From NCBI RefSeq assembly GCF_002288265.1, contig NZ_CP016778.1, forward strand, positions 1,116,001 through 1,180,000: a stretch of 64,000 bases of DNA. Reading direction: 5' to 3'. The notes beneath the pieces are model-generated. The model did no database searches. It saw only the letters and a list, made by a program, of their open reading frames with translations, and was not told the DNA's origin. Made by a program: the position numbers and the translations under genes. The DNA is from Candidatus Planktophila versatilis (GTDB taxonomy: Bacteria; Actinomycetota; Actinomycetes; Nanopelagicales; Nanopelagicaceae). Below are positions 1-64,000 of this stretch, one piece after another (positions within the stretch are counted from its first letter, which is position 1; the number at the start of each line of letters is the position of its first letter).

Positions 1-245
1 AGCAGAACCCCCACGCCATCGAATGCAACCGAGCCCATTGCGGCATCGACTGAAGTCTGGGTGCGCACGCGCATGAGCGCTGCAAAGGATGCTACGAGTG
101 AAAAGATTGAGACAAAGAGTTGCGATGAGTAACGCGAAGCACGAGGGGCAAAGGCTTCGATGAGTACGCCAGCTAGAGCGCCAGCCAGCACAATCAGAAT
201 GGGAGCCAGTTGGGCGTAATTAAGGGAAGGGGAGATAAATTCCAT
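1..245 (-). CDS. nuoN: NADH-quinone oxidoreductase subunit N (partial, N-terminal part)
   Basis: Only the first 81 or so codons are in the window; the gene runs off the left edge. Reading from the ATG at 245 gives MEFISPSLNYAQLAPILIV, then a hydrophobic segment and an FAPR turn, followed by a second hydrophobic stretch, as expected for the N-terminal helices of NuoN. NuoN is one of the three antiporter-like membrane subunits (with NuoL and NuoM) thought to carry protons in complex I. The ATG lies directly after the nuoM stop, so the two are probably translationally coupled. The call rests on both the short sequence and its place as last gene of the nuo operon. Confidence 0.9.
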   Translation of the reverse strand, partial: MEFISPSLNYAQLAPILIVLAGALAGVLIEAFAPRASRYSSQLFVSIFSLVASFAALMRVRTQTSVDAAMGSVAFDGVGVL

Positions 246-1763
246 TTACTTACCTGCGCCCTCTGTTGGTATTGGATCGGTAAATCCCTGAACTTCAAGA
301 ACGTGCGCGGATGCTGGATTAATGACGTTGAGTAGCGGTGATGGATAGAAACCGAGAGCAATAATGATTGCCATCACTGGCGCAATAGCAATCTTTTCCC
401 GCAGGTTTAAATCTGGCAGGTTCTCATTGCCAGGAGTAGTAGGACCATGCAGCGCCTTCTGCACCGGAATCAAAATATAGAGTGCGGCAAGCACGATTCC
501 GAAGGTGGCAATGACGGCCGCAACTGGATAACGGGTAAATGTTCCCACCAAGACTAAGAACTCACTGACGAAGCTTGATAGTCCAGGAAGTGCCAGCGAT
601 GACATGCCGGCGATAAAGAAGGACCAGGCCATTACTGGTGTGACACGTTGTAAGCCACCGAAGTCAGCAATTGTTGATGATCCACGACGAGCTGCCATCC
701 AGCCGGCCACAATAAATAGCGCGGCAGTTGAGAAGCCGTGGTTGAACATATAAAGAGTGGCACCGCTATGACCTTGAGTAGTCATAGCGAAGATTCCCAT
801 GGTGATAAATCCGAAGTGAGAAATAGATGTGTAAGCAATCAGGCGCTTGATATCAGTAGCCCCAATAGCTAGGAAGGCGCCGTAGATAATTGAGATTACA
901 GCCAAAGTAATAATGATTGGCGTGAAGGTCTTGCTCGCATCTGGAAAGAGTGTGAGACAGAAACGAATCATTCCAAATGTTCCGACTTTATCTAGCACGC
1001 CAAGGAGTAACACAGATGTTCCTGGAGTTGCAGAGGATGCGGCATCTGGAAGCCAGGTGTGTAGTGGCCATAGTGGAGCCTTGATGGCAAAGGCGATAAA
1101 GAAACCGAGGAAGAGCAGGTTCTGTGTCGTAGGGCTCATGTAATTATGAAGCTCAGATAATTTGTTGATATCAAAGGTATGTCCGCCATTAGCACCGGAA
1201 ATCACATAAAGACCAATGATTGAGGCGAGCATCAAGAGACCGCCAAAGAGGCTATAGAGCAAGAACTTCACCGCAGCAGCTGCGCGATCGCCACTGCCAT
1301 ATCCACCAATGAGGAAGTAGACCGGTATCAACATCGCTTCGAAGATGACGTAGAACAGGAATACATCTGTTGCCGCAAAGACACCAATCATCATCGTTTC
1401 TAGAACAAGAATGAGCATGTAGAAGACCTTGGCAGACCAACGTCCGCCTTCAGATTCTTTCCACCCAGCCAAGACCACAATGGGTGCAAGGAGCACGGAC
1501 ATCAGAATAAGAACGAGTGATAGTCCATCAACACCGACTGCGTAATTGATTCCAAATGAAGGAATCCATTCAACTGATTGCACAAACTGGAATGAAGTAT
1601 CGGCTGCATTAAAGTTAAACCAGGTGAGTACGCCAGAGATTGCAACCAATAGCGTGGTAGCAAGTGCTGCCTGCTTAATGCGTAGTACTTGATCACTCGG
1701 AATTACCGCAAGCAGTAGCGTGCCAAGAATTGGAAGCAACATCATTGTGGTCAGCGCGTTCAT
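246..1763 (-). CDS. nuoM: NADH-quinone oxidoreductase subunit M
   Basis: Membrane antiporter-like subunit of complex I, about 505 aa with some 14 predicted hydrophobic helices. The family core is visible: [18 protein letters not shown] (a conserved Glu in a membrane helix), the K-containing helix [17 protein letters not shown], and the stretch [16 protein letters not shown]. An in-frame ATG exists five codons upstream at 1778, but I prefer the ATG at 1763: it forms an ATGA overlap with the nuoL stop, the junction style used repeatedly in this operon, and it gives the usual NuoM length. It is expected to take part in proton translocation driven by quinone reduction. Confidence 0.96.
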
Positions 1764-3652
1764 TGTGTGACCACCCAAACTGCTGCAATCAGGACTACGG
1801 CGCCAATCAGAATAAGAGCAGCGTAGCTGCGGGCAAAACCAGTCTGTGTCTTTCGAAGCTCAGAACCAGCACTGAGCGCCGTACGTCCGACCAGGCGCAC
1901 AGTGCCATCAACAACACTGTCATCGCCCTTAACGAGGAGTCTTGTGAGCGCTTGTCCAGGGCGCATGAATAAGGCTTCGTTAAATGAATCTTGCAACAAA
2001 TCTTTACGTGCAATGCGAGTAAATTCTGTGACATTTTCTGGCGCCTCGGCATCAACATCTGAGAATTGATACTTTATCAGTGCGATAGAAACACCAATAA
2101 TGACGGCAGTAATTGCCATTCCTGAAACAACTATTGCCGGCAAGAACTCTTCATGTTCACCATGCTCACCGAATACCGGTTCCAACCAATGCACGAGCCC
2201 ATCTCCACGAGTAAATAAGTATCCGGTTGTTACAGATCCCACTGCCAAAACAGCCATAGGCAGCCACATCAGAAACGGTGACTCGTGCGGATGTTGATCT
2301 TCTTCCCAACGCTCTGGTGAAGTAAATGTCAGCACCATGACACGTGTCATATAGAAGGCGGTGATAGCTGCGCCAAGTAGGGCGGTAGATCCCAAGAGAA
2401 TTCCTTTTATGCCACCGGCGTTGAAGGCGGTCTCAATAATTGCATCTTTGGAGTAGAAACCAGCAAATGGTGGAACGCCAATGATTGCCAGATAACCAAG
2501 TCCAAAGGTGGCAAAGGTAATGGGCATAAATTTACGAAGTGCTCCATAGCGGCGCATATTCACTTGGTCGTTCATGCCATGCATGACTGAACCAGCACCT
2601 AAGAACATGCCTGCTTTAAAGAAACCGTGGGTAAGTAAGTGCATGATTGCAAATGCATATCCAGCAGGTCCAAGGCCAGCAGCCAAGATCATGTAACCAA
2701 TCTGGGACATCGTTGATGCTGCGAGTGCTTTCTTAATGTCATCTTTTGCAGTACCGACAAGGGCACCAAATATCAGAGTAACTGCTCCGACAATAACGAC
2801 TAGAAGTTGCGCTGTTGGTGCGGCATCAAAGATAAAGTTAGATCGAGTAATGAGATAGACACCAGCTGTCACCATCGTTGCTGCGTGAATGAGTGCAGAT
2901 ACTGGCGTTGGACCAGCCATCGCATCACCAAGCCACGCTTGCAGTGGGAATTGCGCCGACTTACCTGCGGCTGCCACTAACAACATAAGTCCAATTCCAG
3001 TGAGTGCAGCAGTCGATGCCGTCTCTGAAGCTTCTTTAACTCCACTAAAGGAGACAGTTCCAAGAGTTGCAAAGGCGATCATGATGGCAAATGAAAGACC
3101 CATATCGCCAATACGGTTCATGACAAATGCCTTCTTTGATGCAGTTGCATATGACGGCTTCTGATTCCAGAAACCGATCAAGAGATAAGAAGCAAGACCT
3201 ACGCCCTCCCAACCCACATAGAGGTTGAGATAGGAATCTCCGAGAACCAGCAAGAGCATGGCGGCGATAAAGAGGTTGAGATAAGCAAAGAAGCGACGTC
3301 GGTCTCGGTCATGAGACATATAAGAGATTGAATAGATATGAATCAGGGTGCCCACACCAGTAATGAGGAGTACAAAGCAGATTGAGAGTTGATCAAGTAA
3401 GAGCCCGGCATCTACGTTAAATGTTCCAACGCTAATCCAAGAAAAGAGCTTCTGCGAAAATGCGCGCTCTTCTGGCTCATGCGCAAGCATCTGTGTGAGT
3501 TGATAAATACCCACACCAAATGAACTTGCCGAAAGTGTGGTGGCGAGCAGGTGGCCCCACTTATCGGCCCGACGTCCAGCGAGTAATAAAATTACAGCTC
3601 CTGCAAGTGGCAGGGCGATGAGATATCCGAGAGATGTCGAAGTAGTCATCAT
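1760..3652 (-). CDS. nuoL: NADH-quinone oxidoreductase subunit L
   Basis: Largest membrane subunit of complex I, 630 aa, predicted to have about 16 membrane segments and the long C-terminal lateral helix typical of NuoL. Family hallmarks are seen: [39 protein letters not shown] with its helix-breaking lysine, and [15 protein letters not shown]. It begins ATG-ATG, and the A of the first ATG is shared with the nuoK stop (TAATG). The C-terminal 100 residues around [12 protein letters not shown] match the amphipathic arm that spans the membrane domain. Role: proton pumping at the distal end of the complex. Confidence 0.97.
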
Positions 3653-3951
3653 TATCGCTTCAACAAACTAGCGTCATCGACAGAGGCAGAACGACGTGAG
3701 CGATAAATCGTCACGATAATTGCGAGTCCAACCACAACTTCACATGCAGCCACGACCATCGTAAAGAAGGCAACGACCTGACCATCGAGGGTGCCATTAA
3801 TGCGTGAGAAAGTAACGAGGGTGAGGTTTGCCGCATTGAGCATGAGCTCGACACACATAAAGACAACAATTGCATTACGACGGACAACAACACCGACTGC
3901 GCCAATTGTGAAGAGCAAGGCTGCTAAGTAGAGATAGTTATACGGATTCAT
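3652..3951 (-). CDS. nuoK: NADH-quinone oxidoreductase subunit K
   Basis: A 99-residue protein with three membrane helices, exactly the usual NuoK size. The second helix carries the conserved membrane glutamate in [13 protein letters not shown], and a second acidic residue follows in [12 protein letters not shown]; both are needed for proton transfer in studied complexes. Start and stop are both fused to neighbours by TAATG junctions. The C-terminal tail [10 protein letters not shown] is short and charged. The identification is secure from sequence and from position between nuoJ and nuoL. Confidence 0.97.
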
Positions 3952-4721
3952 TACTTCTCCTCCGCAACCGTGTTATCAACTTCGCCGAGTTCAAAGGATC
4001 GAGATTCCAAAATATCCCCGCGTGCTTTCAGTGTTGCCGAAATTGAGGTAGGTGCGGCGCTTCCATCAGGAAGCAGCGCTGGCACATCTACTGCGTTATG
4101 ACGGGCATAAACACCTGGGCTAGGAAGTCCGGCGGCACCTGCAAGTGAGCCTGTTCGAAAACGTGCAATTGATTGTTCGCGTTGGGTAGGGCGAGCAACA
4201 CTTCGTTGGTGATGAGCAAGAACCATGGCGCCAAGGGCTGCCGTAATTAACAACGCAGAGACGACTTCAAAAGGGAAGACATAGGTAGAAAAGAGCTTGG
4301 CGGCAAGGCCTTCCACATTTCCATTGGCATTTGCAGCGGTAAGACCGACGGCATCACGGCCCAATGACGCTCTGCCAATCAGAGAGACAAAAAGACCGCC
4401 AAAGCCAACGGCTGCGGTAATTGCTATCGGGCGAAGACCAGAAATTGTTTCGGTCAATGAATCAGAGGCATCGACACCGACGAGCATCAAAATAAAGAGG
4501 AAGAGCATCATGACTGCCCCTGTATAAACCACAATCTGAACAATGCCGAGGAAGAGTGCATCTTGTGCAATATAGAAAATGGCAAGAGTAATCATGACCC
4601 AGGCAAGTAAGAGCGCTGAGTGCACGGCCTTCTTCACCAGGAGCATTCCGAGCGCCGCAATAACTGAAAGTGGAGCAAGCACCCAGAACATGATGGTTTC
4701 AGGAGTTTGAATTTCTAGCAT
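3951..4721 (-). CDS. nuoJ: NADH-quinone oxidoreductase subunit J
   Basis: 256 aa. Five hydrophobic helices occupy roughly the first 175 residues, with the NuoJ-type glycine-rich helix in [19 protein letters not shown], the flexible helix near the quinone site in known structures. The last 80 or so residues are a hydrophilic extension with no motif I recognise, rich in Ser, Ala and Arg; actinobacterial NuoJ proteins commonly have such tails. It starts by a TAATG junction with nuoI. Confidence 0.95.
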
Positions 4722-5335
4722 TAGTTCTGTTCCAGTTGTGATGGGTGTGCTTGCGTAACTTCGCCGTTGTAATAATTAGTATCTGTCATCCCTGGATACA
4801 TTGGATGTGGCGGTGCAAGCATTCCTTGACGAAGCGGGGCAAGGAGATCTTCCTTTTCGAAGATTAACTTTTCCCGCTTGTCATCTGCGAGTTCGTATTC
4901 ATTAGTCATGGTTAGGGCGCGCGTTGGACATGCTTCAACACAAAGCCCACAGAAAATGCAGCGCAGATAATTAATTTGATAGACGGCGCCATGACGCTCT
5001 CCTGGCGAGAGTTGATTTCCTGGAGTGTTATTCCCGCCTTCAACAAAGATGGCATCAGCTGGGCATGCCCACGCACAGAGTTCGCACCCAATACATTTTT
5101 CTAAACCATCAGGATGGCGATTAAGTTGGTGGCGACCATGAAAACGTGGCGCTGTTGGGGCTTTCACATCTGGGTATTGCACAGTCTGGTTCTTCTTAAA
5201 CATGGTTGAGAAGGTGACCCAGAATCCCTTTGCTTGTTCTAGCAGTGGCGCAGCGCCAGGTTGCTCAACTTCTACAAAAGGAACTGAATTGATACCGAGC
5301 TCTGAGCTCTTGCGTGGCTCAATTAAATCTGTCAT
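4721..5335 (-). CDS. nuoI: NADH-quinone oxidoreductase subunit I (2x 4Fe-4S)
   Basis: 204 aa ferredoxin-like subunit of the peripheral arm. Two complete CxxCxxCxxxCP motifs are present: Cys81/84/87/91 ([12 protein letters not shown]) and Cys126/129/132/136 ([12 protein letters not shown]). These bind clusters N6a and N6b, which pass electrons from NuoG to NuoB. The N-terminal region around [11 protein letters not shown] is the amphipathic segment that seats the subunit on the membrane. The start ATG overlaps the nuoH stop as ATGA. Confidence 0.97.
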
Positions 5336-6561
5336 TTCTGGCCTCCTGTAACGCTAATGGAGCGAAGATGTGGAAGTGAAGGCACTGGGAATTCAGGGCT
5401 TTCACCTTGCGCAAGTGGTGCTCCAGAAACTTTCTTACTGCGATCTGTCAGCGATGAAATCGCCATCAAGAGCAGAGCTACTCCCCCTGCAAATGCGATG
5501 GTCACTACTCTGCTTGCACCTTCTTGCTGCAAAACGCGAATAGTTGCAACGATGAGAATCCAAACAAGTGAGGCAGGAATGAGAACCTTCCAGCCAAATT
5601 TCATAAACTGGTCATAACGCAGGCGCGGAAGAGTTGCGCGCAACCACATGAAGATAAAGAAGAACAAATTAACTTTGGTGATGAACCAAACAAATGTGAA
5701 CCATCCACCAAGCCATTGCTCTGTGAAACCAAGTCCTGGAGGTGCGTGATAGCCACCGAGGAAGAGTGTTGTTGCAAGAGCTGAAACTGCAATGATGTTG
5801 ACATATTCAGCCAGGAAGAAGAGTGCGAATTTAAGTGATGAATACTCGGTGTGGAATCCGCCAACGAGTTCGCCTTCTGCTTCAGCTAAGTCAAATGGTG
5901 CGCGGTTGGTCTCGCCCACCATAGAAATGACATAAATAATAAATGACGGGAAGAGCACCACTGCATTCCAAATGTTTTGGTGCTGTGAATCAACAATCGC
6001 CGATGTAGACATCGAGCCGGCATAGATAAAGACTGCAACAAGTGAGAGCCCCATTGCGATTTCATAAGAAATCACTTGCGCACTTGAACGCAATCCGCCA
6101 AGTAGTGGGTAAGTAGATCCAGAAGACCACCCTGCAAGTACAACGCCATAGACACCGATTGATGTCACGGCCAGAATGTAAAGAACTCCCACTGGCAGAT
6201 CGGTCAGTTGTAGCGCGGTCTGGTGCCCAAAGAGATTTACCACTCCAGTCATTGGAATAACAGCAAAGGCCATAAAGCACATTGAGGTAGCAATAATGGG
6301 TGCGAGGATGAAAACAACTTTATCTGCAGCTGCCGGAATGATGTCTTCCTTTAAGGCTAGCTTGACGCCATCAGAAAGTGATTGAAGAAGACCAAACTTT
6401 CCCACGCGGTTAGGGCCAGTACGCAGCTGCATTTTGGCGAGAACGCGACGTTCAGTCCACACCGCCATCAGCGTTGCAACCACACAGATAATAAAGACAA
6501 TAAGTGCCTTAACAGCAATAATCCAACCTGGATCTTTTCCTAAAAGCTCTGCTGTACTCAT
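5332..6561 (-). CDS. nuoH: NADH-quinone oxidoreductase subunit H
   Basis: 409 aa multi-pass membrane protein that forms much of the quinone chamber. The diagnostic acidic loop [20 protein letters not shown] is intact, as are the N-terminal [17 protein letters not shown] segment and the [11 protein letters not shown] helix. It carries a C-terminal hydrophilic extension of about 50 residues after the last helix, common in actinobacterial NuoH. The operon places it between nuoG and nuoI with four-base ATGA overlaps on both sides. In this organism the substrate is most likely menaquinone, since menaquinone genes follow directly. Confidence 0.97.
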
Positions 6562-8921
6562 GCCTTCACCACCGTTACTACATCGCCGTGCACTGCATTG
6601 AGTGAAACTAGAGTCTGTGATGCAAAGGAATTACGTGGTAACCACACTGCATCATCGTGAATATCTTCAACCAGTGCCGGAATAGTGATCGAGCCGTGAG
6701 CATTTGCTACTCGCACCTGATCACCTGATGTAACACCGAGTGATGTCGCACGCTTAGCTGAAATCACAGCAACTGTTGGACGACGCGTGCCAGCAAGATT
6801 ATCTTCACCCTTTTGCAAAGTTCCCATATCAAGCAGGCGGCGCCATGAAGTAAGAAGTGCCTCGTTGGCACCGATTGCTTTCGCAGCTACTGGCGCGACC
6901 GATGTGAAGGCAACGCGGGCGCCATCCCACTTACCTAGTTGGTTAAATTCACGAGCTGCTGCGGTGACGGTGCCGAGCATGATGGATTCACCCATGGCAT
7001 CGGCAATCATGGACAGAATTCGAACATCGCTACGGTTCTGGGAGTCTTCCACCGCTGCATCAAATGCGCGTGCTCGACCTTCCCAGTTAAGGAAACTTCC
7101 ACTCTTTTCAGTAATTGCAGCAACCGGTAATACAACGTCGGCAACTTCGGTAATGGAACTTGGCGCAATTTCTAATGAGACGACAAATGATTTCTTCAGC
7201 GCATCTAGTGCCACGCGTGAATTAGATAAGTCATGCGCATCGATGCCACCGACAACGACTGCATCAAGTTGACCTGCTGCCAGGCTAGAGATTATTTCTG
7301 CTGTTGTGCGACCTGGTTGCGTTGGTAGTGCGGCAACTCCCCATGCAGCTGCAATATCTACTCGAGCTGCGGCATCAGCAACTGGACGTCCACCTGGAAG
7401 AAGTGATCCGAGTGCACCTGCTTCTAGTGCTCCACGTTCTCCTGCTCTACGTGGAATATATGCAATCTTTGCACCAGTCTTTGCGGCAAGTGCTGCCACT
7501 GCTGAGAAGAGCCCAGCACTTTCAGAGGCACGCTCTCCAACAAGAATCACAGACTTTGCAGTAAGTGAAAGTGTGGCAACTGCAGAACCTTCCGCACCTG
7601 GTGCGACTTTTACAAACTCTGCCTTGAGTTTATCCATGGCAATAGATTTTTTCGTTGCAATTGCCGAAACTTTCAGGCCACGCTTCTTAAAATTCTTATT
7701 TAAACGCAAGAAAACAATCGGAGACTCTTCTTCTGGTTCGAAGGCGATCAGTGCAACATGATCTGCCATATCGATATCGCGATAGGTGGCAGCTGAGCCA
7801 ACAACGTGGGCGGCCAGGAAGTCCCCTTCTTCATCTGAAGTAACACGCGCTCGAAAATAAATATCTTTTGTTCCTAGTGCAATGCGGGCAAACTTGGAAT
7901 AGCCATATGCATCTTCGGTAGTAACGCGCCCGCCAGTGATTACCGCGGCACGCTTTCCCTTAAGTCCTGCTGCCGCTGCTGCCAGTGCTTCCGGCCATGA
8001 TGCTTGCACAAGCACACCTTCTGCATTTCGCACAAGTGGGTGAGTAAGACGATCGAGTGCGGTCACATACTTAAATGCCCAGCGTCCCTTATCGCAATTC
8101 CATTCTTCATTAACTGATGCATCATCACCAGCGAGACGGCGAAGGGTCTTGCCTCGTCGAACATCGGTGCGCATGTCACAACCTGAAGCACAATGCTCAC
8201 AAGCTGATGGCGTAGAAACTAAATCAAAGGGACGAGCACGGAAACGATAGGAAGTACCGGTCAGCGCACCCACTGGGCAAATCTGAACTGTGTTACCTGA
8301 GAAGTAAGATTTAAATGGATCATTTTCATAAATGCCGACCTGCTGGAGGGCGCCACGCTCGTTAAGAGTAATAAAGGCATCTGATGCGATTTGTTCCGAG
8401 AATCGGGTGCAGCGAGCACAGAGAACACAACGCTCACGATCAAGTAGTACGGATGAAGAAATACTGATTGGCTTTTCGAAGGTGCGCTTATATCCATCTA
8501 GGCGGGCATCTGCGCGCCCATTGCTCATTGCCTGGTTCTGCAATGGACATTCGCCACCTTTATCGCAGACTGGGCAATCAAGTGGATGGTTACCAAGCAG
8601 CAGCTCCATCACACCTTTCTGCGCTTTATCTGCAACAGGTGAAGTCAGCTGTGTCTTTACAATCATGTTTGGTTCTACCGGAATTGTGCAAGAAGCTTGC
8701 GGCTTTGGAAATGCACGACCATTGATTTCAACATCAACTAGACACTGACGACATGCCCCTACTGGATCTAGAAGTGGGTGATCGCAGAATCGTGGAATTT
8801 GAATTCCAAGTTTTTCAGCGGCGCGAATAATGAGCGTTCCCTTTGGAACAGAGACTTCGAAACCATCAATGACAACAGTGATCAGTTCTACGGCAACTGC
8901 AGCATCTTGAGTCGTAGTCAT
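6558..8921 (-). CDS. nuoG: NADH-quinone oxidoreductase subunit G
   Basis: 787 aa iron-sulfur subunit. N-terminal 2Fe-2S ligands are in CDHPLLDPVGACRQC and the following SCTIP. The His-plus-three-Cys cluster site is HPLDCPVCDKGGECPLQ. A further CVLCARC group lies near residue 165, with an additional CEHCASGCDMRTD site near residue 240 introducing the molybdopterin-oxidoreductase-like domain. That domain (residues 240-787) is present but not expected to bind molybdenum in complex I. It hands electrons from NuoE/F to NuoI. The C-terminal half is Ala-rich and less conserved, as usual in the family. Confidence 0.96.
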   Translation of the reverse strand: MTTTQDAAVAVELITVVIDGFEVSVPKGTLIIRAAEKLGIQIPRFCDHPLLDPVGACRQCLVDVEINGRAFPKPQASCTIPVEPNMIVKTQLTSPVADKAQKGVMELLLGNHPLDCPVCDKGGECPLQNQAMSNGRADARLDGYKRTFEKPISISSSVLLDRERCVLCARCTRFSEQIASDAFITLNERGALQQVGIYENDPFKSYFSGNTVQICPVGALTGTSYRFRARPFDLVSTPSACEHCASGCDMRTDVRRGKTLRRLAGDDASVNEEWNCDKGRWAFKYVTALDRLTHPLVRNAEGVLVQASWPEALAAAAAGLKGKRAAVITGGRVTTEDAYGYSKFARIALGTKDIYFRARVTSDEEGDFLAAHVVGSAATYRDIDMADHVALIAFEPEEESPIVFLRLNKNFKKRGLKVSAIATKKSIAMDKLKAEFVKVAPGAEGSAVATLSLTAKSVILVGERASESAGLFSAVAALAAKTGAKIAYIPRRAGERGALEAGALGSLLPGGRPVADAAARVDIAAAWGVAALPTQPGRTTAEIISSLAAGQLDAVVVGGIDAHDLSNSRVALDALKKSFVVSLEIAPSSITEVADVVLPVAAITEKSGSFLNWEGRARAFDAAVEDSQNRSDVRILSMIADAMGESIMLGTVTAAAREFNQLGKWDGARVAFTSVAPVAAKAIGANEALLTSWRRLLDMGTLQKGEDNLAGTRRPTVAVISAKRATSLGVTSGDQVRVANAHGSITIPALVEDIHDDAVWLPRNSFASQTLVSLNAVHGDVVTVVKA

Positions 8922-10201
8922 TAGTTCACCGCCCCGACAAAGAGTGTTGATTTCACGGGATCAAATGGGCAGGCACCGTTTGTGAGGTGTGCGATGTATT
9001 CATCACGGAAATACTTAATCGAAGATGTAATTGGGCTAGTTGCGCCATCACCGAGTGCGCAAAATGAGCGGCCCATGATGTTGTCACAAAGATCAAGTAA
9101 CTTCTCAAGGTCTGCCTCTGTACCTGTTCCATTTTCCAGATCACGCAAGATCTGAACCAACCACCAGGTGCCTTCGCGACACGGTGTGCACTTTCCACAT
9201 GACTCATGCTTATAGAACTCAGTCCAGCGAAGTACTGCGCGCACTACACATGTTGTTTCATCAAAGATTTGCAGTGCTTTAGTTCCAAGCATCGAACCTG
9301 CTGCTGCCACACCTTCGTAATCCAGTGGCGTATCAAGGTGGGCATCGGTAAATAGTGGAGTGGAAGATCCACCAGGTGTCCAAAACTTGAGCTTATGCCC
9401 GGTTCGAACTCCACCAGCGATTTCAAGAATTTCACGCAAAGTAATGCCAAGTGGTGCTTCGAATTGGCCAGGATTATTCACATGGCCCGAAAGTGAGTAA
9501 AGAGTTGCACCCTTTGACTTCTCTGTGCCCATTGATTGGTACCACTCTGCGCCATTGCTAATAATTGCCGGAACAGATGCGATTGATTCCACGTTGTTGA
9601 CCACAGTAGGGCGGGCATAGAGACCAGCAATTGCTGGAAATGGTGGGCGCAGACGTGGTTGCCCACGGAAACCTTCTAGTGAATCAAGGAGTGCGGTTTC
9701 CTCGCCACAAATATATGCACCTGCTCCGATGTGAAGGGTGACATCAATTCCATTTCCAAGATGTCCGGCGCTATATGCATCTGCAATTGCAGCATTTACT
9801 CGACGGACTACATGTGTTACTTCACCGCGAATATAGATAAATGCACGCTTTGCCCGAATTGCATGACAAGCAATGATGCAGCCTTCGATTAATACATGTG
9901 GGTTAGCCAAAAGTAGCGGCGTATCTTTACAAGTTCCCGGCTCAGATTCATCAGCATTAACTACCAGGTAGTGATCTTTATCGTCACCTTGTGGAATAAA
10001 TCCCCACTTCATACCGGTAGGAAAGCCCGCACCACCGCGACCGCGAAGACCAGAATCTTTCACCATTTGAATGACTGCTTCAGGATCCATGGCAAGTGCT
10101 TTTTTCGAAGCGGTATATCCACCGTGACGTGTGTAAGCCTCGATGGTAAATGAATCTGCTTCATCCCAATGTGCCGAAAGGACGGGAGTTAACTTTGACA
10201 T
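8921..10201 (-). CDS. nuoF: NADH-quinone oxidoreductase subunit F (NADH/FMN-binding)
   Basis: 426 aa NADH dehydrogenase flavoprotein. It has the FMN/NADH-binding glycine-rich segment GRGGAGFPTGMKWGF, the YICGEETALLDSLEG motif, and the 4Fe-4S (N3) ligands ESCGKCTPCREG, with a further Cys in FCALGDG. It oxidises NADH and passes electrons one at a time into the cluster chain. Stop and start are fused to the neighbouring genes by TAATG junctions. Length is normal for the family. Confidence 0.97.
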   Translation of the reverse strand: MSKLTPVLSAHWDEADSFTIEAYTRHGGYTASKKALAMDPEAVIQMVKDSGLRGRGGAGFPTGMKWGFIPQGDDKDHYLVVNADESEPGTCKDTPLLLANPHVLIEGCIIACHAIRAKRAFIYIRGEVTHVVRRVNAAIADAYSAGHLGNGIDVTLHIGAGAYICGEETALLDSLEGFRGQPRLRPPFPAIAGLYARPTVVNNVESIASVPAIISNGAEWYQSMGTEKSKGATLYSLSGHVNNPGQFEAPLGITLREILEIAGGVRTGHKLKFWTPGGSSTPLFTDAHLDTPLDYEGVAAAGSMLGTKALQIFDETTCVVRAVLRWTEFYKHESCGKCTPCREGTWWLVQILRDLENGTGTEADLEKLLDLCDNIMGRSFCALGDGATSPITSSIKYFRDEYIAHLTNGACPFDPVKSTLFVGAVN

Positions 10202-10830
10202 TACTTACCTTCCTTTGAAAGTTTCAACCCAAGGAGCGTTGGGCCACCAGCTTGAACACCTTCGCGCGCAAGTCCGTCATCGAGTCCGGCAAGGACTGCC
10301 GATGCTTGCTTGTAGGTAACAAGTTTGTTTGGGCCACGTGTGGGTGCCGGAGGATTTCCAGAGCGCGCTGCATCAACGAGAGATTTAGCAGACTCAACAG
10401 TTTGGTTATCGTAGAACTCCCAGTTAGCCATCACGACAGGTGCGTAATCACAAGCAGCGTTGCACTCGATATGTTCAAGTGAAACTTTTCCGTCATCTGT
10501 CACGCCATCATTTTCAATGCCGAGGTGCTCTTTAAGGGCGGAAAAGATTGCATCTCCACCCATTACCGCGCACAAGGTATTGGTGCAGACTCCTACATGA
10601 TATTCCCCGACCGGCTTGCGCTTGTACTGGGTATAGAAAGTTGCCACTGCAGATACTTCTGCAGTTTCAATATCAAGTAGATCAGAGATTAATTCAATAC
10701 CTTCATTTGTTACATAACCAGATACCGATTGCACATAGTGAAGCAGCGGCATGATTGCTGAGCGGCTACGTGGATAGCGCTTAATGATTGATTGCATTAT
10801 TTCTTGATTCAAAGTTTGATTGATTGCCAT
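10201..10830 (-). CDS. nuoE: NADH-quinone oxidoreductase subunit E
   Basis: 209 aa thioredoxin-fold 2Fe-2S subunit. The four cluster ligands are intact: Cys82 and Cys87 (VCTNTLC) and Cys123 and Cys127 (ECNAAC). The N-terminal helical bundle includes IMPLLHYVQSVSGYV. The C-terminal 50 residues after the cluster domain (around PAPTRGPNKLVTYKQA) form an extension ending in a Gly/Lys-rich tail. It partners NuoF at the NADH-oxidising tip of the peripheral arm; its cluster N1a is off the main electron path. Confidence 0.96.
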   Translation of the reverse strand: MAINQTLNQEIMQSIIKRYPRSRSAIMPLLHYVQSVSGYVTNEGIELISDLLDIETAEVSAVATFYTQYKRKPVGEYHVGVCTNTLCAVMGGDAIFSALKEHLGIENDGVTDDGKVSLEHIECNAACDYAPVVMANWEFYDNQTVESAKSLVDAARSGNPPAPTRGPNKLVTYKQASAVLAGLDDGLAREGVQAGGPTLLGLKLSKEGK

Positions 10831-12170
10831 TAGCGGTCCACCCCTCCCATAACAGGATCGATAGATGCAACTGCGCCGATAATGTCAGAAATCATTCCGC
10901 CTTCACTCATGGCAGAAGTTGCTTGCAAGTTATTAAAAGATGGTTCCCGGAAATGTACTCGGTAAGGGCGAGTTCCACCGTCGGAGACAACATGTGCGCC
11001 AAGTTCCCCACGTGGAGATTCAATTGCCACATATGCCTGGCCTGCTGGAACTCGGAAGCCTTCGGTAACAAGTTTGAAGTGGTGAATCAGTGATTCCATA
11101 GAAGATCCCATAATTTCGCGGATGTGCTCCAGTGAGTTTCCAAGACCATCAGCGCCCAGTGCCAACTGCGCCGGCCAGGCAATCTTCTTATCGGCAACCA
11201 TTACTGGTTGACCTTCTAGTGCATCTAACTTATCGATTGCTTGTTCAATAATGCGAAGTGACTGTTCTAGTTCTGCCATGCGCACTAGGAAACGGCCATA
11301 GACATCTGCGGTATCTGCTGTGATGACATCAAAGTCATAATTTTCATATCCACAGTACGGCTGCGTCTTTCGTAGATCCCATGGAAGTCCGGCAGAGCGA
11401 AGTACTGGTCCAGTAATTCCAAGTGTTGTACAGCCAGCTAGATCGAGATAACCAATACCTTCTGTGCGCTTCATCCAGATTGTGTTACCGATAAGCAACT
11501 TGGCATTATCTTCAAAGTTCTTACGAAGTGTCTTCACTACTTCGCGAAGCTTGACACCCATTCCGGCTGGAAGATCTTGCGATACTCCCCCGGGGCGCAC
11601 ATAGGCCATATTCATACGTAATCCAGTGATCTCTTCAAAGGTATCAAGCACAATTTCACGATCGCGGAAGGCGAAGAACATTGGTCCCATGGCTCCGAGC
11701 TCAAGTGCGCCGGTGCCAAGTGCGACCATGTGTGAGGAGATTCGGTTGAGTTCCATCATCAGAACCCGAATTACAGAAGCGCGCTCTGGAATGTCATTGG
11801 TGATGCCCAGAAGTTTTTCAACGGCCAGGCAGTAAGCAGTTTCATTAAAAATTGGTGACAGGTAATCCATGCGAGTCACAAATGTGACCCCTTGGGTCCA
11901 GTTACGGTATTCAATGTTCTTTTCAATTCCAGTATGCAAATAGCCAATACCGGTACGCACTTCAGTAATGGTTTCACCCTCAAGTTCAAGAACGAGGCGA
12001 AGCACTCCGTGCGTAGATGGATGCTGTGGACCCATATTTACGATAATGCGTTCCTCTTTAGATTCACCAATTTCGGAAACGAGTGAATCCCAATCACCGC
12101 CAGTAACTGAAAAGACTGTTCCTTCGGTGGTTTCGCGTGATGATGCGTATGGATCAAATGTTGTAGTCAC
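10830..12170 (-). CDS. nuoD: NADH-quinone oxidoreductase subunit D
   Basis: 446 aa, the 49-kDa subunit that builds the quinone-binding pocket with NuoB. Family signatures are present: [15 protein letters not shown] (quinone-pocket histidine), [13 protein letters not shown], and the C-terminal [16 protein letters not shown]. As usual for complex I, the hydrogenase-type NiFe cysteines are lost. NuoC and NuoD are separate genes here, not fused as in enterobacteria. Its start ATG overlaps the nuoC stop as ATGA. Confidence 0.97.
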
Positions 12171-12802
12171 TGGTAGCTCCTGCGTTGTGATGGAGCAGGC
12201 GTTGTTGCGCCCTTGTACTCAACTGCGATTCCACCCAATGGATAATCTTTACGTTGCGGATGTCCATCCCAATCATCGGGCATCAAAATACGAGTAAGCC
12301 CAGGATGACCATCGAAGATGATTCCAAACATGTCAAAGGTTTCGCGTTCATGCCAATTATTGCCAGCCCATACTTCAACAAGAGATGGGATATGTGGGTC
12401 AAGTTCTGAGGTAGCAACCTCAAGGCGAATACGTTGATTCTTTGTCAGCGAGAGCAGTGGATAAAGGGCAACTAGTTCCGCACCTGTGCGATCTAGGTAG
12501 TGCACACCAGAAACACCCATACACATTTCAAATTTCAACTTATCGCGCAAGATAAATGCGACCTCAACTAAACGTGATTTCTTAATATGCAAAGTCAGTT
12601 CGCCACGATCTACAACTACGCGAGTGATGGCATCGGCAAAATCAGGATATGCACGCTCAAGATCGTCTGCAACATCGTCAAAATATCCACCGTATGGGCG
12701 CTCAGTTGAACCAGTTGCTGCCGCGGTGCGAACAAGTCCGCCATATCCCGAGGTATCTCCCGTTCCGGCAGCGCCGAACATACCGTTCTGTTCTTGAGTC
12801 AT
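12167..12802 (-). CDS. nuoC: NADH-quinone oxidoreductase subunit C
   Basis: 211 aa, the 30-kDa subunit of the peripheral arm. The conserved C-terminal signature is clear: [18 protein letters not shown], followed by [21 protein letters not shown]. The first 40 residues are a poorly conserved Gly-rich lead ([13 protein letters not shown]). It binds no cofactor and scaffolds NuoD and NuoI. The ATG is placed immediately after the nuoB stop without any gap. Confidence 0.96.
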
Positions 12803-13360
12803 TTAGGCGAGCAAACCCTTCATTTGAATGGTTGGCTTGGCATTCATCGCTGCAAGTTCTACCTCTTTAATAACCGCTTCCCGGTTTGGACCGAGCTTGG
12901 TATCGCTAATAAGTGCGTGCAGCTTGATGATTGCATCCATCAACTGTTCTGGACGCGGTGGGCATCCTGGAAGATAAATATCAACAGGCACAATGTGATC
13001 AACACCTTGCACAATTGCATAGTTGTTAAACATTCCACCAGAGGATGCGCATGCACCCATGGAAATAACCCACTTTGGCGCTGTCATTTGATCATAAATC
13101 TGGCGCAGCACTGGCGCCATCTTCTGCGAAACGCGACCAGCAACAATCATGAGATCTGCTTGACGAGGCGATGCCGAAAAGCGTTCCATACCAAAACGAG
13201 AAATATCATGCTTTGGCGCTGAACCAAGTGCCATCATTTCAATGGCGCAACATGCAAGACCAAATGTTGCTGGCCAGAGTGAGCTCTTGCGCATGTAGCC
13301 GGCAAGACCTTCAACCGTGGAGAGTAAAACTCCACTTGGTAATTTATCTTCTAGTCCCAC
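12803..13360 (-). CDS. nuoB: NADH-quinone oxidoreductase subunit B (cluster N2)
   Basis: 185 aa, starting at GTG. It carries the four ligands of the terminal 4Fe-4S cluster N2: the tandem Cys37-Cys38 in GLACCAIEM, Cys104 in GACASSGG and Cys133 in PGCPPRP. N2 donates electrons to menaquinone. The start lies three bases after the nuoA stop. The N-terminal segment ([19 protein letters not shown]) matches actinobacterial NuoB and supports the GTG over any internal ATG. Confidence 0.97.
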
Positions 13361-13363
13361 GAT

Positions 13364-13729
13364 TTAATCCCATTCCAATCCGCCACGGCGCCACACATAT
13401 GCATATGCAACAAAAACTGTGCCGATAAAGATTGCCATTTCAACTAATCCAAATAGCCCAAGTTGATCAAATGCAACCGCCCATGGATAAAGGAAAACAA
13501 TTTCAATATCAAAGATGATGAAGAGCATCGCGGTAAGAAAGTACTTGACCGGAAAGCGTCCACCTTGCAGCGCTTGTGGAGAAGGTTCGATTCCGCATTC
13601 ATAGGCCATTTGCTTGGCGCGGTTATAGCGAGCCGGGCCGGTTACGGCAGCGATTGCGACCGAAAAGGCGGCAAAGCCAAAACCAATCGCGAAAATCACG
13701 ATTATTGGGATATATGGATTGCCGTTCAC
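13364..13729 (-). CDS. nuoA: NADH-quinone oxidoreductase subunit A
   Basis: A 121-aa protein with three membrane helices, the usual NuoA size; motifs include YECGIEPSP and RFPVKYFLTAMLFIIFDIE. The frame is open 24 codons further upstream to an ATG at 13801, but that would overlap menG and add a hydrophilic lead not found in NuoA. I choose the GTG at 13729 (protein starts VNGNPYIPIIV). A TAGGAT hexamer lies 7 nt before it, fitting a leaderless promoter; the AGGA inside that hexamer could also act as a weak Shine-Dalgarno. First gene of the 14-gene operon. Confidence 0.94.
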   Translation of the reverse strand: MNGNPYIPIIVIFAIGFGFAAFSVAIAAVTGPARYNRAKQMAYECGIEPSPQALQGGRFPVKYFLTAMLFIIFDIEIVFLYPWAVAFDQLGLFGLVEMAIFIGTVFVAYAYVWRRGGLEWD

Positions 13730-13736
13730 GAGCGCA

Positions 13737-13742
13737 ATCCTA
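13737..13742 (-). promoter_or_regulatory. Predicted -10 hexamer of the nuo operon (leaderless nuoA)
   Basis: On the minus strand TAGGAT is followed by 7 nt and then the GTG of nuoA, so transcription would begin at or next to the start codon. No convincing -35 is seen at 16-18 nt; a TTGCCA sits 14 nt upstream. This is inferred from spacing and from the same pattern at other genes in the window. Confidence 0.5.
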
Positions 13743-13772
13743 AGTGCAATCCAGCGTGGCAAAAAACTGGAA

Positions 13773-14462
13773 TTACTTGAACGCCATGTGAACTGCGACA
13801 ACTCCGCCAGTCAGGTTTTTCCAGGTGACCCCACTCCAGCCGGCCTGGCTAATCTGAGCAGCGAGCGCCCCTTGATTCGGCCATGCTCGAATCGACTCTG
13901 CCAGGTAGATATAGGCATCTGGGTTAGATGAGGTTCGACTGGCCACCCAGGGAAGTGCCCGCATCAGGTAGTTGGTATAGATCTTGCGAAAGGGGGCAAA
14001 GGTTGGGCTGGAGAATTCACAGACCACCAATTGGCCACCGGGCTTTGTCACCCGCAGCATCTCGGCTAAGGCCAGCTGGGTGTTCTGAGTATTTCGAAGG
14101 CCAAAAGAGATAGTGACAAGATCAAATTCGCCATCTTTAAAAGGAAGGTTGAGGGCATCGGCCTTGGTAAAGGCTAGGTGCGGGCGAGCTTTGCGGCCCG
14201 CGGCCAACATCCCCTCACTGAAATCAGCTGGGATCACATCGGCGCCCGCTGCGGCTAATGGCTCAGAGCTCGAACCTGTCCCGGCGGCTAAATCAAGAAT
14301 CTTCATCCCTGCTTTTGGGGCGATGATTTTGGTCGTTGCCCGGCGCCAGGCTTTGGTCTGGCCCAAGCTGAGCAGGTCATTGACTAGGTCATAGCGCTTG
14401 GCAACCCCATCGAACATCGCTGCCACTTCATCAGGGTTCTTATCCATATTGGCGCGTGACAT
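13773..14462 (-). CDS. menG: Demethylmenaquinone methyltransferase
   Basis: 229 aa SAM-dependent methyltransferase of the UbiE/MenG family; it performs the last step of menaquinone synthesis. Seen motifs: [15 protein letters not shown] (SAM-binding motif I), [14 protein letters not shown] and [16 protein letters not shown]. Several in-frame ATGs exist (14498, 14468, 14462). I choose 14462 because [19 protein letters not shown] lines up with the usual actinobacterial N-terminus and a GGGGAG motif sits 9 nt before it. It lies 43 nt upstream of nuoA on the same strand, linking quinone synthesis with complex I. Confidence 0.93.
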
Positions 14463-14531
14463 GCGCATATTCTCCCCGAAGGTAGGCTTCGTGCACAACT
14501 TGTACTTGATGACAGATGAGAGGCTCTACCG

Positions 14532-15131
14532 ATGTCGATTCAATCAGGATCACTACGCGCGACTGTTTTCCCTCGTAGCTCAGCACTTACCCAAGTGCTC
14601 TTTGTGGCAGCTGGCGTAGCTTTCATCGCACTCCTTGCCCAGATTGCTATCCCAGTTCCCGGTTCTCCTGTTCCTGTCACAGGGCAAACACTTGCTGTGC
14701 TCCTTATTGGAACTACCTATGGCGCTCGCTTAGGAGTTCTTACTTTTGCCACATATCTTCTTGCCGGTGTTGCTGGTGCACCAATATTTGCTCCTTCTGG
14801 CACATCTGCCAATCACGGAATTGATCGCCTGATTGGCGCAACCGGTGGATACCTTGTTGGAATGTTGGTGGCATCCCTTGTGCTTGGTTATTTAGCTGAT
14901 CGTAAAGCAGATCAGAAATTCAGAACCTCTTTCCCAGCACTTCTTCTTGGCGATGCAATCATCTTCACCTTCGGCTTACTCTGGTTACAGCAGACACTTG
15001 ATCTCTCTTGGTCAAAGACAATTGCGGCCGGCTTTACCCCTTTCATTCTCGGTGAAGCAATCAAGATTGCAATTACTGCTACTTCGCTGCCGCTTGTGTG
15101 GCGCAGAATTTCACGCACACTTAATAAATAG
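14532..15131 (+). CDS. bioY: Biotin ECF transporter substrate-binding component BioY
   Basis: 199 aa integral membrane protein with about six hydrophobic helices. The BioY family pattern is clear: PVPGSPVPVTGQTLAVLL, then YGARLGVLTFATYLLAGVAGAPIF and GATGGYLVGML. BioY captures biotin and works with a shared ECF energising module (EcfA/EcfT), which is not in this window. A GAGAGG motif lies about 9 nt before the ATG. It is divergent from menG and directly abuts menF (TAG then ATG). Its presence suggests biotin uptake. Confidence 0.93.
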   Translation: MSIQSGSLRATVFPRSSALTQVLFVAAGVAFIALLAQIAIPVPGSPVPVTGQTLAVLLIGTTYGARLGVLTFATYLLAGVAGAPIFAPSGTSANHGIDRLIGATGGYLVGMLVASLVLGYLADRKADQKFRTSFPALLLGDAIIFTFGLLWLQQTLDLSWSKTIAAGFTPFILGEAIKIAITATSLPLVWRRISRTLNK

Positions 15132-16355
15132 ATGCCGCAGTTAATTCCAGTCACCACTGCTCGAATTGGTGAACATCTTCCGCTTCTCGATTTGTTGCCT
15201 GCGACTGCGCCTATTTCATGGGTGCGAAATGGTGAAGGTCTCGTTGGTTGGGGCGTGCATGCAAGCACAGTGGTAAGTGGAAAAGATCGCTTTGCAAAAG
15301 CTCGCACCTGGTGGCACCAACAACTAGAGACATTCTCAATCTCTAATTCAGTACACGGCAGTGGTACTGGTCCCGTTCTCTTTACCTCGTTCTCATTTGA
15401 TAGAAATGAAGAATCGGTATTAGTTATTCCACAAGTTGTTGTGGGGCAGAAAGGTGCCAATTCCTGGGTTACCTGGATTGGTGATCAACCACAACCTGCG
15501 CTGCCAGAATCACCACCACTACTGAGCACCTCAACATTTACCTTTGGCGAAGGAAGTCTGTCTTCGGCTGAGTGGATGAAGCGGGTGGCAGATGCCGTTG
15601 CGCGAGTAAGCACTACTGCTGTGGAAAAGGTAGTGCTGGCGCGAGATCTGATTGCAACATCTGAGTCAACTATAGATCCACGTCCGATACTTAAAACTCT
15701 TGCCGCCGAATATCCAACTACCTGGACATTTGCCGTCGATGGCTTGGTGGGGGCAACTCCTGAACTGCTCGTGCGACTTTCGCGTGGCATGGTGACATCA
15801 CGCGTGTTGGCCGGAACTATTTCAAAGACCGGTGAAGATGAGAAAGATTTAGCACTTGCGGCTTCCCTTGCACGTTCATCAAAAGATCTGGAAGAACATG
15901 AGTACGCGGTGCGATCAGTGGCCAATGCACTAGATCCGTTTTGTTCTTCCACAAATGTGCCGGAATCTCCTTATGTGCTGCATTTGGCTAACGTTATGCA
16001 CCTTGCAACAGATGTCACAGGAGCACTGATTGAATCAAAACAACACATCGATGCTTTCTCGCTATTGCAAGCACTTCACCCATCTGCCGCGGTATGTGGA
16101 ACGCCCCGTAATATTGCATTCGACATTATTGATGAGATTGAAGGCATGAACCGTGGACGCTATGCAGGTCCAGTGGGTTGGATTGATGCCAGCGGTGATG
16201 GTGAACTTGGTATTGCACTGCGCACGGGTCAAATTACTGATCGCAGTATTCGCATCTTTGCTGGCTGCGGAATTGTTGCCGCATCTACTCCCGAAAAGGA
16301 ACTGGAAGAGAGCGCGGCGAAGATGATTCCGATGCGATCTGCACTACATGGATGA
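15132..16355 (+). CDS. menF: Isochorismate synthase
   Basis: 407 aa chorismate-utilising enzyme that converts chorismate to isochorismate, the entry step of menaquinone synthesis. The C-terminal catalytic domain has HPSAAVCGTPRNIA, EIEGMNRGRYAGPVGW and IRIFAGCGIVAASTPEKELEES, the usual Mg-chorismate site. Mid-protein VEKVVLARDL and the DGLVGATPELLVRLS stretch fit MenF/DhbC-type isochorismate synthases. A salicylate synthase role is less likely because menD, menC, menB and menE surround it. Its 3' end overlaps the end of menD by 12 nt. Confidence 0.93.
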   Translation: MPQLIPVTTARIGEHLPLLDLLPATAPISWVRNGEGLVGWGVHASTVVSGKDRFAKARTWWHQQLETFSISNSVHGSGTGPVLFTSFSFDRNEESVLVIPQVVVGQKGANSWVTWIGDQPQPALPESPPLLSTSTFTFGEGSLSSAEWMKRVADAVARVSTTAVEKVVLARDLIATSESTIDPRPILKTLAAEYPTTWTFAVDGLVGATPELLVRLSRGMVTSRVLAGTISKTGEDEKDLALAASLARSSKDLEEHEYAVRSVANALDPFCSSTNVPESPYVLHLANVMHLATDVTGALIESKQHIDAFSLLQALHPSAAVCGTPRNIAFDIIDEIEGMNRGRYAGPVGWIDASGDGELGIALRTGQITDRSIRIFAGCGIVAASTPEKELEESAAKMIPMRSALHG

Positions 16356-17918
16356 AATGCTCTTGTAAATCCCCTGCAAGAAATCCGCGTTCGTTTCTCT
16401 AGTTGGAACATTGATAACAACAACACTCAGTCCCTGCACAGGTGCGGCAATCTCTGATATCAACTGAGCTTGGCTATCGATCTCTTTTGCAGTGACTCCC
16501 ATAGCAGTAGCAATTGCTGGGATAGCTAGACCATGTGGTGTTCCAAATACATCTTCAAAACCATCAACCCCGCGCTGGCTTAGCGTGGAGAAGATGCCAC
16601 CACCATCATTGTTAATCACAAAAATTTTGAGGTTGATCTTCTCTTGCTGAATTAACCCCGTGAGATCGTGAAGAAAACCAAGATCGCCCAGAACCGCAAT
16701 AGTCGCTTTACGCTGTGATGCGATTCCGAGGGCAGTTGAGATATTGCCATCAATGCCAGCAAGGCCGCGGTTAGCAAAGGTTTCAACGCCAGCCCGCGCA
16801 AGTGCAAATCCCTCAATGTCACGGATGGGGCGAGAAGAAGAAATAAAGAGCGCAGTACCTTCAGGAATTGCTGCACCAATTTCGCGTGCAACAAGTTGCT
16901 CCGACCAGGTTGAAATATCAGCAACTAGCTTCATCGCGCGAAGTGAGTATTTCTCCCACTTCTCGGCATATTCGGCATCCGGTATATGCACTTCGAGAGC
17001 TGGTAGTTGGGTAAATTTCTGTGAGGCACTTCGATCAGAGTCAACGGTAGCTAAACGCGGATCAATCACAATGACTTTCCTAGCCCGCGCGATGAGTGCG
17101 TTAATTGAGCGGGAAAGAGTGGTGCGACCAACTACGACAACTGTGTCTGGCGCGAGATCTTCAGAGATCGTATTTGAGGTCAAGAAGACGCTGGCATGTG
17201 AAATAGCGCCTTCGAAGGTGAGTGGGTCTTCGGAGATGACTGGCCAGCCAAGTTCTTTCGAAAAGGCAAGAACTGATTCAGTGCTTAAGCCACCGCGATC
17301 ATGTCCGATAACAAGTATTCCGCGGGTGGACTTGGTGTGAAAAGTTCCAGCACTTTTGCGATTGAAAACTTTTGGCGCAGCAATTTGCAACCCATCAAGC
17401 CAAGAATCATCACTGTCGCCAATAAGTGGTTCTTCAAATTGAATGTTGAGGTGCACGGGACCTGAATGAAGTGAATTAAAAGGAAGTTCCATGGGATAGG
17501 CAGAACCTGATACATCGGCAAAGTAACGAACAGCCTTACCAAAGATGCGAGCTTGCTCGGTTGTTTGATTGGCACCAGTTCTCCGTAGTGCTGCAGGCCG
17601 ATCAGCTGTGAGCACTAGCAGTGGAGTATTTGTATGTGATGCTTCCAGAACTGCCGGGTGGTAATTAGCTACCGCTGTTCCGCTGGTGCAAAGGATTGGC
17701 ACTGGCAGCCCTGATGCCTTTGCGATGCCGAGTGCGAAAAAGGCTGCGGTGCGCTCATCGATACGCACGTGAAGATTAATCAGCTGCTTCTTGCTTGCAT
17801 GATAAAAAGCGATTGAGAGTGGAGCGTTGCGTGAACCTGGTGAAATGACAACATCTTTCACACCAGCTTCAAGAATTTGGCGAACAATCACACGAGCTAA
17901 TTGAGTTGAAGAATTCAT
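16344..17918 (-). CDS. menD: SEPHCHC synthase (MenD)
   Basis: 524 aa thiamine-diphosphate enzyme that joins isochorismate with 2-oxoglutarate in menaquinone synthesis. Motifs: VISPGSRNAPLSIAF at the N-terminus, PILCTSGTAVANYHPAV, and the ThDP/Mg site with GDLGFLHDLTGL followed by FVINNDGGGIFSTL. The frame runs 14 codons upstream of my start, but the ATG at 17918 shares its A with the menC stop (TGATG) and gives the expected N-terminus MNSSTQLARVIVRQ. Third gene of a menB-menC-menD unit. Confidence 0.95.
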   Translation of the reverse strand: MNSSTQLARVIVRQILEAGVKDVVISPGSRNAPLSIAFYHASKKQLINLHVRIDERTAAFFALGIAKASGLPVPILCTSGTAVANYHPAVLEASHTNTPLLVLTADRPAALRRTGANQTTEQARIFGKAVRYFADVSGSAYPMELPFNSLHSGPVHLNIQFEEPLIGDSDDSWLDGLQIAAPKVFNRKSAGTFHTKSTRGILVIGHDRGGLSTESVLAFSKELGWPVISEDPLTFEGAISHASVFLTSNTISEDLAPDTVVVVGRTTLSRSINALIARARKVIVIDPRLATVDSDRSASQKFTQLPALEVHIPDAEYAEKWEKYSLRAMKLVADISTWSEQLVAREIGAAIPEGTALFISSSRPIRDIEGFALARAGVETFANRGLAGIDGNISTALGIASQRKATIAVLGDLGFLHDLTGLIQQEKINLKIFVINNDGGGIFSTLSQRGVDGFEDVFGTPHGLAIPAIATAMGVTAKEIDSQAQLISEIAAPVQGLSVVVINVPTRETNADFLQGIYKSISSM

Positions 17919-18862
17919 CACAAGAGCTCGGCAGTCTTCATGACCCGATTCTTCCACCATTCATAGCGTTCTAGCGCCACTTCGTTACCGCTGAATTCTG
18001 GCTCAAATTCTTTGAGGTGAATCTGACCATCAATGATCGGCAACTCGTCGACATTTGCAGCGAGTAATGAGCCAGTACCTAAGCCACAGTCAAAGTTCAG
18101 CTCTGGGAGTGATGCCGCCAGGATTAATCCATAGCTAATGCCAACCGCACTCTCTAGCGCACTTGATACAACTACTGGAAGATTGTGATGTTTGGCCAAC
18201 TGATGTACTCGTGCGATACCGCCCAATGGTTGAACTTTAAGCATCACAATATCTGCAGCGCCTTCTAGATTAATCGCAAATGGATCTTTAGCTTTACGAA
18301 CAGCCTCATCTACAGCAATCTTCAGTGGAATATTAATGCTTGATTTTAATTCGCGTAGTTCATCAAGGGTTTCACATGGTTGCTCTACATATTCCAGCGG
18401 GCCAATGTTTTCGAAGATGGCACGGAGATTTGTGACTGCCTCTTGTACAGACCAATTACCGTTGACATCGATTCGTAGCGCAGCATGGGGGCGCAATGCT
18501 CTGACTTTGGCAAGGCGAGCAATATCTTCTGGCAGATTCTCGCCAACTTTTACCTTAAAGGTATTTACTCCAGGAAAAGAATTTACGATGCCTTCGATAT
18601 CTTTAAGATCATTCAGCGCTGGAATAGTGCCGTTAACCTTTACTGAAGTGCGATAGAGCTTGGGGCGAGGCTTTGTCGCGGCCTCAATTGCACTCAATAA
18701 CCATGGTGCAGATTCTTCATAACTGTATTCAAGAAATGGTGAGAACTCTCCCCAACCAAATTCACCTTTAAAGAGTGCTACTTCCCGAAGGTTGATGCCA
18801 CGAAAGTTTGTCTTCATAGGCAGCGCGACTACGCGCATACTTTCGAGCAGGGATTGATCCAT
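17918..18862 (-). CDS. menC: o-Succinylbenzoate synthase
   Basis: 314 aa enolase-superfamily dehydratase. The catalytic and metal-binding pattern is complete: TFKVKVGE (KxK), RIDVNGNW (first metal Asp), EQPCE (Glu), AVDEAV (Asp) and VMLKVQPLGG (opposite-face Lys). The open frame extends 48 codons further upstream through menB, but MDQSLLESMRVVALPMKTNF matches the normal start, and its ATG lies 4 nt after the menB stop. It converts SHCHC to o-succinylbenzoate. Confidence 0.94.
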   Translation of the reverse strand: MDQSLLESMRVVALPMKTNFRGINLREVALFKGEFGWGEFSPFLEYSYEESAPWLLSAIEAATKPRPKLYRTSVKVNGTIPALNDLKDIEGIVNSFPGVNTFKVKVGENLPEDIARLAKVRALRPHAALRIDVNGNWSVQEAVTNLRAIFENIGPLEYVEQPCETLDELRELKSSINIPLKIAVDEAVRKAKDPFAINLEGAADIVMLKVQPLGGIARVHQLAKHHNLPVVVSSALESAVGISYGLILAASLPELNFDCGLGTGSLLAANVDELPIIDGQIHLKEFEPEFSGNEVALERYEWWKNRVMKTAELL

Positions 18863-18866
18863 AGAT

Positions 18867-19745
18867 TTACGGACGCTTAGGGAACTTTCCAAAGTCAGGC
18901 TTGCGCTTTTCCTTATAGGCATCGCGGCCTTCTTGTCCTTCTTGTGATAAATAAAAGAGCAGCGTTGCATCTCCTGCAAGTTGTTGAACTCCAGCAAGAC
19001 CATCATCGGCAGCGTTCATCGATGCCTTAATTAGGCGAAGTGCCATCGGAGAGTTCTGCAACATCTCGCGGCACCAGGAAACTGTCTCAGCTTCCAATTC
19101 TTTCAGTGGAACAACGGTGTTAACCAACCCCATTGATAAAGCTTCTTGGGCATCGTATTGACGAGTAAGAAACCAAATTTCGCGCGCTTTCTTCTGGCCA
19201 ACACTTGCAGCCAGTAGTCCTGAACCGTAACCGCCATCGAAGGAACCAACCTGTGGTCCGGTCTGACCAAACTTTGCATTATCTGCAGCGATAGAAAGAT
19301 CGCAGACAACATGGAGAACATGACCGCCACCAATTGCCCAACCGGCAATCATGGCAATGACTGGTTTTGGAGTTCTACGAATTTGTACTTGCAAATCTAA
19401 AACATTAAGTCGACCAACGCCTTGCTGTGAAAGTGAGTCATCTCCGAGATATCCATCATCTCCACGAACGCTGATATCTCCGCCAGAACAAAATGCTTCA
19501 TCGCCTTGACCAGTAAGAATGATGACTCCAACTTCAGAGTGATCGCGTGCTAAATCAAAAGCTGACTTCAATTCAATAATTGTTTGCGGGCGAAATGCAT
19601 TTCGCACTTCTGGGCGGTTGATCGTGATCTTTGCAATGCCATCGGCTACTTGATATTTGATATCGGTAAATGCCTCGCCACCAGGGCCGGTTGCCCAGGC
19701 CGGGATAGTCCGGTCACCAAAATCACGCTTAATAGGCTTGCTCAC
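18867..19745 (-). CDS. menB: 1,4-Dihydroxy-2-naphthoyl-CoA synthase
   Basis: 292 aa crotonase-fold enzyme closing the naphthoquinone ring. Hallmarks: [28 protein letters not shown] (oxyanion hole) and [15 protein letters not shown] with the catalytic Asp that distinguishes MenB from enoyl-CoA hydratases. The start is GTG at 19745 with a GGAGG Shine-Dalgarno 4 nt before it, so this gene appears to be initiated with a leader. It heads the menB-menC-menD unit and is divergent from menE. Confidence 0.96.
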
Positions 19746-19786
19746 GATTCCTCCATCTGGTCTACGAGCGATAGCCTACGCGGGCA

Positions 19787-20881
19787 ATGGAGCAGAACGC
19801 ACAACGAGAACTTCTCGCAGCCAATCCCGAGTGGAGTGTGCGCGAGTTAATGGCACGCCTGGCAGAAGCTTTGGCATCACAGGGCCCAGCACTTTCTCTT
19901 GGGCAGAGCGCTACCAGAACTGTCGATGGCGATATCAGCCTTGTAGTTGCTACGACCGGAAGTTCCGGGGTAGCAAAAGAGGTCGGGCTTTCGGCAGCAG
20001 CACTTGTTTCATCTGCGCAAGGGTCAAATAAATTTTTAGGTGCATCCGCTGGTGATACCTGGTCGCTGCTATTGCCAGCAACACATATCGCAGGCATTAA
20101 TGTGCTGATCCGCTGCCTCGAACTCGGAACTGAACCTGTTGATCTGCGAAAGCAGCAAGGGCCATATCCGCAAGTAAGTTTTACGGCAATTGTTCCCACG
20201 CATTTATTTCGCGCACTTAACGGTGATTCCAATCTGATGAAGCATTTAGTAGATGCAAAAGCTGTTCTCGTTGGTGGCGCCGCTTTATCTGATGCGCTTA
20301 GAAAAGAAGCTACTGCTGCCGGCATCAACATTGTTACTACTTACGGGATGACTGAAACGTGCGGAGGCTGCATCTATAACGGTCAAGCGCTAGCTGGAGT
20401 TGAAGTAAAAATCGTTGAGGGAAACCGGATTGCAATTAAAGGGTCAGTACTTGCAACCAGCTACATCGGAGCAGAGTCATTATGGAAGCAAGAAATGCAC
20501 GATGGGTGGTTCTTCACTTCTGATTTCGGAAAGTTAGAAAATGGCAGACTTATTGTTGAAGGTAGAGTCGATGACGTTCTTATCTGTGGCGGCGTAAACA
20601 TCTCCATCAGCGCTGTTGAACGCTTTCTACAGAACAGATATCCAGCACTTACCCTCGCAGCCTTTGGAGTGAAAAATTCCGAATGGGGCGATGCGCTACA
20701 TCTTGCTATTGCTGGTGATGTGGCAGCCAATGAGAAAGAAATTACAGAATTCTTAGTTGAGGAATTTGGAGTTGTTGCAAAACCACGAGGATTTCTATCG
20801 CTTCCCGAATTGCCCCTGATTGGTATCGGTAAGGTAGATCGCAAGAAGTTAGCCGAGTTGCACCAGGAGGGTACCCATTAA
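19787..20881 (+). CDS. menE: o-Succinylbenzoate-CoA ligase
   Basis: 364 aa adenylate-forming enzyme that activates o-succinylbenzoate. Motifs: the P-loop-like VVATTGSSGVAKEV, TTYGMTETCGGC (A5), FFTSDFGKLENG (A7), and the C-terminal catalytic lysine region GIGKVDRKKL. At 364 aa it is the short MenE form common in actinobacteria. A TAGCCT hexamer ends 9 nt before the ATG, a possible near-leaderless promoter, and I see no Shine-Dalgarno. Its last codons carry the ribosome-binding site of menA. Confidence 0.93.
   Translation: MEQNAQRELLAANPEWSVRELMARLAEALASQGPALSLGQSATRTVDGDISLVVATTGSSGVAKEVGLSAAALVSSAQGSNKFLGASAGDTWSLLLPATHIAGINVLIRCLELGTEPVDLRKQQGPYPQVSFTAIVPTHLFRALNGDSNLMKHLVDAKAVLVGGAALSDALRKEATAAGINIVTTYGMTETCGGCIYNGQALAGVEVKIVEGNRIAIKGSVLATSYIGAESLWKQEMHDGWFFTSDFGKLENGRLIVEGRVDDVLICGGVNISISAVERFLQNRYPALTLAAFGVKNSEWGDALHLAIAGDVAANEKEITEFLVEEFGVVAKPRGFLSLPELPLIGIGKVDRKKLAELHQEGTH
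20865..20876 (+). promoter_or_regulatory. Strong Shine-Dalgarno deciding the ATT start of menA
   Basis: AGGAGG at 20865-20870, inside the last codons of menE, is followed by 6 nt and then ATT. This is the ideal distance for initiation at 20877. No ATG, GTG or TTG lies in the menA frame between here and the conserved RPRTLP motif. Confidence 0.8.
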
Positions 20882-21722
20882 TATCTGGATTCAAGGTGCC
20901 CGTCCTCGCACACTGCCCGCAGCTATCGCCCCAGTTCTAGTTGCTACAGTCTTAGCTGGTGCTGATTTCAAACCTGTTCAAGCACTTCTCGCACTGACTG
21001 TCAGCCTCTGTCTTCAAATTGCCGTCAATTACTCAAATGATTATTCCGATGGTATTCGCGGAACAGATGACAATCGCATTGGCCCCATTCGTTTAACTGC
21101 GTCAGGTTTAGCACCAGCTAAATCAGTTAAACGTGCCGCAATCCTCGCATTTGCAGCCGCATCTATCGCCGGTATTGCTTTGGCAGCGCTGTCATCGTGG
21201 TGGGTCATTCTTCTGGGGATCGCAGCAATCGCAGCTGCCTGGGGTTACACCGGTGGAAGCAATCCCTATGGTTATAAAGGTTTAGGTGAGATGTCTGTCT
21301 TTATCTTCTTCGGAATTGTAGCAACGATGGGAAGTTATTACGTGCAGACCTTAGAAATTAACTGGGTTTCATTTGCCGCCTCCGTTCCGATGGGCTCACT
21401 GTCGTGTGCTCTGCTTGCAATAAATAACATTCGCGACCGCGCACAAGATGAGTTAGTTGGAAAGCGAACACTTGCGGTGCGCTTAGGAGATCGCGGTTCA
21501 AGAGTATTTTTCGTGCTCTTGCTGGTATCTGCCTATATCTTTGCCGCCCTGACCGGACATATCTGGGTTCTCTTGACTCTCATCACCGTTCCTATGGCGT
21601 ATTTCATATCCAAAAAGGTGCTGCAGGGAGCTACCGGAAGCCAGCTAATTCCGCTTCTGGGGAGCACAGGTAAGTTGCAACTTCTCTTTGCGATAACCTT
21701 TGCTGGCTCGTTAGCACTCTAG
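20877..21722 (+). CDS. menA: 1,4-Dihydroxy-2-naphthoate polyprenyltransferase (ATT start)
   Basis: 281 aa UbiA-superfamily membrane prenyltransferase. A reading limited to standard starts would begin at an internal codon near 21180 and lose about 100 residues. The frame is open back to 20877 and encodes INIWIQGARPRTLPAAIAP, then the active-site motif NYSNDYSDGIRGTDDNR; a second Asp-rich motif is in NNIRDRAQDE. The RPRTLP segment normally lies within the first dozen residues of MenA, so initiation must occur near 20877, where the only candidate behind the perfect Shine-Dalgarno is ATT. The last T of ATT is the first base of the menE TAA stop. It prenylates DHNA before MenG acts. Confidence 0.9.
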   Translation: MNIWIQGARPRTLPAAIAPVLVATVLAGADFKPVQALLALTVSLCLQIAVNYSNDYSDGIRGTDDNRIGPIRLTASGLAPAKSVKRAAILAFAAASIAGIALAALSSWWVILLGIAAIAAAWGYTGGSNPYGYKGLGEMSVFIFFGIVATMGSYYVQTLEINWVSFAASVPMGSLSCALLAINNIRDRAQDELVGKRTLAVRLGDRGSRVFFVLLLVSAYIFAALTGHIWVLLTLITVPMAYFISKKVLQGATGSQLIPLLGSTGKLQLLFAITFAGSLAL

Positions 21723-21727
21723 GTGAT

Positions 21728-21733
21728 TACAAT
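21728..21733 (+). promoter_or_regulatory. Predicted -10 hexamer for the PLDc_N gene
   Basis: TACAAT followed by exactly 6 nt and the ATG at 21740. It lies just after the menA stop and suggests a separate leaderless transcript. Confidence 0.5.
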
Positions 21734-21739
21734 TGGAGC

Positions 21740-22003
21740 ATGATTAAATTGACAGGTCTCTTACTGATTTTGTCTGTGGCACTGACTCTCTACACCTTTA
21801 TTGATTGTGCTCGTCGGGATGAAACGCAAATTCAGAAATTGCCTAAGTGGGGCTGGTTAATCATTATTCTCTTGACTGGAATTTTTGGTCCGATTGCCTA
21901 TTTGGTTATTGGAAGAAACCCATTGAAGAACCTGCCTAAGCGAAAGCCACAGAAGCGAATCTTGCCTCCTGATGATGACCCAGATTTCTTGCGCAGAATA
22001 TAG
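21740..22003 (+). CDS. Small membrane protein, PLDc_N-like
   Basis: 87 aa with two hydrophobic helices (residues 3-22 and about 38-58) separated by a charged loop, followed by a basic tail ending in DDDPDFLRRI. The pattern FIDCARRDETQ-x-LPKWGWLIIILL-x-GPIAYLVIGR is that of the PLDc_N (phospholipase D nuclease N-terminal) membrane domain, which occurs alone in many actinobacteria. No catalytic domain is attached and the function is unknown. It lies directly after menA, a common actinobacterial neighbourhood, but its own -10 suggests separate transcription. Confidence 0.8.
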   Translation: MIKLTGLLLILSVALTLYTFIDCARRDETQIQKLPKWGWLIIILLTGIFGPIAYLVIGRNPLKNLPKRKPQKRILPPDDDPDFLRRI

Positions 22004-22009
22004 AAACTT

Positions 22010-22924
22010 CTACAGCCCAGAGTAAGTGTGTTTTCCAGTTCCCCACACGTTGACATATACGTAATTAAATAAGAATGTAGAGCCAGCAAAGATACAGAGC
22101 CAGGCAGCTCGGCGTCCGCGCCAACCAACAGTTACACGTGCATGTAAGTAAGCGGCATATGCAACCCAGGTGATAAATGCCCAGGTTTCTTTTGGATCCC
22201 AACCCCAGTAACGACCCCAAGCGGCTTCTGCCCAGATGGCACCGGCAATGACAGAAAATGTCCAGAGTGGAAATACAAATGCAACCAGGCGATAGGAAAG
22301 TTGATCCAGAACTTCAAGGCTCGGTACTCGTTGCAGCCAAGCAGGACGCGAGCCTCTCTCTTCAACTCTTTCAAGATAGAGATAAGCACCTGCGACTACA
22401 TTTGCAAGTAAGAAGACTCCACCAGAGACAATTGCGGCAATTACATGGATAACAAGCCATGGTGACTTCAACGCAGGAACAAGTGGTGAGCTATCGCGAT
22501 ATAACAGCGTGACTGCTGTGCCAAGTGTGAGAAGAACAGAGATCGATACAAAGAGTCCGAGCCAACGAAGATCGTGCTTTCGCAACGCAATTAAGTAAGC
22601 GCCGGTAAATGCAAGTGCTCCGGTGATTGAGAACTCATACATATTTCCCCATGGGACATGCTTGGCAGAAATCCCACGAGCGACAACGCCTGCGAGTAAT
22701 AAAACGAATCCTAAAATCATCAGGGCTGTCGCGATACGGGCAGTTTTTTCCGTGCGCTTGTAATCTAAAGTTTTTACCAGAAGATTTCCAGCTGTTGAAT
22801 CTGCATTCTCCGGTGTGCGCACGGCAAAAGCAGTTTCAAATGCATGTGCAATAAATGAAAAGGTGAAAACTGCCATTGCAGAGTAAACGAAGTAGTTAGA
22901 GATATAGGCCCACGTAGTCTGCAT
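22010..22924 (-). CDS. ccsB: Cytochrome c biogenesis protein CcsB (ResC/CcsA family)
   Basis: 304 aa multi-pass membrane protein. The heme-handling WWD motif is present as YWGWDPKETWAFITW, and histidines flank it in the neighbouring helices, as in CcsA/ResC. With ResB it forms the system II cytochrome c synthase that delivers heme to the outer face and attaches it to apocytochromes. It is the last gene of a five-gene run and is joined to resB by a TAATG overlap. Confidence 0.93.
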   Translation of the reverse strand: MQTTWAYISNYFVYSAMAVFTFSFIAHAFETAFAVRTPENADSTAGNLLVKTLDYKRTEKTARIATALMILGFVLLLAGVVARGISAKHVPWGNMYEFSITGALAFTGAYLIALRKHDLRWLGLFVSISVLLTLGTAVTLLYRDSSPLVPALKSPWLVIHVIAAIVSGGVFLLANVVAGAYLYLERVEERGSRPAWLQRVPSLEVLDQLSYRLVAFVFPLWTFSVIAGAIWAEAAWGRYWGWDPKETWAFITWVAYAAYLHARVTVGWRGRRAAWLCIFAGSTFLFNYVYVNVWGTGKHTYSGL

Positions 22925-24390
22925 TACCGCTCTCCCTTAACAAACGAAATAAACTTATCAACTTCTACTTCAAGACCTGGCGCACTATTTTTTGCCAGCC
23001 CTGCAACTTCAACTCCACTATCTGTCACGCGAATCCAGATTCTGCGACGACGACCGTAAAGGGAAGTAAGTAGTCCTGCGATGGCAAGAATAGCGCCGAT
23101 GAGCGCATAACTCTTTCCGGGGTCTTGCACTACCTGCAAATTGACCCATGGAAGAACGGTCTCCAGTGTGATGGAGCCACCAGGATAGTTATATGTATCA
23201 CCCGGCTTAACTGAACCAAGGCCAATCTGCTTCAAGGTAGATGTATCAATTTTGTAAACAGATTGAGGTACTCCGGAATCTAGTCCGAGGTCACCTTCCC
23301 AGATAGAAAAGAGTAGTTTCGGATCAAGTAACTCTGGATAGATAGATACCGCACCCTGTGAAGTTGTTCGGGCGTTAGTGGGAACAAATGAGGCAACGAA
23401 GCCAATGGAAGGTTGCACATCTGGAACTTTGATTGCGCCAATAGATCGTAAGTTTCCATCTTGTGGCAGAAATGGCACGGGGCCTTGAAATACAACGTTC
23501 TTAAGTTCATCGCGCACTGTGACTACTGGGCTATACCCATTTGCCTGCAGATATACACGAGCGTTTCCAAAGGTCAGTGGCTTATTGACCTTAATTGTCT
23601 GCTTCCGAGTTTTGCCTTCGTCTGTGACCGTCACCCAGGCGGTGTAATCAAGTGGGGCACTTGTCTTCGGATCGTACTTGGCAAGGAATTTATCAACCTT
23701 GATTTGGAAGGGTTGCAAGGAGTTATCGCTCTTAAGTTTTCCAAATGAGAGCGAGTCATACGTTGTGGGCACATTAATAAATCTTTCGCCCACATTGACA
23801 ATGGCATAACCATTCATGCCGAAGAGGGAACCGAAACTAACTCCTATCAAGATTAAGATTAAGGAGAGATGAAAGAGTAGGTTTCCAGTTTCTCGCAGAT
23901 AACCTTTCTCTGCTGAGAGTGAATTCTCTTCAACTCGAACTCGAAATCTATTCTTACTGAACCAACTGCTCGCACGCTCAAGAGCGCCCGGTGTGGTTGA
24001 AAAGTTCTCATAATGCGCAAGTCGAGCTAAATTCTTAGGAGTCGCAGGAGGTTTTGCCAGCATTGCTTTGTAGTGTTCAACTGAACGTGGAAGTACGCAA
24101 CCAATGAGTGAGATGAAAAGAAGGATGTAAATTGCACTAAACCACGGTGAGGCATAGACCTCAAAGAGTGATGCTCGGTCATACCAACGTGCGAGCTCGG
24201 GATTGCTACTAAAGAAATCACGGACGGCCATTGGGTTTATTGGTCTTTGCGGAATTAACGAGCCAGGTATTGCCGCTACCCCCATCAGCATGAGAAGAAT
24301 TAACGCGGTGCGCATGCTTGTCAGCTGTCGCCATGCGTATCTAGATAAAGCCACAAAACCTAACTCTGGTAACTCTCTCTGCTCTGTCAT
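22924..24390 (-). CDS. resB: Cytochrome c biogenesis protein ResB
   Basis: 488 aa with three hydrophobic segments near the N-terminus (around TALILLMLMGVAAIPGSLIPQ and IYILLFISLIGCVLP), a further helix near residue 175, a large extracytoplasmic domain, and a last helix near residue 440 followed by GRRRRIWIRV. This layout and the N-terminal PGSLIPQRP motif are typical of ResB/Ccs1. Partner of CcsB in heme ligation. The TAATG-type junctions with both neighbours indicate co-translation. Confidence 0.92.
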   Translation of the reverse strand: MTEQRELPELGFVALSRYAWRQLTSMRTALILLMLMGVAAIPGSLIPQRPINPMAVRDFFSSNPELARWYDRASLFEVYASPWFSAIYILLFISLIGCVLPRSVEHYKAMLAKPPATPKNLARLAHYENFSTTPGALERASSWFSKNRFRVRVEENSLSAEKGYLRETGNLLFHLSLILILIGVSFGSLFGMNGYAIVNVGERFINVPTTYDSLSFGKLKSDNSLQPFQIKVDKFLAKYDPKTSAPLDYTAWVTVTDEGKTRKQTIKVNKPLTFGNARVYLQANGYSPVVTVRDELKNVVFQGPVPFLPQDGNLRSIGAIKVPDVQPSIGFVASFVPTNARTTSQGAVSIYPELLDPKLLFSIWEGDLGLDSGVPQSVYKIDTSTLKQIGLGSVKPGDTYNYPGGSITLETVLPWVNLQVVQDPGKSYALIGAILAIAGLLTSLYGRRRRIWIRVTDSGVEVAGLAKNSAPGLEVEVDKFISFVKGER

Positions 24391-25115
24391 TAAATCACCG
24401 GGCTAAAGTCTGAGATAAGTGAACGTAGGGAAATCATGAGATCTGACCAGAACCCCAAAAGTTGCAGCACGCCAATCACAATAAGAAGAGAGCCACCAAA
24501 CTTTGTAATCAAGTCACCTCTTCGCACCATGAATTTTCGCAAAGATTGAGATTTATCTAAATACAGGCCGGTGGCAATAAACGGAATTCCAAGGCCAAGG
24601 CAATAGCCCAACGAAAGAATCGCACCGCGTACCGCACTTGATTCTTGAAAAGCTAAGGTCTGCACTGTGGCAAGGGCTGGGCCAATGCATGGCGTCCAGC
24701 CAACACCGAACAGGAATCCGAGCAATGGTGCGCCAATAAGTCCGCCCGTAGTTGAAATCTTTGGTTTAAGAGTTGGCATCATGGGAAATAGTCCAAGAAA
24801 AATGAGCCCCATAAGAATGGTGAATATGCCAAGTACCCGGGTTATTAACTCTTCATTGGTTGCAACGCGCGAGCCAAGTGCTCCGAACAGAGCACCGTAA
24901 GAGATAAAGAGTGCGCTAAACCCAGCCACAAATAGGAGTGAGCCAAGAAGCACTTTCCCACGAGAATTCGAAAAGCCGGCAGCGAAAGCGAGGTAGCCAG
25001 GAACAAGAGGTAGAACGCAAGGAGATATAAATGAGACCACTCCTGCCACTATTGCTAGTGGCATAGCGGTCAGCAAAAATCCGCTCATAATCTGGTTAAC
25101 AATAAAATCGGTCAT
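24390..25115 (-). CDS. ccdA: Cytochrome c biogenesis protein CcdA (thiol transporter)
   Basis: 241 aa membrane protein with about six helices. The two redox cysteines sit in the expected places: SFISPCVLPLVPGYLAF in helix 1 and GVGWTPCIGPAL in helix 4. CcdA moves reducing equivalents across the membrane to keep apocytochrome c cysteines and the thioredoxin-like partner reduced. It overlaps the tlpA-like gene by an ATGA junction. Confidence 0.94.
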   Translation of the reverse strand: MTDFIVNQIMSGFLLTAMPLAIVAGVVSFISPCVLPLVPGYLAFAAGFSNSRGKVLLGSLLFVAGFSALFISYGALFGALGSRVATNEELITRVLGIFTILMGLIFLGLFPMMPTLKPKISTTGGLIGAPLLGFLFGVGWTPCIGPALATVQTLAFQESSAVRGAILSLGYCLGLGIPFIATGLYLDKSQSLRKFMVRRGDLITKFGGSLLIVIGVLQLLGFWSDLMISLRSLISDFSPVI

Positions 25116-25648
25116 TCTGCCAAAACCTTTTCTATTAAATCCTTCAAGGATGAGACTGTGACGGCACCTGATATGCGTGCGGCGACATTTCCTTGTTTAT
25201 CAATGACAACTGTTGAGGGAATTGCATTGGCGGGCAGTGATTTTCTAAACCCGATGAGAATTGAGTCATCAATCAAAGTGGGGTACGGAATGTTTCGCTT
25301 TCGCACAAATGCTTCAGCATTGACTGGATTATCACGCGTTAATATCCCGATAAATGCCACTTCTGGATACATGGTTGCAAGTGCGGAGAGCGCCGGCTCT
25401 TCAGCTCTGCATGGTGAGCACCAAGAAGCCCACACATTAACTATGGCGACTTTACCGACTGAATACGTGTAATTGGTTCCCAGTAGCGTCATTCCTGAAA
25501 TTGCTGGAGCAGGAATGCGATCACTGGAGTTGATAAATGTAACCGCTCCATCGCCAGAGATGTAACTCTCTTCCGCTTTCGATGCGCCACCATTGCTGCA
25601 TCCCACCAACAGTAAGAGCGCCATAACTACCGGAATAAATTTCTTCAT
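25112..25648 (-). CDS. TlpA/ResA-like thioredoxin lipoprotein
   Basis: 178 aa. A lipoprotein signal (MKKFIPVVMALLLLVGC) ends at Cys17, so it should be anchored on the outer face of the membrane. The thioredoxin-fold active site is WASWCSPC (Cys77, Cys80), and the cis-proline region is AIPSTVVID. It probably reduces apocytochrome c haem-binding cysteines using electrons from CcdA. It sits in a cytochrome maturation operon, which favours a ResA role over a general disulfide reductase. Confidence 0.9.
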   Translation of the reverse strand: MKKFIPVVMALLLLVGCSNGGASKAEESYISGDGAVTFINSSDRIPAPAISGMTLLGTNYTYSVGKVAIVNVWASWCSPCRAEEPALSALATMYPEVAFIGILTRDNPVNAEAFVRKRNIPYPTLIDDSILIGFRKSLPANAIPSTVVIDKQGNVAARISGAVTVSSLKDLIEKVLAE

Positions 25649-25649
25649 T

Positions 25650-26270
25650 TTATTTCTGTGGCAAAAGATGCTTTGCTGGTTCGGAGTAGGAGGTTCCAGA
25701 AATCATTCCCTCGTCATCAAAGTGAACGCTAGTCACCGATGCCAATGTGCACTGGCGCTTGCGTGGGTCGTGAATCAATCTTCGCCCCTCAATGGCACTT
25801 CTGAGAATCCAGATAGGTAGTTGATGTGAAACAACAATTGCATCTTTACCTTGCGCAGCATCTCGTGCTTGAAAAACAGCAGCTAACATCCGTGAAATTT
25901 GCTCTTCATAAGGTTCACCCCATGATGGTTTCCAGGGATTAATCAGATGTTTCCATGATGATGGGTGTCTAAGAACTCCGCTACCAAGTTCGAATTTCTT
26001 ACCTTCAAATATATTGGCAGCTTCGATTAATTTTTCATCTGTTGTGATATCAAGTGAGTGTGCCCGCGCAATTGGTGTCGCTGTCTCTTGCGCACGCTGT
26101 AACGGTGAGGCATGTACTGCGCCGAGATCAATTGACTTAGACCAATCACCAATCACCTGCGCCATCTCTTGCCCGCGCTGTGACAATCGCCATCCGGGTT
26201 GGCGGCCATAGAGAATTTTTTCAGGATTCTCCACTTCACCATGACGGATAACGTGGACAATCGAACTCAT
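25650..26270 (-). CDS. Histidine phosphatase family protein
   Basis: 206 aa. The phosphoglycerate-mutase fold is shown by VIRHGEVENP (catalytic His), HASPLQRAQETA, and the second His in IVVSHQLPIW. The substrate cannot be told from sequence; 2,3-diphosphoglycerate mutase activity is not implied. I choose the ATG at 26270 (MSSIVHVIRHGE) over that at 26282 because a TATGAT hexamer lies 7 nt before it. It is the first gene ahead of the cytochrome c maturation genes, a gene order often seen in actinobacteria. Confidence 0.88.
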   Translation of the reverse strand: MSSIVHVIRHGEVENPEKILYGRQPGWRLSQRGQEMAQVIGDWSKSIDLGAVHASPLQRAQETATPIARAHSLDITTDEKLIEAANIFEGKKFELGSGVLRHPSSWKHLINPWKPSWGEPYEEQISRMLAAVFQARDAAQGKDAIVVSHQLPIWILRSAIEGRRLIHDPRKRQCTLASVTSVHFDDEGMISGTSYSEPAKHLLPQK

Positions 26271-26277
26271 GACCCTA

Positions 26278-26283
26278 ATCATA
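26278..26283 (-). promoter_or_regulatory. Predicted -10 hexamer of the cytochrome c maturation operon
   Basis: TATGAT (minus strand), 7 nt before the ATG at 26270. It favours a leaderless message and argues against the ATG at 26282, which falls inside the hexamer. Confidence 0.55.
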
Positions 26284-26309
26284 AAGCGTCTATTTCTACC
26301 GCGTATCGC

Positions 26310-26315
26310 TAGGGT
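26310..26315 (+). promoter_or_regulatory. Predicted -10 hexamer of the HAD hydrolase gene
   Basis: TAGGGT followed by 6 nt and the ATG at 26322. It is divergent from the histidine phosphatase promoter only 26 nt away. Confidence 0.5.
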
Positions 26316-26321
26316 AGTGAC

Positions 26322-27083
26322 ATGGCACTCACAGCAAATCGAGCCGCCTTTTTCGATGTAGATAACACCCTCGTGCGAGGGTCCACCCTCTACTTTCTCG
26401 GACGAGGCATGTACCAGCGCGGCTTCTTCACAAAAGCCGATATCTCTCGATTTGTGGTCGCCAACCTACGTTTTCGCATGACAGGTACGGAAAAGAAGGA
26501 AGTAATTGAAAAGTTCCAAAATGCGGCTACTGATTTTATCGGTGGCCATAAAGTTGAAGAGATTAAAAAAGTTGGAGAAGAGATTTACGATGAATTCGTC
26601 TCACCAAAATTGTGGCAAGGAACATTTGAGATTGCAAAATCTCATCTAGATCGCGGTGAAGAAGTTTGGCTAGTAACAGCTGCTCCTCAAGATATGGCAG
26701 ACATCATCGCTCAACGTCTCGGATTAACAGGAGCACTTGGCAGCAAGGCAAGTATTGAAAATGGTGTCTACACCGGTGAACTAGAAGGAAAACTTCTGCA
26801 CGGAATAGAGAAAGCAAAAGCAATACAAAGACTTTCAGACGAACATGGATTTATCCTCCAAGATTGCTATTCATACTCAGATAGCCACAACGACATTCCT
26901 TTGTTGCAAGCGGTTGGCCACCCTTGCGCAATAAATCCTGATGCCATTCTTCGTATTCGCGCACTTGCAGAAGGATGGCCAATTCACGATTTTCGTAGAG
27001 CTCGATTCGTCAACCGTTTACTTGGGCCGGCTGTCAGCAGACTTGCTGCCCTTGCAACCCTGCTCTCTCCTCGCAAACGCTAA
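26322..27083 (+). CDS. HAD-superfamily (IB-type, SerB-like) hydrolase
   Basis: 253 aa. The catalytic pair Asp12/Asp14 is in FFDVDNTLVRG, motif II is LVTAAP, and motif IV is YSYSDSHNDIPLL. The ordering and the cap between motifs I and II fit the HAD-IB subfamily, which includes phosphoserine phosphatases and lipid-linked members. The C-terminal basic segment, about 40 residues after VGHPCAINPD, is typical of actinobacterial members of unknown substrate. It stands alone and is followed 45 nt later by the helicase-associated gene. Confidence 0.88.
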   Translation: MALTANRAAFFDVDNTLVRGSTLYFLGRGMYQRGFFTKADISRFVVANLRFRMTGTEKKEVIEKFQNAATDFIGGHKVEEIKKVGEEIYDEFVSPKLWQGTFEIAKSHLDRGEEVWLVTAAPQDMADIIAQRLGLTGALGSKASIENGVYTGELEGKLLHGIEKAKAIQRLSDEHGFILQDCYSYSDSHNDIPLLQAVGHPCAINPDAILRIRALAEGWPIHDFRRARFVNRLLGPAVSRLAALATLLSPRKR

Positions 27084-27128
27084 CCCGATTGGCACATCAA
27101 CCTCACTAACGGCTATCGTTGGCAGGTT

Positions 27129-29330
27129 ATGGAAATTCGTTCTTACGCCGATTACCTACGCGCACTCGATGATGCCGCGCTCATCGCCATATTTTCATAT
27201 CGTCCTGATCTGATCACTCCGGTTCCACCAGATATCGCAAGCCTGGCAGTGCGTGCATCTTCTGCACCCAGTCTTGCCCGCGCAGTTGATGCACTAAACA
27301 AGTGGCAACTACAGGTTCTTGAAGCGTGTGCCGTGATGAATGAACCATTTACTGAAAAAGAGATCGCTACGGTTACAGAAAAGTCTGCCCTCTTTGTTCT
27401 GCCTGGACTGATTGAACGAGGTCTGATCTATCAGGATAAAGATGGTCTTCGCGTGCCATCAACGCTGCGGGAAGTGCTCGGAAATGAAATTGCTGGACTC
27501 GGCCCCGCATCTCTTGGAACTCTGAAGTTAAAGAAATTAGAAGAAGCACCGGATGCAGCGAAGAAAGTTCTAGATGCCATGCTCTGGGGACCACCACGCG
27601 GTGCCATCAGTGATCTGAAGAAGCCATCTGCTGGTGTTCAGTGGTTACTAGATGAAAAGTTTCTGATTGCATTTAATCAACAAACCGTTGTTATGCCGCG
27701 CGAAGTAGCGCTGTACTTGCGTGGAAATAAAGTTCATCGCCAACTTGAAAACGTGCAGCCATCAGTTACTGGCACAGCCCGTGATCTGCGTAATGTGCAA
27801 CTAGCTGCGATTGCAAATATCACCACCTTCCTTCGCTGGACAGAAGAAGTATTGAATTTTTGGGCGCAAGAGCCTGCCACAGCACTTCGTTCTGGTGGCT
27901 TAGGTGTGCGAGAACTAAAGGAGCTATCGGCTCATCTAGGTGTCGATGAAACGTGTGCGGCATTTGTTGCAGAAGTTTCATATCTTGCAGGGCTGCTCAC
28001 AATTGATCCGGATGACAAAATATTGCCTACTCACCAATTTGATATCTGGCTTACCCAGAGTGTTTCTGTGCGTTGGCAATCACTGGCATCTGCTTGGTAT
28101 ATCTCATCGCGAATGTCGGGTCTTGTTGGCAAAGAGGGACAGAAGAATGTTGCACCGTTGGGCCCAGAGTTAGATCGTTCAATGGCTGCGACCACCAGAC
28201 GATTGGTTCTGCAACTGCTTAGTGAAAATTCTGCTATCGCACCAGATTTAGATTCATTACATCAATCTGCGCAGTGGCTGGCTCCGAGTAAGCGCTCTGG
28301 TGGGCTGCAACTCGATTACGTGACATGGACGCTGCGCGAAGCCGAATGGCTGGGAATTACCGGCCAAGGAGTTATCTCGGCATACGGTATTGATTTCTTG
28401 CAGGGTGGCGACAACGAATCAATTAATACAGATCTGCCACAGCCTGTTGATCACATACTTATTCAGAGTGATAACACCGCAATCGCACCAGGACCACTAG
28501 AACATGAAGTAGCGCAAGATTTAGCCCTGATTGCTGATGTGGAATCACGGGGTGGTGCAACTGTCTATCGATTCTCGGAAAGCTCGATTCGTAGAGGACT
28601 CGATCATGGACGCACTGGTGAAGAAATTACTAAATTCCTAGCCAAGACATCAAAGACTCCTATGCCGCAACCACTTGAGTACTTAATCGCCGATGTTGCC
28701 AAGAAACATGGAAAATTGCGTGTGGGAAATACCGCTTCATTTATCCGTTGTGAGGATTCAGCTCTCATTACCCAAATCATGGGAGATAAGCGACTTGAGA
28801 TCTTGGGTCTGCGCAAGATTGCACCTGAGGTGCTTATCTGTGGCCACGATGCAGCAGAGGCGATGAATGTGTTGCGCAGTTGTGGCTACTTGCCTGCAGC
28901 AGAAGATTCTCGCGGCCTTCTTTTGAGCGGCCCGCGAATTCAACGAGCGCAAAGTAAGGCACGGCCTCCAAGAATTATCGGTGAAATTGATCGCCCCGAT
29001 GAAATTCATATTCAAGGAGCTTTGCGAGCGCTTCGCACCGGTGAGAAATCAAGTCGTAAGCAGAGCACCATGCGCAATATTGCAACAGAGGCGCTGGGTT
29101 CACTTCCTCGCACAACTGCAAATGAAACCCTGGAACTCTTAAGTGATTACTTGCAGAATCAACCATCAACATCGCTCTCTATTGGCTATGCCGATAACAA
29201 TGGGCTCGTTTCTCACCGCATTATTGATCCCTTGAAACTCTCTGCCGGCTCACTGGTCGCACGAGATCACGCCACCGGTGAAGTGCAGACCTTTAGAATC
29301 GCTCGAATCACAGGGGTGGCTGCGCTATGA
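27129..29330 (+). CDS. Helicase-associated (Helicase_C_3-like) protein, XPB partner
   Basis: 733 aa. I find no helicase motifs (no Walker A or DExH box). The N-terminal third is helical (ALDDAALIAIFSYRPDLI) and the C-terminal third (about 430-600) includes DHILIQSDNTAIAPGPL and GATVYRFSESSIRRGLD, which match my memory of the helicase C-terminal domain family found beside bacterial XPB. It is probably an accessory DNA-repair or nucleoid protein. A TATCGT hexamer ends 9 nt before the ATG. It forms an operon with an M20 peptidase and XPB through two ATGA overlaps. Confidence 0.8.
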   Translation: MEIRSYADYLRALDDAALIAIFSYRPDLITPVPPDIASLAVRASSAPSLARAVDALNKWQLQVLEACAVMNEPFTEKEIATVTEKSALFVLPGLIERGLIYQDKDGLRVPSTLREVLGNEIAGLGPASLGTLKLKKLEEAPDAAKKVLDAMLWGPPRGAISDLKKPSAGVQWLLDEKFLIAFNQQTVVMPREVALYLRGNKVHRQLENVQPSVTGTARDLRNVQLAAIANITTFLRWTEEVLNFWAQEPATALRSGGLGVRELKELSAHLGVDETCAAFVAEVSYLAGLLTIDPDDKILPTHQFDIWLTQSVSVRWQSLASAWYISSRMSGLVGKEGQKNVAPLGPELDRSMAATTRRLVLQLLSENSAIAPDLDSLHQSAQWLAPSKRSGGLQLDYVTWTLREAEWLGITGQGVISAYGIDFLQGGDNESINTDLPQPVDHILIQSDNTAIAPGPLEHEVAQDLALIADVESRGGATVYRFSESSIRRGLDHGRTGEEITKFLAKTSKTPMPQPLEYLIADVAKKHGKLRVGNTASFIRCEDSALITQIMGDKRLEILGLRKIAPEVLICGHDAAEAMNVLRSCGYLPAAEDSRGLLLSGPRIQRAQSKARPPRIIGEIDRPDEIHIQGALRALRTGEKSSRKQSTMRNIATEALGSLPRTTANETLELLSDYLQNQPSTSLSIGYADNNGLVSHRIIDPLKLSAGSLVARDHATGEVQTFRIARITGVAAL

Positions 29331-30427
29331 CAAGCGAGAAGGTGGCCCAATACGGCAGACTTGAGCCTATGTTGGCCGCCCTAGAAGCACTTGTTCGCTG
29401 TGAATCACCCAGCGATGATCTCGGTGCATGTCGGTCGGTTGTCACACTTGCAAGTGATATTGCCACACGCGTACTCGGTGTTCCGGCACAGATAAAAGAG
29501 ATTGAAGGCCGTCCTGTTTTTTGGTGGGGCGCTGAATCTCCTGATGTAGTCATTCTTGCTCACCTCGACACCGTCTGGCCGATTGGTTCCTATCAACCTA
29601 TCTGGGAAATCAAGGGCGATGTTCTACGCGGGCCTGGCACATTTGATATGAAGGCCGGATTTATTCAAGCACTCTATGCACTGAAAGGTATTGAAGGCTC
29701 GGTTGCCCTCATTGCAACTACCGATGAAGAGACCGGAAGTCATTGCTCAAAAGCTTTGATTAAAGAAGTCTCATCAAAGGCGAAGGCAGTTCTAGTCCTT
29801 GAAGCATCACTTGATGGAAAGGTGAAGACAGGTCGGAAAGGTACTGCGATGTATCAGATTGCAGTGCACGGTCTGGCATCTCATGCTGGCCTCGAACCTG
29901 AAAAGGGAGTCAACTCCACTACTGAGATTGCCCACATTATTCTTAAGCTTTCCGCTCTGGAAAATACTGAGCACGGAACGACTGTTGTGCCAACCCTGCT
30001 CAGCTCAGGAAATACAACCAATACCGTTCCTGATTTAGCGACACTTGATATTGATGCCCGCTCATTTTCACAATCAGAACTGGAAAGAATTGATCGTGAG
30101 ATTCGCACGCTCGTTGCCGAAAATCCCAACGCTCGGATTGAAGTTACTGGCGGACTTAATCGTCCCCCACTACAACCCACTTCTACCAAAGCACTCTATG
30201 AGCGAGCCGAGAAAGTTGCGGCAGCAATGGGAATGCCTGCCTTAGGTTCGGCAGAAGTAGGTGGGGCTAGCGATGGAAACTTTGCCGCAGCAGCTGGTGC
30301 GCAAGTTCTAGATGGACTTGGTGCCGTCGGTGGCGGTGCCCATGCACCGCATGAATGGGTCAGTATTTCCTCCATGCAACCTCGCAGTGATTTCCTGCAT
30401 GCCTTTATTAAGGATTTACTCTCATGA
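29327..30427 (+). CDS. M20-family zinc metallopeptidase
   Basis: 366 aa dinuclear-zinc hydrolase of the carboxypeptidase G2/ArgE/DapE type. Metal ligands and catalytic residues are visible: His79 and Asp81 in LAHLDTVWP, Asp107 in TFDMKAG, and Glu134/Glu135 in TTDEETGS. A dimerisation domain follows from GLASHAGLEPEKGVNS. The substrate is unknown; the sequence resembles glutamate carboxypeptidases more than DapE. Its placement between the two helicase genes, overlapping both by four bases, is curious and has no obvious functional logic. Confidence 0.9.
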   Translation: MTSEKVAQYGRLEPMLAALEALVRCESPSDDLGACRSVVTLASDIATRVLGVPAQIKEIEGRPVFWWGAESPDVVILAHLDTVWPIGSYQPIWEIKGDVLRGPGTFDMKAGFIQALYALKGIEGSVALIATTDEETGSHCSKALIKEVSSKAKAVLVLEASLDGKVKTGRKGTAMYQIAVHGLASHAGLEPEKGVNSTTEIAHIILKLSALENTEHGTTVVPTLLSSGNTTNTVPDLATLDIDARSFSQSELERIDREIRTLVAENPNARIEVTGGLNRPPLQPTSTKALYERAEKVAAAMGMPALGSAEVGGASDGNFAAAAGAQVLDGLGAVGGGAHAPHEWVSISSMQPRSDFLHAFIKDLLS

Positions 30428-32073
30428 GCGATGGCCCATTAATCGTTCAAAGCGATAAAACACTTCTTCTTGATGTTGACCACATACTTTCTACTGAGTG
30501 CAGACGCGCAATTGCACCCTTTGCAGAGCTAGAGCGCTCCCCTGAACATATTCACACCTACCGCTTAACCAATCTTGGACTCTGGAATGCACGCGCTGCC
30601 GGACACGATGCAGAGCTGGTAATTGATACTCTGATTAAGTATTCGCGCTATGCAGTTCCTCATTCACTACTTGTTGATGTTGCCGAAACGATGTCTCGAT
30701 ATGGTCGCCTGCGACTAGAAGCTGACCCCGTTCATGGACTTATCCTTGCCACCACTGACGTTGGAGTGCTGGAAGAAGTAATCCGTGCGAAGAAGATAGC
30801 TCCGCTACTTGGTATAAGAATTGATAATGAAACAATTGCAGTGCACCCCAGCCAACGCGGTCAGATTAAGCAATCACTTCTTCGCCTTGGCTGGCCAGCA
30901 GAAGATTTTGCAGGTTATGTCGATGGCCAAGCTCATGAGATTGCGCTCAGGCAAGATGGCTGGAAGATTCGCCAATACCAAGAGCATGCCGCTGAAGGAT
31001 TTTGGCATGGCGGTTCAGGTGTTGTAGTTCTTCCGTGTGGAGCTGGAAAGACAATTGTGGGCGCTGCCGCAATGGCGCATGCGAAAGCTACGACTCTCAT
31101 TCTTGTCACCAACACCATTGCCGCCCGTCAGTGGCGCTCTGAATTACTTAAGCGCACAACCCTTAATGATGACGAGATCGGTGAATACTCTGGCTCAAAG
31201 AAAGAGATTCGCCCAGTAACAATTGCCACATACCAAGTGATGACAAAGAAGAAGAACGGTGTCTATGCCCACCTTGACCTCTTTGATACTCACGACTGGG
31301 GGCTGATCATCTATGACGAAGTACATCTATTGCCTGCGCCAATCTTTCGTTTCACAGCCGATATTCAATCGCGCAGACGGTTAGGCCTGACTGCAACTCT
31401 TGTCCGGGAAGATGGCATGGAGGGTGAAGTCTTCTCACTCATCGGTCCTAAGCGTTTTGATGTTCCTTGGAAAGAGATTGAAGCGCAGGGATATATCGCA
31501 CCAGCTGAATGTATTGAGGTGCGAGTAAATCTCACCGAAGCCGAGCGCCTTGCCTATGCAACTGCTGAGCCAGAAGAACGTTACCGATATTGCGCAACTA
31601 CTCGAACCAAGCGAAATGTTGTCGAAGAGATTGTGGCTCACCATGCCAATGAGCAGATTCTTGTTATTGGTCAGTATCTAGATCAACTCGATGATTTATC
31701 AGAAACTCTTGGAGTTCCGGTGATTAAAGGTGAGACGCCGCAGAAAGAACGGGAACGTTTATTTGCGGCATTTCGCACCGGTGAAATTACCTGTCTTGTT
31801 GTCTCAAAGGTTGCAAACTTTTCTATTGATCTACCAGAGGCAACAATTGCTATTCAGGTTTCCGGAGCCTTCGGCTCTCGCCAAGAGGAAGCACAACGTT
31901 TAGGGCGAATTTTGCGACCTAAGGCAGATGGTCGTGGGGCAATGTTTTATTCAGTGGTTTCACGAGACACTATTGATCAAGACTTTGCGCAAAACCGCCA
32001 ACGTTTCTTAGCCGAGCAAGGTTATTCATACCGAATTATTGATGCTGACGATATTTTTCAAGGCAAGTTCTAA
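30424..32073 (+). CDS. DNA repair helicase XPB
   Basis: 549 aa superfamily 2 helicase homologous to eukaryotic and archaeal XPB. Visible motifs: VLPCGAGKT (Walker A, residues 206-210), IIYDEVHLLPA (DEVH box), GLTATLVREDG (motif III plus the RED motif characteristic of XPB), and the C-terminal QEEAQRLGRILRPK (motif VI). The first 150 or so residues form the damage-recognition-like domain. A 3'-5' helicase role in repair is known for the mycobacterial enzyme. Its end overlaps the convergent glutaredoxin-like gene by 38 nt. Confidence 0.95.
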   Translation: MSDGPLIVQSDKTLLLDVDHILSTECRRAIAPFAELERSPEHIHTYRLTNLGLWNARAAGHDAELVIDTLIKYSRYAVPHSLLVDVAETMSRYGRLRLEADPVHGLILATTDVGVLEEVIRAKKIAPLLGIRIDNETIAVHPSQRGQIKQSLLRLGWPAEDFAGYVDGQAHEIALRQDGWKIRQYQEHAAEGFWHGGSGVVVLPCGAGKTIVGAAAMAHAKATTLILVTNTIAARQWRSELLKRTTLNDDEIGEYSGSKKEIRPVTIATYQVMTKKKNGVYAHLDLFDTHDWGLIIYDEVHLLPAPIFRFTADIQSRRRLGLTATLVREDGMEGEVFSLIGPKRFDVPWKEIEAQGYIAPAECIEVRVNLTEAERLAYATAEPEERYRYCATTRTKRNVVEEIVAHHANEQILVIGQYLDQLDDLSETLGVPVIKGETPQKERERLFAAFRTGEITCLVVSKVANFSIDLPEATIAIQVSGAFGSRQEEAQRLGRILRPKADGRGAMFYSVVSRDTIDQDFAQNRQRFLAEQGYSYRIIDADDIFQGKF

Positions 32074-32287
32074 ATCTCACCGGATCTACTTTGTAAAAAT
32101 CGTGGTGTTCGCCATTGATATGAATGACTGGAACTTCTGTTCCGTATAGTTTTTCAAGCTCGGCGTTACCATCGATATAAAGTCTTTCCAAAGTAAAAAC
32201 TAACTCTTTTCGCAAATCTTCAAGTGTTTTCTCAGCGATTTCACAGAGATGACAGCCTTGGCGTGAATAAACCGTGACTGTGACCAT
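32036..32287 (-). CDS. Glutaredoxin-like thioredoxin-fold protein
   Basis: 83 aa. A redox motif CHLC follows the first beta strand (VYSRQGCHLCEIAEKTL), and EVPVIHINGEHH carries the cis-proline. This matches the short glutaredoxin-like family common in actinobacteria and cyanobacteria. No Shine-Dalgarno is evident. The end lies within the XPB 3' end on the opposite strand. The exact redox partner is unknown. Confidence 0.85.
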   Translation of the reverse strand: MVTVTVYSRQGCHLCEIAEKTLEDLRKELVFTLERLYIDGNAELEKLYGTEVPVIHINGEHHDFYKVDPVRFRTCLEKYRQHQ

Positions 32288-32308
32288 GACTGCATTCTCG
32301 CATCCTGA

Positions 32309-32314
32309 TAGCGT
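32309..32314 (+). promoter_or_regulatory. Predicted -10 hexamer deciding the start of the secreted metalloprotease-like gene
   Basis: TAGCGT followed by 8 nt and the ATG at 32323. It argues for this ATG over the TTG at 32314, which falls on the hexamer, and the ATG at 32332. Confidence 0.45.
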
Positions 32315-32322
32315 TGGGCGCT

Positions 32323-34698
32323 ATGAGAGGCATGAAACGCACAGCAGCCAGCGCTCTCACAATCTTCACTCTCGGACTTTCCCTCCTCTCTCCAGTTCAG
32401 TCTTATGCCCTTAATAATTTCAAGGTCGCACCATCTACTTCGTGGGGATACATCTACGCTGGTCCCTCACTTGCTAAGGCGCAGACTCGTTCGCCAAAGA
32501 TTGCGTATTTAGAACAGAAATCAAAGTTTGTCGTTAACTATAAGAATTTTCCAGAATGGGCGAGGAAGGATTTACAAGCAGCAGTAGATATATGGGGGGC
32601 TAATTTTAAGTCGAGTGTTCCAATTAATATCGAGGCAACCTGGAATCGTGTTGCAGCAGATGGGGTTCTGGGTAGCGCGCGACCAGGAAATTTCTATTCC
32701 GGCTTTGATGGTGCACCTGATCCCAGTCTTTGGTATCCATCGGCTCTTGCAAATGCACTAGCTGGCAAAGATTTAGATTCTGATAATCCAGAGATGGTTA
32801 TCCAGGTTAATTCAACTGCAGATTGGAATACTCGAAACGATGGCACTCCGCGTGTTAATGAATACGATCTCCAATCTGTCTTCTTGCACGAAATGGGACA
32901 TGGCCTAGGTTTTCTCTCAACTGATTCATACGACAATTTTTTTGGGTATGGAACTATTGAACAACCCACGCCATATGATGCATATGCACAGTTACCAGAT
33001 GGTCGAAGACTTGCCGACCTTCCTTCGCCATCACTTGAACTCGGCAAAGCTCTGACATCAACTCTTGTGTGGTCTGGCGCCCTTGGAATAGCAGCCAACG
33101 GCGGTGTGAAACCACTTCTTTATACACCTGCGCGATATGAAGAAGGATCTTCTGTTAGCCATTTAGATGAAGAGACTTATTCAAAATCTGAACTCAATCG
33201 CATCATGACGCCTAATCTTGATGCGGGTGAAGTCTTCCGCGAACCAGGCCCGCTTTTACTTGCCATGATGGAAGATATGCGTCGCAAGCCTCCAGTGGGT
33301 GTGGCTGTTGGAATTCCGCAAGCTGTAAGAAATGCAGCAGCGCTGATCTCTGATGGCGCTGTCATTGTTACCTTCGACCCACCAGCGAATGCCCGATCCG
33401 CGCAAATTACTAGCTACTCGGTCCGTAACCTCAAAACAGATCAAGTGATAAGTGGAATGTCATCGCCTATAACCTTTACTGGCCTTAAGAATGGCACCAG
33501 TTATCCCTTCAGCATTGTGGCTTCAAATTCCAATGGAACTTCTGATGCCGTGATTACCGCACCAGTTGCCCCGACCGCAGCATGGAAGCGATTTGTGATC
33601 GATGATTCATCTGATGCTACAAATGTGACCAGCATTAACTTCAATAGAAAGCCAACTCTGCTCTATACCGATTCCAATAGTGGGCGTCTAAAGATTGCTA
33701 CTTGGGAAGGTAAGAGTTGGAGGAAGCTTACAATTGATGGCGCAGGCGGAAGCACTCCGCGCACTAAGCACCCAATCACCAGCCCAATCTCCACATGTGT
33801 GAACGGATCAGGAACGAGTCAAACTCTGCATATCTTCTACTCCGAAAAGGTAGATCGAGATCTGCGCTATGCACGTTATGACGGCAAGTCATTTACCTAT
33901 GAAATCATCGATGGAAATGGCACTGCCGTAAATGACTACAAAGATCCAATTCGTGTGCGCACTGCAAGTGATGTCAGTGTTTCAAGCGCCTGTGTTGCAA
34001 CAGCAGCCGGAATTCAAGTCTTCTATCGTGATGAGAGCCAAGGCATTCTCCTAGGTGCATCAAAGCTTAAGAGTGCAACAAAGTGGAGCTATGAGTTAGT
34101 CGATGGTGATCGTAAGATTGATGGCCGCAGCACAGGCGATGTGGCATTTCACCTCAAAGCTATCTTTGATGGCAAGAAGACCTTTGTTGTTTATGACTCT
34201 GTTCTCACAATTAATCAGCGCAAAGAAGCAACATCAGGTGAAGTGCGGGTTGCATCACGCGACACACTATCCACTGTGCCTTGGAGTTATTACAACCTCG
34301 ATGCTTCCGGGTCCTTTACTCCGATGACTGGCTACGATATTTCTATTGCAAAGAATCTTTCGGGAATCAGTGCTAGTTGGATGATTGCAAGTCCGGCAAC
34401 GATGCCGAGCCCTAATCGAATTCGTTGGAGCACACTAGCGAGCACTCCTGAACAAAATGTGGTTACCCCTGAAAACTTTGGTGCCCCAAGTAAATTCCTT
34501 AATACAGATGGCAATGCAACGGCCTTTAATTGTGCTCAGAGGTTATGTGTTCTAGATCATTCAAAGAGCACACCAACCATTAAGTTAGTTGCTACCGAGG
34601 AAAACTCAGCTGGAATTTCCTCAGCCTGGGTTGTCGTAAATGGAGTTCGATATTTAGTTGCCGGCTATAAAGGCCAACTTTCAATGTTTCGTCCCTAG
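32323..34698 (+). CDS. Secreted metalloprotease-like protein with FN3 and propeller-like repeats
   Basis: 791 aa. A signal peptide (MRGMKRTAASALTIFTLGL... to about VQSYA) is followed by a metalloprotease-like domain. Its zinc-site motif HEMGHGLGFLS begins at about residue 189, and SSVSHLDEETYS and NRIMTPNLDAGE lie downstream; the third metzincin histidine is replaced by Ser. A fibronectin type III domain spans about 325-415 (ITSYSVRNLKTD ... ASNSNGTS). The remaining 370 residues contain irregular repeats of the form LLYTDSNSGRLKIATW, IFYSEKVDRDLRYARY and VFYRDESQGILLGAS, suggestive of a beta propeller. Likely exported. Substrate unknown. It is convergent with another secreted repeat protein, with 2 nt between their stops. 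Confidence 0.85.
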   Translation: MRGMKRTAASALTIFTLGLSLLSPVQSYALNNFKVAPSTSWGYIYAGPSLAKAQTRSPKIAYLEQKSKFVVNYKNFPEWARKDLQAAVDIWGANFKSSVPINIEATWNRVAADGVLGSARPGNFYSGFDGAPDPSLWYPSALANALAGKDLDSDNPEMVIQVNSTADWNTRNDGTPRVNEYDLQSVFLHEMGHGLGFLSTDSYDNFFGYGTIEQPTPYDAYAQLPDGRRLADLPSPSLELGKALTSTLVWSGALGIAANGGVKPLLYTPARYEEGSSVSHLDEETYSKSELNRIMTPNLDAGEVFREPGPLLLAMMEDMRRKPPVGVAVGIPQAVRNAAALISDGAVIVTFDPPANARSAQITSYSVRNLKTDQVISGMSSPITFTGLKNGTSYPFSIVASNSNGTSDAVITAPVAPTAAWKRFVIDDSSDATNVTSINFNRKPTLLYTDSNSGRLKIATWEGKSWRKLTIDGAGGSTPRTKHPITSPISTCVNGSGTSQTLHIFYSEKVDRDLRYARYDGKSFTYEIIDGNGTAVNDYKDPIRVRTASDVSVSSACVATAAGIQVFYRDESQGILLGASKLKSATKWSYELVDGDRKIDGRSTGDVAFHLKAIFDGKKTFVVYDSVLTINQRKEATSGEVRVASRDTLSTVPWSYYNLDASGSFTPMTGYDISIAKNLSGISASWMIASPATMPSPNRIRWSTLASTPEQNVVTPENFGAPSKFLNTDGNATAFNCAQRLCVLDHSKSTPTIKLVATEENSAGISSAWVVVNGVRYLVAGYKGQLSMFRP

Positions 34699-34700
34699 AT

Positions 34701-35891
34701 TTAACGGGCAGCGATACGAAATACGGCCGGTGATTGATCTGCGTTGAGCGCAAGGCCCACAATTCCCAAATCTTTTGAGTACGCAAGTGCCAGCGGCTCA
34801 CTTAGTTCGCTAGAACCAAATGCACTTGTCATTACACCTTTTGCATCAAATACCACAACCAGTAGCTGTGCCTTACTTGGCTTCCATCCTGTAATGGATG
34901 CAATTGCAGATTTTGAACCCATCGCGGCATAACTTATTCCAGCCCCAGTGATGGCACGTGATTGACCGGTGGAAGCAAACCTTATTGTCCAAGTGGGTAC
35001 AAATGTCGAAGTGAATTTTGTAATCGCAGTCTCTGTAGTTTTTCCAACCTTCACGTAACCACTTAAGAGCAAACTTGAATCGGCACTTAACCAGGAGCGA
35101 TCGCCTTTGATAGCAGAGCTTCGAACCACAGAAGCGATTGCTCCGGACTTGGAGGTTTTAACAAGTACACCGTCTCGAACCCCAGCTAACTTCTTTCCGC
35201 CTAGAGTTTCGGTACTGGAACCAAATAGTGATGAACTTCCATCACTATTTCGAACAACAGTGTTAATTGTGGTCTTAGATGTTCCAATACTTGCTTGTTG
35301 TGAGAATTCACCAGCAGCGCTCATGTTCTGCAGAAACGGTTTCTCTGAAAGAACGCCAACGATTGATAACCCAGATTTGTTCACAGAAATTGAGTTGATC
35401 AGGCCAGGAAGATCGTATTGAGATGTATAGGTTGCAAGCAGTTCACCTGCGGGGGAAATCTTCCACACAGTGAGTACGTTGAGATCTCCTCGCAATTCTT
35501 CAGCGGCTTCCAAAGTGATTGCATCGGGGTTTTCAGCTATGACAGATGCTGTTTCTGTAGAAGCACTCTTTACTTGCGATGAAAAGCCTGCCAGCCACAC
35601 ATTTGCCGCACCATCAACAGTTGTTGCCATCGCCACTTCATCAACGCCTGAATCAATGACCTTCTGCCAGAGTGAGACTCCAGTGCCATTAACAGCGCTC
35701 AGCACAATATCGGTTGTTTGTGAATCTACCGTTGCAATGGTGATGATGGAGGAGCCAGATACCGCCAGCATCTCGGCACCAGGAACGCTAAGAACCGTCG
35801 TCACTTTCTTCACTGCGACTTTCTTTTGAACAGCTTCAGCTGTCGGCATCAGCGTTATTGAAATTACAAGAAGTAGTGCAATTCTTTTCAT
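34701..35891 (-). CDS. Secreted repeat protein, probable beta propeller
   Basis: 396 aa. The signal peptide is MKRIALLLVISITLMPTAEA. The mature part is Ser/Thr/Val-rich beta-sequence with repeated units such as GVSLWQKVIDSGVDEVAMATT, NVLTVWKISPAGELLATY and LLVVVFDAKGVMTSAFG, typical of propeller or SBBP-like blades. I see no catalytic residues. It overlaps the proC stop by a TAATG junction, so it is probably co-transcribed with proC, though I see no metabolic link. Function unknown; binding to a surface ligand is a guess. Confidence 0.82.
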   Translation of the reverse strand: MKRIALLLVISITLMPTAEAVQKKVAVKKVTTVLSVPGAEMLAVSGSSIITIATVDSQTTDIVLSAVNGTGVSLWQKVIDSGVDEVAMATTVDGAANVWLAGFSSQVKSASTETASVIAENPDAITLEAAEELRGDLNVLTVWKISPAGELLATYTSQYDLPGLINSISVNKSGLSIVGVLSEKPFLQNMSAAGEFSQQASIGTSKTTINTVVRNSDGSSSLFGSSTETLGGKKLAGVRDGVLVKTSKSGAIASVVRSSAIKGDRSWLSADSSLLLSGYVKVGKTTETAITKFTSTFVPTWTIRFASTGQSRAITGAGISYAAMGSKSAIASITGWKPSKAQLLVVVFDAKGVMTSAFGSSELSEPLALAYSKDLGIVGLALNADQSPAVFRIAAR

Positions 35892-36706
35892 TACTGCGCT
35901 AACTCTGCTGCACGTTTTGCAGATGCAGCCATCGCATCTGCAACAATCTTCGAAATTCCTGCCTCATTAAAGACGCCAAGTGCTTCGGCAGTTGCACCTT
36001 TCAGGCTGGTAACTTTCTCACGAAGAACTGTTGGGCTATCACCTGATTCTTCTAACATGGCCGCAGACCCAACGATTGTTTGCACCGTAAGTGTTGTTGC
36101 ATCTTCACGGGAGAGACCCAATGCGATAGCGCCATCAATCATCGCTTCCACAAAACGGAAGAAGTATGCAGGTCCTGAGCCACTTGTTCCGGTGAGCGCA
36201 TTTTGTAACTCTTCTGGAATAAGAAGTGATTTGCCAGTTGCGGTCAGTAATTGATCAACAAACTTCTTCTGATCTTCAGTGACGCCGGTAGCTAGTGAGT
36301 AACCAGCCATCCCTTTGCCCAGAAGGGTTGGGGTGTTTGGCATCACACGGGCGATAGCTGTATGGCCACTTAGACCTTCTGAGATTGCGGCGATGGTTTT
36401 ACCAGCAAGGAGGGAAATCACCAGAGTTTGGGGACGCAGATGTGGCGCAATTTCAGGCAATAACTCTGAGAGACCCTGGGGCTTTATTCCTAGAAGCAGA
36501 ACATCAGATGAAGAGATGGTTTCAGCTAAGCCAACAACTGTGACACCGTACTTCTTTGCCAGCTCTTGGCCGCGTTCTTGTCTGCGTACAACAATGGCAA
36601 TTGCAGAGGGTTGTAATCCAGATCGAATAAGGGCTGCAATAAATGCTTCTCCCATAGTTCCGGCACCGATGATGCCAACTCTGGAGATGCCTTTGTAATT
36701 AGCCAT
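35891..36706 (-). CDS. proC: Pyrroline-5-carboxylate reductase
   Basis: 271 aa NAD(P)H-dependent enzyme for the last step of proline synthesis. The N-terminal Rossmann motif is GIIGAGTMGEAFIAAL. Further signatures are VMPNTPTLLGKGM and TGTSGSGPAYFFRFVEA, then the C-terminal helix VTSLKGATAEAL. Normal length. A TACTCT hexamer 6 nt before the ATG predicts a leaderless transcript, arranged back-to-back with the promoter of the divergent cysteine-rich gene. Confidence 0.96.
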   Translation of the reverse strand: MANYKGISRVGIIGAGTMGEAFIAALIRSGLQPSAIAIVVRRQERGQELAKKYGVTVVGLAETISSSDVLLLGIKPQGLSELLPEIAPHLRPQTLVISLLAGKTIAAISEGLSGHTAIARVMPNTPTLLGKGMAGYSLATGVTEDQKKFVDQLLTATGKSLLIPEELQNALTGTSGSGPAYFFRFVEAMIDGAIALGLSREDATTLTVQTIVGSAAMLEESGDSPTVLREKVTSLKGATAEALGVFNEAGISKIVADAMAASAKRAAELAQ

Positions 36707-36712
36707 GGCGAA

Positions 36713-36718
36713 AGAGTA
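36713..36718 (-). promoter_or_regulatory. Predicted -10 hexamer of proC
   Basis: TACTCT on the minus strand, 6 nt before the proC ATG. A -35 element for it would fall around 36736-36741, inside the divergent gene. Confidence 0.5.
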
Positions 36719-36722
36719 CGCG

Positions 36723-36728
36723 TAGGCT
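36723..36728 (+). promoter_or_regulatory. Predicted -10 hexamer of the cysteine-rich protein gene
   Basis: TAGGCT followed by 8 nt and the ATG at 36737. It lies only 4 nt from the opposing proC hexamer. Confidence 0.45.
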
Positions 36729-36736
36729 CTGCGACT

Positions 36737-37546
36737 ATGTCAGAGATAAAGCCAGGTTTCGCACGTGATTGGGTCGAATTTTCAGATCCAAATGATGAAG
36801 AAGAAATTTTTAAGTGCGACCTCACATGGTTGACCTCATTCTGGACCTGTATCTATGGCGATGGCTGCCAAGGTGTATTTAAGGATCGCCCCAATGATGG
36901 ATGCTGCACCGAAGGTGCGATGTATTCAGATGAGGATGATGAAGAACGCGTTCGTAAGGCAGCTGAATATCTGACCCCTGAAATGTGGCAATTCTATGAA
37001 GAGGCTCGCCCAAAGAAACCTGGCGGCAAACTTCGCATTACCGATTTAGATGAAGATAAAGAACGCAAGACTCGCACCGTCAATAATGCCTGCATATTCC
37101 TTAACCGCAAAGGTCATGAAGCACCAGGATTTACCGGATCATTTGGTTGCGTTCTGCATCACCTGGCACAGCAGCGTGAAATTCACTTTGTAGATACAAA
37201 ACCTGATGTTTGTTGGCAACTTCCCTTACGACGCAGTTTTGAAACTCGCGAAGTTGGCGAACGTGAATACCAAATCACCGTCATTGGCGAATATGAACGT
37301 CTTGCATGGGGCGATGGTGGAGACGATTTCGATTGGTACTGCACAAGTAATACCGATGCTCACGTCGGTAGTGAACCTGTCTATATTTCCAACAAGGCCG
37401 AATTGCAACAACTCATGGGTAAAGATGCCTATGCAGTTCTTGCCCAGCATTGCGATAAGCGCATTGCTGGCATCAAAGATGCTCAAGCTCGCTCGCTACC
37501 GCTCTTCGTTATTCAACACCCAGCAACAATCGCAGCCGGTAAGTAG
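36737..37546 (+). CDS. Cysteine-rich protein, YkgJ/DUF3109-like metal-binding candidate
   Basis: 269 aa, soluble, acidic. Cysteines are clustered at 27, 38, 44, 56 and 57 (the last two in DGCCTEGAMYS). After a linker come NACIFLNRKG, FGCVLHHLAQQ and KPDVCWQLPLRR. The order CC, then C-x-x-H, then KPxxCxxxPxR resembles the YkgJ/DUF3109 zinc- or iron-chelating families, but I cannot confirm membership. No signal peptide. It stands alone behind its own predicted promoter between proC and radA. Function unknown; a metal-binding role is the best reading. Confidence 0.75.
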   Translation: MSEIKPGFARDWVEFSDPNDEEEIFKCDLTWLTSFWTCIYGDGCQGVFKDRPNDGCCTEGAMYSDEDDEERVRKAAEYLTPEMWQFYEEARPKKPGGKLRITDLDEDKERKTRTVNNACIFLNRKGHEAPGFTGSFGCVLHHLAQQREIHFVDTKPDVCWQLPLRRSFETREVGEREYQITVIGEYERLAWGDGGDDFDWYCTSNTDAHVGSEPVYISNKAELQQLMGKDAYAVLAQHCDKRIAGIKDAQARSLPLFVIQHPATIAAGK

Positions 37547-37560
37547 TCAGTTCTCTGGTC

Positions 37561-37566
37561 TAATCT
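37561..37566 (+). promoter_or_regulatory. Predicted -10 hexamer of radA-mutY
   Basis: TAATCT followed by 6 nt and the radA ATG at 37573, fitting a leaderless transcript. Confidence 0.5.
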
Positions 37567-37572
37567 AGGACT

Positions 37573-38940
37573 ATGGCCAAAGTTGAGAAGGACCCATTTC
37601 GCTGTTTTGAATGCGGCTGGAGTTCACAGAAGTGGGTTGGTCGCTGCGGAGAATGCCAGGCGTGGGGCACAGTTGAAGAACTTGCCGCGCCAAAGAAGCT
37701 CTCACTCGTTGCAGGTTCGGTAACAAATAAAGCAACAGCTATCGGCGATGTCGACCTATCTGCGGCGCACGCTAGACCAACCGGTGTATCAGAGTTAGAT
37801 CGAGTGCTCGGCGGCGGACTTGTACCGGGTGCGGCCATATTGCTCGCTGGTGAACCCGGCGTTGGTAAATCAACTCTCCTGCTTTCCGTAGCCGCCCAAA
37901 GTGCGGCAAAAGGAATTCCGGCGCTCTATATCTCAGGTGAAGAATCCGCATCTCAAGTTCGCTTACGTGCAGAGCGCATCAAAGCGATTGACCCACAATT
38001 ATTTCTGGCGTCCGAAACAGATTTAGGTGCCGTCATTGCACATATCGATGCAGTCAAGCCTGAATTACTTATCATCGACTCGGTTCAAACAATCGGTTCA
38101 TCAACTGCTGATGGCTCACCAGGTGGAGTAACACAGGTGCGAGAAGTAGCAGGGGCGCTCATTCGCATCTGCAAAGATCGCGATATCACTCTGCTCTTAG
38201 TCGGCCACGTGACAAAAGATGGTTCTATTGCTGGTCCACGCTTGCTGGAACATATCGTCGATGTCGTTCTTCAATTCGAAGGCGAGCGTCATTCACGACT
38301 TCGCCTTATTCGTGCAATTAAGAATCGTTTTGGCGCTAGCGATGAAGTTGGTTGTTTTGATCTCAGTGATACCGGAATAGAGAGCGTGCTAGACCCCACG
38401 GGGCTATTTACATCTCGTCACACCGAACCAGTTCCTGGAACGTGTGTCACTGTAACCCTTGAGGGTCGTCGCCCACTTCTGGCCGAGATTCAAGCACTAG
38501 TAAGTGCTGGGCGTGAGAATGATTTTGGAAATGCACGGCGGGTAACAAGTGGACTCGATGCAGCGCGCACCTCAATGACACTTGCAGTTCTGGAGTTACG
38601 TGCCCACGTTCGAGTAGGTGGGCGCGATGTCTATGCGGCAACTGTCGGTGGCATGAAGATGTCCGAACCTGCCGCCGATTTAGCTCTCGCACTTGCAGTT
38701 GCATCTGCTGCTAAGGGCTTAGCACTGCCCGCTGATCTGGTTGCTATTGGCGAAGTGGGGTTGGCAGGTGAGATTCGTAAAGTAAGCGGTGTTTCTCGCA
38801 GATTAGCTGAGGCATATCGCTTAGGTTTCAAACGCGCTTTAGTTCCAGCTGGCTCTGATGTGAAGATTGATGGAATGGAGATTGTCGAAGTTTCTCGTCT
38901 TGATCAAGCGCTGGCGCGCGTAAAAATCACTGGTGATTAA
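37573..38940 (+). CDS. radA: DNA repair protein RadA
   Basis: 455 aa RecA-like ATPase that promotes branch migration in recombination. The N-terminal zinc finger has Cys11, Cys14, Cys25 and Cys28 (CFECGWSS ... CGEC). Walker A is GEPGVGKST at residues 93-101. The RadA-specific motif IKNRFGASDEVG is present, and the C-terminal 150 residues form the Lon-protease-like domain (GREN-x-FGNARRV). The stop shares its A with the mutY start (TAATG). In other actinobacteria disA usually follows radA; here it does not. Confidence 0.96.
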   Translation: MAKVEKDPFRCFECGWSSQKWVGRCGECQAWGTVEELAAPKKLSLVAGSVTNKATAIGDVDLSAAHARPTGVSELDRVLGGGLVPGAAILLAGEPGVGKSTLLLSVAAQSAAKGIPALYISGEESASQVRLRAERIKAIDPQLFLASETDLGAVIAHIDAVKPELLIIDSVQTIGSSTADGSPGGVTQVREVAGALIRICKDRDITLLLVGHVTKDGSIAGPRLLEHIVDVVLQFEGERHSRLRLIRAIKNRFGASDEVGCFDLSDTGIESVLDPTGLFTSRHTEPVPGTCVTVTLEGRRPLLAEIQALVSAGRENDFGNARRVTSGLDAARTSMTLAVLELRAHVRVGGRDVYAATVGGMKMSEPAADLALALAVASAAKGLALPADLVAIGEVGLAGEIRKVSGVSRRLAEAYRLGFKRALVPAGSDVKIDGMEIVEVSRLDQALARVKITGD

Positions 38941-39788
38941 TGTACGAGAAAGAAATCATCTCTTGGTTTAAGAGCAATAAGCGTGATCTTCCGTGGCGAA
39001 AGACAGATGCCTGGGGCGTTCTAGTTTCTGAATTTATGTTGCAACAAACTCCCGTTACTCGCGTACTTCCTGTCTATACCGAATGGATTAAGCGCTGGCC
39101 CACTGCCGCATCCCTTGCTAAGGCCACACCTGCAGAAGTCATTACTGCCTGGGGACGACTTGGCTATCCGCGTCGGGCTCTGCGCTTGCATGAATGCGCG
39201 AAAGTAATTACAAGTCAATACAAAGGACGTATTCCCCGTGAGGAGGCAGAGCTACGCGCACTGCCCGGAATCGGTGATTACACCGCCGCTGCCATGGTTG
39301 CCTTCGCATTTAACGAACGCTCACTTGTTCTTGATATCAATATCCGCAGACTCTTTGCCAGGCTTTATGACGGAGTAGAAACTCCAAAACCATCTGCAAC
39401 CAGGGCTGAGAAATCTCGCTATGAAGAGTTGATCCCAAAGAACGAGGCGCACGTGTGGGCGGCGGCAACGATGGAGCTAGGCGCTCTTATCTGCACATCG
39501 CAGACTCCGAAGTGTGGAATCTGTCCGGTGGCAAAGGATTGCACCTGGCGAAGTTTGGATTACCCAAAATCAGATATCGTTAAAAGGCGACAAACATGGC
39601 ATGGCACAGATAGACAGTGCCGAGGCGCAATTGTTCAAGCACTGCGCGAAAACCAAGTCTTAAAAAAGAGCGAGATTGCGCAGTTGTGGGATGTGCCCTC
39701 GCAATTAGAGAAGGCGCTTCTTACGCTATTAGATGATGGCTTGATTGAAGCACGTGGAAAGAGTAGTTACTCACTTCCCCGCAATTAA
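38940..39788 (+). CDS. mutY: A/G-specific adenine glycosylase
   Basis: 282 aa HhH-GPD DNA glycosylase that removes adenine mispaired with 8-oxoguanine. Seen: catalytic Glu31 in SEFMLQQT, the helix-hairpin-helix LPGIGDYTAAA, catalytic Asp132 in LDINIRR, and 4Fe-4S ligands Cys185, Cys192, Cys195 and Cys201 in CTSQTPKCGICPVAKDC. It lacks room for the MutT-like 8-oxoG recognition domain of the 350-aa enterobacterial form. Instead the C-terminus looks like a short winged-helix (ALRENQVLKKSEIAQLWDV). Co-translated with radA. Confidence 0.93.
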   Translation: MYEKEIISWFKSNKRDLPWRKTDAWGVLVSEFMLQQTPVTRVLPVYTEWIKRWPTAASLAKATPAEVITAWGRLGYPRRALRLHECAKVITSQYKGRIPREEAELRALPGIGDYTAAAMVAFAFNERSLVLDINIRRLFARLYDGVETPKPSATRAEKSRYEELIPKNEAHVWAAATMELGALICTSQTPKCGICPVAKDCTWRSLDYPKSDIVKRRQTWHGTDRQCRGAIVQALRENQVLKKSEIAQLWDVPSQLEKALLTLLDDGLIEARGKSSYSLPRN

Positions 39789-39805
39789 GCACGTGCAATT
39801 AAGCA
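39781..39805. repeat. Tandem 14-bp duplication between mutY and clpC
   Basis: GCAATTAAGCA occurs at 39781-39791 and again at 39795-39805, separated by CGT. The first copy holds the mutY stop (TAA at 39786); the second holds the clpC stop on the other strand. It looks like a small tandem duplication at the convergent gene ends. Confidence 0.7.
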
Positions 39806-42300
39806 GTAGGTGTCTGTGCTAAATCCTCTGGGCTATCTGGCATTAATACCTTTGGCGAACCCTTAAAGGTGAACTTCGCATCGGCATCAACGCCTTCAAC
39901 ATCGACCACAATTATTTCGCCAGCCTTAAGTTCACCGAAGAGGATTCGCTCAGAGAGTGCATCTTCGATCTCTCGTTGAATAACGCGACGAAGTGGACGT
40001 GCACCGAGAAGTGGGTCATAACCTCGAGCTGCAAGGAGGTCTTTGGCAGCCTGAGTGAGTTCGATACCCATATCTTTTGCCTTCAAGCGCTCATCAAGGT
40101 TGGCAATCATGAGATCAACAATCTGAATGATCTGCTCCCTAGTGAGCTGGTGGAAGACGATGACATCATCGATGCGGTTAAGGAACTCTGGGCGGAAATG
40201 GTTCTTGAGTTCGTCTTGAACCTTGCCCTTCATGCGATCGTAATTTGTGAGGTCATCATCGGCATTAGCAAAACCAAGTCCAAGTGATTTGGAGATATCA
40301 CGTGTTCCAAGGTTGGTAGTCATGATGATGACTGTGTTTTTAAAGTCAACAGTGCGACCTTGCGCATCAGTCAGGCGTCCATCTTCAAGGACTTGTAGGA
40401 GTGAGTTGAAGATATCTGGATGTGCCTTTTCGATTTCATCAAAGAGCACAACTGAGAACGGACGACGACGCACCTTCTCAGTGAGCTGACCGCCTTCGTC
40501 ATAACCCACATATCCCGGAGGGGAACCAAATAAACGTGATGCAGTGTGACGTTCTGAATACTCAGACATATCAAGTTGAATCAACGCTGTTTCATCACCG
40601 AACAAAAATGATGCCAGGGTGCGAGAAAGTTCTGTCTTACCGACTCCAGAAGGTCCAGCGAAGATAAATGATCCACCCGGGCGCTTTGGATCTTTAAGTC
40701 CTGCACGTGTGCGGCGGATTGCTTGTGAAAGAGCCTTGATTGCTTGATCTTGACCGATCACACGGCGATGAAGTTCATCTTCCATGCGAAGCAAGCGAGC
40801 AGTCTCTTCTTCAGTTAACTTAAAGACTGGGATACCAGTTGAAGCAGATAAGACTTGAGCAATGAGCTCTTCATCAACTTCAGTGACCTTATCGAGGTCT
40901 GTAGCCTTCCAATTCTTTTCCGCTTCTTGCTTCTCTTGAAGGAGTGTCTTCTCGTTATCGCGGAAAGATGCGGCGCCTTCAAAGTCTTGCGCATCGATAG
41001 CTGACTCCTTGGCTTTGCGAGCCTCGGCAATCTTGTCATCAAATTCGCGAAGTTCAGCAGGAGCCGTCATGCGCTTAATGCGAAGACGTGATCCTGCCTC
41101 ATCAATAAGGTCAATTGCCTTATCAGGAAGGAAGCGATCTGAAACATAACGATCTGCCATATTTGCAGCGGCAGCTAGTGCGCCATCAGTAATTGAGACA
41201 CGGTGGTGTGTTTCATAGCGATCGCGAAGACCCTTAAGAATTTCAATGGTGTGCGCAACTGATGGCTCTTTTACCTGGATAGGTTGGAAGCGGCGTTCTA
41301 GCGCTGCATCTTTTTCGATGTGCTTGCGATATTCATCAAGTGTGGTTGCACCGATTGTCTGGAGCTCACCACGTGCCAGCATCGGCTTTAAAATACTTGC
41401 GGCATCGATAGCACCTTCGGCCGCACCTGCGCCGACAAGGGTATGAATCTCATCGATAAAGATAATGATGTCGCCACGTGTCTTGATCTCTTTCAGAACT
41501 TTCTTCAGGCGTTCTTCGAAATCACCACGGTAGCGAGAACCCGCAACGAGTGCACCGAGATCTAGTGAGTAGAGCTGCTTATCTTTCAAAGTTTCTGGAA
41601 CATCGTTCTTGGCAATTGCTTGAGCAAGGCCTTCAACTACCGCAGTCTTACCAACTCCTGGTTCACCAATTAGAACTGGGTTATTTTTTGTGCGGCGAGA
41701 GAGAATCTGCATCACACGTTCAATTTCTAATTCGCGGCCAATAACAGGATCGAGTTTGCCTTCGCGTGCTGCTGCTGTGAGATTGCGACCAAATTGATCA
41801 AGCACGAGTGAGGTAGAAGGTGTTCCTTCAGCCGGACCACCTTGGGCAACAGTCTCTTTACCTTGATAGCCAGAGAGAAGTTGGATTACTTGTTGGCGGA
41901 CTCGGTTGAGATCTGCGCCAAGCTTTACGAGAACTTGTGCAGCAACGCCTTCGCCTTCACGAATGAGTCCAAGCAAAATATGTTCTGTTCCAATGTAGTT
42001 GTGTCCGAGCTGAAGTGCTTCCCGAAGTGAGAGCTCAAGGACTTTCTTTGCACGAGGAGTAAATGGAATATGACCGCTAGGTGCTTGTTGACCTTGGCCA
42101 ATAATTTCTTCTACCTGTGCGCGAACACCCTCGAGTGAGATGCCGAGTGATTCCAGACCTTTAGCAGCAACGCCTTCACCTTCATGGATCAGGCCAAGGA
42201 GGATATGTTCAGTGCCGATGTAATTGTGATTGAGCATACGTGCTTCTTCTTGAGCTAGGACAACTACTCGTCGAGCTCGATCGGTAAAGCGCTCAAACAT
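39799..42300 (-). CDS. clpC: ATP-dependent Clp protease ATPase subunit ClpC
   Basis: 833 aa Hsp100 unfoldase. Order of parts: two N-terminal Clp repeats ([15 protein letters not shown] and [15 protein letters not shown]), the first AAA module with [13 protein letters not shown], a middle region with a UVR-like stretch ([19 protein letters not shown]), and the second AAA module with [12 protein letters not shown] and DEIEKAH. It feeds substrates to ClpP, which is not in this window. An AAGGAG Shine-Dalgarno lies 8 nt before the ATG, so this gene has a leader, unlike many here. Confidence 0.97.
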
Positions 42301-42447
42301 TGGCGGACTCCTTTATTTCTAACTTTCGATGTGCTGGCGGTAAGCCTATAACCCCGCCTAGGGAAGGCGCGAGGTAGAAAGCTACTTGCCTCATAGAACC
42401 CTAAATATGGGGTGAATATTCCCTCGGATTACTAGCGGTGGCCGGCT
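42301..42447 (-). promoter_or_regulatory. clpC upstream region with a possible operator dyad
   Basis: One of the two longest intergenic stretches (147 nt). It holds an AAGGAG ribosome site near the clpC start, a TAGGCT hexamer (minus strand, 42343-42348) as a possible -10, and a perfect inverted repeat CGCCT-N5-AGGCG at 42355-42369 just upstream of it. No clear HAIR, CIRCE or ClgR consensus is recognised. The dyad could be a regulator site or chance. Confidence 0.35.
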
Positions 42448-42942
42448 CTAGAGAGTGCGCAGCATCCGGGTGTTGCCCAGGGTATTTGGCTTGACCGATT
42501 CGAGATCCAGGAATTCGGCAACGCCAGCATCATAGGAACGAAGTAGCTGTTGGTAGACATCGTGATCAACTGGCGTTCCTTGAATCACTTCAAAACCATG
42601 TCGGCCAAAGAATTCAGTTTGAAATGTGAGACAGAAAATTCGCTGGACTCCGACGTTGCGAGCTCTATCAATAATTGCTTCCATAATTAGATGCCCGACA
42701 CCTTTTTTATGCCAATTCTTGTCAACCGCAACTGTTCGCACTTCTGCTAAATCTTCCCAGAGCACGTGCAGCGCCCCGCAACCAATAATGACACCATCGT
42801 CTTCAGCAACAATAAATTCTTGAACGCTTTCATAGAGCGTGACAGTTTCTTTTGCCAGCATTTGCCCAGGCGCCGCATATGAATCTACAAGTTCACGAAT
42901 TGCCTTAACATCAGAAGTCTTTGCCGAACGAATAATTGTCAT
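42448..42942 (-). CDS. GNAT amino-acid N-acetyltransferase (N-acetylglutamate synthase-like)
   Basis: 164 aa. The GNAT acetyl-CoA site is VDKNWHKKGVGHLIMEAII, followed by CLTFQTEFFGRHGFEVI. Length and motifs match the short single-domain N-acetylglutamate synthases of actinobacteria, which begin arginine synthesis, so an ArgA role is likely but unproven. It is 2 nt from the lysS stop and probably in the same transcript. It occupies the clpC-lysS interval where other actinobacteria keep lsr2. Confidence 0.83.
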   Translation of the reverse strand: MTIIRSAKTSDVKAIRELVDSYAAPGQMLAKETVTLYESVQEFIVAEDDGVIIGCGALHVLWEDLAEVRTVAVDKNWHKKGVGHLIMEAIIDRARNVGVQRIFCLTFQTEFFGRHGFEVIQGTPVDHDVYQQLLRSYDAGVAEFLDLESVKPNTLGNTRMLRTL

Positions 42943-42944
42943 GG

Positions 42945-44453
42945 CTAATCAACTTCCGGTTTTACTAGCGGGAACAAAATAGTTTCACGAATTCCAAGAC
43001 CTGTGAGCGCCATGAGTAAACGATCGACGCCCATTCCCATTCCACCCATTGGGGGCATGCCGAATTCCATTGCGCGTAAGAAATCTTCATCCACTTGCAT
43101 TGCTTCTAAATCACCTTTAGCTCCAAGCTGAGCCTGCTCCACTAAGCGATTACGTTGAATGACTGGGTCAATAAGTTCTGAGTACCCAGTTGCTAACTCA
43201 AATCCATCGACATAGAGATCCCATTTTTCAACCATGCCTGGCAGCTCGCGGTGGGCACGCACCAAAGGTGAAGTGTCTACTGGATAGCCCATCACAAAGG
43301 TTGGCTCAACTAACTTATCTTTTGCTACATGTTCAAAGATCTCTTCGGCGAGCTTGCCTGTTACCCACTTCGGGTCAATCTTCATGCCAAGTTTTGTCGC
43401 ATATTTCTTTAGCTCATCGATAGAAGTCAATGCCGTTACCGTCTCACCTACACCTTGCGAAATTGCGTCGTAGAGCGAAATCTCTTTCCATGTGCCGCCA
43501 AGGTCTGCTTGACGTCCATCGTGATGGGTGACAACGTGAGAACCCGACACGGCAACGGCTGCATTTTGAACCAGCGAACGAGTGAGATCAGCGATTGTGC
43601 GCCAATCACCGTATGCCATATATGACTCGACCATTGCAAACTCTGGTGAGTGAGAAGAATCGGCGCCTTCATTACGGAAATTTCGATTAATTTCAAAGAC
43701 GCGCTCAATACCGCCCACAACGCAACGCTTTAAGAAGAGTTCAGGGGCAATACGCATATATAAATCCATGTCATAAGCGTTGCTGAATGTTTTAAATGGA
43801 CGCGCCGTTGCCCCACCATGCATGACTTGCAGCATGGGTGTCTCTACTTCGATAAAGCTCTGTGAGTGAAAAGTTTCACGAAGTGAACGCATGACATTGG
43901 GGCGCATGCGAGCAGCACTGCGCGCTTCCGGGCGAACAATAAGATCGACATAACGCATACGAACGCGCGTCTCTTCCGACATCGGCTTGTGATCATTAGG
44001 TAGTGGTCGTAGCGATTTTGATGCAAGTGTCCAAGAATTAGCAAGAATCGATAGCTCACCGCGCTTAGAGGTAATGATTTCACCAGTGACTGAAACAATG
44101 TCACCTAAATCAATATCTGATTTCCAGGCATCGAGTTGCACTTCGCCGACTTTATCCAGGGATAACATCGCTTGCAGCTCTGTTCCATCACCTTCGCGCA
44201 GCGTTGCAAAGCAAAGTTTTCCTGTATCACGCTTAAAAATTATTCGCCCGGTAAGGCTTTCAATATCTCCGGTAGCGATATCGGTTTCAAGACCCACGTA
44301 TTTTTCACGAATCTCTGACAATGATTTTGTGCGAGCAACTGCCACCGGATATGGCTCAATTCCACGCTCAAGCAGGCTGGCGCGCTTCTCGCGACGAATC
44401 CGAAGTTGCTCCGGTAGATCGTCCTCTTGTGCGGGTGAGTTATCGGTGGTCAT
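42945..44453 (-). CDS. lysS: Lysyl-tRNA synthetase (class II)
   Basis: 502 aa class II synthetase. An N-terminal OB-fold (about 60-150) is followed by the catalytic core with motif 2 (INRNFRNEG) and motif 3 (GMGMGVDRLLM). The frame is open 24 codons further, into coaX, but I prefer the ATG at 44453 (MTTDNSPAQEDDLPEQLRIR). A TAGACT hexamer ends 10 nt before it (minus strand, 44464-44469), so the leader would be very short. Function: charging tRNA-Lys. Confidence 0.95.
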   Translation of the reverse strand: MTTDNSPAQEDDLPEQLRIRREKRASLLERGIEPYPVAVARTKSLSEIREKYVGLETDIATGDIESLTGRIIFKRDTGKLCFATLREGDGTELQAMLSLDKVGEVQLDAWKSDIDLGDIVSVTGEIITSKRGELSILANSWTLASKSLRPLPNDHKPMSEETRVRMRYVDLIVRPEARSAARMRPNVMRSLRETFHSQSFIEVETPMLQVMHGGATARPFKTFSNAYDMDLYMRIAPELFLKRCVVGGIERVFEINRNFRNEGADSSHSPEFAMVESYMAYGDWRTIADLTRSLVQNAAVAVSGSHVVTHHDGRQADLGGTWKEISLYDAISQGVGETVTALTSIDELKKYATKLGMKIDPKWVTGKLAEEIFEHVAKDKLVEPTFVMGYPVDTSPLVRAHRELPGMVEKWDLYVDGFELATGYSELIDPVIQRNRLVEQAQLGAKGDLEAMQVDEDFLRAMEFGMPPMGGMGMGVDRLLMALTGLGIRETILFPLVKPEVD

Positions 44454-44487
44454 GGTGGCGCACAGTCTATCGTTTTTGGCAGTAGAA

Positions 44488-45255
44488 CTAGTGAGAGTTC
44501 TTCTCGTGGATAAGGCGAAGTCCAATGAGAGTCAGGTCTGGCTCATGCTCATCAATGGTTTCTGAAACTCCAATAATGAGCGGGGCTAATCCACCCGTTG
44601 CAATAACTATCGGTGCTTTCTCATAACTTTGCGCAAGTTCATCAGTAATGCGTTCGACAAGGCCATCAACCTGTCCCGCAAATCCATAGATCGTTCCTGA
44701 TTGCAAAGCTTCTACAGTGTTCTTGCCAATAACATTCTTTGGCCTGATTAATTCAACTTTTCTTAGCTGTGCTGCGCGTGCTGCCAACGCATCGACAGAG
44801 ATTTCAATACCGGGTGCGAGTGCGCCACCTAAAAACTCACCTTTCGGAGAAACAACATCAAGATTTGTGGAGGTTCCGAAATCAACAACAATTGCAGGTC
44901 CACCATAGAGAGTATGGGCAGCTAGCGTATTAACTATTCGGTCTGCGCCTATCTCTTTGGGGTTATCTACCAGCAATTGAACGCCAGTCTTTGTTCCTGG
45001 TTCCACGATTGTCACCGGGGTGTCACTGAAATATGTATCAATCATGGTCCGCAATTCGCGAAGGGTAGCCGGGACAGAGGAACAGATGGAAAGTGCAGCG
45101 ACTTCATAACCGGTAACAAGTGCGCTGTATTGCAACCATAGTTCATCAGCTGTTGTGCGGGGATCAGTCTTTACTCGCCAGGACCTAATGAGAGTTTCTT
45201 TCTCAAATATTCCTAGAACTGTATTTGTATTTCCCACATCGATTGTTAACAACAT
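44488..45255 (-). CDS. coaX: Type III pantothenate kinase
   Basis: 255 aa ASKHA-fold kinase for the first step of coenzyme A synthesis. The phosphate motif is TIDVGNTNTVLG. DNPKEIGADRIVNTLAA and VVDFGTSTNLDV follow; the usual Thr in the last motif is recognisable. It lies 2 nt after the nadC stop and belongs with panC, nadB and nadC, a block of cofactor genes. It needs a monovalent cation and is not feedback-inhibited by CoA in known cases. Confidence 0.95.
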   Translation of the reverse strand: MLLTIDVGNTNTVLGIFEKETLIRSWRVKTDPRTTADELWLQYSALVTGYEVAALSICSSVPATLRELRTMIDTYFSDTPVTIVEPGTKTGVQLLVDNPKEIGADRIVNTLAAHTLYGGPAIVVDFGTSTNLDVVSPKGEFLGGALAPGIEISVDALAARAAQLRKVELIRPKNVIGKNTVEALQSGTIYGFAGQVDGLVERITDELAQSYEKAPIVIATGGLAPLIIGVSETIDEHEPDLTLIGLRLIHEKNSH

Positions 45256-45257
45256 AA

Positions 45258-46082
45258 TTACTCCGCTCTCAGATCTAGGCCAATATCTAAAACAGGTGCG
45301 CTATGAGTTAGTGCACCAATTGCCAAGTAGTCAACGCCGGTTTCGGCATATGCACGTGCGTTCGTCAGTGAGATTCCACCAGATGCTTCGAGTTTAAATG
45401 CACCCGCTACTAGTGCAACCGCCTTTGCGCATAGCTCTGGACTCATGTTATCGAGCAGCACACAATCAGGTTTCAGTGAAATTACTTCTGCTAATTGATC
45501 CAGAGTATCGACTTCAATTTCGATCTCAGCTGTCGGATTCTTCTCACGTACCCGGTTGAAAGCTGCTGTGACTCCGCCAGCTGCGGCAATGTGATTATCT
45601 TTAATGAGCGCGCCCGCACTTAAATTCATCCGATGATTGGTTCCGCCGCCCATACGAACTGCGTACTTTTCCAAGACTCGCATTCCTGGTGTTGTCTTTC
45701 GTGTATCTCTGATTGCACAAGTAGTTCCTGCAATTGCATCTACCCAAGTGCGGGTCAGTGTGGCAATGCCGCCCAGATGTCCGAGAAAATTAAGCGCAGT
45801 ACGTTCTGCCAGCAAGATTGCTCGAGTATCTCCGCGAACGCTCATGAGAACATTTCCCTTAGCGACCTTTGTGCCATCGGCAACCAATACCGCGATATCG
45901 CTCAGGCCCACTTCTTCAAGTACCGCGCGTGCCATATCCATGCCAGCAATAACACCCGCACTACGGGAGACAAAATCTGCAACGACTCGTTCACTTCCAG
46001 AAACCGTGGCAACCGAAGTGATGTCTTGCCCGCCATCTAGATCTTCAGCAAGTGCGCGTTTAATGAGTTCGCGATCAATCAT
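45258..46082 (-). CDS. nadC: Nicotinate-nucleotide pyrophosphorylase (quinolinate phosphoribosyltransferase)
   Basis: 274 aa enzyme converting quinolinate and PRPP to nicotinate mononucleotide. Motifs: RTALNFLGHLGGIATLT, DTRKTTPGMRVLEKYAV, NHRMNLSAGALIKDNHI, and the C-terminal LEASGGISLTNARAYA. It overlaps nadB by four bases (ATGA). With nadB it covers two of the three steps of de novo NAD synthesis; the middle enzyme, NadA, is not encoded in this window. Confidence 0.96.
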   Translation of the reverse strand: MIDRELIKRALAEDLDGGQDITSVATVSGSERVVADFVSRSAGVIAGMDMARAVLEEVGLSDIAVLVADGTKVAKGNVLMSVRGDTRAILLAERTALNFLGHLGGIATLTRTWVDAIAGTTCAIRDTRKTTPGMRVLEKYAVRMGGGTNHRMNLSAGALIKDNHIAAAGGVTAAFNRVREKNPTAEIEIEVDTLDQLAEVISLKPDCVLLDNMSPELCAKAVALVAGAFKLEASGGISLTNARAYAETGVDYLAIGALTHSAPVLDIGLDLRAE

Positions 46083-47692
46083 TGATTGCCTACCTCCTGA
46101 TAACCCGTTGTCCAGTATCCAGTTTGATCAAGTTGTTGCACAATACGCTTTCGCCATTGATCGCTTGTTTCTGGGAAATCTTCCCGCCAGTGTGAGCCAC
46201 GTGTCTCTTGGCGAATGAGTGCTGCTTTAAGAATAGCTTGCGCTAATTGAAAGAGGTTGGTTGTCTCCCACGCCTCTACACACGGCTGCGCGCTAGTTCT
46301 ATCTTCAATACGTGTGAGATCTGAACTTGTGCGCACTAATGAATCCGAGGAGCGCAATACCCCCGCTCCCCGGCTCATGCTCACCTGAATATCGTGACGT
46401 ACTGATGGGTCAAGAAGTATGGCTCGTGAGACATTTTCTACCGGCTCAGTAAATTCAGGAAGGTTCGCTGCAATATCTGATGCGATACGCGCACTGAAAA
46501 CAAGGCCCTCGAGTAAGGAATTAGATGCAAGTCGATTGGCTCCATGCACTCCAGAACATGCTGTTTCACCGCACGCATAGAGACCATTGACACTCGTCCT
46601 GCCATTGAGATCCACGCGTACGCCACCGGATGCATAGTGAGAAGCCGGTGCCACCGGAATTAACTCTGTGAGTGGATTTATTCCATGTGCAATACAGGAT
46701 GCATAAATGGTTGGAAATCTCTTCTCAAATCCTTCCAGGTGGCGCACATCAAGCCACACATGCTGTGCATGATTCTTATTCATTACTCGCATAATTGAAA
46801 TTGCCACAACATCGCGTGGCGCTAGCTCAGCAAGTGGATGAATCTCTTTCATAAATCTATTCCCTTGGTCATCAAGGAGATAGGCACCTTCACCTCGTAC
46901 TGCTTCGCTAATCAAAGGTTGCTGGCCTTCGGAGTTATTTCCTAGCCATAAAACGGTGGGGTGGAATTGAATAAATTCCACATCAGCAACTTTGGCACCG
47001 GCGCGAAGTGCTAGGGCAACGCCATCTCCAGTTGAAACAGAAGGGTTGGTAGTTTGAGCAAAGACTTGTCCTAATCCACCGGTTGCCAAGACAACAGCCT
47101 TAGCAATTGCGCGACCAACTCCATCGCGACTACCAGCACCAATCACGTGCAAAGTCACGCCGCAGATATCTCCAATATCGTTTTTAAGCGCGTCTAAAAC
47201 AAGTGCGTTCTCAACAACCTCGATTTCAGGATCGTTGTGAACAGCTGCAAGCAGGGCGCGTGAAACTTCAGCTCCGGTTGCATCACCCCCTGCATGGATA
47301 ATTCGATTACGTAAATGTCCGCCTTCGCGAGTAAGTGCGATCTCACCACTTGCCTCTTTATCAAAAATAGCGCCACGTTCAATAAGTTTTCGTACCGCCT
47401 CCGGTCCTTCTGTGACTAATACTCGAACAGCATCGACATCACATAGCCCAGCACCAGCAACTAAAGTGTCTTTTTCGTGCGCTTCAGGTGAATCACCATC
47501 ACCAAGGGCAGCAGCAATTCCACCTTGTGCCCACTTTGTCGAACCTTCATCAACGCTTGCTTTCGTAACAAGTAGAACGGATAAACCAAATGTTCGACAT
47601 TGCAACGCCGTAGTTAGGCCAGCGATACCAGAGCCAACGACTATGACATCGGCTTGCGCAGTCCAGCCAGGTGCGGGGGCTACTAATCTCAT
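46079..47692 (-). CDS. nadB: L-aspartate oxidase
   Basis: 537 aa FAD flavoprotein that oxidises aspartate to iminoaspartate. The N-terminal FAD motif is VIVVGSGIAGLTTALQC. Next come STKWAQGGIAAALGDGDS, the active-site segment VEFIQFHPTVLW, and YACGETACSGVHGANRLASNS. The C-terminal 130 residues form the helical domain seen in succinate-dehydrogenase-type flavoproteins. It overlaps both panC and nadC by ATGA junctions, so panC-nadB-nadC-coaX reads as one unit. Confidence 0.96.
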   Translation of the reverse strand: MRLVAPAPGWTAQADVIVVGSGIAGLTTALQCRTFGLSVLLVTKASVDEGSTKWAQGGIAAALGDGDSPEAHEKDTLVAGAGLCDVDAVRVLVTEGPEAVRKLIERGAIFDKEASGEIALTREGGHLRNRIIHAGGDATGAEVSRALLAAVHNDPEIEVVENALVLDALKNDIGDICGVTLHVIGAGSRDGVGRAIAKAVVLATGGLGQVFAQTTNPSVSTGDGVALALRAGAKVADVEFIQFHPTVLWLGNNSEGQQPLISEAVRGEGAYLLDDQGNRFMKEIHPLAELAPRDVVAISIMRVMNKNHAQHVWLDVRHLEGFEKRFPTIYASCIAHGINPLTELIPVAPASHYASGGVRVDLNGRTSVNGLYACGETACSGVHGANRLASNSLLEGLVFSARIASDIAANLPEFTEPVENVSRAILLDPSVRHDIQVSMSRGAGVLRSSDSLVRTSSDLTRIEDRTSAQPCVEAWETTNLFQLAQAILKAALIRQETRGSHWREDFPETSDQWRKRIVQQLDQTGYWTTGYQEVGNQ

Positions 47693-48459
47693 GAGCGCTG
47701 CACCATCTGCCTATTGTCAATCAAACGGACCCCATTTATCCACCCGGCAACAATTGCACGAGTGTGTGCTGTATCTCCACCTGCTGGGAGAAAGCTTTCT
47801 TCATCGATGAAATCGGCGTAATCAACGGTAAGAAGTGGCTGTGATGCCAGAGCTTTACGTAATTCACTCTCAGTCTCAGATGCAAATAGGGCTTGTGAGA
47901 TCACTGCCGCTGCTGCTCTGCCTTCGGGGGTTAATCGGATATTTCGGGATGACATCGCCAAGCCATCAGCTTCACGAATAATGGGTGCTCTAATGATTTT
48001 TACATCACCCGCAATCTCCTCAACAAGCTTTAGTTGTTGAAAATCTTTCTCGCCAAATATTGCGGTACTTGGTTTGAGTAAATCAAAAAATCTACGAACT
48101 ACGGTGACCACACCATCGAAGTGCCCTGGTCTTGATTTACCTTCATAGAGATGTGAAATTGGACCAGCGGTAAGAACAGGGTGATCTTTCGGATAAATAT
48201 CTGCGTGCGGCGGTAACCACACATGTGTCACACCGTGCATTGCAGCCAATTCAATATCAGCATCTGGAGTTCTTGGGTACTTTGCTAAATCTTCCGTATT
48301 CTCAAATTGCAGTGGGTTCACAAAAATACTAACCACCACGTTCTCGCTGTGCTCTTTAGCAATAGACATTAGTGAAGCATGTCCTGCATGAAGTGCGCCC
48401 ATCGTGGGAACAAATGCGCAGCCTGAAGGAAGTTGGCCAACATCTGTTACTACTTTCAT
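47689..48459 (-). CDS. panC: Pantothenate synthetase
   Basis: 256 aa ligase joining pantoate and beta-alanine. The nucleotidyl-transferase signature is FVPTMGALHAGHASLM, with the second motif IFGEKDFQQL and the KMSKS-like LAMSSRNIRL. It is slightly shorter than the usual 280 aa, mostly at the N-terminus, but all active-site motifs are intact. AAGGA lies about 10 nt before the ATG. panB and panD are not found next to it. Confidence 0.95.
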   Translation of the reverse strand: MKVVTDVGQLPSGCAFVPTMGALHAGHASLMSIAKEHSENVVVSIFVNPLQFENTEDLAKYPRTPDADIELAAMHGVTHVWLPPHADIYPKDHPVLTAGPISHLYEGKSRPGHFDGVVTVVRRFFDLLKPSTAIFGEKDFQQLKLVEEIAGDVKIIRAPIIREADGLAMSSRNIRLTPEGRAAAAVISQALFASETESELRKALASQPLLTVDYADFIDEESFLPAGGDTAHTRAIVAGWINGVRLIDNRQMVQRS

Positions 48460-48498
48460 GGCTCCAGTCCTTTCAGGTACCGGGCAGGCAGTGAGTTA

Positions 48499-48527
48499 AG
48501 TCTAAAGCGTTATGGCAATTGCTCCAA
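48499..48527 (-). promoter_or_regulatory. Predicted panC promoter
   Basis: On the minus strand a TTGGAG (48522-48527) and a TAGACT (48499-48504) are separated by exactly 17 nt, a normal sigma-70-like layout. It lies across the 3' end of folK and leads to panC with a leader of roughly 30 nt. Confidence 0.45.
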
Positions 48528-48956
48528 AAGGTGAGAGATCTTCCCGTGGGTGAGCAAAATTGCATCGGGTTCAATCTCACTCCAAGGTTGTAATACAAAG
48601 CGTCTTTCATGTGCCCGTGGATGTGGAAGTTCTAACTCTTCGGCGCTGCTGAGCAGACTGCCATATTGAATGAGATCTAGATCAATAGTTCTGGGGCCCC
48701 ATCGCTCCTGGCGCTCTCGGCCAAGAGTTTTTTCAATGCCATGTAAGAGTGAGAGTAGATCTGTCGCAGGTAATTCACTTTCTAGAATACAGACTGCATT
48801 AATGTAGTCGGGTTGCTCTGGACCCCCCACAGGTTTAGTGGTGTGCAAGGAAGAGACGGCAATAACTTCGGTTGCAGCTCGCAACATAGTCAGCGCTAAC
48901 TCAATCTGTTCGCGGGGATTACCAATATTGGCACCGAGTGCAACGACTGCTTTCAT
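48510..48956 (-). CDS. folK: 6-Hydroxymethyl-7,8-dihydropterin pyrophosphokinase
   Basis: 148 aa. Family motifs: VVALGANIGNPREQI at the N-terminus, TKPVGGPEQPDYINAV, and the catalytic WGPRTIDLDLI with its two Mg-binding aspartates, then LPHPRAHERRFVL. It is the last gene of the folE-folP-folB-folK block and overlaps folB by four bases. It pyrophosphorylates the pterin that FolP then couples with p-aminobenzoate. Confidence 0.96.
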   Translation of the reverse strand: MKAVVALGANIGNPREQIELALTMLRAATEVIAVSSLHTTKPVGGPEQPDYINAVCILESELPATDLLSLLHGIEKTLGRERQERWGPRTIDLDLIQYGSLLSSAEELELPHPRAHERRFVLQPWSEIEPDAILLTHGKISHLLEQLP

Positions 48957-49309
48957 CGCGAGATCGTTACTGCGATATCTGCAACCTCTGCCGAAACAGG
49001 CGCTTTAGGCTTATGCACGGTTACGCTCACGCGTTCAATCTGCTGATGAGATGCCTTAATTCGATCTGCAATTCTTCCAGCGAGTTTTTCAATCAATTGC
49101 ACTCGAGCGCCAGTAATTTCTTCCACTACAAGATCAGCGAGAGCACCGTAATCGATGGTGTCTTCTAAATTATCTGAGGTGCTCGCTTTTGATAAATCTA
49201 AGGCAATCTCGAGATCAACGTAGAAATCTTGTCCATTTTTTGCTTCATGGTCAAAGACTCCGTGATAGCCAAACCCTTGAATGCCCTTAATTGAAATTAC
49301 ATCACTCAT
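48953..49309 (-). CDS. folB: Dihydroneopterin aldolase
   Basis: 118 aa, small tetramer-forming aldolase. Signature segments are IKGIQGFGYHGVFDHE (active-site region), DTIDYGALADLV, and the C-terminal VTVHKPKAPVSAEV. Size is exactly that of the family. Four-base overlaps join it to folP upstream and folK downstream. Confidence 0.96.
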   Translation of the reverse strand: MSDVISIKGIQGFGYHGVFDHEAKNGQDFYVDLEIALDLSKASTSDNLEDTIDYGALADLVVEEITGARVQLIEKLAGRIADRIKASHQQIERVSVTVHKPKAPVSAEVADIAVTISR

Positions 49310-50061
49310 GCGCTGATCGCATCCTTATTCACCTTCACACCGTGAACTCTAACTGCCCAAATACCTTTACCCACAAGTGATTGCGTAACTGCAACGGTGG
49401 CTTCTTCACGCGCATCTGGAGTGTCACCGCCAAGGAACCTCTTACGAGAATGCCCAATAAGAACTGGATATCCCAGGGCAATGAATTCATCGATGCGATT
49501 TAATATCTCCCAGTTATGTTCGGCATCTTTTGCAAAACCAATACCTGGATCAAGAATAATGTTCTCACGCTTAATGCCAGCAGCGAGTGCCTTATCTAGT
49601 TGCAGCGTTACTTCCTCGATTACCTCACTGACCACATCACCATAGATAGCCTTTGAATTCATATCTGCTGAATGACCTCGCCAATGCATCAGCGTGTATT
49701 TACAATCCAATTCGGCAACTGTTGCAAACATATCTGGATCTGCTGCCCCGCCACTGACATCATTAACAATGCTCGCACCTGCCTGCACAGCCAATCGCGC
49801 AGTCTCTGCTCGCATGGTGTCAATGCTCAGAGTGACGCCATTGCCAGCAAGGCCTTCAATGACGGGAATCACGCGCGCTTGTTCTTCCTGAGCCGATATT
49901 CGTTCGGCACCTGGCCGTGTAGATTCTCCGCCGATATCGATGATGTCGACACCTTCTTCGATCATCTCTAAGCCACGGGTGATTGCAATGTGTGTCTCAA
50001 AATTTACTCCACCATCGGCAAAGGAATCCGGTGTGACATTGAGAATTCCCATCACAAGCAT
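49306..50061 (-). CDS. folP: Dihydropteroate synthase
   Basis: 251 aa TIM-barrel enzyme, the sulfonamide target. Motifs: MGILNVTPDSFADGG, GGESTRPGA, LSIDTMRAETA, SIVNDVSGG, ILDPGIGFAK and VLIGHSRKRFLGG. The start MLVMGILNVTPDSF leaves almost nothing before the first strand, a compact form seen elsewhere in actinobacteria. It follows folE by 6 nt. Confidence 0.96.
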   Translation of the reverse strand: MLVMGILNVTPDSFADGGVNFETHIAITRGLEMIEEGVDIIDIGGESTRPGAERISAQEEQARVIPVIEGLAGNGVTLSIDTMRAETARLAVQAGASIVNDVSGGAADPDMFATVAELDCKYTLMHWRGHSADMNSKAIYGDVVSEVIEEVTLQLDKALAAGIKRENIILDPGIGFAKDAEHNWEILNRIDEFIALGYPVLIGHSRKRFLGGDTPDAREEATVAVTQSLVGKGIWAVRVHGVKVNKDAISA

Positions 50062-50067
50062 TGAGAT

Positions 50068-50679
50068 TTATCGATTCGTAATAAGACTAATTGCTTCAGC
50101 GCGAGTTGTTGGATCGCGTAGAACTCCGCGCACAGCTGATGTCGTTGTTCGTGCTTGAGACTTACGCACCCCACGCATTGACATACATAGGTGCTCGCAA
50201 TCAATAATCACAATTACGCCCATTGGCTTAAGGATCTCAACGAGTGCGTCGGCAATCTGGGTTGTTAATCGCTCCTGCACTTGTGGTCTATGTGCAAAGA
50301 GATCTACTAATCGTGCAACTTTAGAGAGCCCAGTAATTTTCCCACTGGGGATATATCCAACGTGGGCAACACCATGAAATGGAGTGAGGTGGTGCTCGCA
50401 ATGAGAAAATACCTCGATATCGCGAATGATGACTAACTCTTCATGTCCAATATCAAAAGTTGTTGTTAATACATCTTCTGGCTTCTGCCAAAGTCCCTCA
50501 AAGTTTTCGGCAAATGCACGAGCAACGCGTGCTGGTGTGTCTTTTAAGCCTTCACGATCGGGATCTTCACCAAGGGCCAATAAGAGTTCGCGGACAGCCT
50601 TTTCCGCGCGCTCATGATCATATGGATGCGATGCGCCTCCATCATGTGGCCCCATTGATACTGAAGAAATATCACTCAC
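50068..50679 (-). CDS. folE: GTP cyclohydrolase I
   Basis: 203 aa zinc enzyme for the first step of folate synthesis. It has the zinc ligands and active site in [13 protein letters not shown] and [11 protein letters not shown], and the GTP-binding [16 protein letters not shown]. The FolE type is the classical FolE1. It overlaps the ftsH stop by ATGA and starts the folate block. Confidence 0.97.
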
Positions 50680-52745
50680 TCGGAAGTTGCTTTCTTCACG
50701 CGCCGTGCTTTTTTCGATGCATCAGGTGTTGCGGTGATGATGCGCTCTGGAATATCAACCGGTGGAGTAGCTGAAGGTGTGCGTGTTTCTGATCCTGTCC
50801 ATGCCGGACGATTAGGCCATGACCTCACCTTGGCAAATATCTGCGCAATCTCTTCTTTATTGAGCGTTTCAATCTCAAGAAGTTTAATTACCATTTCATC
50901 AAGAATGGTTCTATTTGCTTCAAGAATGTCATAAGCCTCTTGGTGGGCAGTTTCAATTAATTTACGGATTTCAGCATCGACTACTGCAGCAACGTTCTCT
51001 GAATAATCTCGTTGATGTCCATAGTCACGGCCCATAAATGGTTCTGATGCATCGGTTCCTAATTTAATTGCGCCAATTGCCTCAGTCATTCCATATTGGG
51101 TCACCATTGCGCGAGCAAGCGCGGTTGCCTTTTCAATGTCATTTGAGGCACCAGTGGATGGGTCATGGAAGATAAGTTCTTCGGCGGCGCGACCACCCAG
51201 TGAATACGCCAACTGATCAAGAAGTTGGTTACGTGTAGTTGAGTATCTATCTTCATCAGGTAACACCATGGTGTAACCAAGTGCTCGCCCGCGCGGCATG
51301 ATAGTTATTTTATGAACTGGATCAGTATGCGGAAGAGCATGCGCAACAAGTGCGTGACCTGCTTCGTGATATGCAGTAACGCGACGTTCCTCTTCAGACA
51401 TCAACCGTGACTTGCGCTGTGGTCCAGCCATGACGCGATCAATGGCCTCATCTATCTGCGTATTACCAATTGTCTTTTGGCCTTCACGCGCAGATAGCAA
51501 CGCTGCTTCATTAAGCACATTTGCTAGATCGGCTCCAGTGAATCCTGGTGTTCTGCGGGCATATGCAACGAGTTCAACTTCCTTTGAAATTGGTTTGTTC
51601 TTTGCATGCACTTTCAGAATATCTCCCCGGCCCTTGAGATCTGGGCGCTCGACTGGAATCTGACGATCAAAACGCCCTGGACGAAGAAGTGCTGGATCAA
51701 GAACATCTGGACGGTTTGTGGCAGCAATGAGAATCACTTGGCCATTAGCTTCAAAGCCATCCATCTCAACGAGAAGTTGATTGAGAGTTTGTTCGCGTTC
51801 ATCATGGCCGCCACCCATACCGGCACCACGCTGGCGTCCAACTGCATCGATTTCATCTACGAAAACTATCGCGGGTGCATTCGCCTTCGCTTGGTTGAAC
51901 AAATCGCGAACTCGGGCGGCGCCAACTCCCACAAACATTTCTACAAAGTCAGAGCCAGAAATTGAATAGAAAGGAACTTTTGCTTCACCGGCAACGGCGC
52001 GAGCAAGAAGAGTCTTTCCTGTTCCTGGCGGGCCGTAGAGAAGTACTCCCTTAGGAATCTTGGCACCGAGTAGCGCGTACTTAGCTGGGTCTGCCAGGAA
52101 ATCTTTTATTTCTTCTAGTTCAGCGATTGCTTCATCAGCACCTGCAACATCATCAAATGTATTCTGCGGTACATCGTTATCTTGCAGCTTTGCCCGTGAT
52201 TTACCAAAGGAAAATACTCTATTTCCACCTTGTGCTTGGCTCATCAACAGGAAGAAGAGCAGACCGATAATAAGTATTGGACCGAAGCTAAAGAGAATAG
52301 TCGTTAGTACTGATGTCTTTGGAACATCTACCGTCCAGCCTTTTATTGGCGGATTAGCTGTGAGTTCATCGATAAGTGTGGGTTCTTGGCGCGCAATGTA
52401 AGAAGCTTCAACTTTTGTTGCACCTTTAATTGTCTTTCCGTTACTTAATATCAGGCGAATCTTCTGACTCTTATCAATCAGTACAGCTGACTCAACTTCA
52501 GATTGTGAGATGGCAGCAATTGCTTGTGAAGTCTTAATCTCGGTATATCTATTTGAGGCGCTGGAGATTTGCCCAAAAATGGTTACTCCAATAATTGCGA
52601 CGATAATCCAAAAGAGTGGTCCTCGGAAAAGTTTCTGTGCACGTGTCTGCGGCGTCGCTTTCACATTCTTTTTCGCAGCGCTTTTCTCTTTGGACTTTTT
52701 GAATTTATCCAATGGAGACTTAGTTTGGGGTGCTTGGGAAGACAT
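50676..52745 (-). CDS. ftsH: ATP-dependent zinc metalloprotease FtsH
   Basis: 689 aa membrane AAA protease. Two membrane helices (about 43-62 and 147-168) flank a small outer domain. The AAA module has Walker A GPPGTGKT (238-245), [15 protein letters not shown] and RPGRFDRQI. The protease part carries the zinc motif [10 protein letters not shown] near residue 460. The C-terminal tail is Pro/Thr-rich and basic (ending [12 protein letters not shown]). An AAGGAG lies 4 nt before the ATG. It follows hpt by 8 nt, the usual actinobacterial order. Confidence 0.97.
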
Positions 52746-52753
52746 GGAGCTCC

Positions 52754-53305
52754 TTATGAGTACATGTGCTTGGCAAGCACACCGATAAATGAAAGGTTGC
52801 GATACTTCTCATTGAAGTCGAGTCCATATCCGACAACGAACTCTGTCGGAATATCAAAGCCGACGTATTTAACGTTAACGTCGACTTTGGCAGCTTCAGG
52901 CTTGCGGAGAATTGCCAGAATTTCAACGGATGCCGCGCCGCGAGAAAGTAAGTTTGATTTGAGCCATGAGAGCGTCAGACCTGAATCAACAATGTCTTCC
53001 ACAATCAGCACATGGCGACCAGTGATATCCCGATCTAAATCTTTAAGGATTCGAACTACGCCACTTGATTTTGTACCGGAGCCGTAGGAAGAAACAGCCA
53101 TCCAGTCCATTTCAATATGTGTTTTCATTGCACGAGTGAGGTCTGCCATCGCCATGATCGCACCTTTAAGAACTCCGACAAGTAGAACTTGTTTGTCTTT
53201 GTAATCGGCATCAACGAGCGCTGCAAGTTCTTTAATCTTTGCAGCCAGTTCTGCTTCCGTTGCAATAACTTTTTCAACATCTGTGCCGACTGCTGCGAGA
53301 TCCAC
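52754..53305 (-). CDS. hpt: Hypoxanthine phosphoribosyltransferase
   Basis: 183 aa purine-salvage enzyme. The PRPP-binding signature is VLIVEDIVDSGLTLSWL, and VLLVGVLKGAIMAMADL and the C-terminal FVVGYGLDFNEKYRNL are also typical. Start is GTG at 53305, with an AAGGAG Shine-Dalgarno 8 nt before it. Order tilS-hpt-ftsH-folE is conserved in actinobacteria and in Bacillus, where TilS and Hpt also affect ftsH expression. Confidence 0.95.
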   Translation of the reverse strand: MDLAAVGTDVEKVIATEAELAAKIKELAALVDADYKDKQVLLVGVLKGAIMAMADLTRAMKTHIEMDWMAVSSYGSGTKSSGVVRILKDLDRDITGRHVLIVEDIVDSGLTLSWLKSNLLSRGAASVEILAILRKPEAAKVDVNVKYVGFDIPTEFVVGYGLDFNEKYRNLSFIGVLAKHMYS

Positions 53306-53336
53306 CGGGTGTGCTCCTTATGTGTTCGAATCGAAC

Positions 53337-54296
53337 TTACTGGTTTGAGAGCGAAAGTCTGCCCGAAATTCGCTCAACCTTCACACCACCCGGCAGGCTC
53401 ACCAGCCCCTGACCGTGCCAAGAAGTGACCAGCGCCTCAACTGCCCCGACATGGTCAGCTGAAATTGAGCCTGAAGGTGCACCCGCTGCATAGATTGCGC
53501 TGCGCAGGATGCGAGTTCTGATCGCTCGAGGCAAAAGCTCAAGGGCTGAGCAATCCAAATCTTTGAGGTTATGACTTGAAATTTCAGCGCTGGCAATTGC
53601 ATCCAGGGCATCGGCATCATCTCGAAGTAAAGCAGCACTGCGGGCCAGAGCTGCTGCAATTCCAGGGCCAATCTGTTCTTCCATTACCGGCAGAACTTCA
53701 CGGCGAACTCTCACTCTAGAAAACTCATGGTTTTCGTTATGAGGATCATTCCAAAATTCGACACCTGCTTCCGTGCAGGCTTCTTCGGTCTGCGTGCGAG
53801 TAAGTGAGAGAAGTGGCCTCAGATAAATTCCATTTTCAATTGCCATCCCGGAAAGTGAACGAGTTCCTGAACCACGAGCCAATCCGAGTAGAACGCTTTC
53901 GGCCTGATCATCTCGGGTGTGCCCCAGTAACACCCTGACCGCTTTTTTTTCTCCCGCAATTCTTTGTAGCGCTTCGTATCGAGCACTTCGCGCGCCAGCT
54001 TCTAATCCAGATTCAAGTGAGACATTTACTTTGGCAACCACCACATCTTGAAAGCCCATTGCTCTCAATTGTTTTTCGACTTTCGCTGCCTGGTCAGCTG
54101 ATTTCTCTTGCAATTGATGATCGATAGTGACTGCAACGGCCTTGATTGCTAGCGGGGCGCATTCAACAAGTGTTGCTTGGGCTAGAGCGAGTGAATCTGC
54201 TCCCCCAGAAACTGCAACAAGAATGCAGTCGCCAGCTTCACATCTTTCGAGTTGCTCTCTTACCGCGTTACGAATTGCAACTGATGCCTGCGCCAT
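53337..54296 (-). CDS. tilS: tRNA(Ile)-lysidine synthase
   Basis: 319 aa PP-loop ATPase that converts the wobble cytidine of tRNA-Ile(CAU) to lysidine. The PP-loop is LVAVSGGADSLALAQ (motif 30-35), followed by LLGHTRDDQAESVLLGL and the LRPLLSLTR segment. It is the short form, without the large C-terminal extension of the E. coli enzyme, as usual in actinobacteria. Its predicted -10 overlaps the stop codon of the upstream wall-hydrolase gene. Confidence 0.95.
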   Translation of the reverse strand: MAQASVAIRNAVREQLERCEAGDCILVAVSGGADSLALAQATLVECAPLAIKAVAVTIDHQLQEKSADQAAKVEKQLRAMGFQDVVVAKVNVSLESGLEAGARSARYEALQRIAGEKKAVRVLLGHTRDDQAESVLLGLARGSGTRSLSGMAIENGIYLRPLLSLTRTQTEEACTEAGVEFWNDPHNENHEFSRVRVRREVLPVMEEQIGPGIAAALARSAALLRDDADALDAIASAEISSHNLKDLDCSALELLPRAIRTRILRSAIYAAGAPSGSISADHVGAVEALVTSWHGQGLVSLPGGVKVERISGRLSLSNQ

Positions 54297-54302
54297 GGGT
54301 CT

Positions 54303-54308
54303 AGGTTA
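54303..54308 (-). promoter_or_regulatory. Predicted -10 hexamer of tilS, overlapping an upstream stop codon
   Basis: TAACCT on the minus strand, 6 nt before the tilS ATG. Its first three bases are the TAA stop of the NlpC/P60 gene. Confidence 0.45.
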
Positions 54309-55508
54309 GACCCGACCACCAAATGGCATAAGTCCCTTTACGCTATAAATATTTGAATAGAGCAGGCCTTTGCCCTTGGAATTCGCTTCCCACATCATGC
54401 CGCCACCTGCATAAATTGTGATGTGGTGAATTGTTGAGATGGTTCCTTTATATGAGTAAAAGAGAAGATCACCCGGTACCAACTCGTTGAGAGACACATG
54501 CTTTGTATAACCTGAATAGAGCGCTGAGTTAAGGCGATCCCAGTTAGGCCATCCAAGGCCAGCAGATTTGTAAGCTGCATAAACCAACCCGGAACAGTCG
54601 AATGAGTTAGGACCCTCTGAACCCCAAATATATGGTTTGCGCGCGAGGACCTGCTTCTTTGCAAATGCAACTGCAGCTGCACGTTGTGCTTCAGTGGTGC
54701 GAATGGTTGATCTTCCTTTAAATCCTATATCTGGCCAAACTTTTGCTTGGTTGATGGTGTTCGCTGCAGTTCCTGCCTGGCTCTCTTCCAGGAGAGCGAG
54801 CTGTCGCTGTTGTTCAAGTGTGATGCGAACATTTCGTGCAGTAGCAAGTTCTTTAATCAACTTATCTTGCACTGCGCGAAGTTTATCTACCTCTTTTTGT
54901 TGCAGTGCTTGTGCATCATCGGCAACTTTCTTAGCTGCGGCAACTTTTGCAGTTGCTACCTCTTGCACTGCTTTCGCCTCTTCCGCTTTTTTCTTGGCCG
55001 CACGAGCAACAATCTCTGCTTCTTTATATCTATCTAACGCAGTGCTGTTTTGTGCACCTAAGGTATTTAGTGTTGAAAGTTGATCAATCAGATCTTGTGG
55101 GCCGTTTGCACTGAGCAGTGGTTCGATATCACTCATCGCACCACCAAGCATGTAAGCATCAACTGCTAACTTGCCAATCACGCGATGTGCTTCTTGCACT
55201 GCTGCTGCAGTCTCAGCTGCATACTTGGCGGCAGCAACTGCTTGCGCGGTAGCGATATTCAGCTCATTCTGCGCCTTGAGATAGAGAGCTCGCGCAACAC
55301 TTGCCTTTGCCGTCAATTCTTTAAGAGTTGTATTTGCCGCCGCTAATTTCTTTGCTGCTGCATCGGCGATCGCCTTCTTCGCCGCTTCTGCTTTCTTGGC
55401 GGCTTCAATTTCGGCCAGAGTCGGCTTGGGTTTTGCCACAGCAGGTGTGGATGCCAAAGTCAGCCCGGCAATAATTGCAAGGCTAAGTAGGCGATTTCTG
55501 CGGCGCAT
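54306..55508 (-). CDS. Secreted NlpC/P60 peptidoglycan endopeptidase
   Basis: 400 aa. Signal peptide (to about AVA25), then a long Ala/Lys/Glu-rich coiled coil (about 30-240), then a C-terminal NlpC/P60 domain with catalytic Cys305 in NSFDCSGLVYAAY and His in STIHHITIYAGG. This is the RipA/cell-division-hydrolase architecture: the coiled coil may keep the enzyme inactive or link it to FtsEX-like partners. It probably cuts stem peptides during cell separation. A TATTCT hexamer 6 nt before the ATG predicts a leaderless message. Confidence 0.92.
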   Translation of the reverse strand: MRRRNRLLSLAIIAGLTLASTPAVAKPKPTLAEIEAAKKAEAAKKAIADAAAKKLAAANTTLKELTAKASVARALYLKAQNELNIATAQAVAAAKYAAETAAAVQEAHRVIGKLAVDAYMLGGAMSDIEPLLSANGPQDLIDQLSTLNTLGAQNSTALDRYKEAEIVARAAKKKAEEAKAVQEVATAKVAAAKKVADDAQALQQKEVDKLRAVQDKLIKELATARNVRITLEQQRQLALLEESQAGTAANTINQAKVWPDIGFKGRSTIRTTEAQRAAAVAFAKKQVLARKPYIWGSEGPNSFDCSGLVYAAYKSAGLGWPNWDRLNSALYSGYTKHVSLNELVPGDLLFYSYKGTISTIHHITIYAGGGMMWEANSKGKGLLYSNIYSVKGLMPFGGRV

Positions 55509-55514
55509 TGAAGA

Positions 55515-55520
55515 AGAATA
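55515..55520 (-). promoter_or_regulatory. Predicted -10 hexamer of the NlpC/P60 gene
   Basis: TATTCT on the minus strand, 6 nt before the ATG at 55508. Confidence 0.5.
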
Positions 55521-55562
55521 AATCAGAGACAGTTATTAGTTGGGGCTATTGGCCCTGTGTCG

Positions 55563-56354
55563 TTAGTTAGCCACATCTCTTCGAGAGAAAAGTGTTGCAG
55601 CAACTATAGATCCAACAAATACATAGAGAGTTCCCAGAATTAATGCATGCAAATATGAAACATCTGAGCTACCACCTTGGGCAATTACTGATAGTTGATT
55701 TCCAGGCATCCAATCCAGCGTCACTGGTTTCACAGCGCCGATGAGGTTTTCAATAATAAGAAGCCACAAAACCCCGATAGAGATCGCAGAAATTGGCGAG
55801 CGAAAGAGCAGTCCTAACACCATTCCTACGATGCCAAAGTAAATTACTGAAATGCTGACATTGAGCAGCGTTTGACCAATTGCGTGGAAGCCCGATGCTG
55901 TGAACCATAAATCTGTCGCAACTTTTGCGCGCCCAGATAGCGCAACGGAAATCCCAATACTCACGATTGCTGAGATAATTACTAATACAAGAGCAAAGAG
56001 TTTCATGGCAATTAATTTGCCGGCCAAAATCCGAAGCCGCCCAGGTTGGCGCACGAGCAGATTTCTTAAAGTTCCGTAGGTGTACTCCTGCGCGGTCTGT
56101 GCGGCGAAAACACAGAGTGCAATAACTCCGAGTAACCCACCCACTGATGCAAATCCAAAAACAGAGCCCCCAGCTAATTCCAGAACTTCTCGACTCACCT
56201 GTCGACCACGATCTGAGTTTCCTCTTTCAGAATCAATCATGAGGTAGAGAAAAACGCTGGTTAAGGCGGTGAAGAAAAGAGCAGCACCTAAAGTGCCAAG
56301 GAAGAGAGTTGGTCTGCGCAGCTTGCGCCACTCGGCCATAATCACGCGAATCAT
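55563..56354 (-). CDS. ABC transporter permease (ABC-2 type)
   Basis: 263 aa with six predicted membrane helices. The start MIRVIMAEWRKLRRPTLFLG and the mid-segment TAQEYTYGTLRNLLVRQPGR are typical of ABC-2/YfiM-like export permeases, in which a loop contacts the ATPase. It overlaps the ATPase gene by an ATGA junction, so the two form one exporter. The substrate is unknown; bacitracin-type resistance or lipid export are possibilities only. Confidence 0.87.
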   Translation of the reverse strand: MIRVIMAEWRKLRRPTLFLGTLGAALFFTALTSVFLYLMIDSERGNSDRGRQVSREVLELAGGSVFGFASVGGLLGVIALCVFAAQTAQEYTYGTLRNLLVRQPGRLRILAGKLIAMKLFALVLVIISAIVSIGISVALSGRAKVATDLWFTASGFHAIGQTLLNVSISVIYFGIVGMVLGLLFRSPISAISIGVLWLLIIENLIGAVKPVTLDWMPGNQLSVIAQGGSSDVSYLHALILGTLYVFVGSIVAATLFSRRDVAN

Positions 56355-57259
56355 GATCGATCTCCAGTCATTTCAAAGAATGTCTCTTCTAGGTTAGGAA
56401 GTTGCGGAGCAAGTTGGGTAAGAACAATGCCTGCTTCAAATGCTTTTTTATTGAGAGTTCCGGCCCACTCTTCTGGACCTTCAATATGTGCAACTTCAGA
56501 GCGGATTGAGGCCTTATGTCCATCGCGTTCGGCAATCTCAATAATCTTCTGTAAGTCCGAAGGATTTTGCGTCTTCACCAAAATCAGTGGCTGTTGCGCT
56601 TGCATAAGTTCTAGAAGTGGCCCTGCAAATACAACTTCGCCTTTTCGTAACATGACGATGTATTCACTAATGAGTTCTAGCTCTGAAAGTAGATGTGATG
56701 AGACAAAAACAGTGGTGCCCTGTGAAGCTAGCTTTTTGAGTAAGTCACGAACTTCTTGGATGCCTTCTGGATCTAATCCATTGGTTGGTTCATCTAGTAT
56801 CAAAATCTTTGGATTCGGCAGCAGGGCTGCTGCAATACCCAGTCGCTGCTTCATGCCGAGTGAATATGTTTTATATTTCGATTGGCCTCGTCCCTCGAGT
56901 CCTACTATGCGAATAAGTTCTTCCACGCGTTCGATAGGAAATCCGCCCAGGGTTGCCAGGACTTTAAGGTTCTCCGCACCTGACAGCGCCGGATAGAAGG
57001 CAGGACCTTCAATCATGGCGCCCACTTGTGAGAGGTATTTATCTGGGTGGCTGATGGATTGCCCAAGAATTTCCGCAGTTCCGCCCGTAGGTGAGATCAA
57101 GCCGAGCAGCATACGAATAGTTGTTGTCTTACCCGCTCCATTAGGACCAACGAACCCACAGATGGTGCCTAAGGGAACTTCAAAATTTGCGTGCGAGACT
57201 GCAAAGCCAGAATCGTATTTCTTGCTGAGATCTTTGACAGATATCGCGATAGTCGTCAT
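56351..57259 (-). CDS. ABC transporter ATP-binding protein
   Basis: 302 aa. Walker A GPNGAGKTTTIRM, signature YSLGMKQRLGIAAALL, Walker B ILILDEPTNGLDP, and the switch His in VSSHLLSE are all intact. A C-terminal regulatory domain of about 80 residues follows. The frame is open 36 codons further upstream, but the ATG at 57259 (MTTIAISVKDLSKKY) is the normal start, and a TATTTT hexamer lies 6 nt before it. Pairs with the permease gene downstream. Confidence 0.92.
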   Translation of the reverse strand: MTTIAISVKDLSKKYDSGFAVSHANFEVPLGTICGFVGPNGAGKTTTIRMLLGLISPTGGTAEILGQSISHPDKYLSQVGAMIEGPAFYPALSGAENLKVLATLGGFPIERVEELIRIVGLEGRGQSKYKTYSLGMKQRLGIAAALLPNPKILILDEPTNGLDPEGIQEVRDLLKKLASQGTTVFVSSHLLSELELISEYIVMLRKGEVVFAGPLLELMQAQQPLILVKTQNPSDLQKIIEIAERDGHKASIRSEVAHIEGPEEWAGTLNKKAFEAGIVLTQLAPQLPNLEETFFEMTGDRS

Positions 57260-57265
57260 ATGTGC

Positions 57266-57271
57266 AAAATA
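57266..57271 (-). promoter_or_regulatory. Predicted -10 hexamer of the ABC exporter operon
   Basis: TATTTT on the minus strand, 6 nt before the ATG at 57259. It interleaves with the divergent metZ promoter. Confidence 0.5.
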
Positions 57272-57283
57272 CCACGCAAACCT

Positions 57284-57289
57284 TAGAAT
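57284..57289 (+). promoter_or_regulatory. Predicted -10 hexamer of metZ
   Basis: TAGAAT followed by 6 nt and the metZ ATG at 57296. Confidence 0.55.
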
Positions 57290-57295
57290 GCTCTT

Positions 57296-58519
57296 ATGAG
57301 TAAAGAGGTCTGGGGTTATCACGAACACCCAAAACGTCGCGAGCCCGAGTGGGTAGTTCATCCTCAAACTTCAGCAGTTCGCGAAGGACTCGCTCGTTCT
57401 GGATTCGGTGAGACATCTGAGGCGCTCTATCTCAACAGTGGATTTACCTACACCGATTCACAAGAAGCAGCCGATGCTTTTACCGACCAAACTGATCATT
57501 TTCTCTATAGCCGCTTTCATAATCCAACTGTTGCAATGTTTGAAAAGCGATTGGCAGCCATAGAAGGAGCAGAACACTGCGTAGCAACCGCATCTGGAAT
57601 GGCTGCAATGTTTGCATCCTTGGCTTGCATTCTTGAAGCTGGTGACCACATTGTTGCTTCAGCTGCGATGTTTAGCTCATGCCATGTTGTTATTACCGAA
57701 ATCTTGCCTAAGTGGGGCGTGACTTACGAGTTAGTTAAAGCGAATGATAAAGCTGGCTGGGAGAAAGCACTGTCTAAGAAAGTAAAGGCAGTATTTATTG
57801 AAACACCAAGTAATCCACTTCTTGAAATTGTTGATATCAGATTTGTCTCCGATTTAGCCCACAAAGTTGGTGCAACGGTGATTGTTGATAACGTGATGGC
57901 ATCGCCGGTATTACAAAAACCGCTCGAACTGGGCGCAGATGTGGTGATGTATTCAGCAACAAAACACATTGATGGTCAAGGTCGCGTCCTTGCCGGTGCA
58001 ATTCTTGGATCGTTCTCGTATATCTATGAAAAATTGATTCCTTTTGTTCGACATACGGGTCCAACGCTGAGTGCATTTAGCGCGTGGGTTCTTGTTAAAT
58101 CTCTTGAAACTATGGGACTTCGAGTTTCTCGTATGTCAGAAAGTGCGCAGGCTATTGCGGAATTTCTTGAAGGGCATCCGAAGATTAAGAGTGTTCGCTA
58201 TCCCGGCTTGCCTTCGCATCCGGATTTTGAATTAGCTAAGAAGCAGATGATTGCTGGTGGAACCACTATAGGTATTGAATTTGTCGGCTCACAACGGGAA
58301 GCCTTTACCTTTATGGATGCACTCTGCGTCATTGATATTTCAAATAATCTTGGAGATAGCAAATCACTCATTACTCATCCTGCTTCTACTACCCAGCGAC
58401 GCCTGAGCCCTGAAGATCAGCTCAAGATGGGTATTACTCCTTCGGTACTCAGACTTTCCGTCGGTTTAGAACACGTTGGCGATTTAATTAAAGATCTAGA
58501 TCAAGCACTGAGTAACTGA
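57296..58519 (+). CDS. metZ: O-succinylhomoserine sulfhydrylase / Cys-Met metabolism PLP enzyme
   Basis: 407 aa pyridoxal-phosphate enzyme. The PLP lysine is Lys223 in YSATKHIDGQGR. Other motifs: FLYSRFHNPTVAMFEKRLA, ATASGMAAMFA and FIETPSNPLLEI. The HIDGQGR version, in place of the more common YxxGHSD of cystathionine synthases, fits direct sulfhydrylation of O-succinylhomoserine by MetZ. It would make homocysteine for methionine synthesis. Cystathionine gamma-synthase is the main alternative. The end overlaps the convergent ctaB by 19 nt. Confidence 0.88.
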   Translation: MSKEVWGYHEHPKRREPEWVVHPQTSAVREGLARSGFGETSEALYLNSGFTYTDSQEAADAFTDQTDHFLYSRFHNPTVAMFEKRLAAIEGAEHCVATASGMAAMFASLACILEAGDHIVASAAMFSSCHVVITEILPKWGVTYELVKANDKAGWEKALSKKVKAVFIETPSNPLLEIVDIRFVSDLAHKVGATVIVDNVMASPVLQKPLELGADVVMYSATKHIDGQGRVLAGAILGSFSYIYEKLIPFVRHTGPTLSAFSAWVLVKSLETMGLRVSRMSESAQAIAEFLEGHPKIKSVRYPGLPSHPDFELAKKQMIAGGTTIGIEFVGSQREAFTFMDALCVIDISNNLGDSKSLITHPASTTQRRLSPEDQLKMGITPSVLRLSVGLEHVGDLIKDLDQALSN

Positions 58520-59370
58520 GCTACAACCAGTAATACTGAGAATAAACTCAAGTAGGTGATCGACCAATGGAAAATTCCAGCAGCCACCTTGTTGTAGTTA
58601 TCTGAATTCTCTTTGAGTGCAAAAAGTTGGAATGTAAATACTGCTCCAAGAAATACTGTGGCACAGAGAACCCATACCGGCAGTCCCGCCAATTGAATCA
58701 TGGCTGCAGAAGACACGACCATGGCAATTGTGTGAAACCACATCTGGTTAATGACGTTAGATTGTGTTGAAACCGAAGGCAACATTGGAATTCCAGCCGC
58801 CGAATAATCATCTTTATATTTAATTGCAAGAGCCCAGAAATGTGGTGGCGTCCAAAAGAAAACAACTAGAAAGAATGCAACCGGAACGAGAGTCAGTGAT
58901 CCTGTGACAGCAGCCCAACCAATCAGAACTGGCATGCAGCCTGCTGCACCACCCCAGACAATATTCTGTGAAGTGTTGGGCTTAAGAATGATTGTGTAAA
59001 TGACCACATAGTAGAAAATTGCTAGCGCTGCGAGAAGAGTTGCCAGCTCGGTGGTAAAGATTTCAAAAATGAGGAGAGATAGAACTGTCAATATGGAGGC
59101 GAAGATGATTGCTTGGGTTCGAGTGACGGATCCTGTTACCAAAGGACGCTGTGAAGTTCGAGCCATTAACTTATCGGTTTCAGCTTCAAGCACCATGTTA
59201 AAGGCGTTAGATGCACCTGCAGCTAACGTGCCACCAATCAGCGTTGCCGCAACTAAGCCAAAACTTGGTAACCCTTTCTCTGCCAAAACCATCGCTGGCA
59301 GAGTTGTAATAATCAAGAGTTCAACCACGCGTAATTTCATCAGGTCTACATATGCGCGCACCGACTTCAT
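58501..59370 (-). CDS. ctaB: Heme O synthase (protoheme IX farnesyltransferase)
   Basis: 289 aa UbiA-type membrane enzyme that adds a farnesyl group to heme for the terminal oxidase. Motifs: NAFNMVLEAETDKLMARTSQRPL (only the NxxxDxxxD-like core is cited here), KRT-like loop replaced by TSQRPLVTG, and FFWTPPHFWALAIKYKDDY. About nine helices. It starts at the ATG at 59370; a TAGGCT hexamer lies 6 nt before it. Together with the cytochrome c maturation genes it implies an aerobic cytochrome oxidase chain. Confidence 0.94.
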   Translation of the reverse strand: MKSVRAYVDLMKLRVVELLIITTLPAMVLAEKGLPSFGLVAATLIGGTLAAGASNAFNMVLEAETDKLMARTSQRPLVTGSVTRTQAIIFASILTVLSLLIFEIFTTELATLLAALAIFYYVVIYTIILKPNTSQNIVWGGAAGCMPVLIGWAAVTGSLTLVPVAFFLVVFFWTPPHFWALAIKYKDDYSAAGIPMLPSVSTQSNVINQMWFHTIAMVVSSAAMIQLAGLPVWVLCATVFLGAVFTFQLFALKENSDNYNKVAAGIFHWSITYLSLFSVLLVVAQLLSA

Positions 59371-59376
59371 ATGTAT

Positions 59377-59382
59377 AGCCTA
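59377..59382 (-). promoter_or_regulatory. Predicted -10 hexamer of ctaB
   Basis: TAGGCT on the minus strand, 6 nt before the ctaB ATG. Confidence 0.5.
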
Positions 59383-59396
59383 CCTTTTTGCACTAG

Positions 59397-59402
59397 TACT
59401 CT
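59397..59402 (+). promoter_or_regulatory. Predicted -10 hexamer of the YVTN propeller gene
   Basis: TACTCT followed by 7 nt and the ATG at 59410. It supports this ATG over the in-frame ATG at 59371. Confidence 0.5.
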
Positions 59403-59409
59403 TGCCAGC

Positions 59410-60492
59410 ATGCGTAAGACCAAAGTCACAGTTGCCCTCTGCATTGCCGCTTTAACGCCCCTGGTTTTTGCCAGCCCAGTACAAGCTAGTGAGCCAGCTG
59501 AATCTAAGATGCAGTTGGTTAAGACTTTCACTGGATCCTTGAGCCCTAAGTCGGTAGCAGCATCTCAGAGCGGCTTGGTGAGTGCGCATAACATGATGTA
59601 TCAACATAGCGTCACAATCTTTGATTCACGTTCTCTTGAATTGATTACGACAGTCAAAGATTCGGTCTCACTTTCATCCCTTGGGATTCCAGGATTTTCC
59701 GGCACTTATCGAGGCGCTCCCGTCGAAGGGGCATACTCACCAGATTCACAGTATCTCTACTTCACTAACTATGCGATGTATGGAAAAGGATTGAATAAGG
59801 AGGGTCACGATGTCTGCTCACCCTCATCTGGATTTGATAACAGTTTTGTTTCTCGAATCAATCTAGAGAACTATGAGATCGATGCTGTGTATCCAGTGGG
59901 TTCAGTTCCCAAAGTGGTAAGTGTTACACCTGATAACAAATATGTTCTGGTCAGCAACTGGTGTTCATATACAGTTTCGGTAATCTCGGTTGAAAAACAA
60001 AAAGTAATCAAGACCATGAAAATTGGTCGATATCCTCGAGGTATAGCAATCTCATCAGATAGTAGATATGCCTATGTCGCTGAGATGGGCGGGAATAGTA
60101 TTCATCGAATTGATCTAACTGACTTTACTAAGTCATTGATTCCAATCGGTTCTAACCCGCGTACCATTCAATTATCGCCAGATGACAAAACTCTCTACGC
60201 CACCCTTAATATCTCAGGGAAAGTTATAGCTTGGAATTTAGAGCAGAACAAGGTCATCAAGAGTGTAAAGACTGGACTTTCTGCACGCAGCCTGGCACTT
60301 AATGGTGATGGAACGGCGCTCTTCGTAGTTAATTTCAGAAGCGGAACCATGACGAAGTTGCGGGCTGCCGATCTTTCGATTATCCAAAACATTAAGGTAT
60401 GCAAGGAACCAATCGGTGTTACCTACGATAATGAAACTGAACAAGCCTGGGTTGCTTGTTATGAAGGCTCTATAAAGGTATTTCAGAACTAG
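59410..60492 (+). CDS. Secreted YVTN-type beta-propeller protein
   Basis: 360 aa. Signal peptide MRKTKVTVALCIAALTPLVFA with a cleavage site near PVQA. The mature part has YVTN-like repeats: YVLVSNWCSYTVSVISVEKQ, YAYVAEMGGNSIHRIDL, TLYATLNISGKVIAWNLEQ and ALFVVNFRSGTMTKLRA. These are typical of seven-bladed propellers. A few Cys residues (in HDVCSPSSG, NWCSY, VCKEP, ACYEG) could form disulfides. Function unknown. The 3' end overlaps the convergent carboxypeptidase gene by 23 nt. Confidence 0.85.
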   Translation: MRKTKVTVALCIAALTPLVFASPVQASEPAESKMQLVKTFTGSLSPKSVAASQSGLVSAHNMMYQHSVTIFDSRSLELITTVKDSVSLSSLGIPGFSGTYRGAPVEGAYSPDSQYLYFTNYAMYGKGLNKEGHDVCSPSSGFDNSFVSRINLENYEIDAVYPVGSVPKVVSVTPDNKYVLVSNWCSYTVSVISVEKQKVIKTMKIGRYPRGIAISSDSRYAYVAEMGGNSIHRIDLTDFTKSLIPIGSNPRTIQLSPDDKTLYATLNISGKVIAWNLEQNKVIKSVKTGLSARSLALNGDGTALFVVNFRSGTMTKLRAADLSIIQNIKVCKEPIGVTYDNETEQAWVACYEGSIKVFQN

Positions 60493-61687
60493 TAATTTCG
60501 GTTTCTGGTTCTAGTGCTACCTCTGGTTCTTCTTGCACGCTTTGGAAAAATGGAGCTGCAATCTTTCCTAGAATGCGGTCAATCAGATCGCGTATGCGAC
60601 TTGCAACAGAATAAGTCTTTAAATGTCTATCGGAAATGATGACAAAGGCATATTCGCGGTCTCCAGATTCAACATACCCCGCTAAATTAGTTGTATTGCT
60701 CAGCGTTCCAGTCTTTGCTTTAACTAAACCGACTGCATCTGGGGCAGTTTCAGTAAATCGGTTTCGTAGGGTGCCAGAAATACCACTTATCGGAAAACCG
60801 TTTATTAGTGGCACGAATCGTTCATCTGTTCTAATTTTCACAAGTAATTGACCGACCAGATTTGCGGTGACGCGATTTTCTTTAGATAACCCGCTGGCAT
60901 CTTTGATAATCATCTTTGAAGATTCGATTCCAAGTTCTGCCAATGCATTTGAGAAAGTATCTGCAACGCCAGCTTGATCAAAGGTATTGCCTGCGGCTAC
61001 AGAGGCAAGTCGGGCTATCCGCTCCGAGAGCGTGTTATCACTCCATGCAATTGCATAAGCAAGCATTTCCTCAAGTACGGGAGACTCTGAGCCAAGAATT
61101 CGTGTGCCTGAAAAATCAAGAGCAGTCTGGTTGCTCACTCTCTTCATTTTTACATTTAAGCCCTTGGTTCGAAAAAACTTCTTAATATGTTCAGTTTCGG
61201 GAGTAAAAAGACTTGAATAGAAAAGGGTGAAGTTCGAATTTAAATCTGGGTTTAGGTCCTTAAGTGCTTTGAGTGAGTTGAATTCAATCCGCGGTAAAGA
61301 TGTTCGGCCCATCTTTTCGGCAAGCTTGGCACTAGTACTAATCCATGGGTCATAACTCCCTTGAATCACCAAACTATTTGGTTCTGTACCAACCCAGAGC
61401 GAAGTGGGAAAGACCTGATCCATGGGCAGATGCATGACCGCTGCTACACCCATGAAAATCTTCTGAATTGATGCTGGCTTTCGTAACGAATACGCCCCTT
61501 TTTGGTAAACCACAGATCCGTCATGCTGATCAATCACAACCACCGAAGGGTTTGCCAGGTACTTATTTTCAATATATCTACTAAATACAGATGCAACAGA
61601 ATTTGGCTCCAGCGCTGTTGCAGAAGCAGGGCTAAGAAAGGTAAGCAGGAGCAGGGCGCTGCAGAATAGGCTAACTTTACGCTTCAT
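60470..61687 (-). CDS. dacB: D-alanyl-D-alanine carboxypeptidase/endopeptidase (PBP4-like, S13)
   Basis: 405 aa penicillin-binding protein. Signal peptide (to about ASATA24). The three active-site motifs are in order: SIQK (73-76), SDN (216-218) and KTGT (325-328). The large insertion between the first two is characteristic of family S13. The C-terminus ends in an acidic, Glu-rich tail (EPEVALEPETE) without a membrane anchor. It trims or cleaves peptidoglycan stem peptides. It is downstream of a small membrane-protein gene by 11 nt. Confidence 0.9.
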   Translation of the reverse strand: MKRKVSLFCSALLLLTFLSPASATALEPNSVASVFSRYIENKYLANPSVVVIDQHDGSVVYQKGAYSLRKPASIQKIFMGVAAVMHLPMDQVFPTSLWVGTEPNSLVIQGSYDPWISTSAKLAEKMGRTSLPRIEFNSLKALKDLNPDLNSNFTLFYSSLFTPETEHIKKFFRTKGLNVKMKRVSNQTALDFSGTRILGSESPVLEEMLAYAIAWSDNTLSERIARLASVAAGNTFDQAGVADTFSNALAELGIESSKMIIKDASGLSKENRVTANLVGQLLVKIRTDERFVPLINGFPISGISGTLRNRFTETAPDAVGLVKAKTGTLSNTTNLAGYVESGDREYAFVIISDRHLKTYSVASRIRDLIDRILGKIAAPFFQSVQEEPEVALEPETEITSSEIPL

Positions 61688-61698
61688 TACTAAATTGG

Positions 61699-62046
61699 TT
61701 ACCAGATATATGCAATGAGCACATTAGAAAGCGTGAGCACCAGCATGGCCACCCAGACTGAAGTCTTTAGTTCGGGTTTCTTGAAATTCTTGTAGCCCAA
61801 GGTCAACAACACCGCAATGATCAATCCTTTAACACCAAACTTTGTGTGATTGGCAACCTCATCAACTTTTACCGTTTCATATAGCCCCACCATGACAACT
61901 CCAGCAATAAGTGCAGTCAGTGTTGCGTGGACTACACCAGGGTTGAGAGTACGAGGGCTCTTATTCACTTGCAGCAGTAGCAGCACCAATATGGCAACGA
62001 TGCAGAGTAGATGTATGCCAAATGCAATCTGGTAGACGATATTCAT
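61699..62046 (-). CDS. Small four-helix membrane protein, unknown function
   Basis: 115 aa with four hydrophobic segments (about 4-23, 37-53, 70-82 and 93-113) joined by short loops. I recognise no family. The frame is open 14 codons upstream, but the ATG at 62046 has AAGGAG 4 nt before it, while a TACTTT hexamer (minus strand, about 62066-62071) could be its -10. It is co-directional with dacB and may be co-transcribed. Divergent from the SPOUT methyltransferase gene. Confidence 0.75.
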   Translation of the reverse strand: MNIVYQIAFGIHLLCIVAILVLLLLQVNKSPRTLNPGVVHATLTALIAGVVMVGLYETVKVDEVANHTKFGVKGLIIAVLLTLGYKNFKKPELKTSVWVAMLVLTLSNVLIAYIW

Positions 62047-62078
62047 GATGCTCCTTGGTATTAGCCGTAAAGTAAGTT

Positions 62079-62084
62079 TAGAGT
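62079..62084 (+). promoter_or_regulatory. Predicted -10 hexamer of the SPOUT methyltransferase gene
   Basis: TAGAGT followed by 6 nt and the ATG at 62091. A TTGGTA at 62055-62060, 18 nt upstream, may be its -35. Confidence 0.55.
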
Positions 62085-62090
62085 GCATCC

Positions 62091-62741
62091 ATGGAAATCA
62101 ACACACCTGCCGTCATCGGACCGGGTGAATTTTTCCCAGTTGTTGGCGTTGGCCCACATGAGAAGCCATGGCCAACGGGTGCTCAATACGACCCAGAATT
62201 GTTGGAAAACGGCGACCGCAGGAATGTCCTCGATCATTACAGGTATTGGTCGGTTGCAGCCATTGTTGCTGACCTAGACAGTAAACGTCATAAGCTACAA
62301 ATTGCGATCGAGAACTGGCAACATGACCTAAACATTGGATCTGTTGTGCGCACCGCTAATGCTTTTAATGTGTCATTGGTCCACATCATCGGCAAACGCG
62401 ATTGGAATAAACGCGGGGCAATGGTTACTGACCGATACCTGACAGTCATGCATCACCCCACTGTTGCTGACTTTGCAACATGGTGTAAGGAGAATGAAGT
62501 TCCCATCATTGGAATCGATAACGTTCCTTCTTCAAAACATCTAGAGGGTTCGGCACTTCCTGAGAAGTGCGTCCTGCTCTTTGGGCAAGAAGGCGCTGGA
62601 ATGTCAGATGAGGGCATTGCAGTCTGTGAAGTCCTCTACGCCATTGAACAATATGGATCTACCAGGTCAATGAACGCCTCAGCCGCTGGGGCTATTGCGA
62701 TGTATCACTGGGCCCTGCAGCACTTACCGCGTAAGTTTTAG
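62091..62741 (+). CDS. SPOUT (TrmH/SpoU) RNA 2'-O-methyltransferase
   Basis: 216 aa. The three SPOUT motifs are present: NIGSVVRTANAFNVS (motif 1), VLLFGQEGAGMS (motif 2) and STRSMNASAAGAIAM (motif 3). The first 70 residues form a lineage-specific lead with no recognised domain (EFFPVVGVGPHEKPWP). Target, tRNA or rRNA, cannot be decided. Leaderless promoter predicted. Convergent with the TPR protein gene, 7 nt apart. Confidence 0.9.
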   Translation: MEINTPAVIGPGEFFPVVGVGPHEKPWPTGAQYDPELLENGDRRNVLDHYRYWSVAAIVADLDSKRHKLQIAIENWQHDLNIGSVVRTANAFNVSLVHIIGKRDWNKRGAMVTDRYLTVMHHPTVADFATWCKENEVPIIGIDNVPSSKHLEGSALPEKCVLLFGQEGAGMSDEGIAVCEVLYAIEQYGSTRSMNASAAGAIAMYHWALQHLPRKF

Positions 62742-62748
62742 TGTTGTT

Positions 62749-63702
62749 TTAGAAGCCGACTTCTCTAGAAGCTTCTTCACTTTCTAGCGCCTCTCTTACT
62801 GTGGCAAGACGACGATCAACTTCATCGGCTTCTTCCATTCTCCCAAGTTGGCGCATGACAGCCACCATCCGGGTTTCAATATCTAGAATAAAGTCAAAGT
62901 CTTTTGGCTCATCTTCAGCAATGATTTGAAGCACGTTATCAAGTGTAGAAAGCCCATCTTCTAGCTTTCCAAGCAGAATTTCGGCCTTGCCGTATTCAAA
63001 GAGGGCAAATGTTTCGCGGCGATGATCATGGGCAGTTTCAAATACATCAATTGATTTGCGAGCGGCTTGGAGGGCCTTTTCGCCTTCGCCAATTTCAACA
63101 TAGCAGGATGCAATTTTCTGATCACAACGAGCAACGTTGATTACTTCCTTTTCCATCTTAAACATCTTGCGCGCTTCCTGGAAACAGATGATCGCCTCAT
63201 TGAAGTTCTTTAGTTCGCGCTGAGCGCATCCAATGAGGTGCATATCATTTGCCGCCCCAATGGTGTTTCCGTCGACTAGATGTTCTTGCGAACATTCATA
63301 CATGGTCTCAATTACTTTTTCGTAATTCTTGGATGAATACCACCACTCACCCAGGGTGCAGGCAAGCTCAAGTGCAATCGGTGATTTGTTATCGCGCAAA
63401 ATTGCAACAGCCTTACTCATTGCAGTTGCTGCTTCATCCATACGTTTTAATTGATTGAGGTTATAACCAATGGCTGAATACGCCTGAGCTAAACCTTCAC
63501 TCGGCGCCAATGCGCCCAACTCCGAAAAAATATCTCGCGCGGTTTCGGCGAGCGCTAACGCTTCGTCGTATTGGCCACGAGCAAAGATGCGGGCGGAGAG
63601 TTCGTAGAAAGTGTTGGCACGTTCTTCACCTTGGACCTCAGGGATTCGATCCCAGAGCATTTCTTCAGTGACGAGCTCTTCCTGGCCGTAGTCTTCGCTC
63701 AT
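62749..63702 (-). CDS. Tetratricopeptide-repeat protein
   Basis: 317 aa, soluble, acidic. Several TPR units are recognisable, for example YDEALALAETARDIFSELG, GYNLNQLKRMDEAATAMSK, NFNEAIICFQEARKMF and GEGEKALQAARKSIDVFE. No enzymatic domain. The frame is open 30 codons further, but the ATG at 63702 is preceded by GGGAGG at 6 nt. Function unknown; TPRs mediate protein-protein contacts. It stands divergent from the nickel permease gene. Confidence 0.85.
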   Translation of the reverse strand: MSEDYGQEELVTEEMLWDRIPEVQGEERANTFYELSARIFARGQYDEALALAETARDIFSELGALAPSEGLAQAYSAIGYNLNQLKRMDEAATAMSKAVAILRDNKSPIALELACTLGEWWYSSKNYEKVIETMYECSQEHLVDGNTIGAANDMHLIGCAQRELKNFNEAIICFQEARKMFKMEKEVINVARCDQKIASCYVEIGEGEKALQAARKSIDVFETAHDHRRETFALFEYGKAEILLGKLEDGLSTLDNVLQIIAEDEPKDFDFILDIETRMVAVMRQLGRMEEADEVDRRLATVREALESEEASREVGF

Positions 63703-63860
63703 ATGTGACCTCCCGTTGGCTTGCGCCGTGCTTGGCAGATTCCTGCACTTTAGACCTAACGCTGGCTGGCTCGTGGTTATTTCGAGTGGCACGAGGGTAA
63801 ATTCTCGATTAACCTACGCTTCTTGCGAATGATTTGCATCTAGCTGGAGAGGCCTCACCC
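63703..63860. other. Divergent intergenic region between the TPR and NicT-like genes
   Basis: The longest intergenic stretch (158 nt). It contains the TPR ribosome site at its left end, a GGAGAGG site at its right end, a possible minus-strand -10 (TAAAGT, 63747-63752) and the Nur-box-like sequence listed separately. I see no RNA gene or riboswitch in it. Confidence 0.6.
63823..63839 (+). promoter_or_regulatory. Nur-box-like operator upstream of the nickel permease
   Basis: TTGCGA-ATGAT-TTGCAT. I recall the Streptomyces Nur (Fur-family nickel regulator) box as tTGCaa-N5-ttGCAA; this site matches both half-sites with one mismatch each and the correct 5-nt spacer. It ends 21 nt before the ATG of the NicT-like gene, a position that would block transcription. 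Confidence 0.5.
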
Positions 63861-64000
63861 ATGAATGAAGTAGTACGCGAGCTTCCTCGCGTCCCCCTGC
63901 GTGATCGCCTCACACCCGATGAGTGGCGCCGGATGGGGCTCATGTTCGGCTTCATCGCATTCCTGCACGTTGCAGGCGCCTTTCTCATGTGGAAGGCCAC
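63861..64000 (+). CDS. NicT/HoxN-family nickel/cobalt permease (partial, N-terminal part)
   Basis: Only 46 codons are in the window, and the gene runs off the right edge. The start ATG at 63861 has GGAGAGG about 8 nt before it. The protein begins MNEVVRELPRVPLRDR and continues LTPDEWRRMGLMFGFIAFLH, then VAGAFLMW. The pattern LTxxEWxRLGLMFxxIxxLHxxG is that of the first helix of actinobacterial NicT (HoxN/NixA family) as I remember it; the diagnostic HX4DH motif of the second helix lies beyond the window. Predicted to import nickel or cobalt. Confidence 0.68.
   Translation, partial: MNEVVRELPRVPLRDRLTPDEWRRMGLMFGFIAFLHVAGAFLMWKA

Follow-up and report, generated by a model that had tools for sequence, protein, structure and literature searches.

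The closest described systems are the leaderless genes of other actinobacteria. In Mycobacterium tuberculosis, RNA-seq mapping showed that 26% of the genes having a primary transcription start site begin transcription at the start codon (Cortes 2013, PMC3898074). TA-led genes, which carry TAnnnT ~10 bp before the start, accounted for ~20% of genes and were found in 86 of 89 actinobacterial genomes (Zheng 2011, PMC3160421). In the same work, the loose TAnnnT form went with GC contents over 60% (high-GC groups), whereas medium-GC groups were linked to TAtaaT.

We analysed a 64,000-nucleotide stretch of DNA (the window) from Candidatus Planktophila, an acI actinobacterium with a 48% GC genome. 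The acI actinobacteria rank among the most abundant bacteria of fresh water, and gene-start prediction in their genomes has relied mainly on software that expects Shine-Dalgarno (SD) motifs. A sequence-only reading of the window had proposed leaderless transcription as the rule at most transcription-unit heads. Leaderless transcription itself is strongly supported by sequence, through the spacing of a TANNNT box, the conservation of that spacing, initiator bases, start-codon bias, SD scarcity and an E. coli control; its standing as the rule at most heads is not supported. Our data suggest, with a probability of about 0.92, that these genes have housekeeping-type promoters with the -10 box 6-8 nt before the start codon, giving leaderless mRNAs.

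Putative promoters at fifteen gene starts

Gene starts were taken from an in-house gene caller. Offset was defined as the number of nucleotides between TANNNT and the start codon, with offsets 6-8 scored as leaderless-type. The hexamer was present before all 15 starts named by the earlier reading, each in frame, at offset 6 (10 genes), 7 (3) or 8 (2). Five of the starts (those of nuoA, the phosphatase, the ABC ATPase, the propeller and the secreted gene) lie within the longest ORF rather than at its beginning. No further gene with offset 6-8 was found among the 61 called genes of the window when starts up to 6 score units below the best were allowed. The putative -10 boxes are given below; "Pfam" marks a supporting domain match, and fractions are relatives with the box.

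13737..13742, minus strand: TAGGAT, 7 nt before the GTG of nuoA (13364-13729); Pfam Oxidored_q4; 5/5
21728..21733, plus strand: TACAAT, 6 nt before the ATG of the PLDc_N gene (21740-22003); Pfam; 5/5
26278..26283, minus strand: TATGAT, 7 nt before the ATG of the histidine phosphatase gene (25650-26270); Pfam; 5/5, offset 6 or 7
26310..26315, plus strand: TAGGGT, 6 nt before the ATG of the HAD hydrolase gene (26322-27083); Pfam; 5/5
32309..32314, plus strand: TAGCGT, 8 nt before the ATG at 32323 of the secreted metalloprotease-like gene (the earlier reading's name)
36713..36718, minus strand: TACTCT, 6 nt before the ATG of proC (35891-36706); Pfam
36723..36728, plus strand: TAGGCT, 8 nt before the ATG of the Cys-rich gene (36737-37546)
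37561..37566, plus strand: TAATCT, 6 nt before the ATG of radA (37573-38940)
54303..54308, minus strand: TAACCT, 6 nt before the ATG of tilS (53337-54296); Pfam; 5/5
55515..55520, minus strand: TATTCT, 6 nt before the ATG of the NlpC/P60 gene (54306-55508); Pfam; 1/5
57266..57271, minus strand: TATTTT, 6 nt before the ATG of the ABC ATPase gene (56351-57259); Pfam; 3/5
57284..57289, plus strand: TAGAAT, 6 nt before the ATG of a Cys/Met PLP enzyme gene (metZ in the earlier reading; 57296-58519); Pfam; 3/5
59377..59382, minus strand: TAGGCT, 6 nt before the ATG of a UbiA-family gene (ctaB in the earlier reading; 58501-59370); Pfam; 3/5
59397..59402, plus strand: TACTCT, 7 nt before the ATG of the beta-propeller gene (59410-60492); Pfam; 4/4 relatives with a match
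62079..62084, plus strand: TAGAGT, 6 nt before the ATG of the SpoU-family methyltransferase gene (62091-62741); Pfam; 5/5

Overall, 64 of 74 ortholog cells retained the box, or 47 of 74 when the strict start was required; control offsets gave 2-9 of 74, and other genes 9 of 222. The secreted gene, for which fn3 was the sole Pfam match, had the box in 5/5 relatives, and the start was shifted in 3 of these. Around radA, the Cys-rich gene had the box 8 nt before its start in 71 of 72 loci. For proC, the alignment extended to residue 1 in 22 loci, and 21 of these had the box at offset 6 or 7; another 50 loci were not assessable. The NlpC/P60 gene is the weakest case of the 15 and the sole one with a purine at -1. 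The orthologs of the genes at 62046 and 63702 differed in box presence.

The radA box was present in all of the 80 relatives, at offset 6 in 66 of them and at offset 7 in 14. Upstream of it lies a second element:

37546..37549, plus strand: GTCA, separated by 11 nt from the radA -10 box; similar to the P1 damage promoter (PafBC-type) of mycobacteria

GTCR-N11-TANNNT stood upstream of radA in 77 of 80 loci. The PafBC-type P1 consensus is tTGTCRgtg - 8 nt - TannnT (PMC5656591); at radA the base before GTCR was mostly A rather than T, and the gtg was partly kept. A pair of neighbouring WYL-domain genes occurred in 6 of 6 genomes. Genome-wide, GTCRGT-N9-TANNNT showed no excess (11 vs 17 in the control).

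The signature outside the window

TANNNT occurred at 0.0064 per position in a 464 kb sample, lower than the 1 in 64 assumed by the earlier reading. Its estimate that ~5% of genes would match by chance agreed with three-offset control windows (~4 to 5 per 100 divergent heads). In a 400 kb test sample of the same chromosome outside the window, offsets 6-8 were found at 31 of 84 divergent heads, with 3.5 expected from other offsets (binomial p ~2e-21). Longest-ORF starts, which are blind to the motif, gave a peak exactly at offset 6 (26 of 94 divergent heads). Elsewhere in the family Nanopelagicaceae, 26 of 74 divergent heads carried the signature (3.2 expected), while the same method in E. coli found it at 0 of 26 (2.4 expected). 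A genome from another family of the phylum (G005), left out of the pooled count for other actinobacteria, had 0 divergent heads and the box in 0 of 51 genes (2.1 expected). Counts also exclude G034 (a 2 kb contig only) and G065 (one stretch).

The signature is clear only once gene starts are used. Bare TANNNT-N6-ATG was no more frequent genome-wide than its reversed counterpart (347 vs 375); such bare counts are unable to tell gene starts apart from coding DNA. When offsets were scanned across the sample without reference to genes, the signal for the same pattern was weak (118 vs a mean of 98, sd 28) and that for TARRVT-like boxes before ATG was clear (39 vs 15.8, z 4.0), with no excess before GTG or TTG. 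Among 140 other heads, one-mismatch boxes at offset 6 showed no clear excess (first T changed, 13 vs 8.5, sd 2.4; A changed, 4 vs 7.0; last T changed, 8 vs 6.7).

Initiator bases, start codons and gene classes

Motif-bearing starts differed from other starts in several respects. A pyrimidine occupied -1 at 96 of 115 motif-bearing starts and 156 of 316 others (p 7e-11). Their start codons were 96 ATG, 17 GTG and 2 TTG (113 of 115 ATG or GTG), against 147, 85 and 59 at comparison starts with a box at offsets 12-41. By a strict test, SD motifs preceded 6 of 113 motif starts, compared with 90 of 297 other genes and a coding background of 5-7%; many genes therefore carry neither signal. Three of the leadered genes for which the earlier reading described SD motifs were checked, and the motif was present at all three: clpC, hpt and one at 18867-19745 that is presumably its menB. 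The box consensus leaned to TA-R-R-C-T rather than TATAAT. Matches to TTGACA were weakly raised at spacers 17 and 18 (mean 1.9 vs 1.3-1.7 elsewhere, spacer 11 excepted), and the -35 evidence is weak because spacer 11 gave a signal as strong (mean 1.85).

Two gene sets were used, one with 94 divergent heads (offset peak) and one with 100 (class counts, excluding genes at stretch edges). The box stood before 39 of 100 divergent heads and before 23 of 189 close tandem genes (gap <20 nt; 4.2 expected in the latter). In the class counts, 56 of 100 divergent heads qualified (control 8.9), or about half after chance was subtracted. Where tandem genes were separated by 50 nt or more, most lacked the signature (17 of 84 had it; control 5.1). 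Pooling all genes gave 111 of 413 with 27.3 expected; at tolerance 3, roughly one in four of the genes with the motif have it by chance. The description of leaderless starts as the rule at most heads was consequently too strong: they are found at about half of divergent heads, few gapped tandem genes and 15-20% of all genes. The ribosomal protein gene rpsJ was SD-led and lacked the box in 8 of 8 acI genomes examined.

These observations are consistent with the following model. The -10 box is TANNNT, leaning to TA-R-R-C-T, and its placement 6-8 nt ahead of the start codon would have RNA polymerase begin on the A or G of ATG or GTG; the leader-free mRNA would then be read by leaderless initiation. 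About half of divergent heads and 15-20% of all genes would use this mode, with SD-led genes forming part of the remainder. We infer where transcription begins and that the leaderless mRNA is translated. Counting against it are the in-house starts, the chance quarter, the weak -35, the lack of a bare-pattern excess, the gapped tandem genes and rpsJ.

An unlikely alternative keeps the promoter box and assigns it leaders of 1-5 nt, or makes it a secondary promoter beside a main leadered one upstream. Offsets 7 and 8 (45 of 115) would leave 1-2 nt if the distance from -10 to +1 were fixed, yet 40 of these 45 starts had the -1 pyrimidine (30 of 34 at offset 7, 10 of 11 at offset 8), which favours initiation on the start-codon purine. 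Some heads do have upstream room for another promoter. Where divergent genes lie 22-44 bp apart, however, there is little non-coding DNA to hold one, and the rarity of SD motifs at motif starts argues against leadered main promoters. That TANNNT is instead an AU-rich translational signal is highly improbable. The box occupies the usual place of the SD motif and is enriched even before the close tandem genes, but it is commoner at divergent heads, the initiator bases match transcription, and the radA box sits within its conserved GTCR element. Least credible is chance, with TANNNT frequent in AT-rich upstream DNA and convenient starts picked. Control windows of three offsets do match ~4 to 5 of 100 divergent heads, and ~9 of 100 when several starts are allowed, but the out-of-window sample already refutes this reading, and the single-offset peak at motif-blind starts and the conservation among orthologs also speak against it.

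Probable back-to-back divergent promoters

The most distinctive trait of this genome is the packing of leaderless promoters back to back in gaps of 20-60 bp. Within the window, the HAD hydrolase and histidine phosphatase genes diverge across a gap of 51, metZ and the ABC ATPase gene across 36, and the beta-propeller and UbiA-family (ctaB) genes across 39, while the proC and Cys-rich starts are 30 bp apart. Among acI pairs with gaps of 0-60 bp, 35 of 54 had a box on both sides; pairs from the five named relatives are not independent, since these overlap the window in orthologous regions. Starts in the gap comparison were chosen by motif, so the gaps of both-leaderless pairs are biased. Spacing between the two -10 boxes ranged from -8 to 48 in 40 such acI pairs with gaps <90, and 6 of 40 overlapped. 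A single shared symmetric -10 box, which calls for a fixed distance, was rejected because this spacing varies; the arrangement is mostly two promoters side by side.

Under the leaderless model, divergent neighbours could start 20-60 bp apart, with two -10 boxes between them, because neither gene would need a leader. Such spacing would place the upstream half of each promoter within the first codons of the neighbour. We tentatively propose, as a speculation that we hold to be less probable than its negation, that in acI leaderless initiation permits this packing and that the two promoters, each with its -35 region encoded by the neighbour, exclude or couple each other. If so, leaderless initiation would have driven or enabled genome streamlining and would be more than an inherited habit. 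In the open-licence literature, which leaves most subscription papers outside, packed divergent leaderless promoters appeared in no title or abstract opening among the matches listed.

Comparison with known systems

The leaderless habit is of a kind known from other actinobacteria, and Planktophila represents a lineage for which we found no earlier report in the open-licence literature. Searches there (most subscription papers lying outside) for leaderless genes with Planktophila or Nanopelagicales gave no match, and those for acI freshwater promoters or streamlined actinobacteria gave nothing on acI leaderless genes among the matches listed. The signature offers a rule for correcting gene starts in acI genomes, and box-variable orthologs (those of the genes at 62046 and 63702) can test the interchange of leaderless and SD-led modes.

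Planktophila and M. tuberculosis (PMC3898074) have in common a TANNNT -10 box, no conserved -35, and a purine at +1 with adjacent pyrimidines. Juxtaposed divergent promoters are likewise common in both, and ribosomal proteins are not leaderless. The 5' ends of M. tuberculosis come from RNA-seq, whereas those of Planktophila are predicted from sequence. Respiration genes are nearly absent from the M. tuberculosis leaderless set, in contrast to the nuoA box of Planktophila, kept in all five relatives. Leaderless starts in Planktophila favour ATG, while ATG and GTG usage in M. tuberculosis is similar in leaderless and leadered genes.

The Planktophila share of 15-20% equals that published for Actinobacteria (PMC3160421, PMC3898074). 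Leaderless genes of Deinococcus-Thermus (PMC3160421) follow a logic like that of TA-led genes, in another phylum and at a higher share (~40% of genes). Bidirectional bacterial promoters (PMC10268837) also set two divergent starts in a very short stretch; the box-to-box spacing in Planktophila differs in that it varies, from overlap to >40 bp. Finally, this streamlined genome has kept both the leaderless habit and the actinobacterial box form at 48% GC. Its leaning to TA-R-R-C-T rather than TATAAT runs against the GC pattern of PMC3160421, and box form therefore seems to follow lineage rather than GC content.

Results

The sequence-only reading had singled out fifteen genes of the window as leaderless on the strength of a TANNNT hexamer, a presumed −10 box, lying shortly before the start codon. 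This was confirmed for all 15 named starts, each of which has TANNNT 6, 7 or 8 nt ahead of an in-frame ATG or GTG (hereafter the box), and these were the only box-bearing genes among 61 window gene calls. Pfam matches supported the names nuoA, PLDc_N, histidine phosphatase, HAD, proC, TilS, NlpC/P60, ABC ATPase, Cys/Met PLP enzyme, UbiA, beta-propeller and SpoU. The name radA was given to a gene whose product showed the domain order zinc ribbon, KaiC-like ATPase and ChlI-like end. The sole Pfam match of the "metalloprotease-like" gene was fn3, and the Pfam search returned none for the cysteine-rich gene.

The window's RadA protein shares 100% identity with its counterpart in an uncultured actinobacterium bin and 99% with the one in a Candidatus Planktophila bin from Lake Baikal, which places the host among the freshwater actinobacteria of the acI lineage. 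It has a single chromosome of 1,325,420 bases (window, 1116001-1180000; 48% G+C in sampled sequence). Outside the window, 20 spread stretches of 20 kb each were sampled. Genes were called with a three-periodic Markov model blind to upstream sequence, using either longest-ORF starts or starts within 3 score units (tolerance 3). With longest-ORF starts, the first genes of back-to-back pairs (divergent heads) carried TANNNT at exactly offset 6 in 26 of 94 cases, at offset 7 in 6 and at offset 8 in 3, while every remaining offset from 0 to 25 scored 0 to 2. The anticipated genome-wide offset peak was thus present in the sampled heads, at offset 6. Excluding the window, 31 of 84 divergent heads had the box against 3.5 expected from control offsets (binomial p = 2e-21), rising to 46 of 84 against 7.0 at tolerance 3. 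For all genes, window included, the counts were 77 of 413 (13.3 expected) and, at tolerance 3, 111 of 413 (27.3 expected); chance subtracted, the leaderless box precedes about 15-20% of genes. Under identical treatment, E. coli K-12 had the box at none of its 26 divergent heads, where 2.4 were expected, and at 1 of 125 genes, where 7.0 were expected. Only 17 of 84 tandem genes with a gap of at least 50 nt were boxed (5.1 expected), so the habit is not universal within the genome. That leaderless starts are the rule at most heads is therefore too strong: chance subtracted, about half of divergent heads qualify, and most of these tandem genes do not.

Start codons of 115 motif-bearing starts comprised 96 ATG, 17 GTG and 2 TTG. 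A pyrimidine occupied position −1 in 96 of the 115, versus 156 of 316 other genes. Of the 45 starts with the box at offset 7 or 8, 40 had a pyrimidine there, and this favours transcription beginning on the purine of the start codon over a set distance from the box. By a strict test, Shine-Dalgarno (SD) motifs preceded 6 of 113 motif-bearing starts versus 90 of 297 other genes. The remaining 207 of these 297 had neither box nor SD by strict tests, for which misplaced starts, weak SDs or some other cause may account. Box bases 3-5 in divergent heads lean to G/A, G/A and C. A TTGACA signal was weak at spacers 17 and 18, and spacer 11 also showed one.

Orthologs were compared in five acI genomes, reached via named records. 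The 15 genes gave 74 ortholog cells, of which 64 had the box at 6-8 nt and 47 had it at the strictly aligned start; control offsets showed TANNNT in 2-9 of the 74. Among 222 cells from the remaining 46 window genes the box occurred in 9 (control offsets, 3-11). NlpC/P60 was the weakest of the 15, boxed in 1 of 5 relatives. At radA the box was kept in 80 of 80 relatives, with varying middle bases and spacer, and the cysteine-rich gene retained offset 8 in 71 of 72.

Several individual loci deserve description. The nuoA gene (13364-13729), heading the complex I operon, has the box in 5 of 5 relatives. Two genes that lack it in the window have it in some relatives: the one at 61699-62046, which AAGGAG precedes here, in 2 of 4, and the one at 62749-63702 in 3 of 5. 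A switch between SD-led and leaderless starts is possible. The cysteine-rich gene (36737-37546) encodes a 269-aa protein, adjoins proC in 72 of 80 radA loci, and shows about 75-99% protein identity across 72 alignments; TAGGCTCTGCGACT, ahead of its start, is identical in many of the 72 loci.

An additional element precedes radA:

37546-37573, GTCA 11 nt ahead of the radA −10 box, similar to the P1 (PafBC) DNA-damage promoter of mycobacteria

GTCR-N11-TANNNT was retained in 77 of 80 radA loci. Two adjacent WYL-domain genes of this genome (C1:634970-636113) are as expected of pafB-pafC. Elsewhere, a full TGTCRGTG-N8-TANNNT match at L003:18255 (+) places its −10 box 24 nt ahead of a gene starting MTFKVGETVVYPHHGAALIE. 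This start resembles that of CarD, and the gene is possibly another PafBC-type target.

Among 47 sampled divergent pairs, 20 were boxed at both starts, 14 at a single start and 13 at neither. Across 12 acI sets, 54 pairs were separated by 0-60 bp, and 35 of them were boxed at both starts; of 62 pairs with gaps of at least 90, 5 were. These figures are indicative, as starts were motif-chosen and regions partly orthologous. Just 3 of 40 divergent pairs in six other actinobacterial genomes had gaps under 60. Since the distance between paired boxes varies, a single symmetric shared box was rejected; the packed pairs are neighbouring promoters.

Other genomes of the family had the box at 26 of 74 divergent heads (3.2 expected) and six other actinobacterial genomes at 14 of 80 (2.0 expected). 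Own genome and family together (65 of 174) exceeded the latter (p = 0.001); each set was sampled over 40-60 kb, and individual genomes varied widely (G142, 1 of 10; G060, 0 of 8). G005, from another family of the phylum, had no box among 51 genes, and rpsJ was SD-led in 8 of 8 acI genomes. The leaderless habit is common to many, not all, sampled Actinobacteria, and is somewhat denser here. Separately, the 21-mer GTCRGTGGNNNTCCGTACCTT is found almost unchanged in many family genomes among the matches listed (e.g. G164:C8:14348, G155:C7:18280, G129:C1:431474), and it may belong to a conserved coding sequence or RNA.

Discussion

A search of open-licence literature yielded no paper that treats leaderless mRNAs in acI. 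A 2011 survey detected TA-led genes in 86 of 89 actinobacterial genomes, at a share of around 20%, and linked the loose TAnnnT form to high-GC groups (PMC3160421). Mapped starts in M. tuberculosis give 26% leaderless genes, with TANNNT, no conserved −35, a purine at +1 and pyrimidine neighbours (PMC3898074). By sequence, Planktophila matches these accounts in share, box and initiator (PMC3160421, PMC3898074). Its loose box at 48% GC is a small departure from the surveyed pattern (PMC3160421). Respiration genes are nearly missing from the M. tuberculosis leaderless set (PMC3898074), whereas Planktophila nuoA is boxed. The Planktophila case is very probably an instance of the already known actinobacterial leaderless genes.
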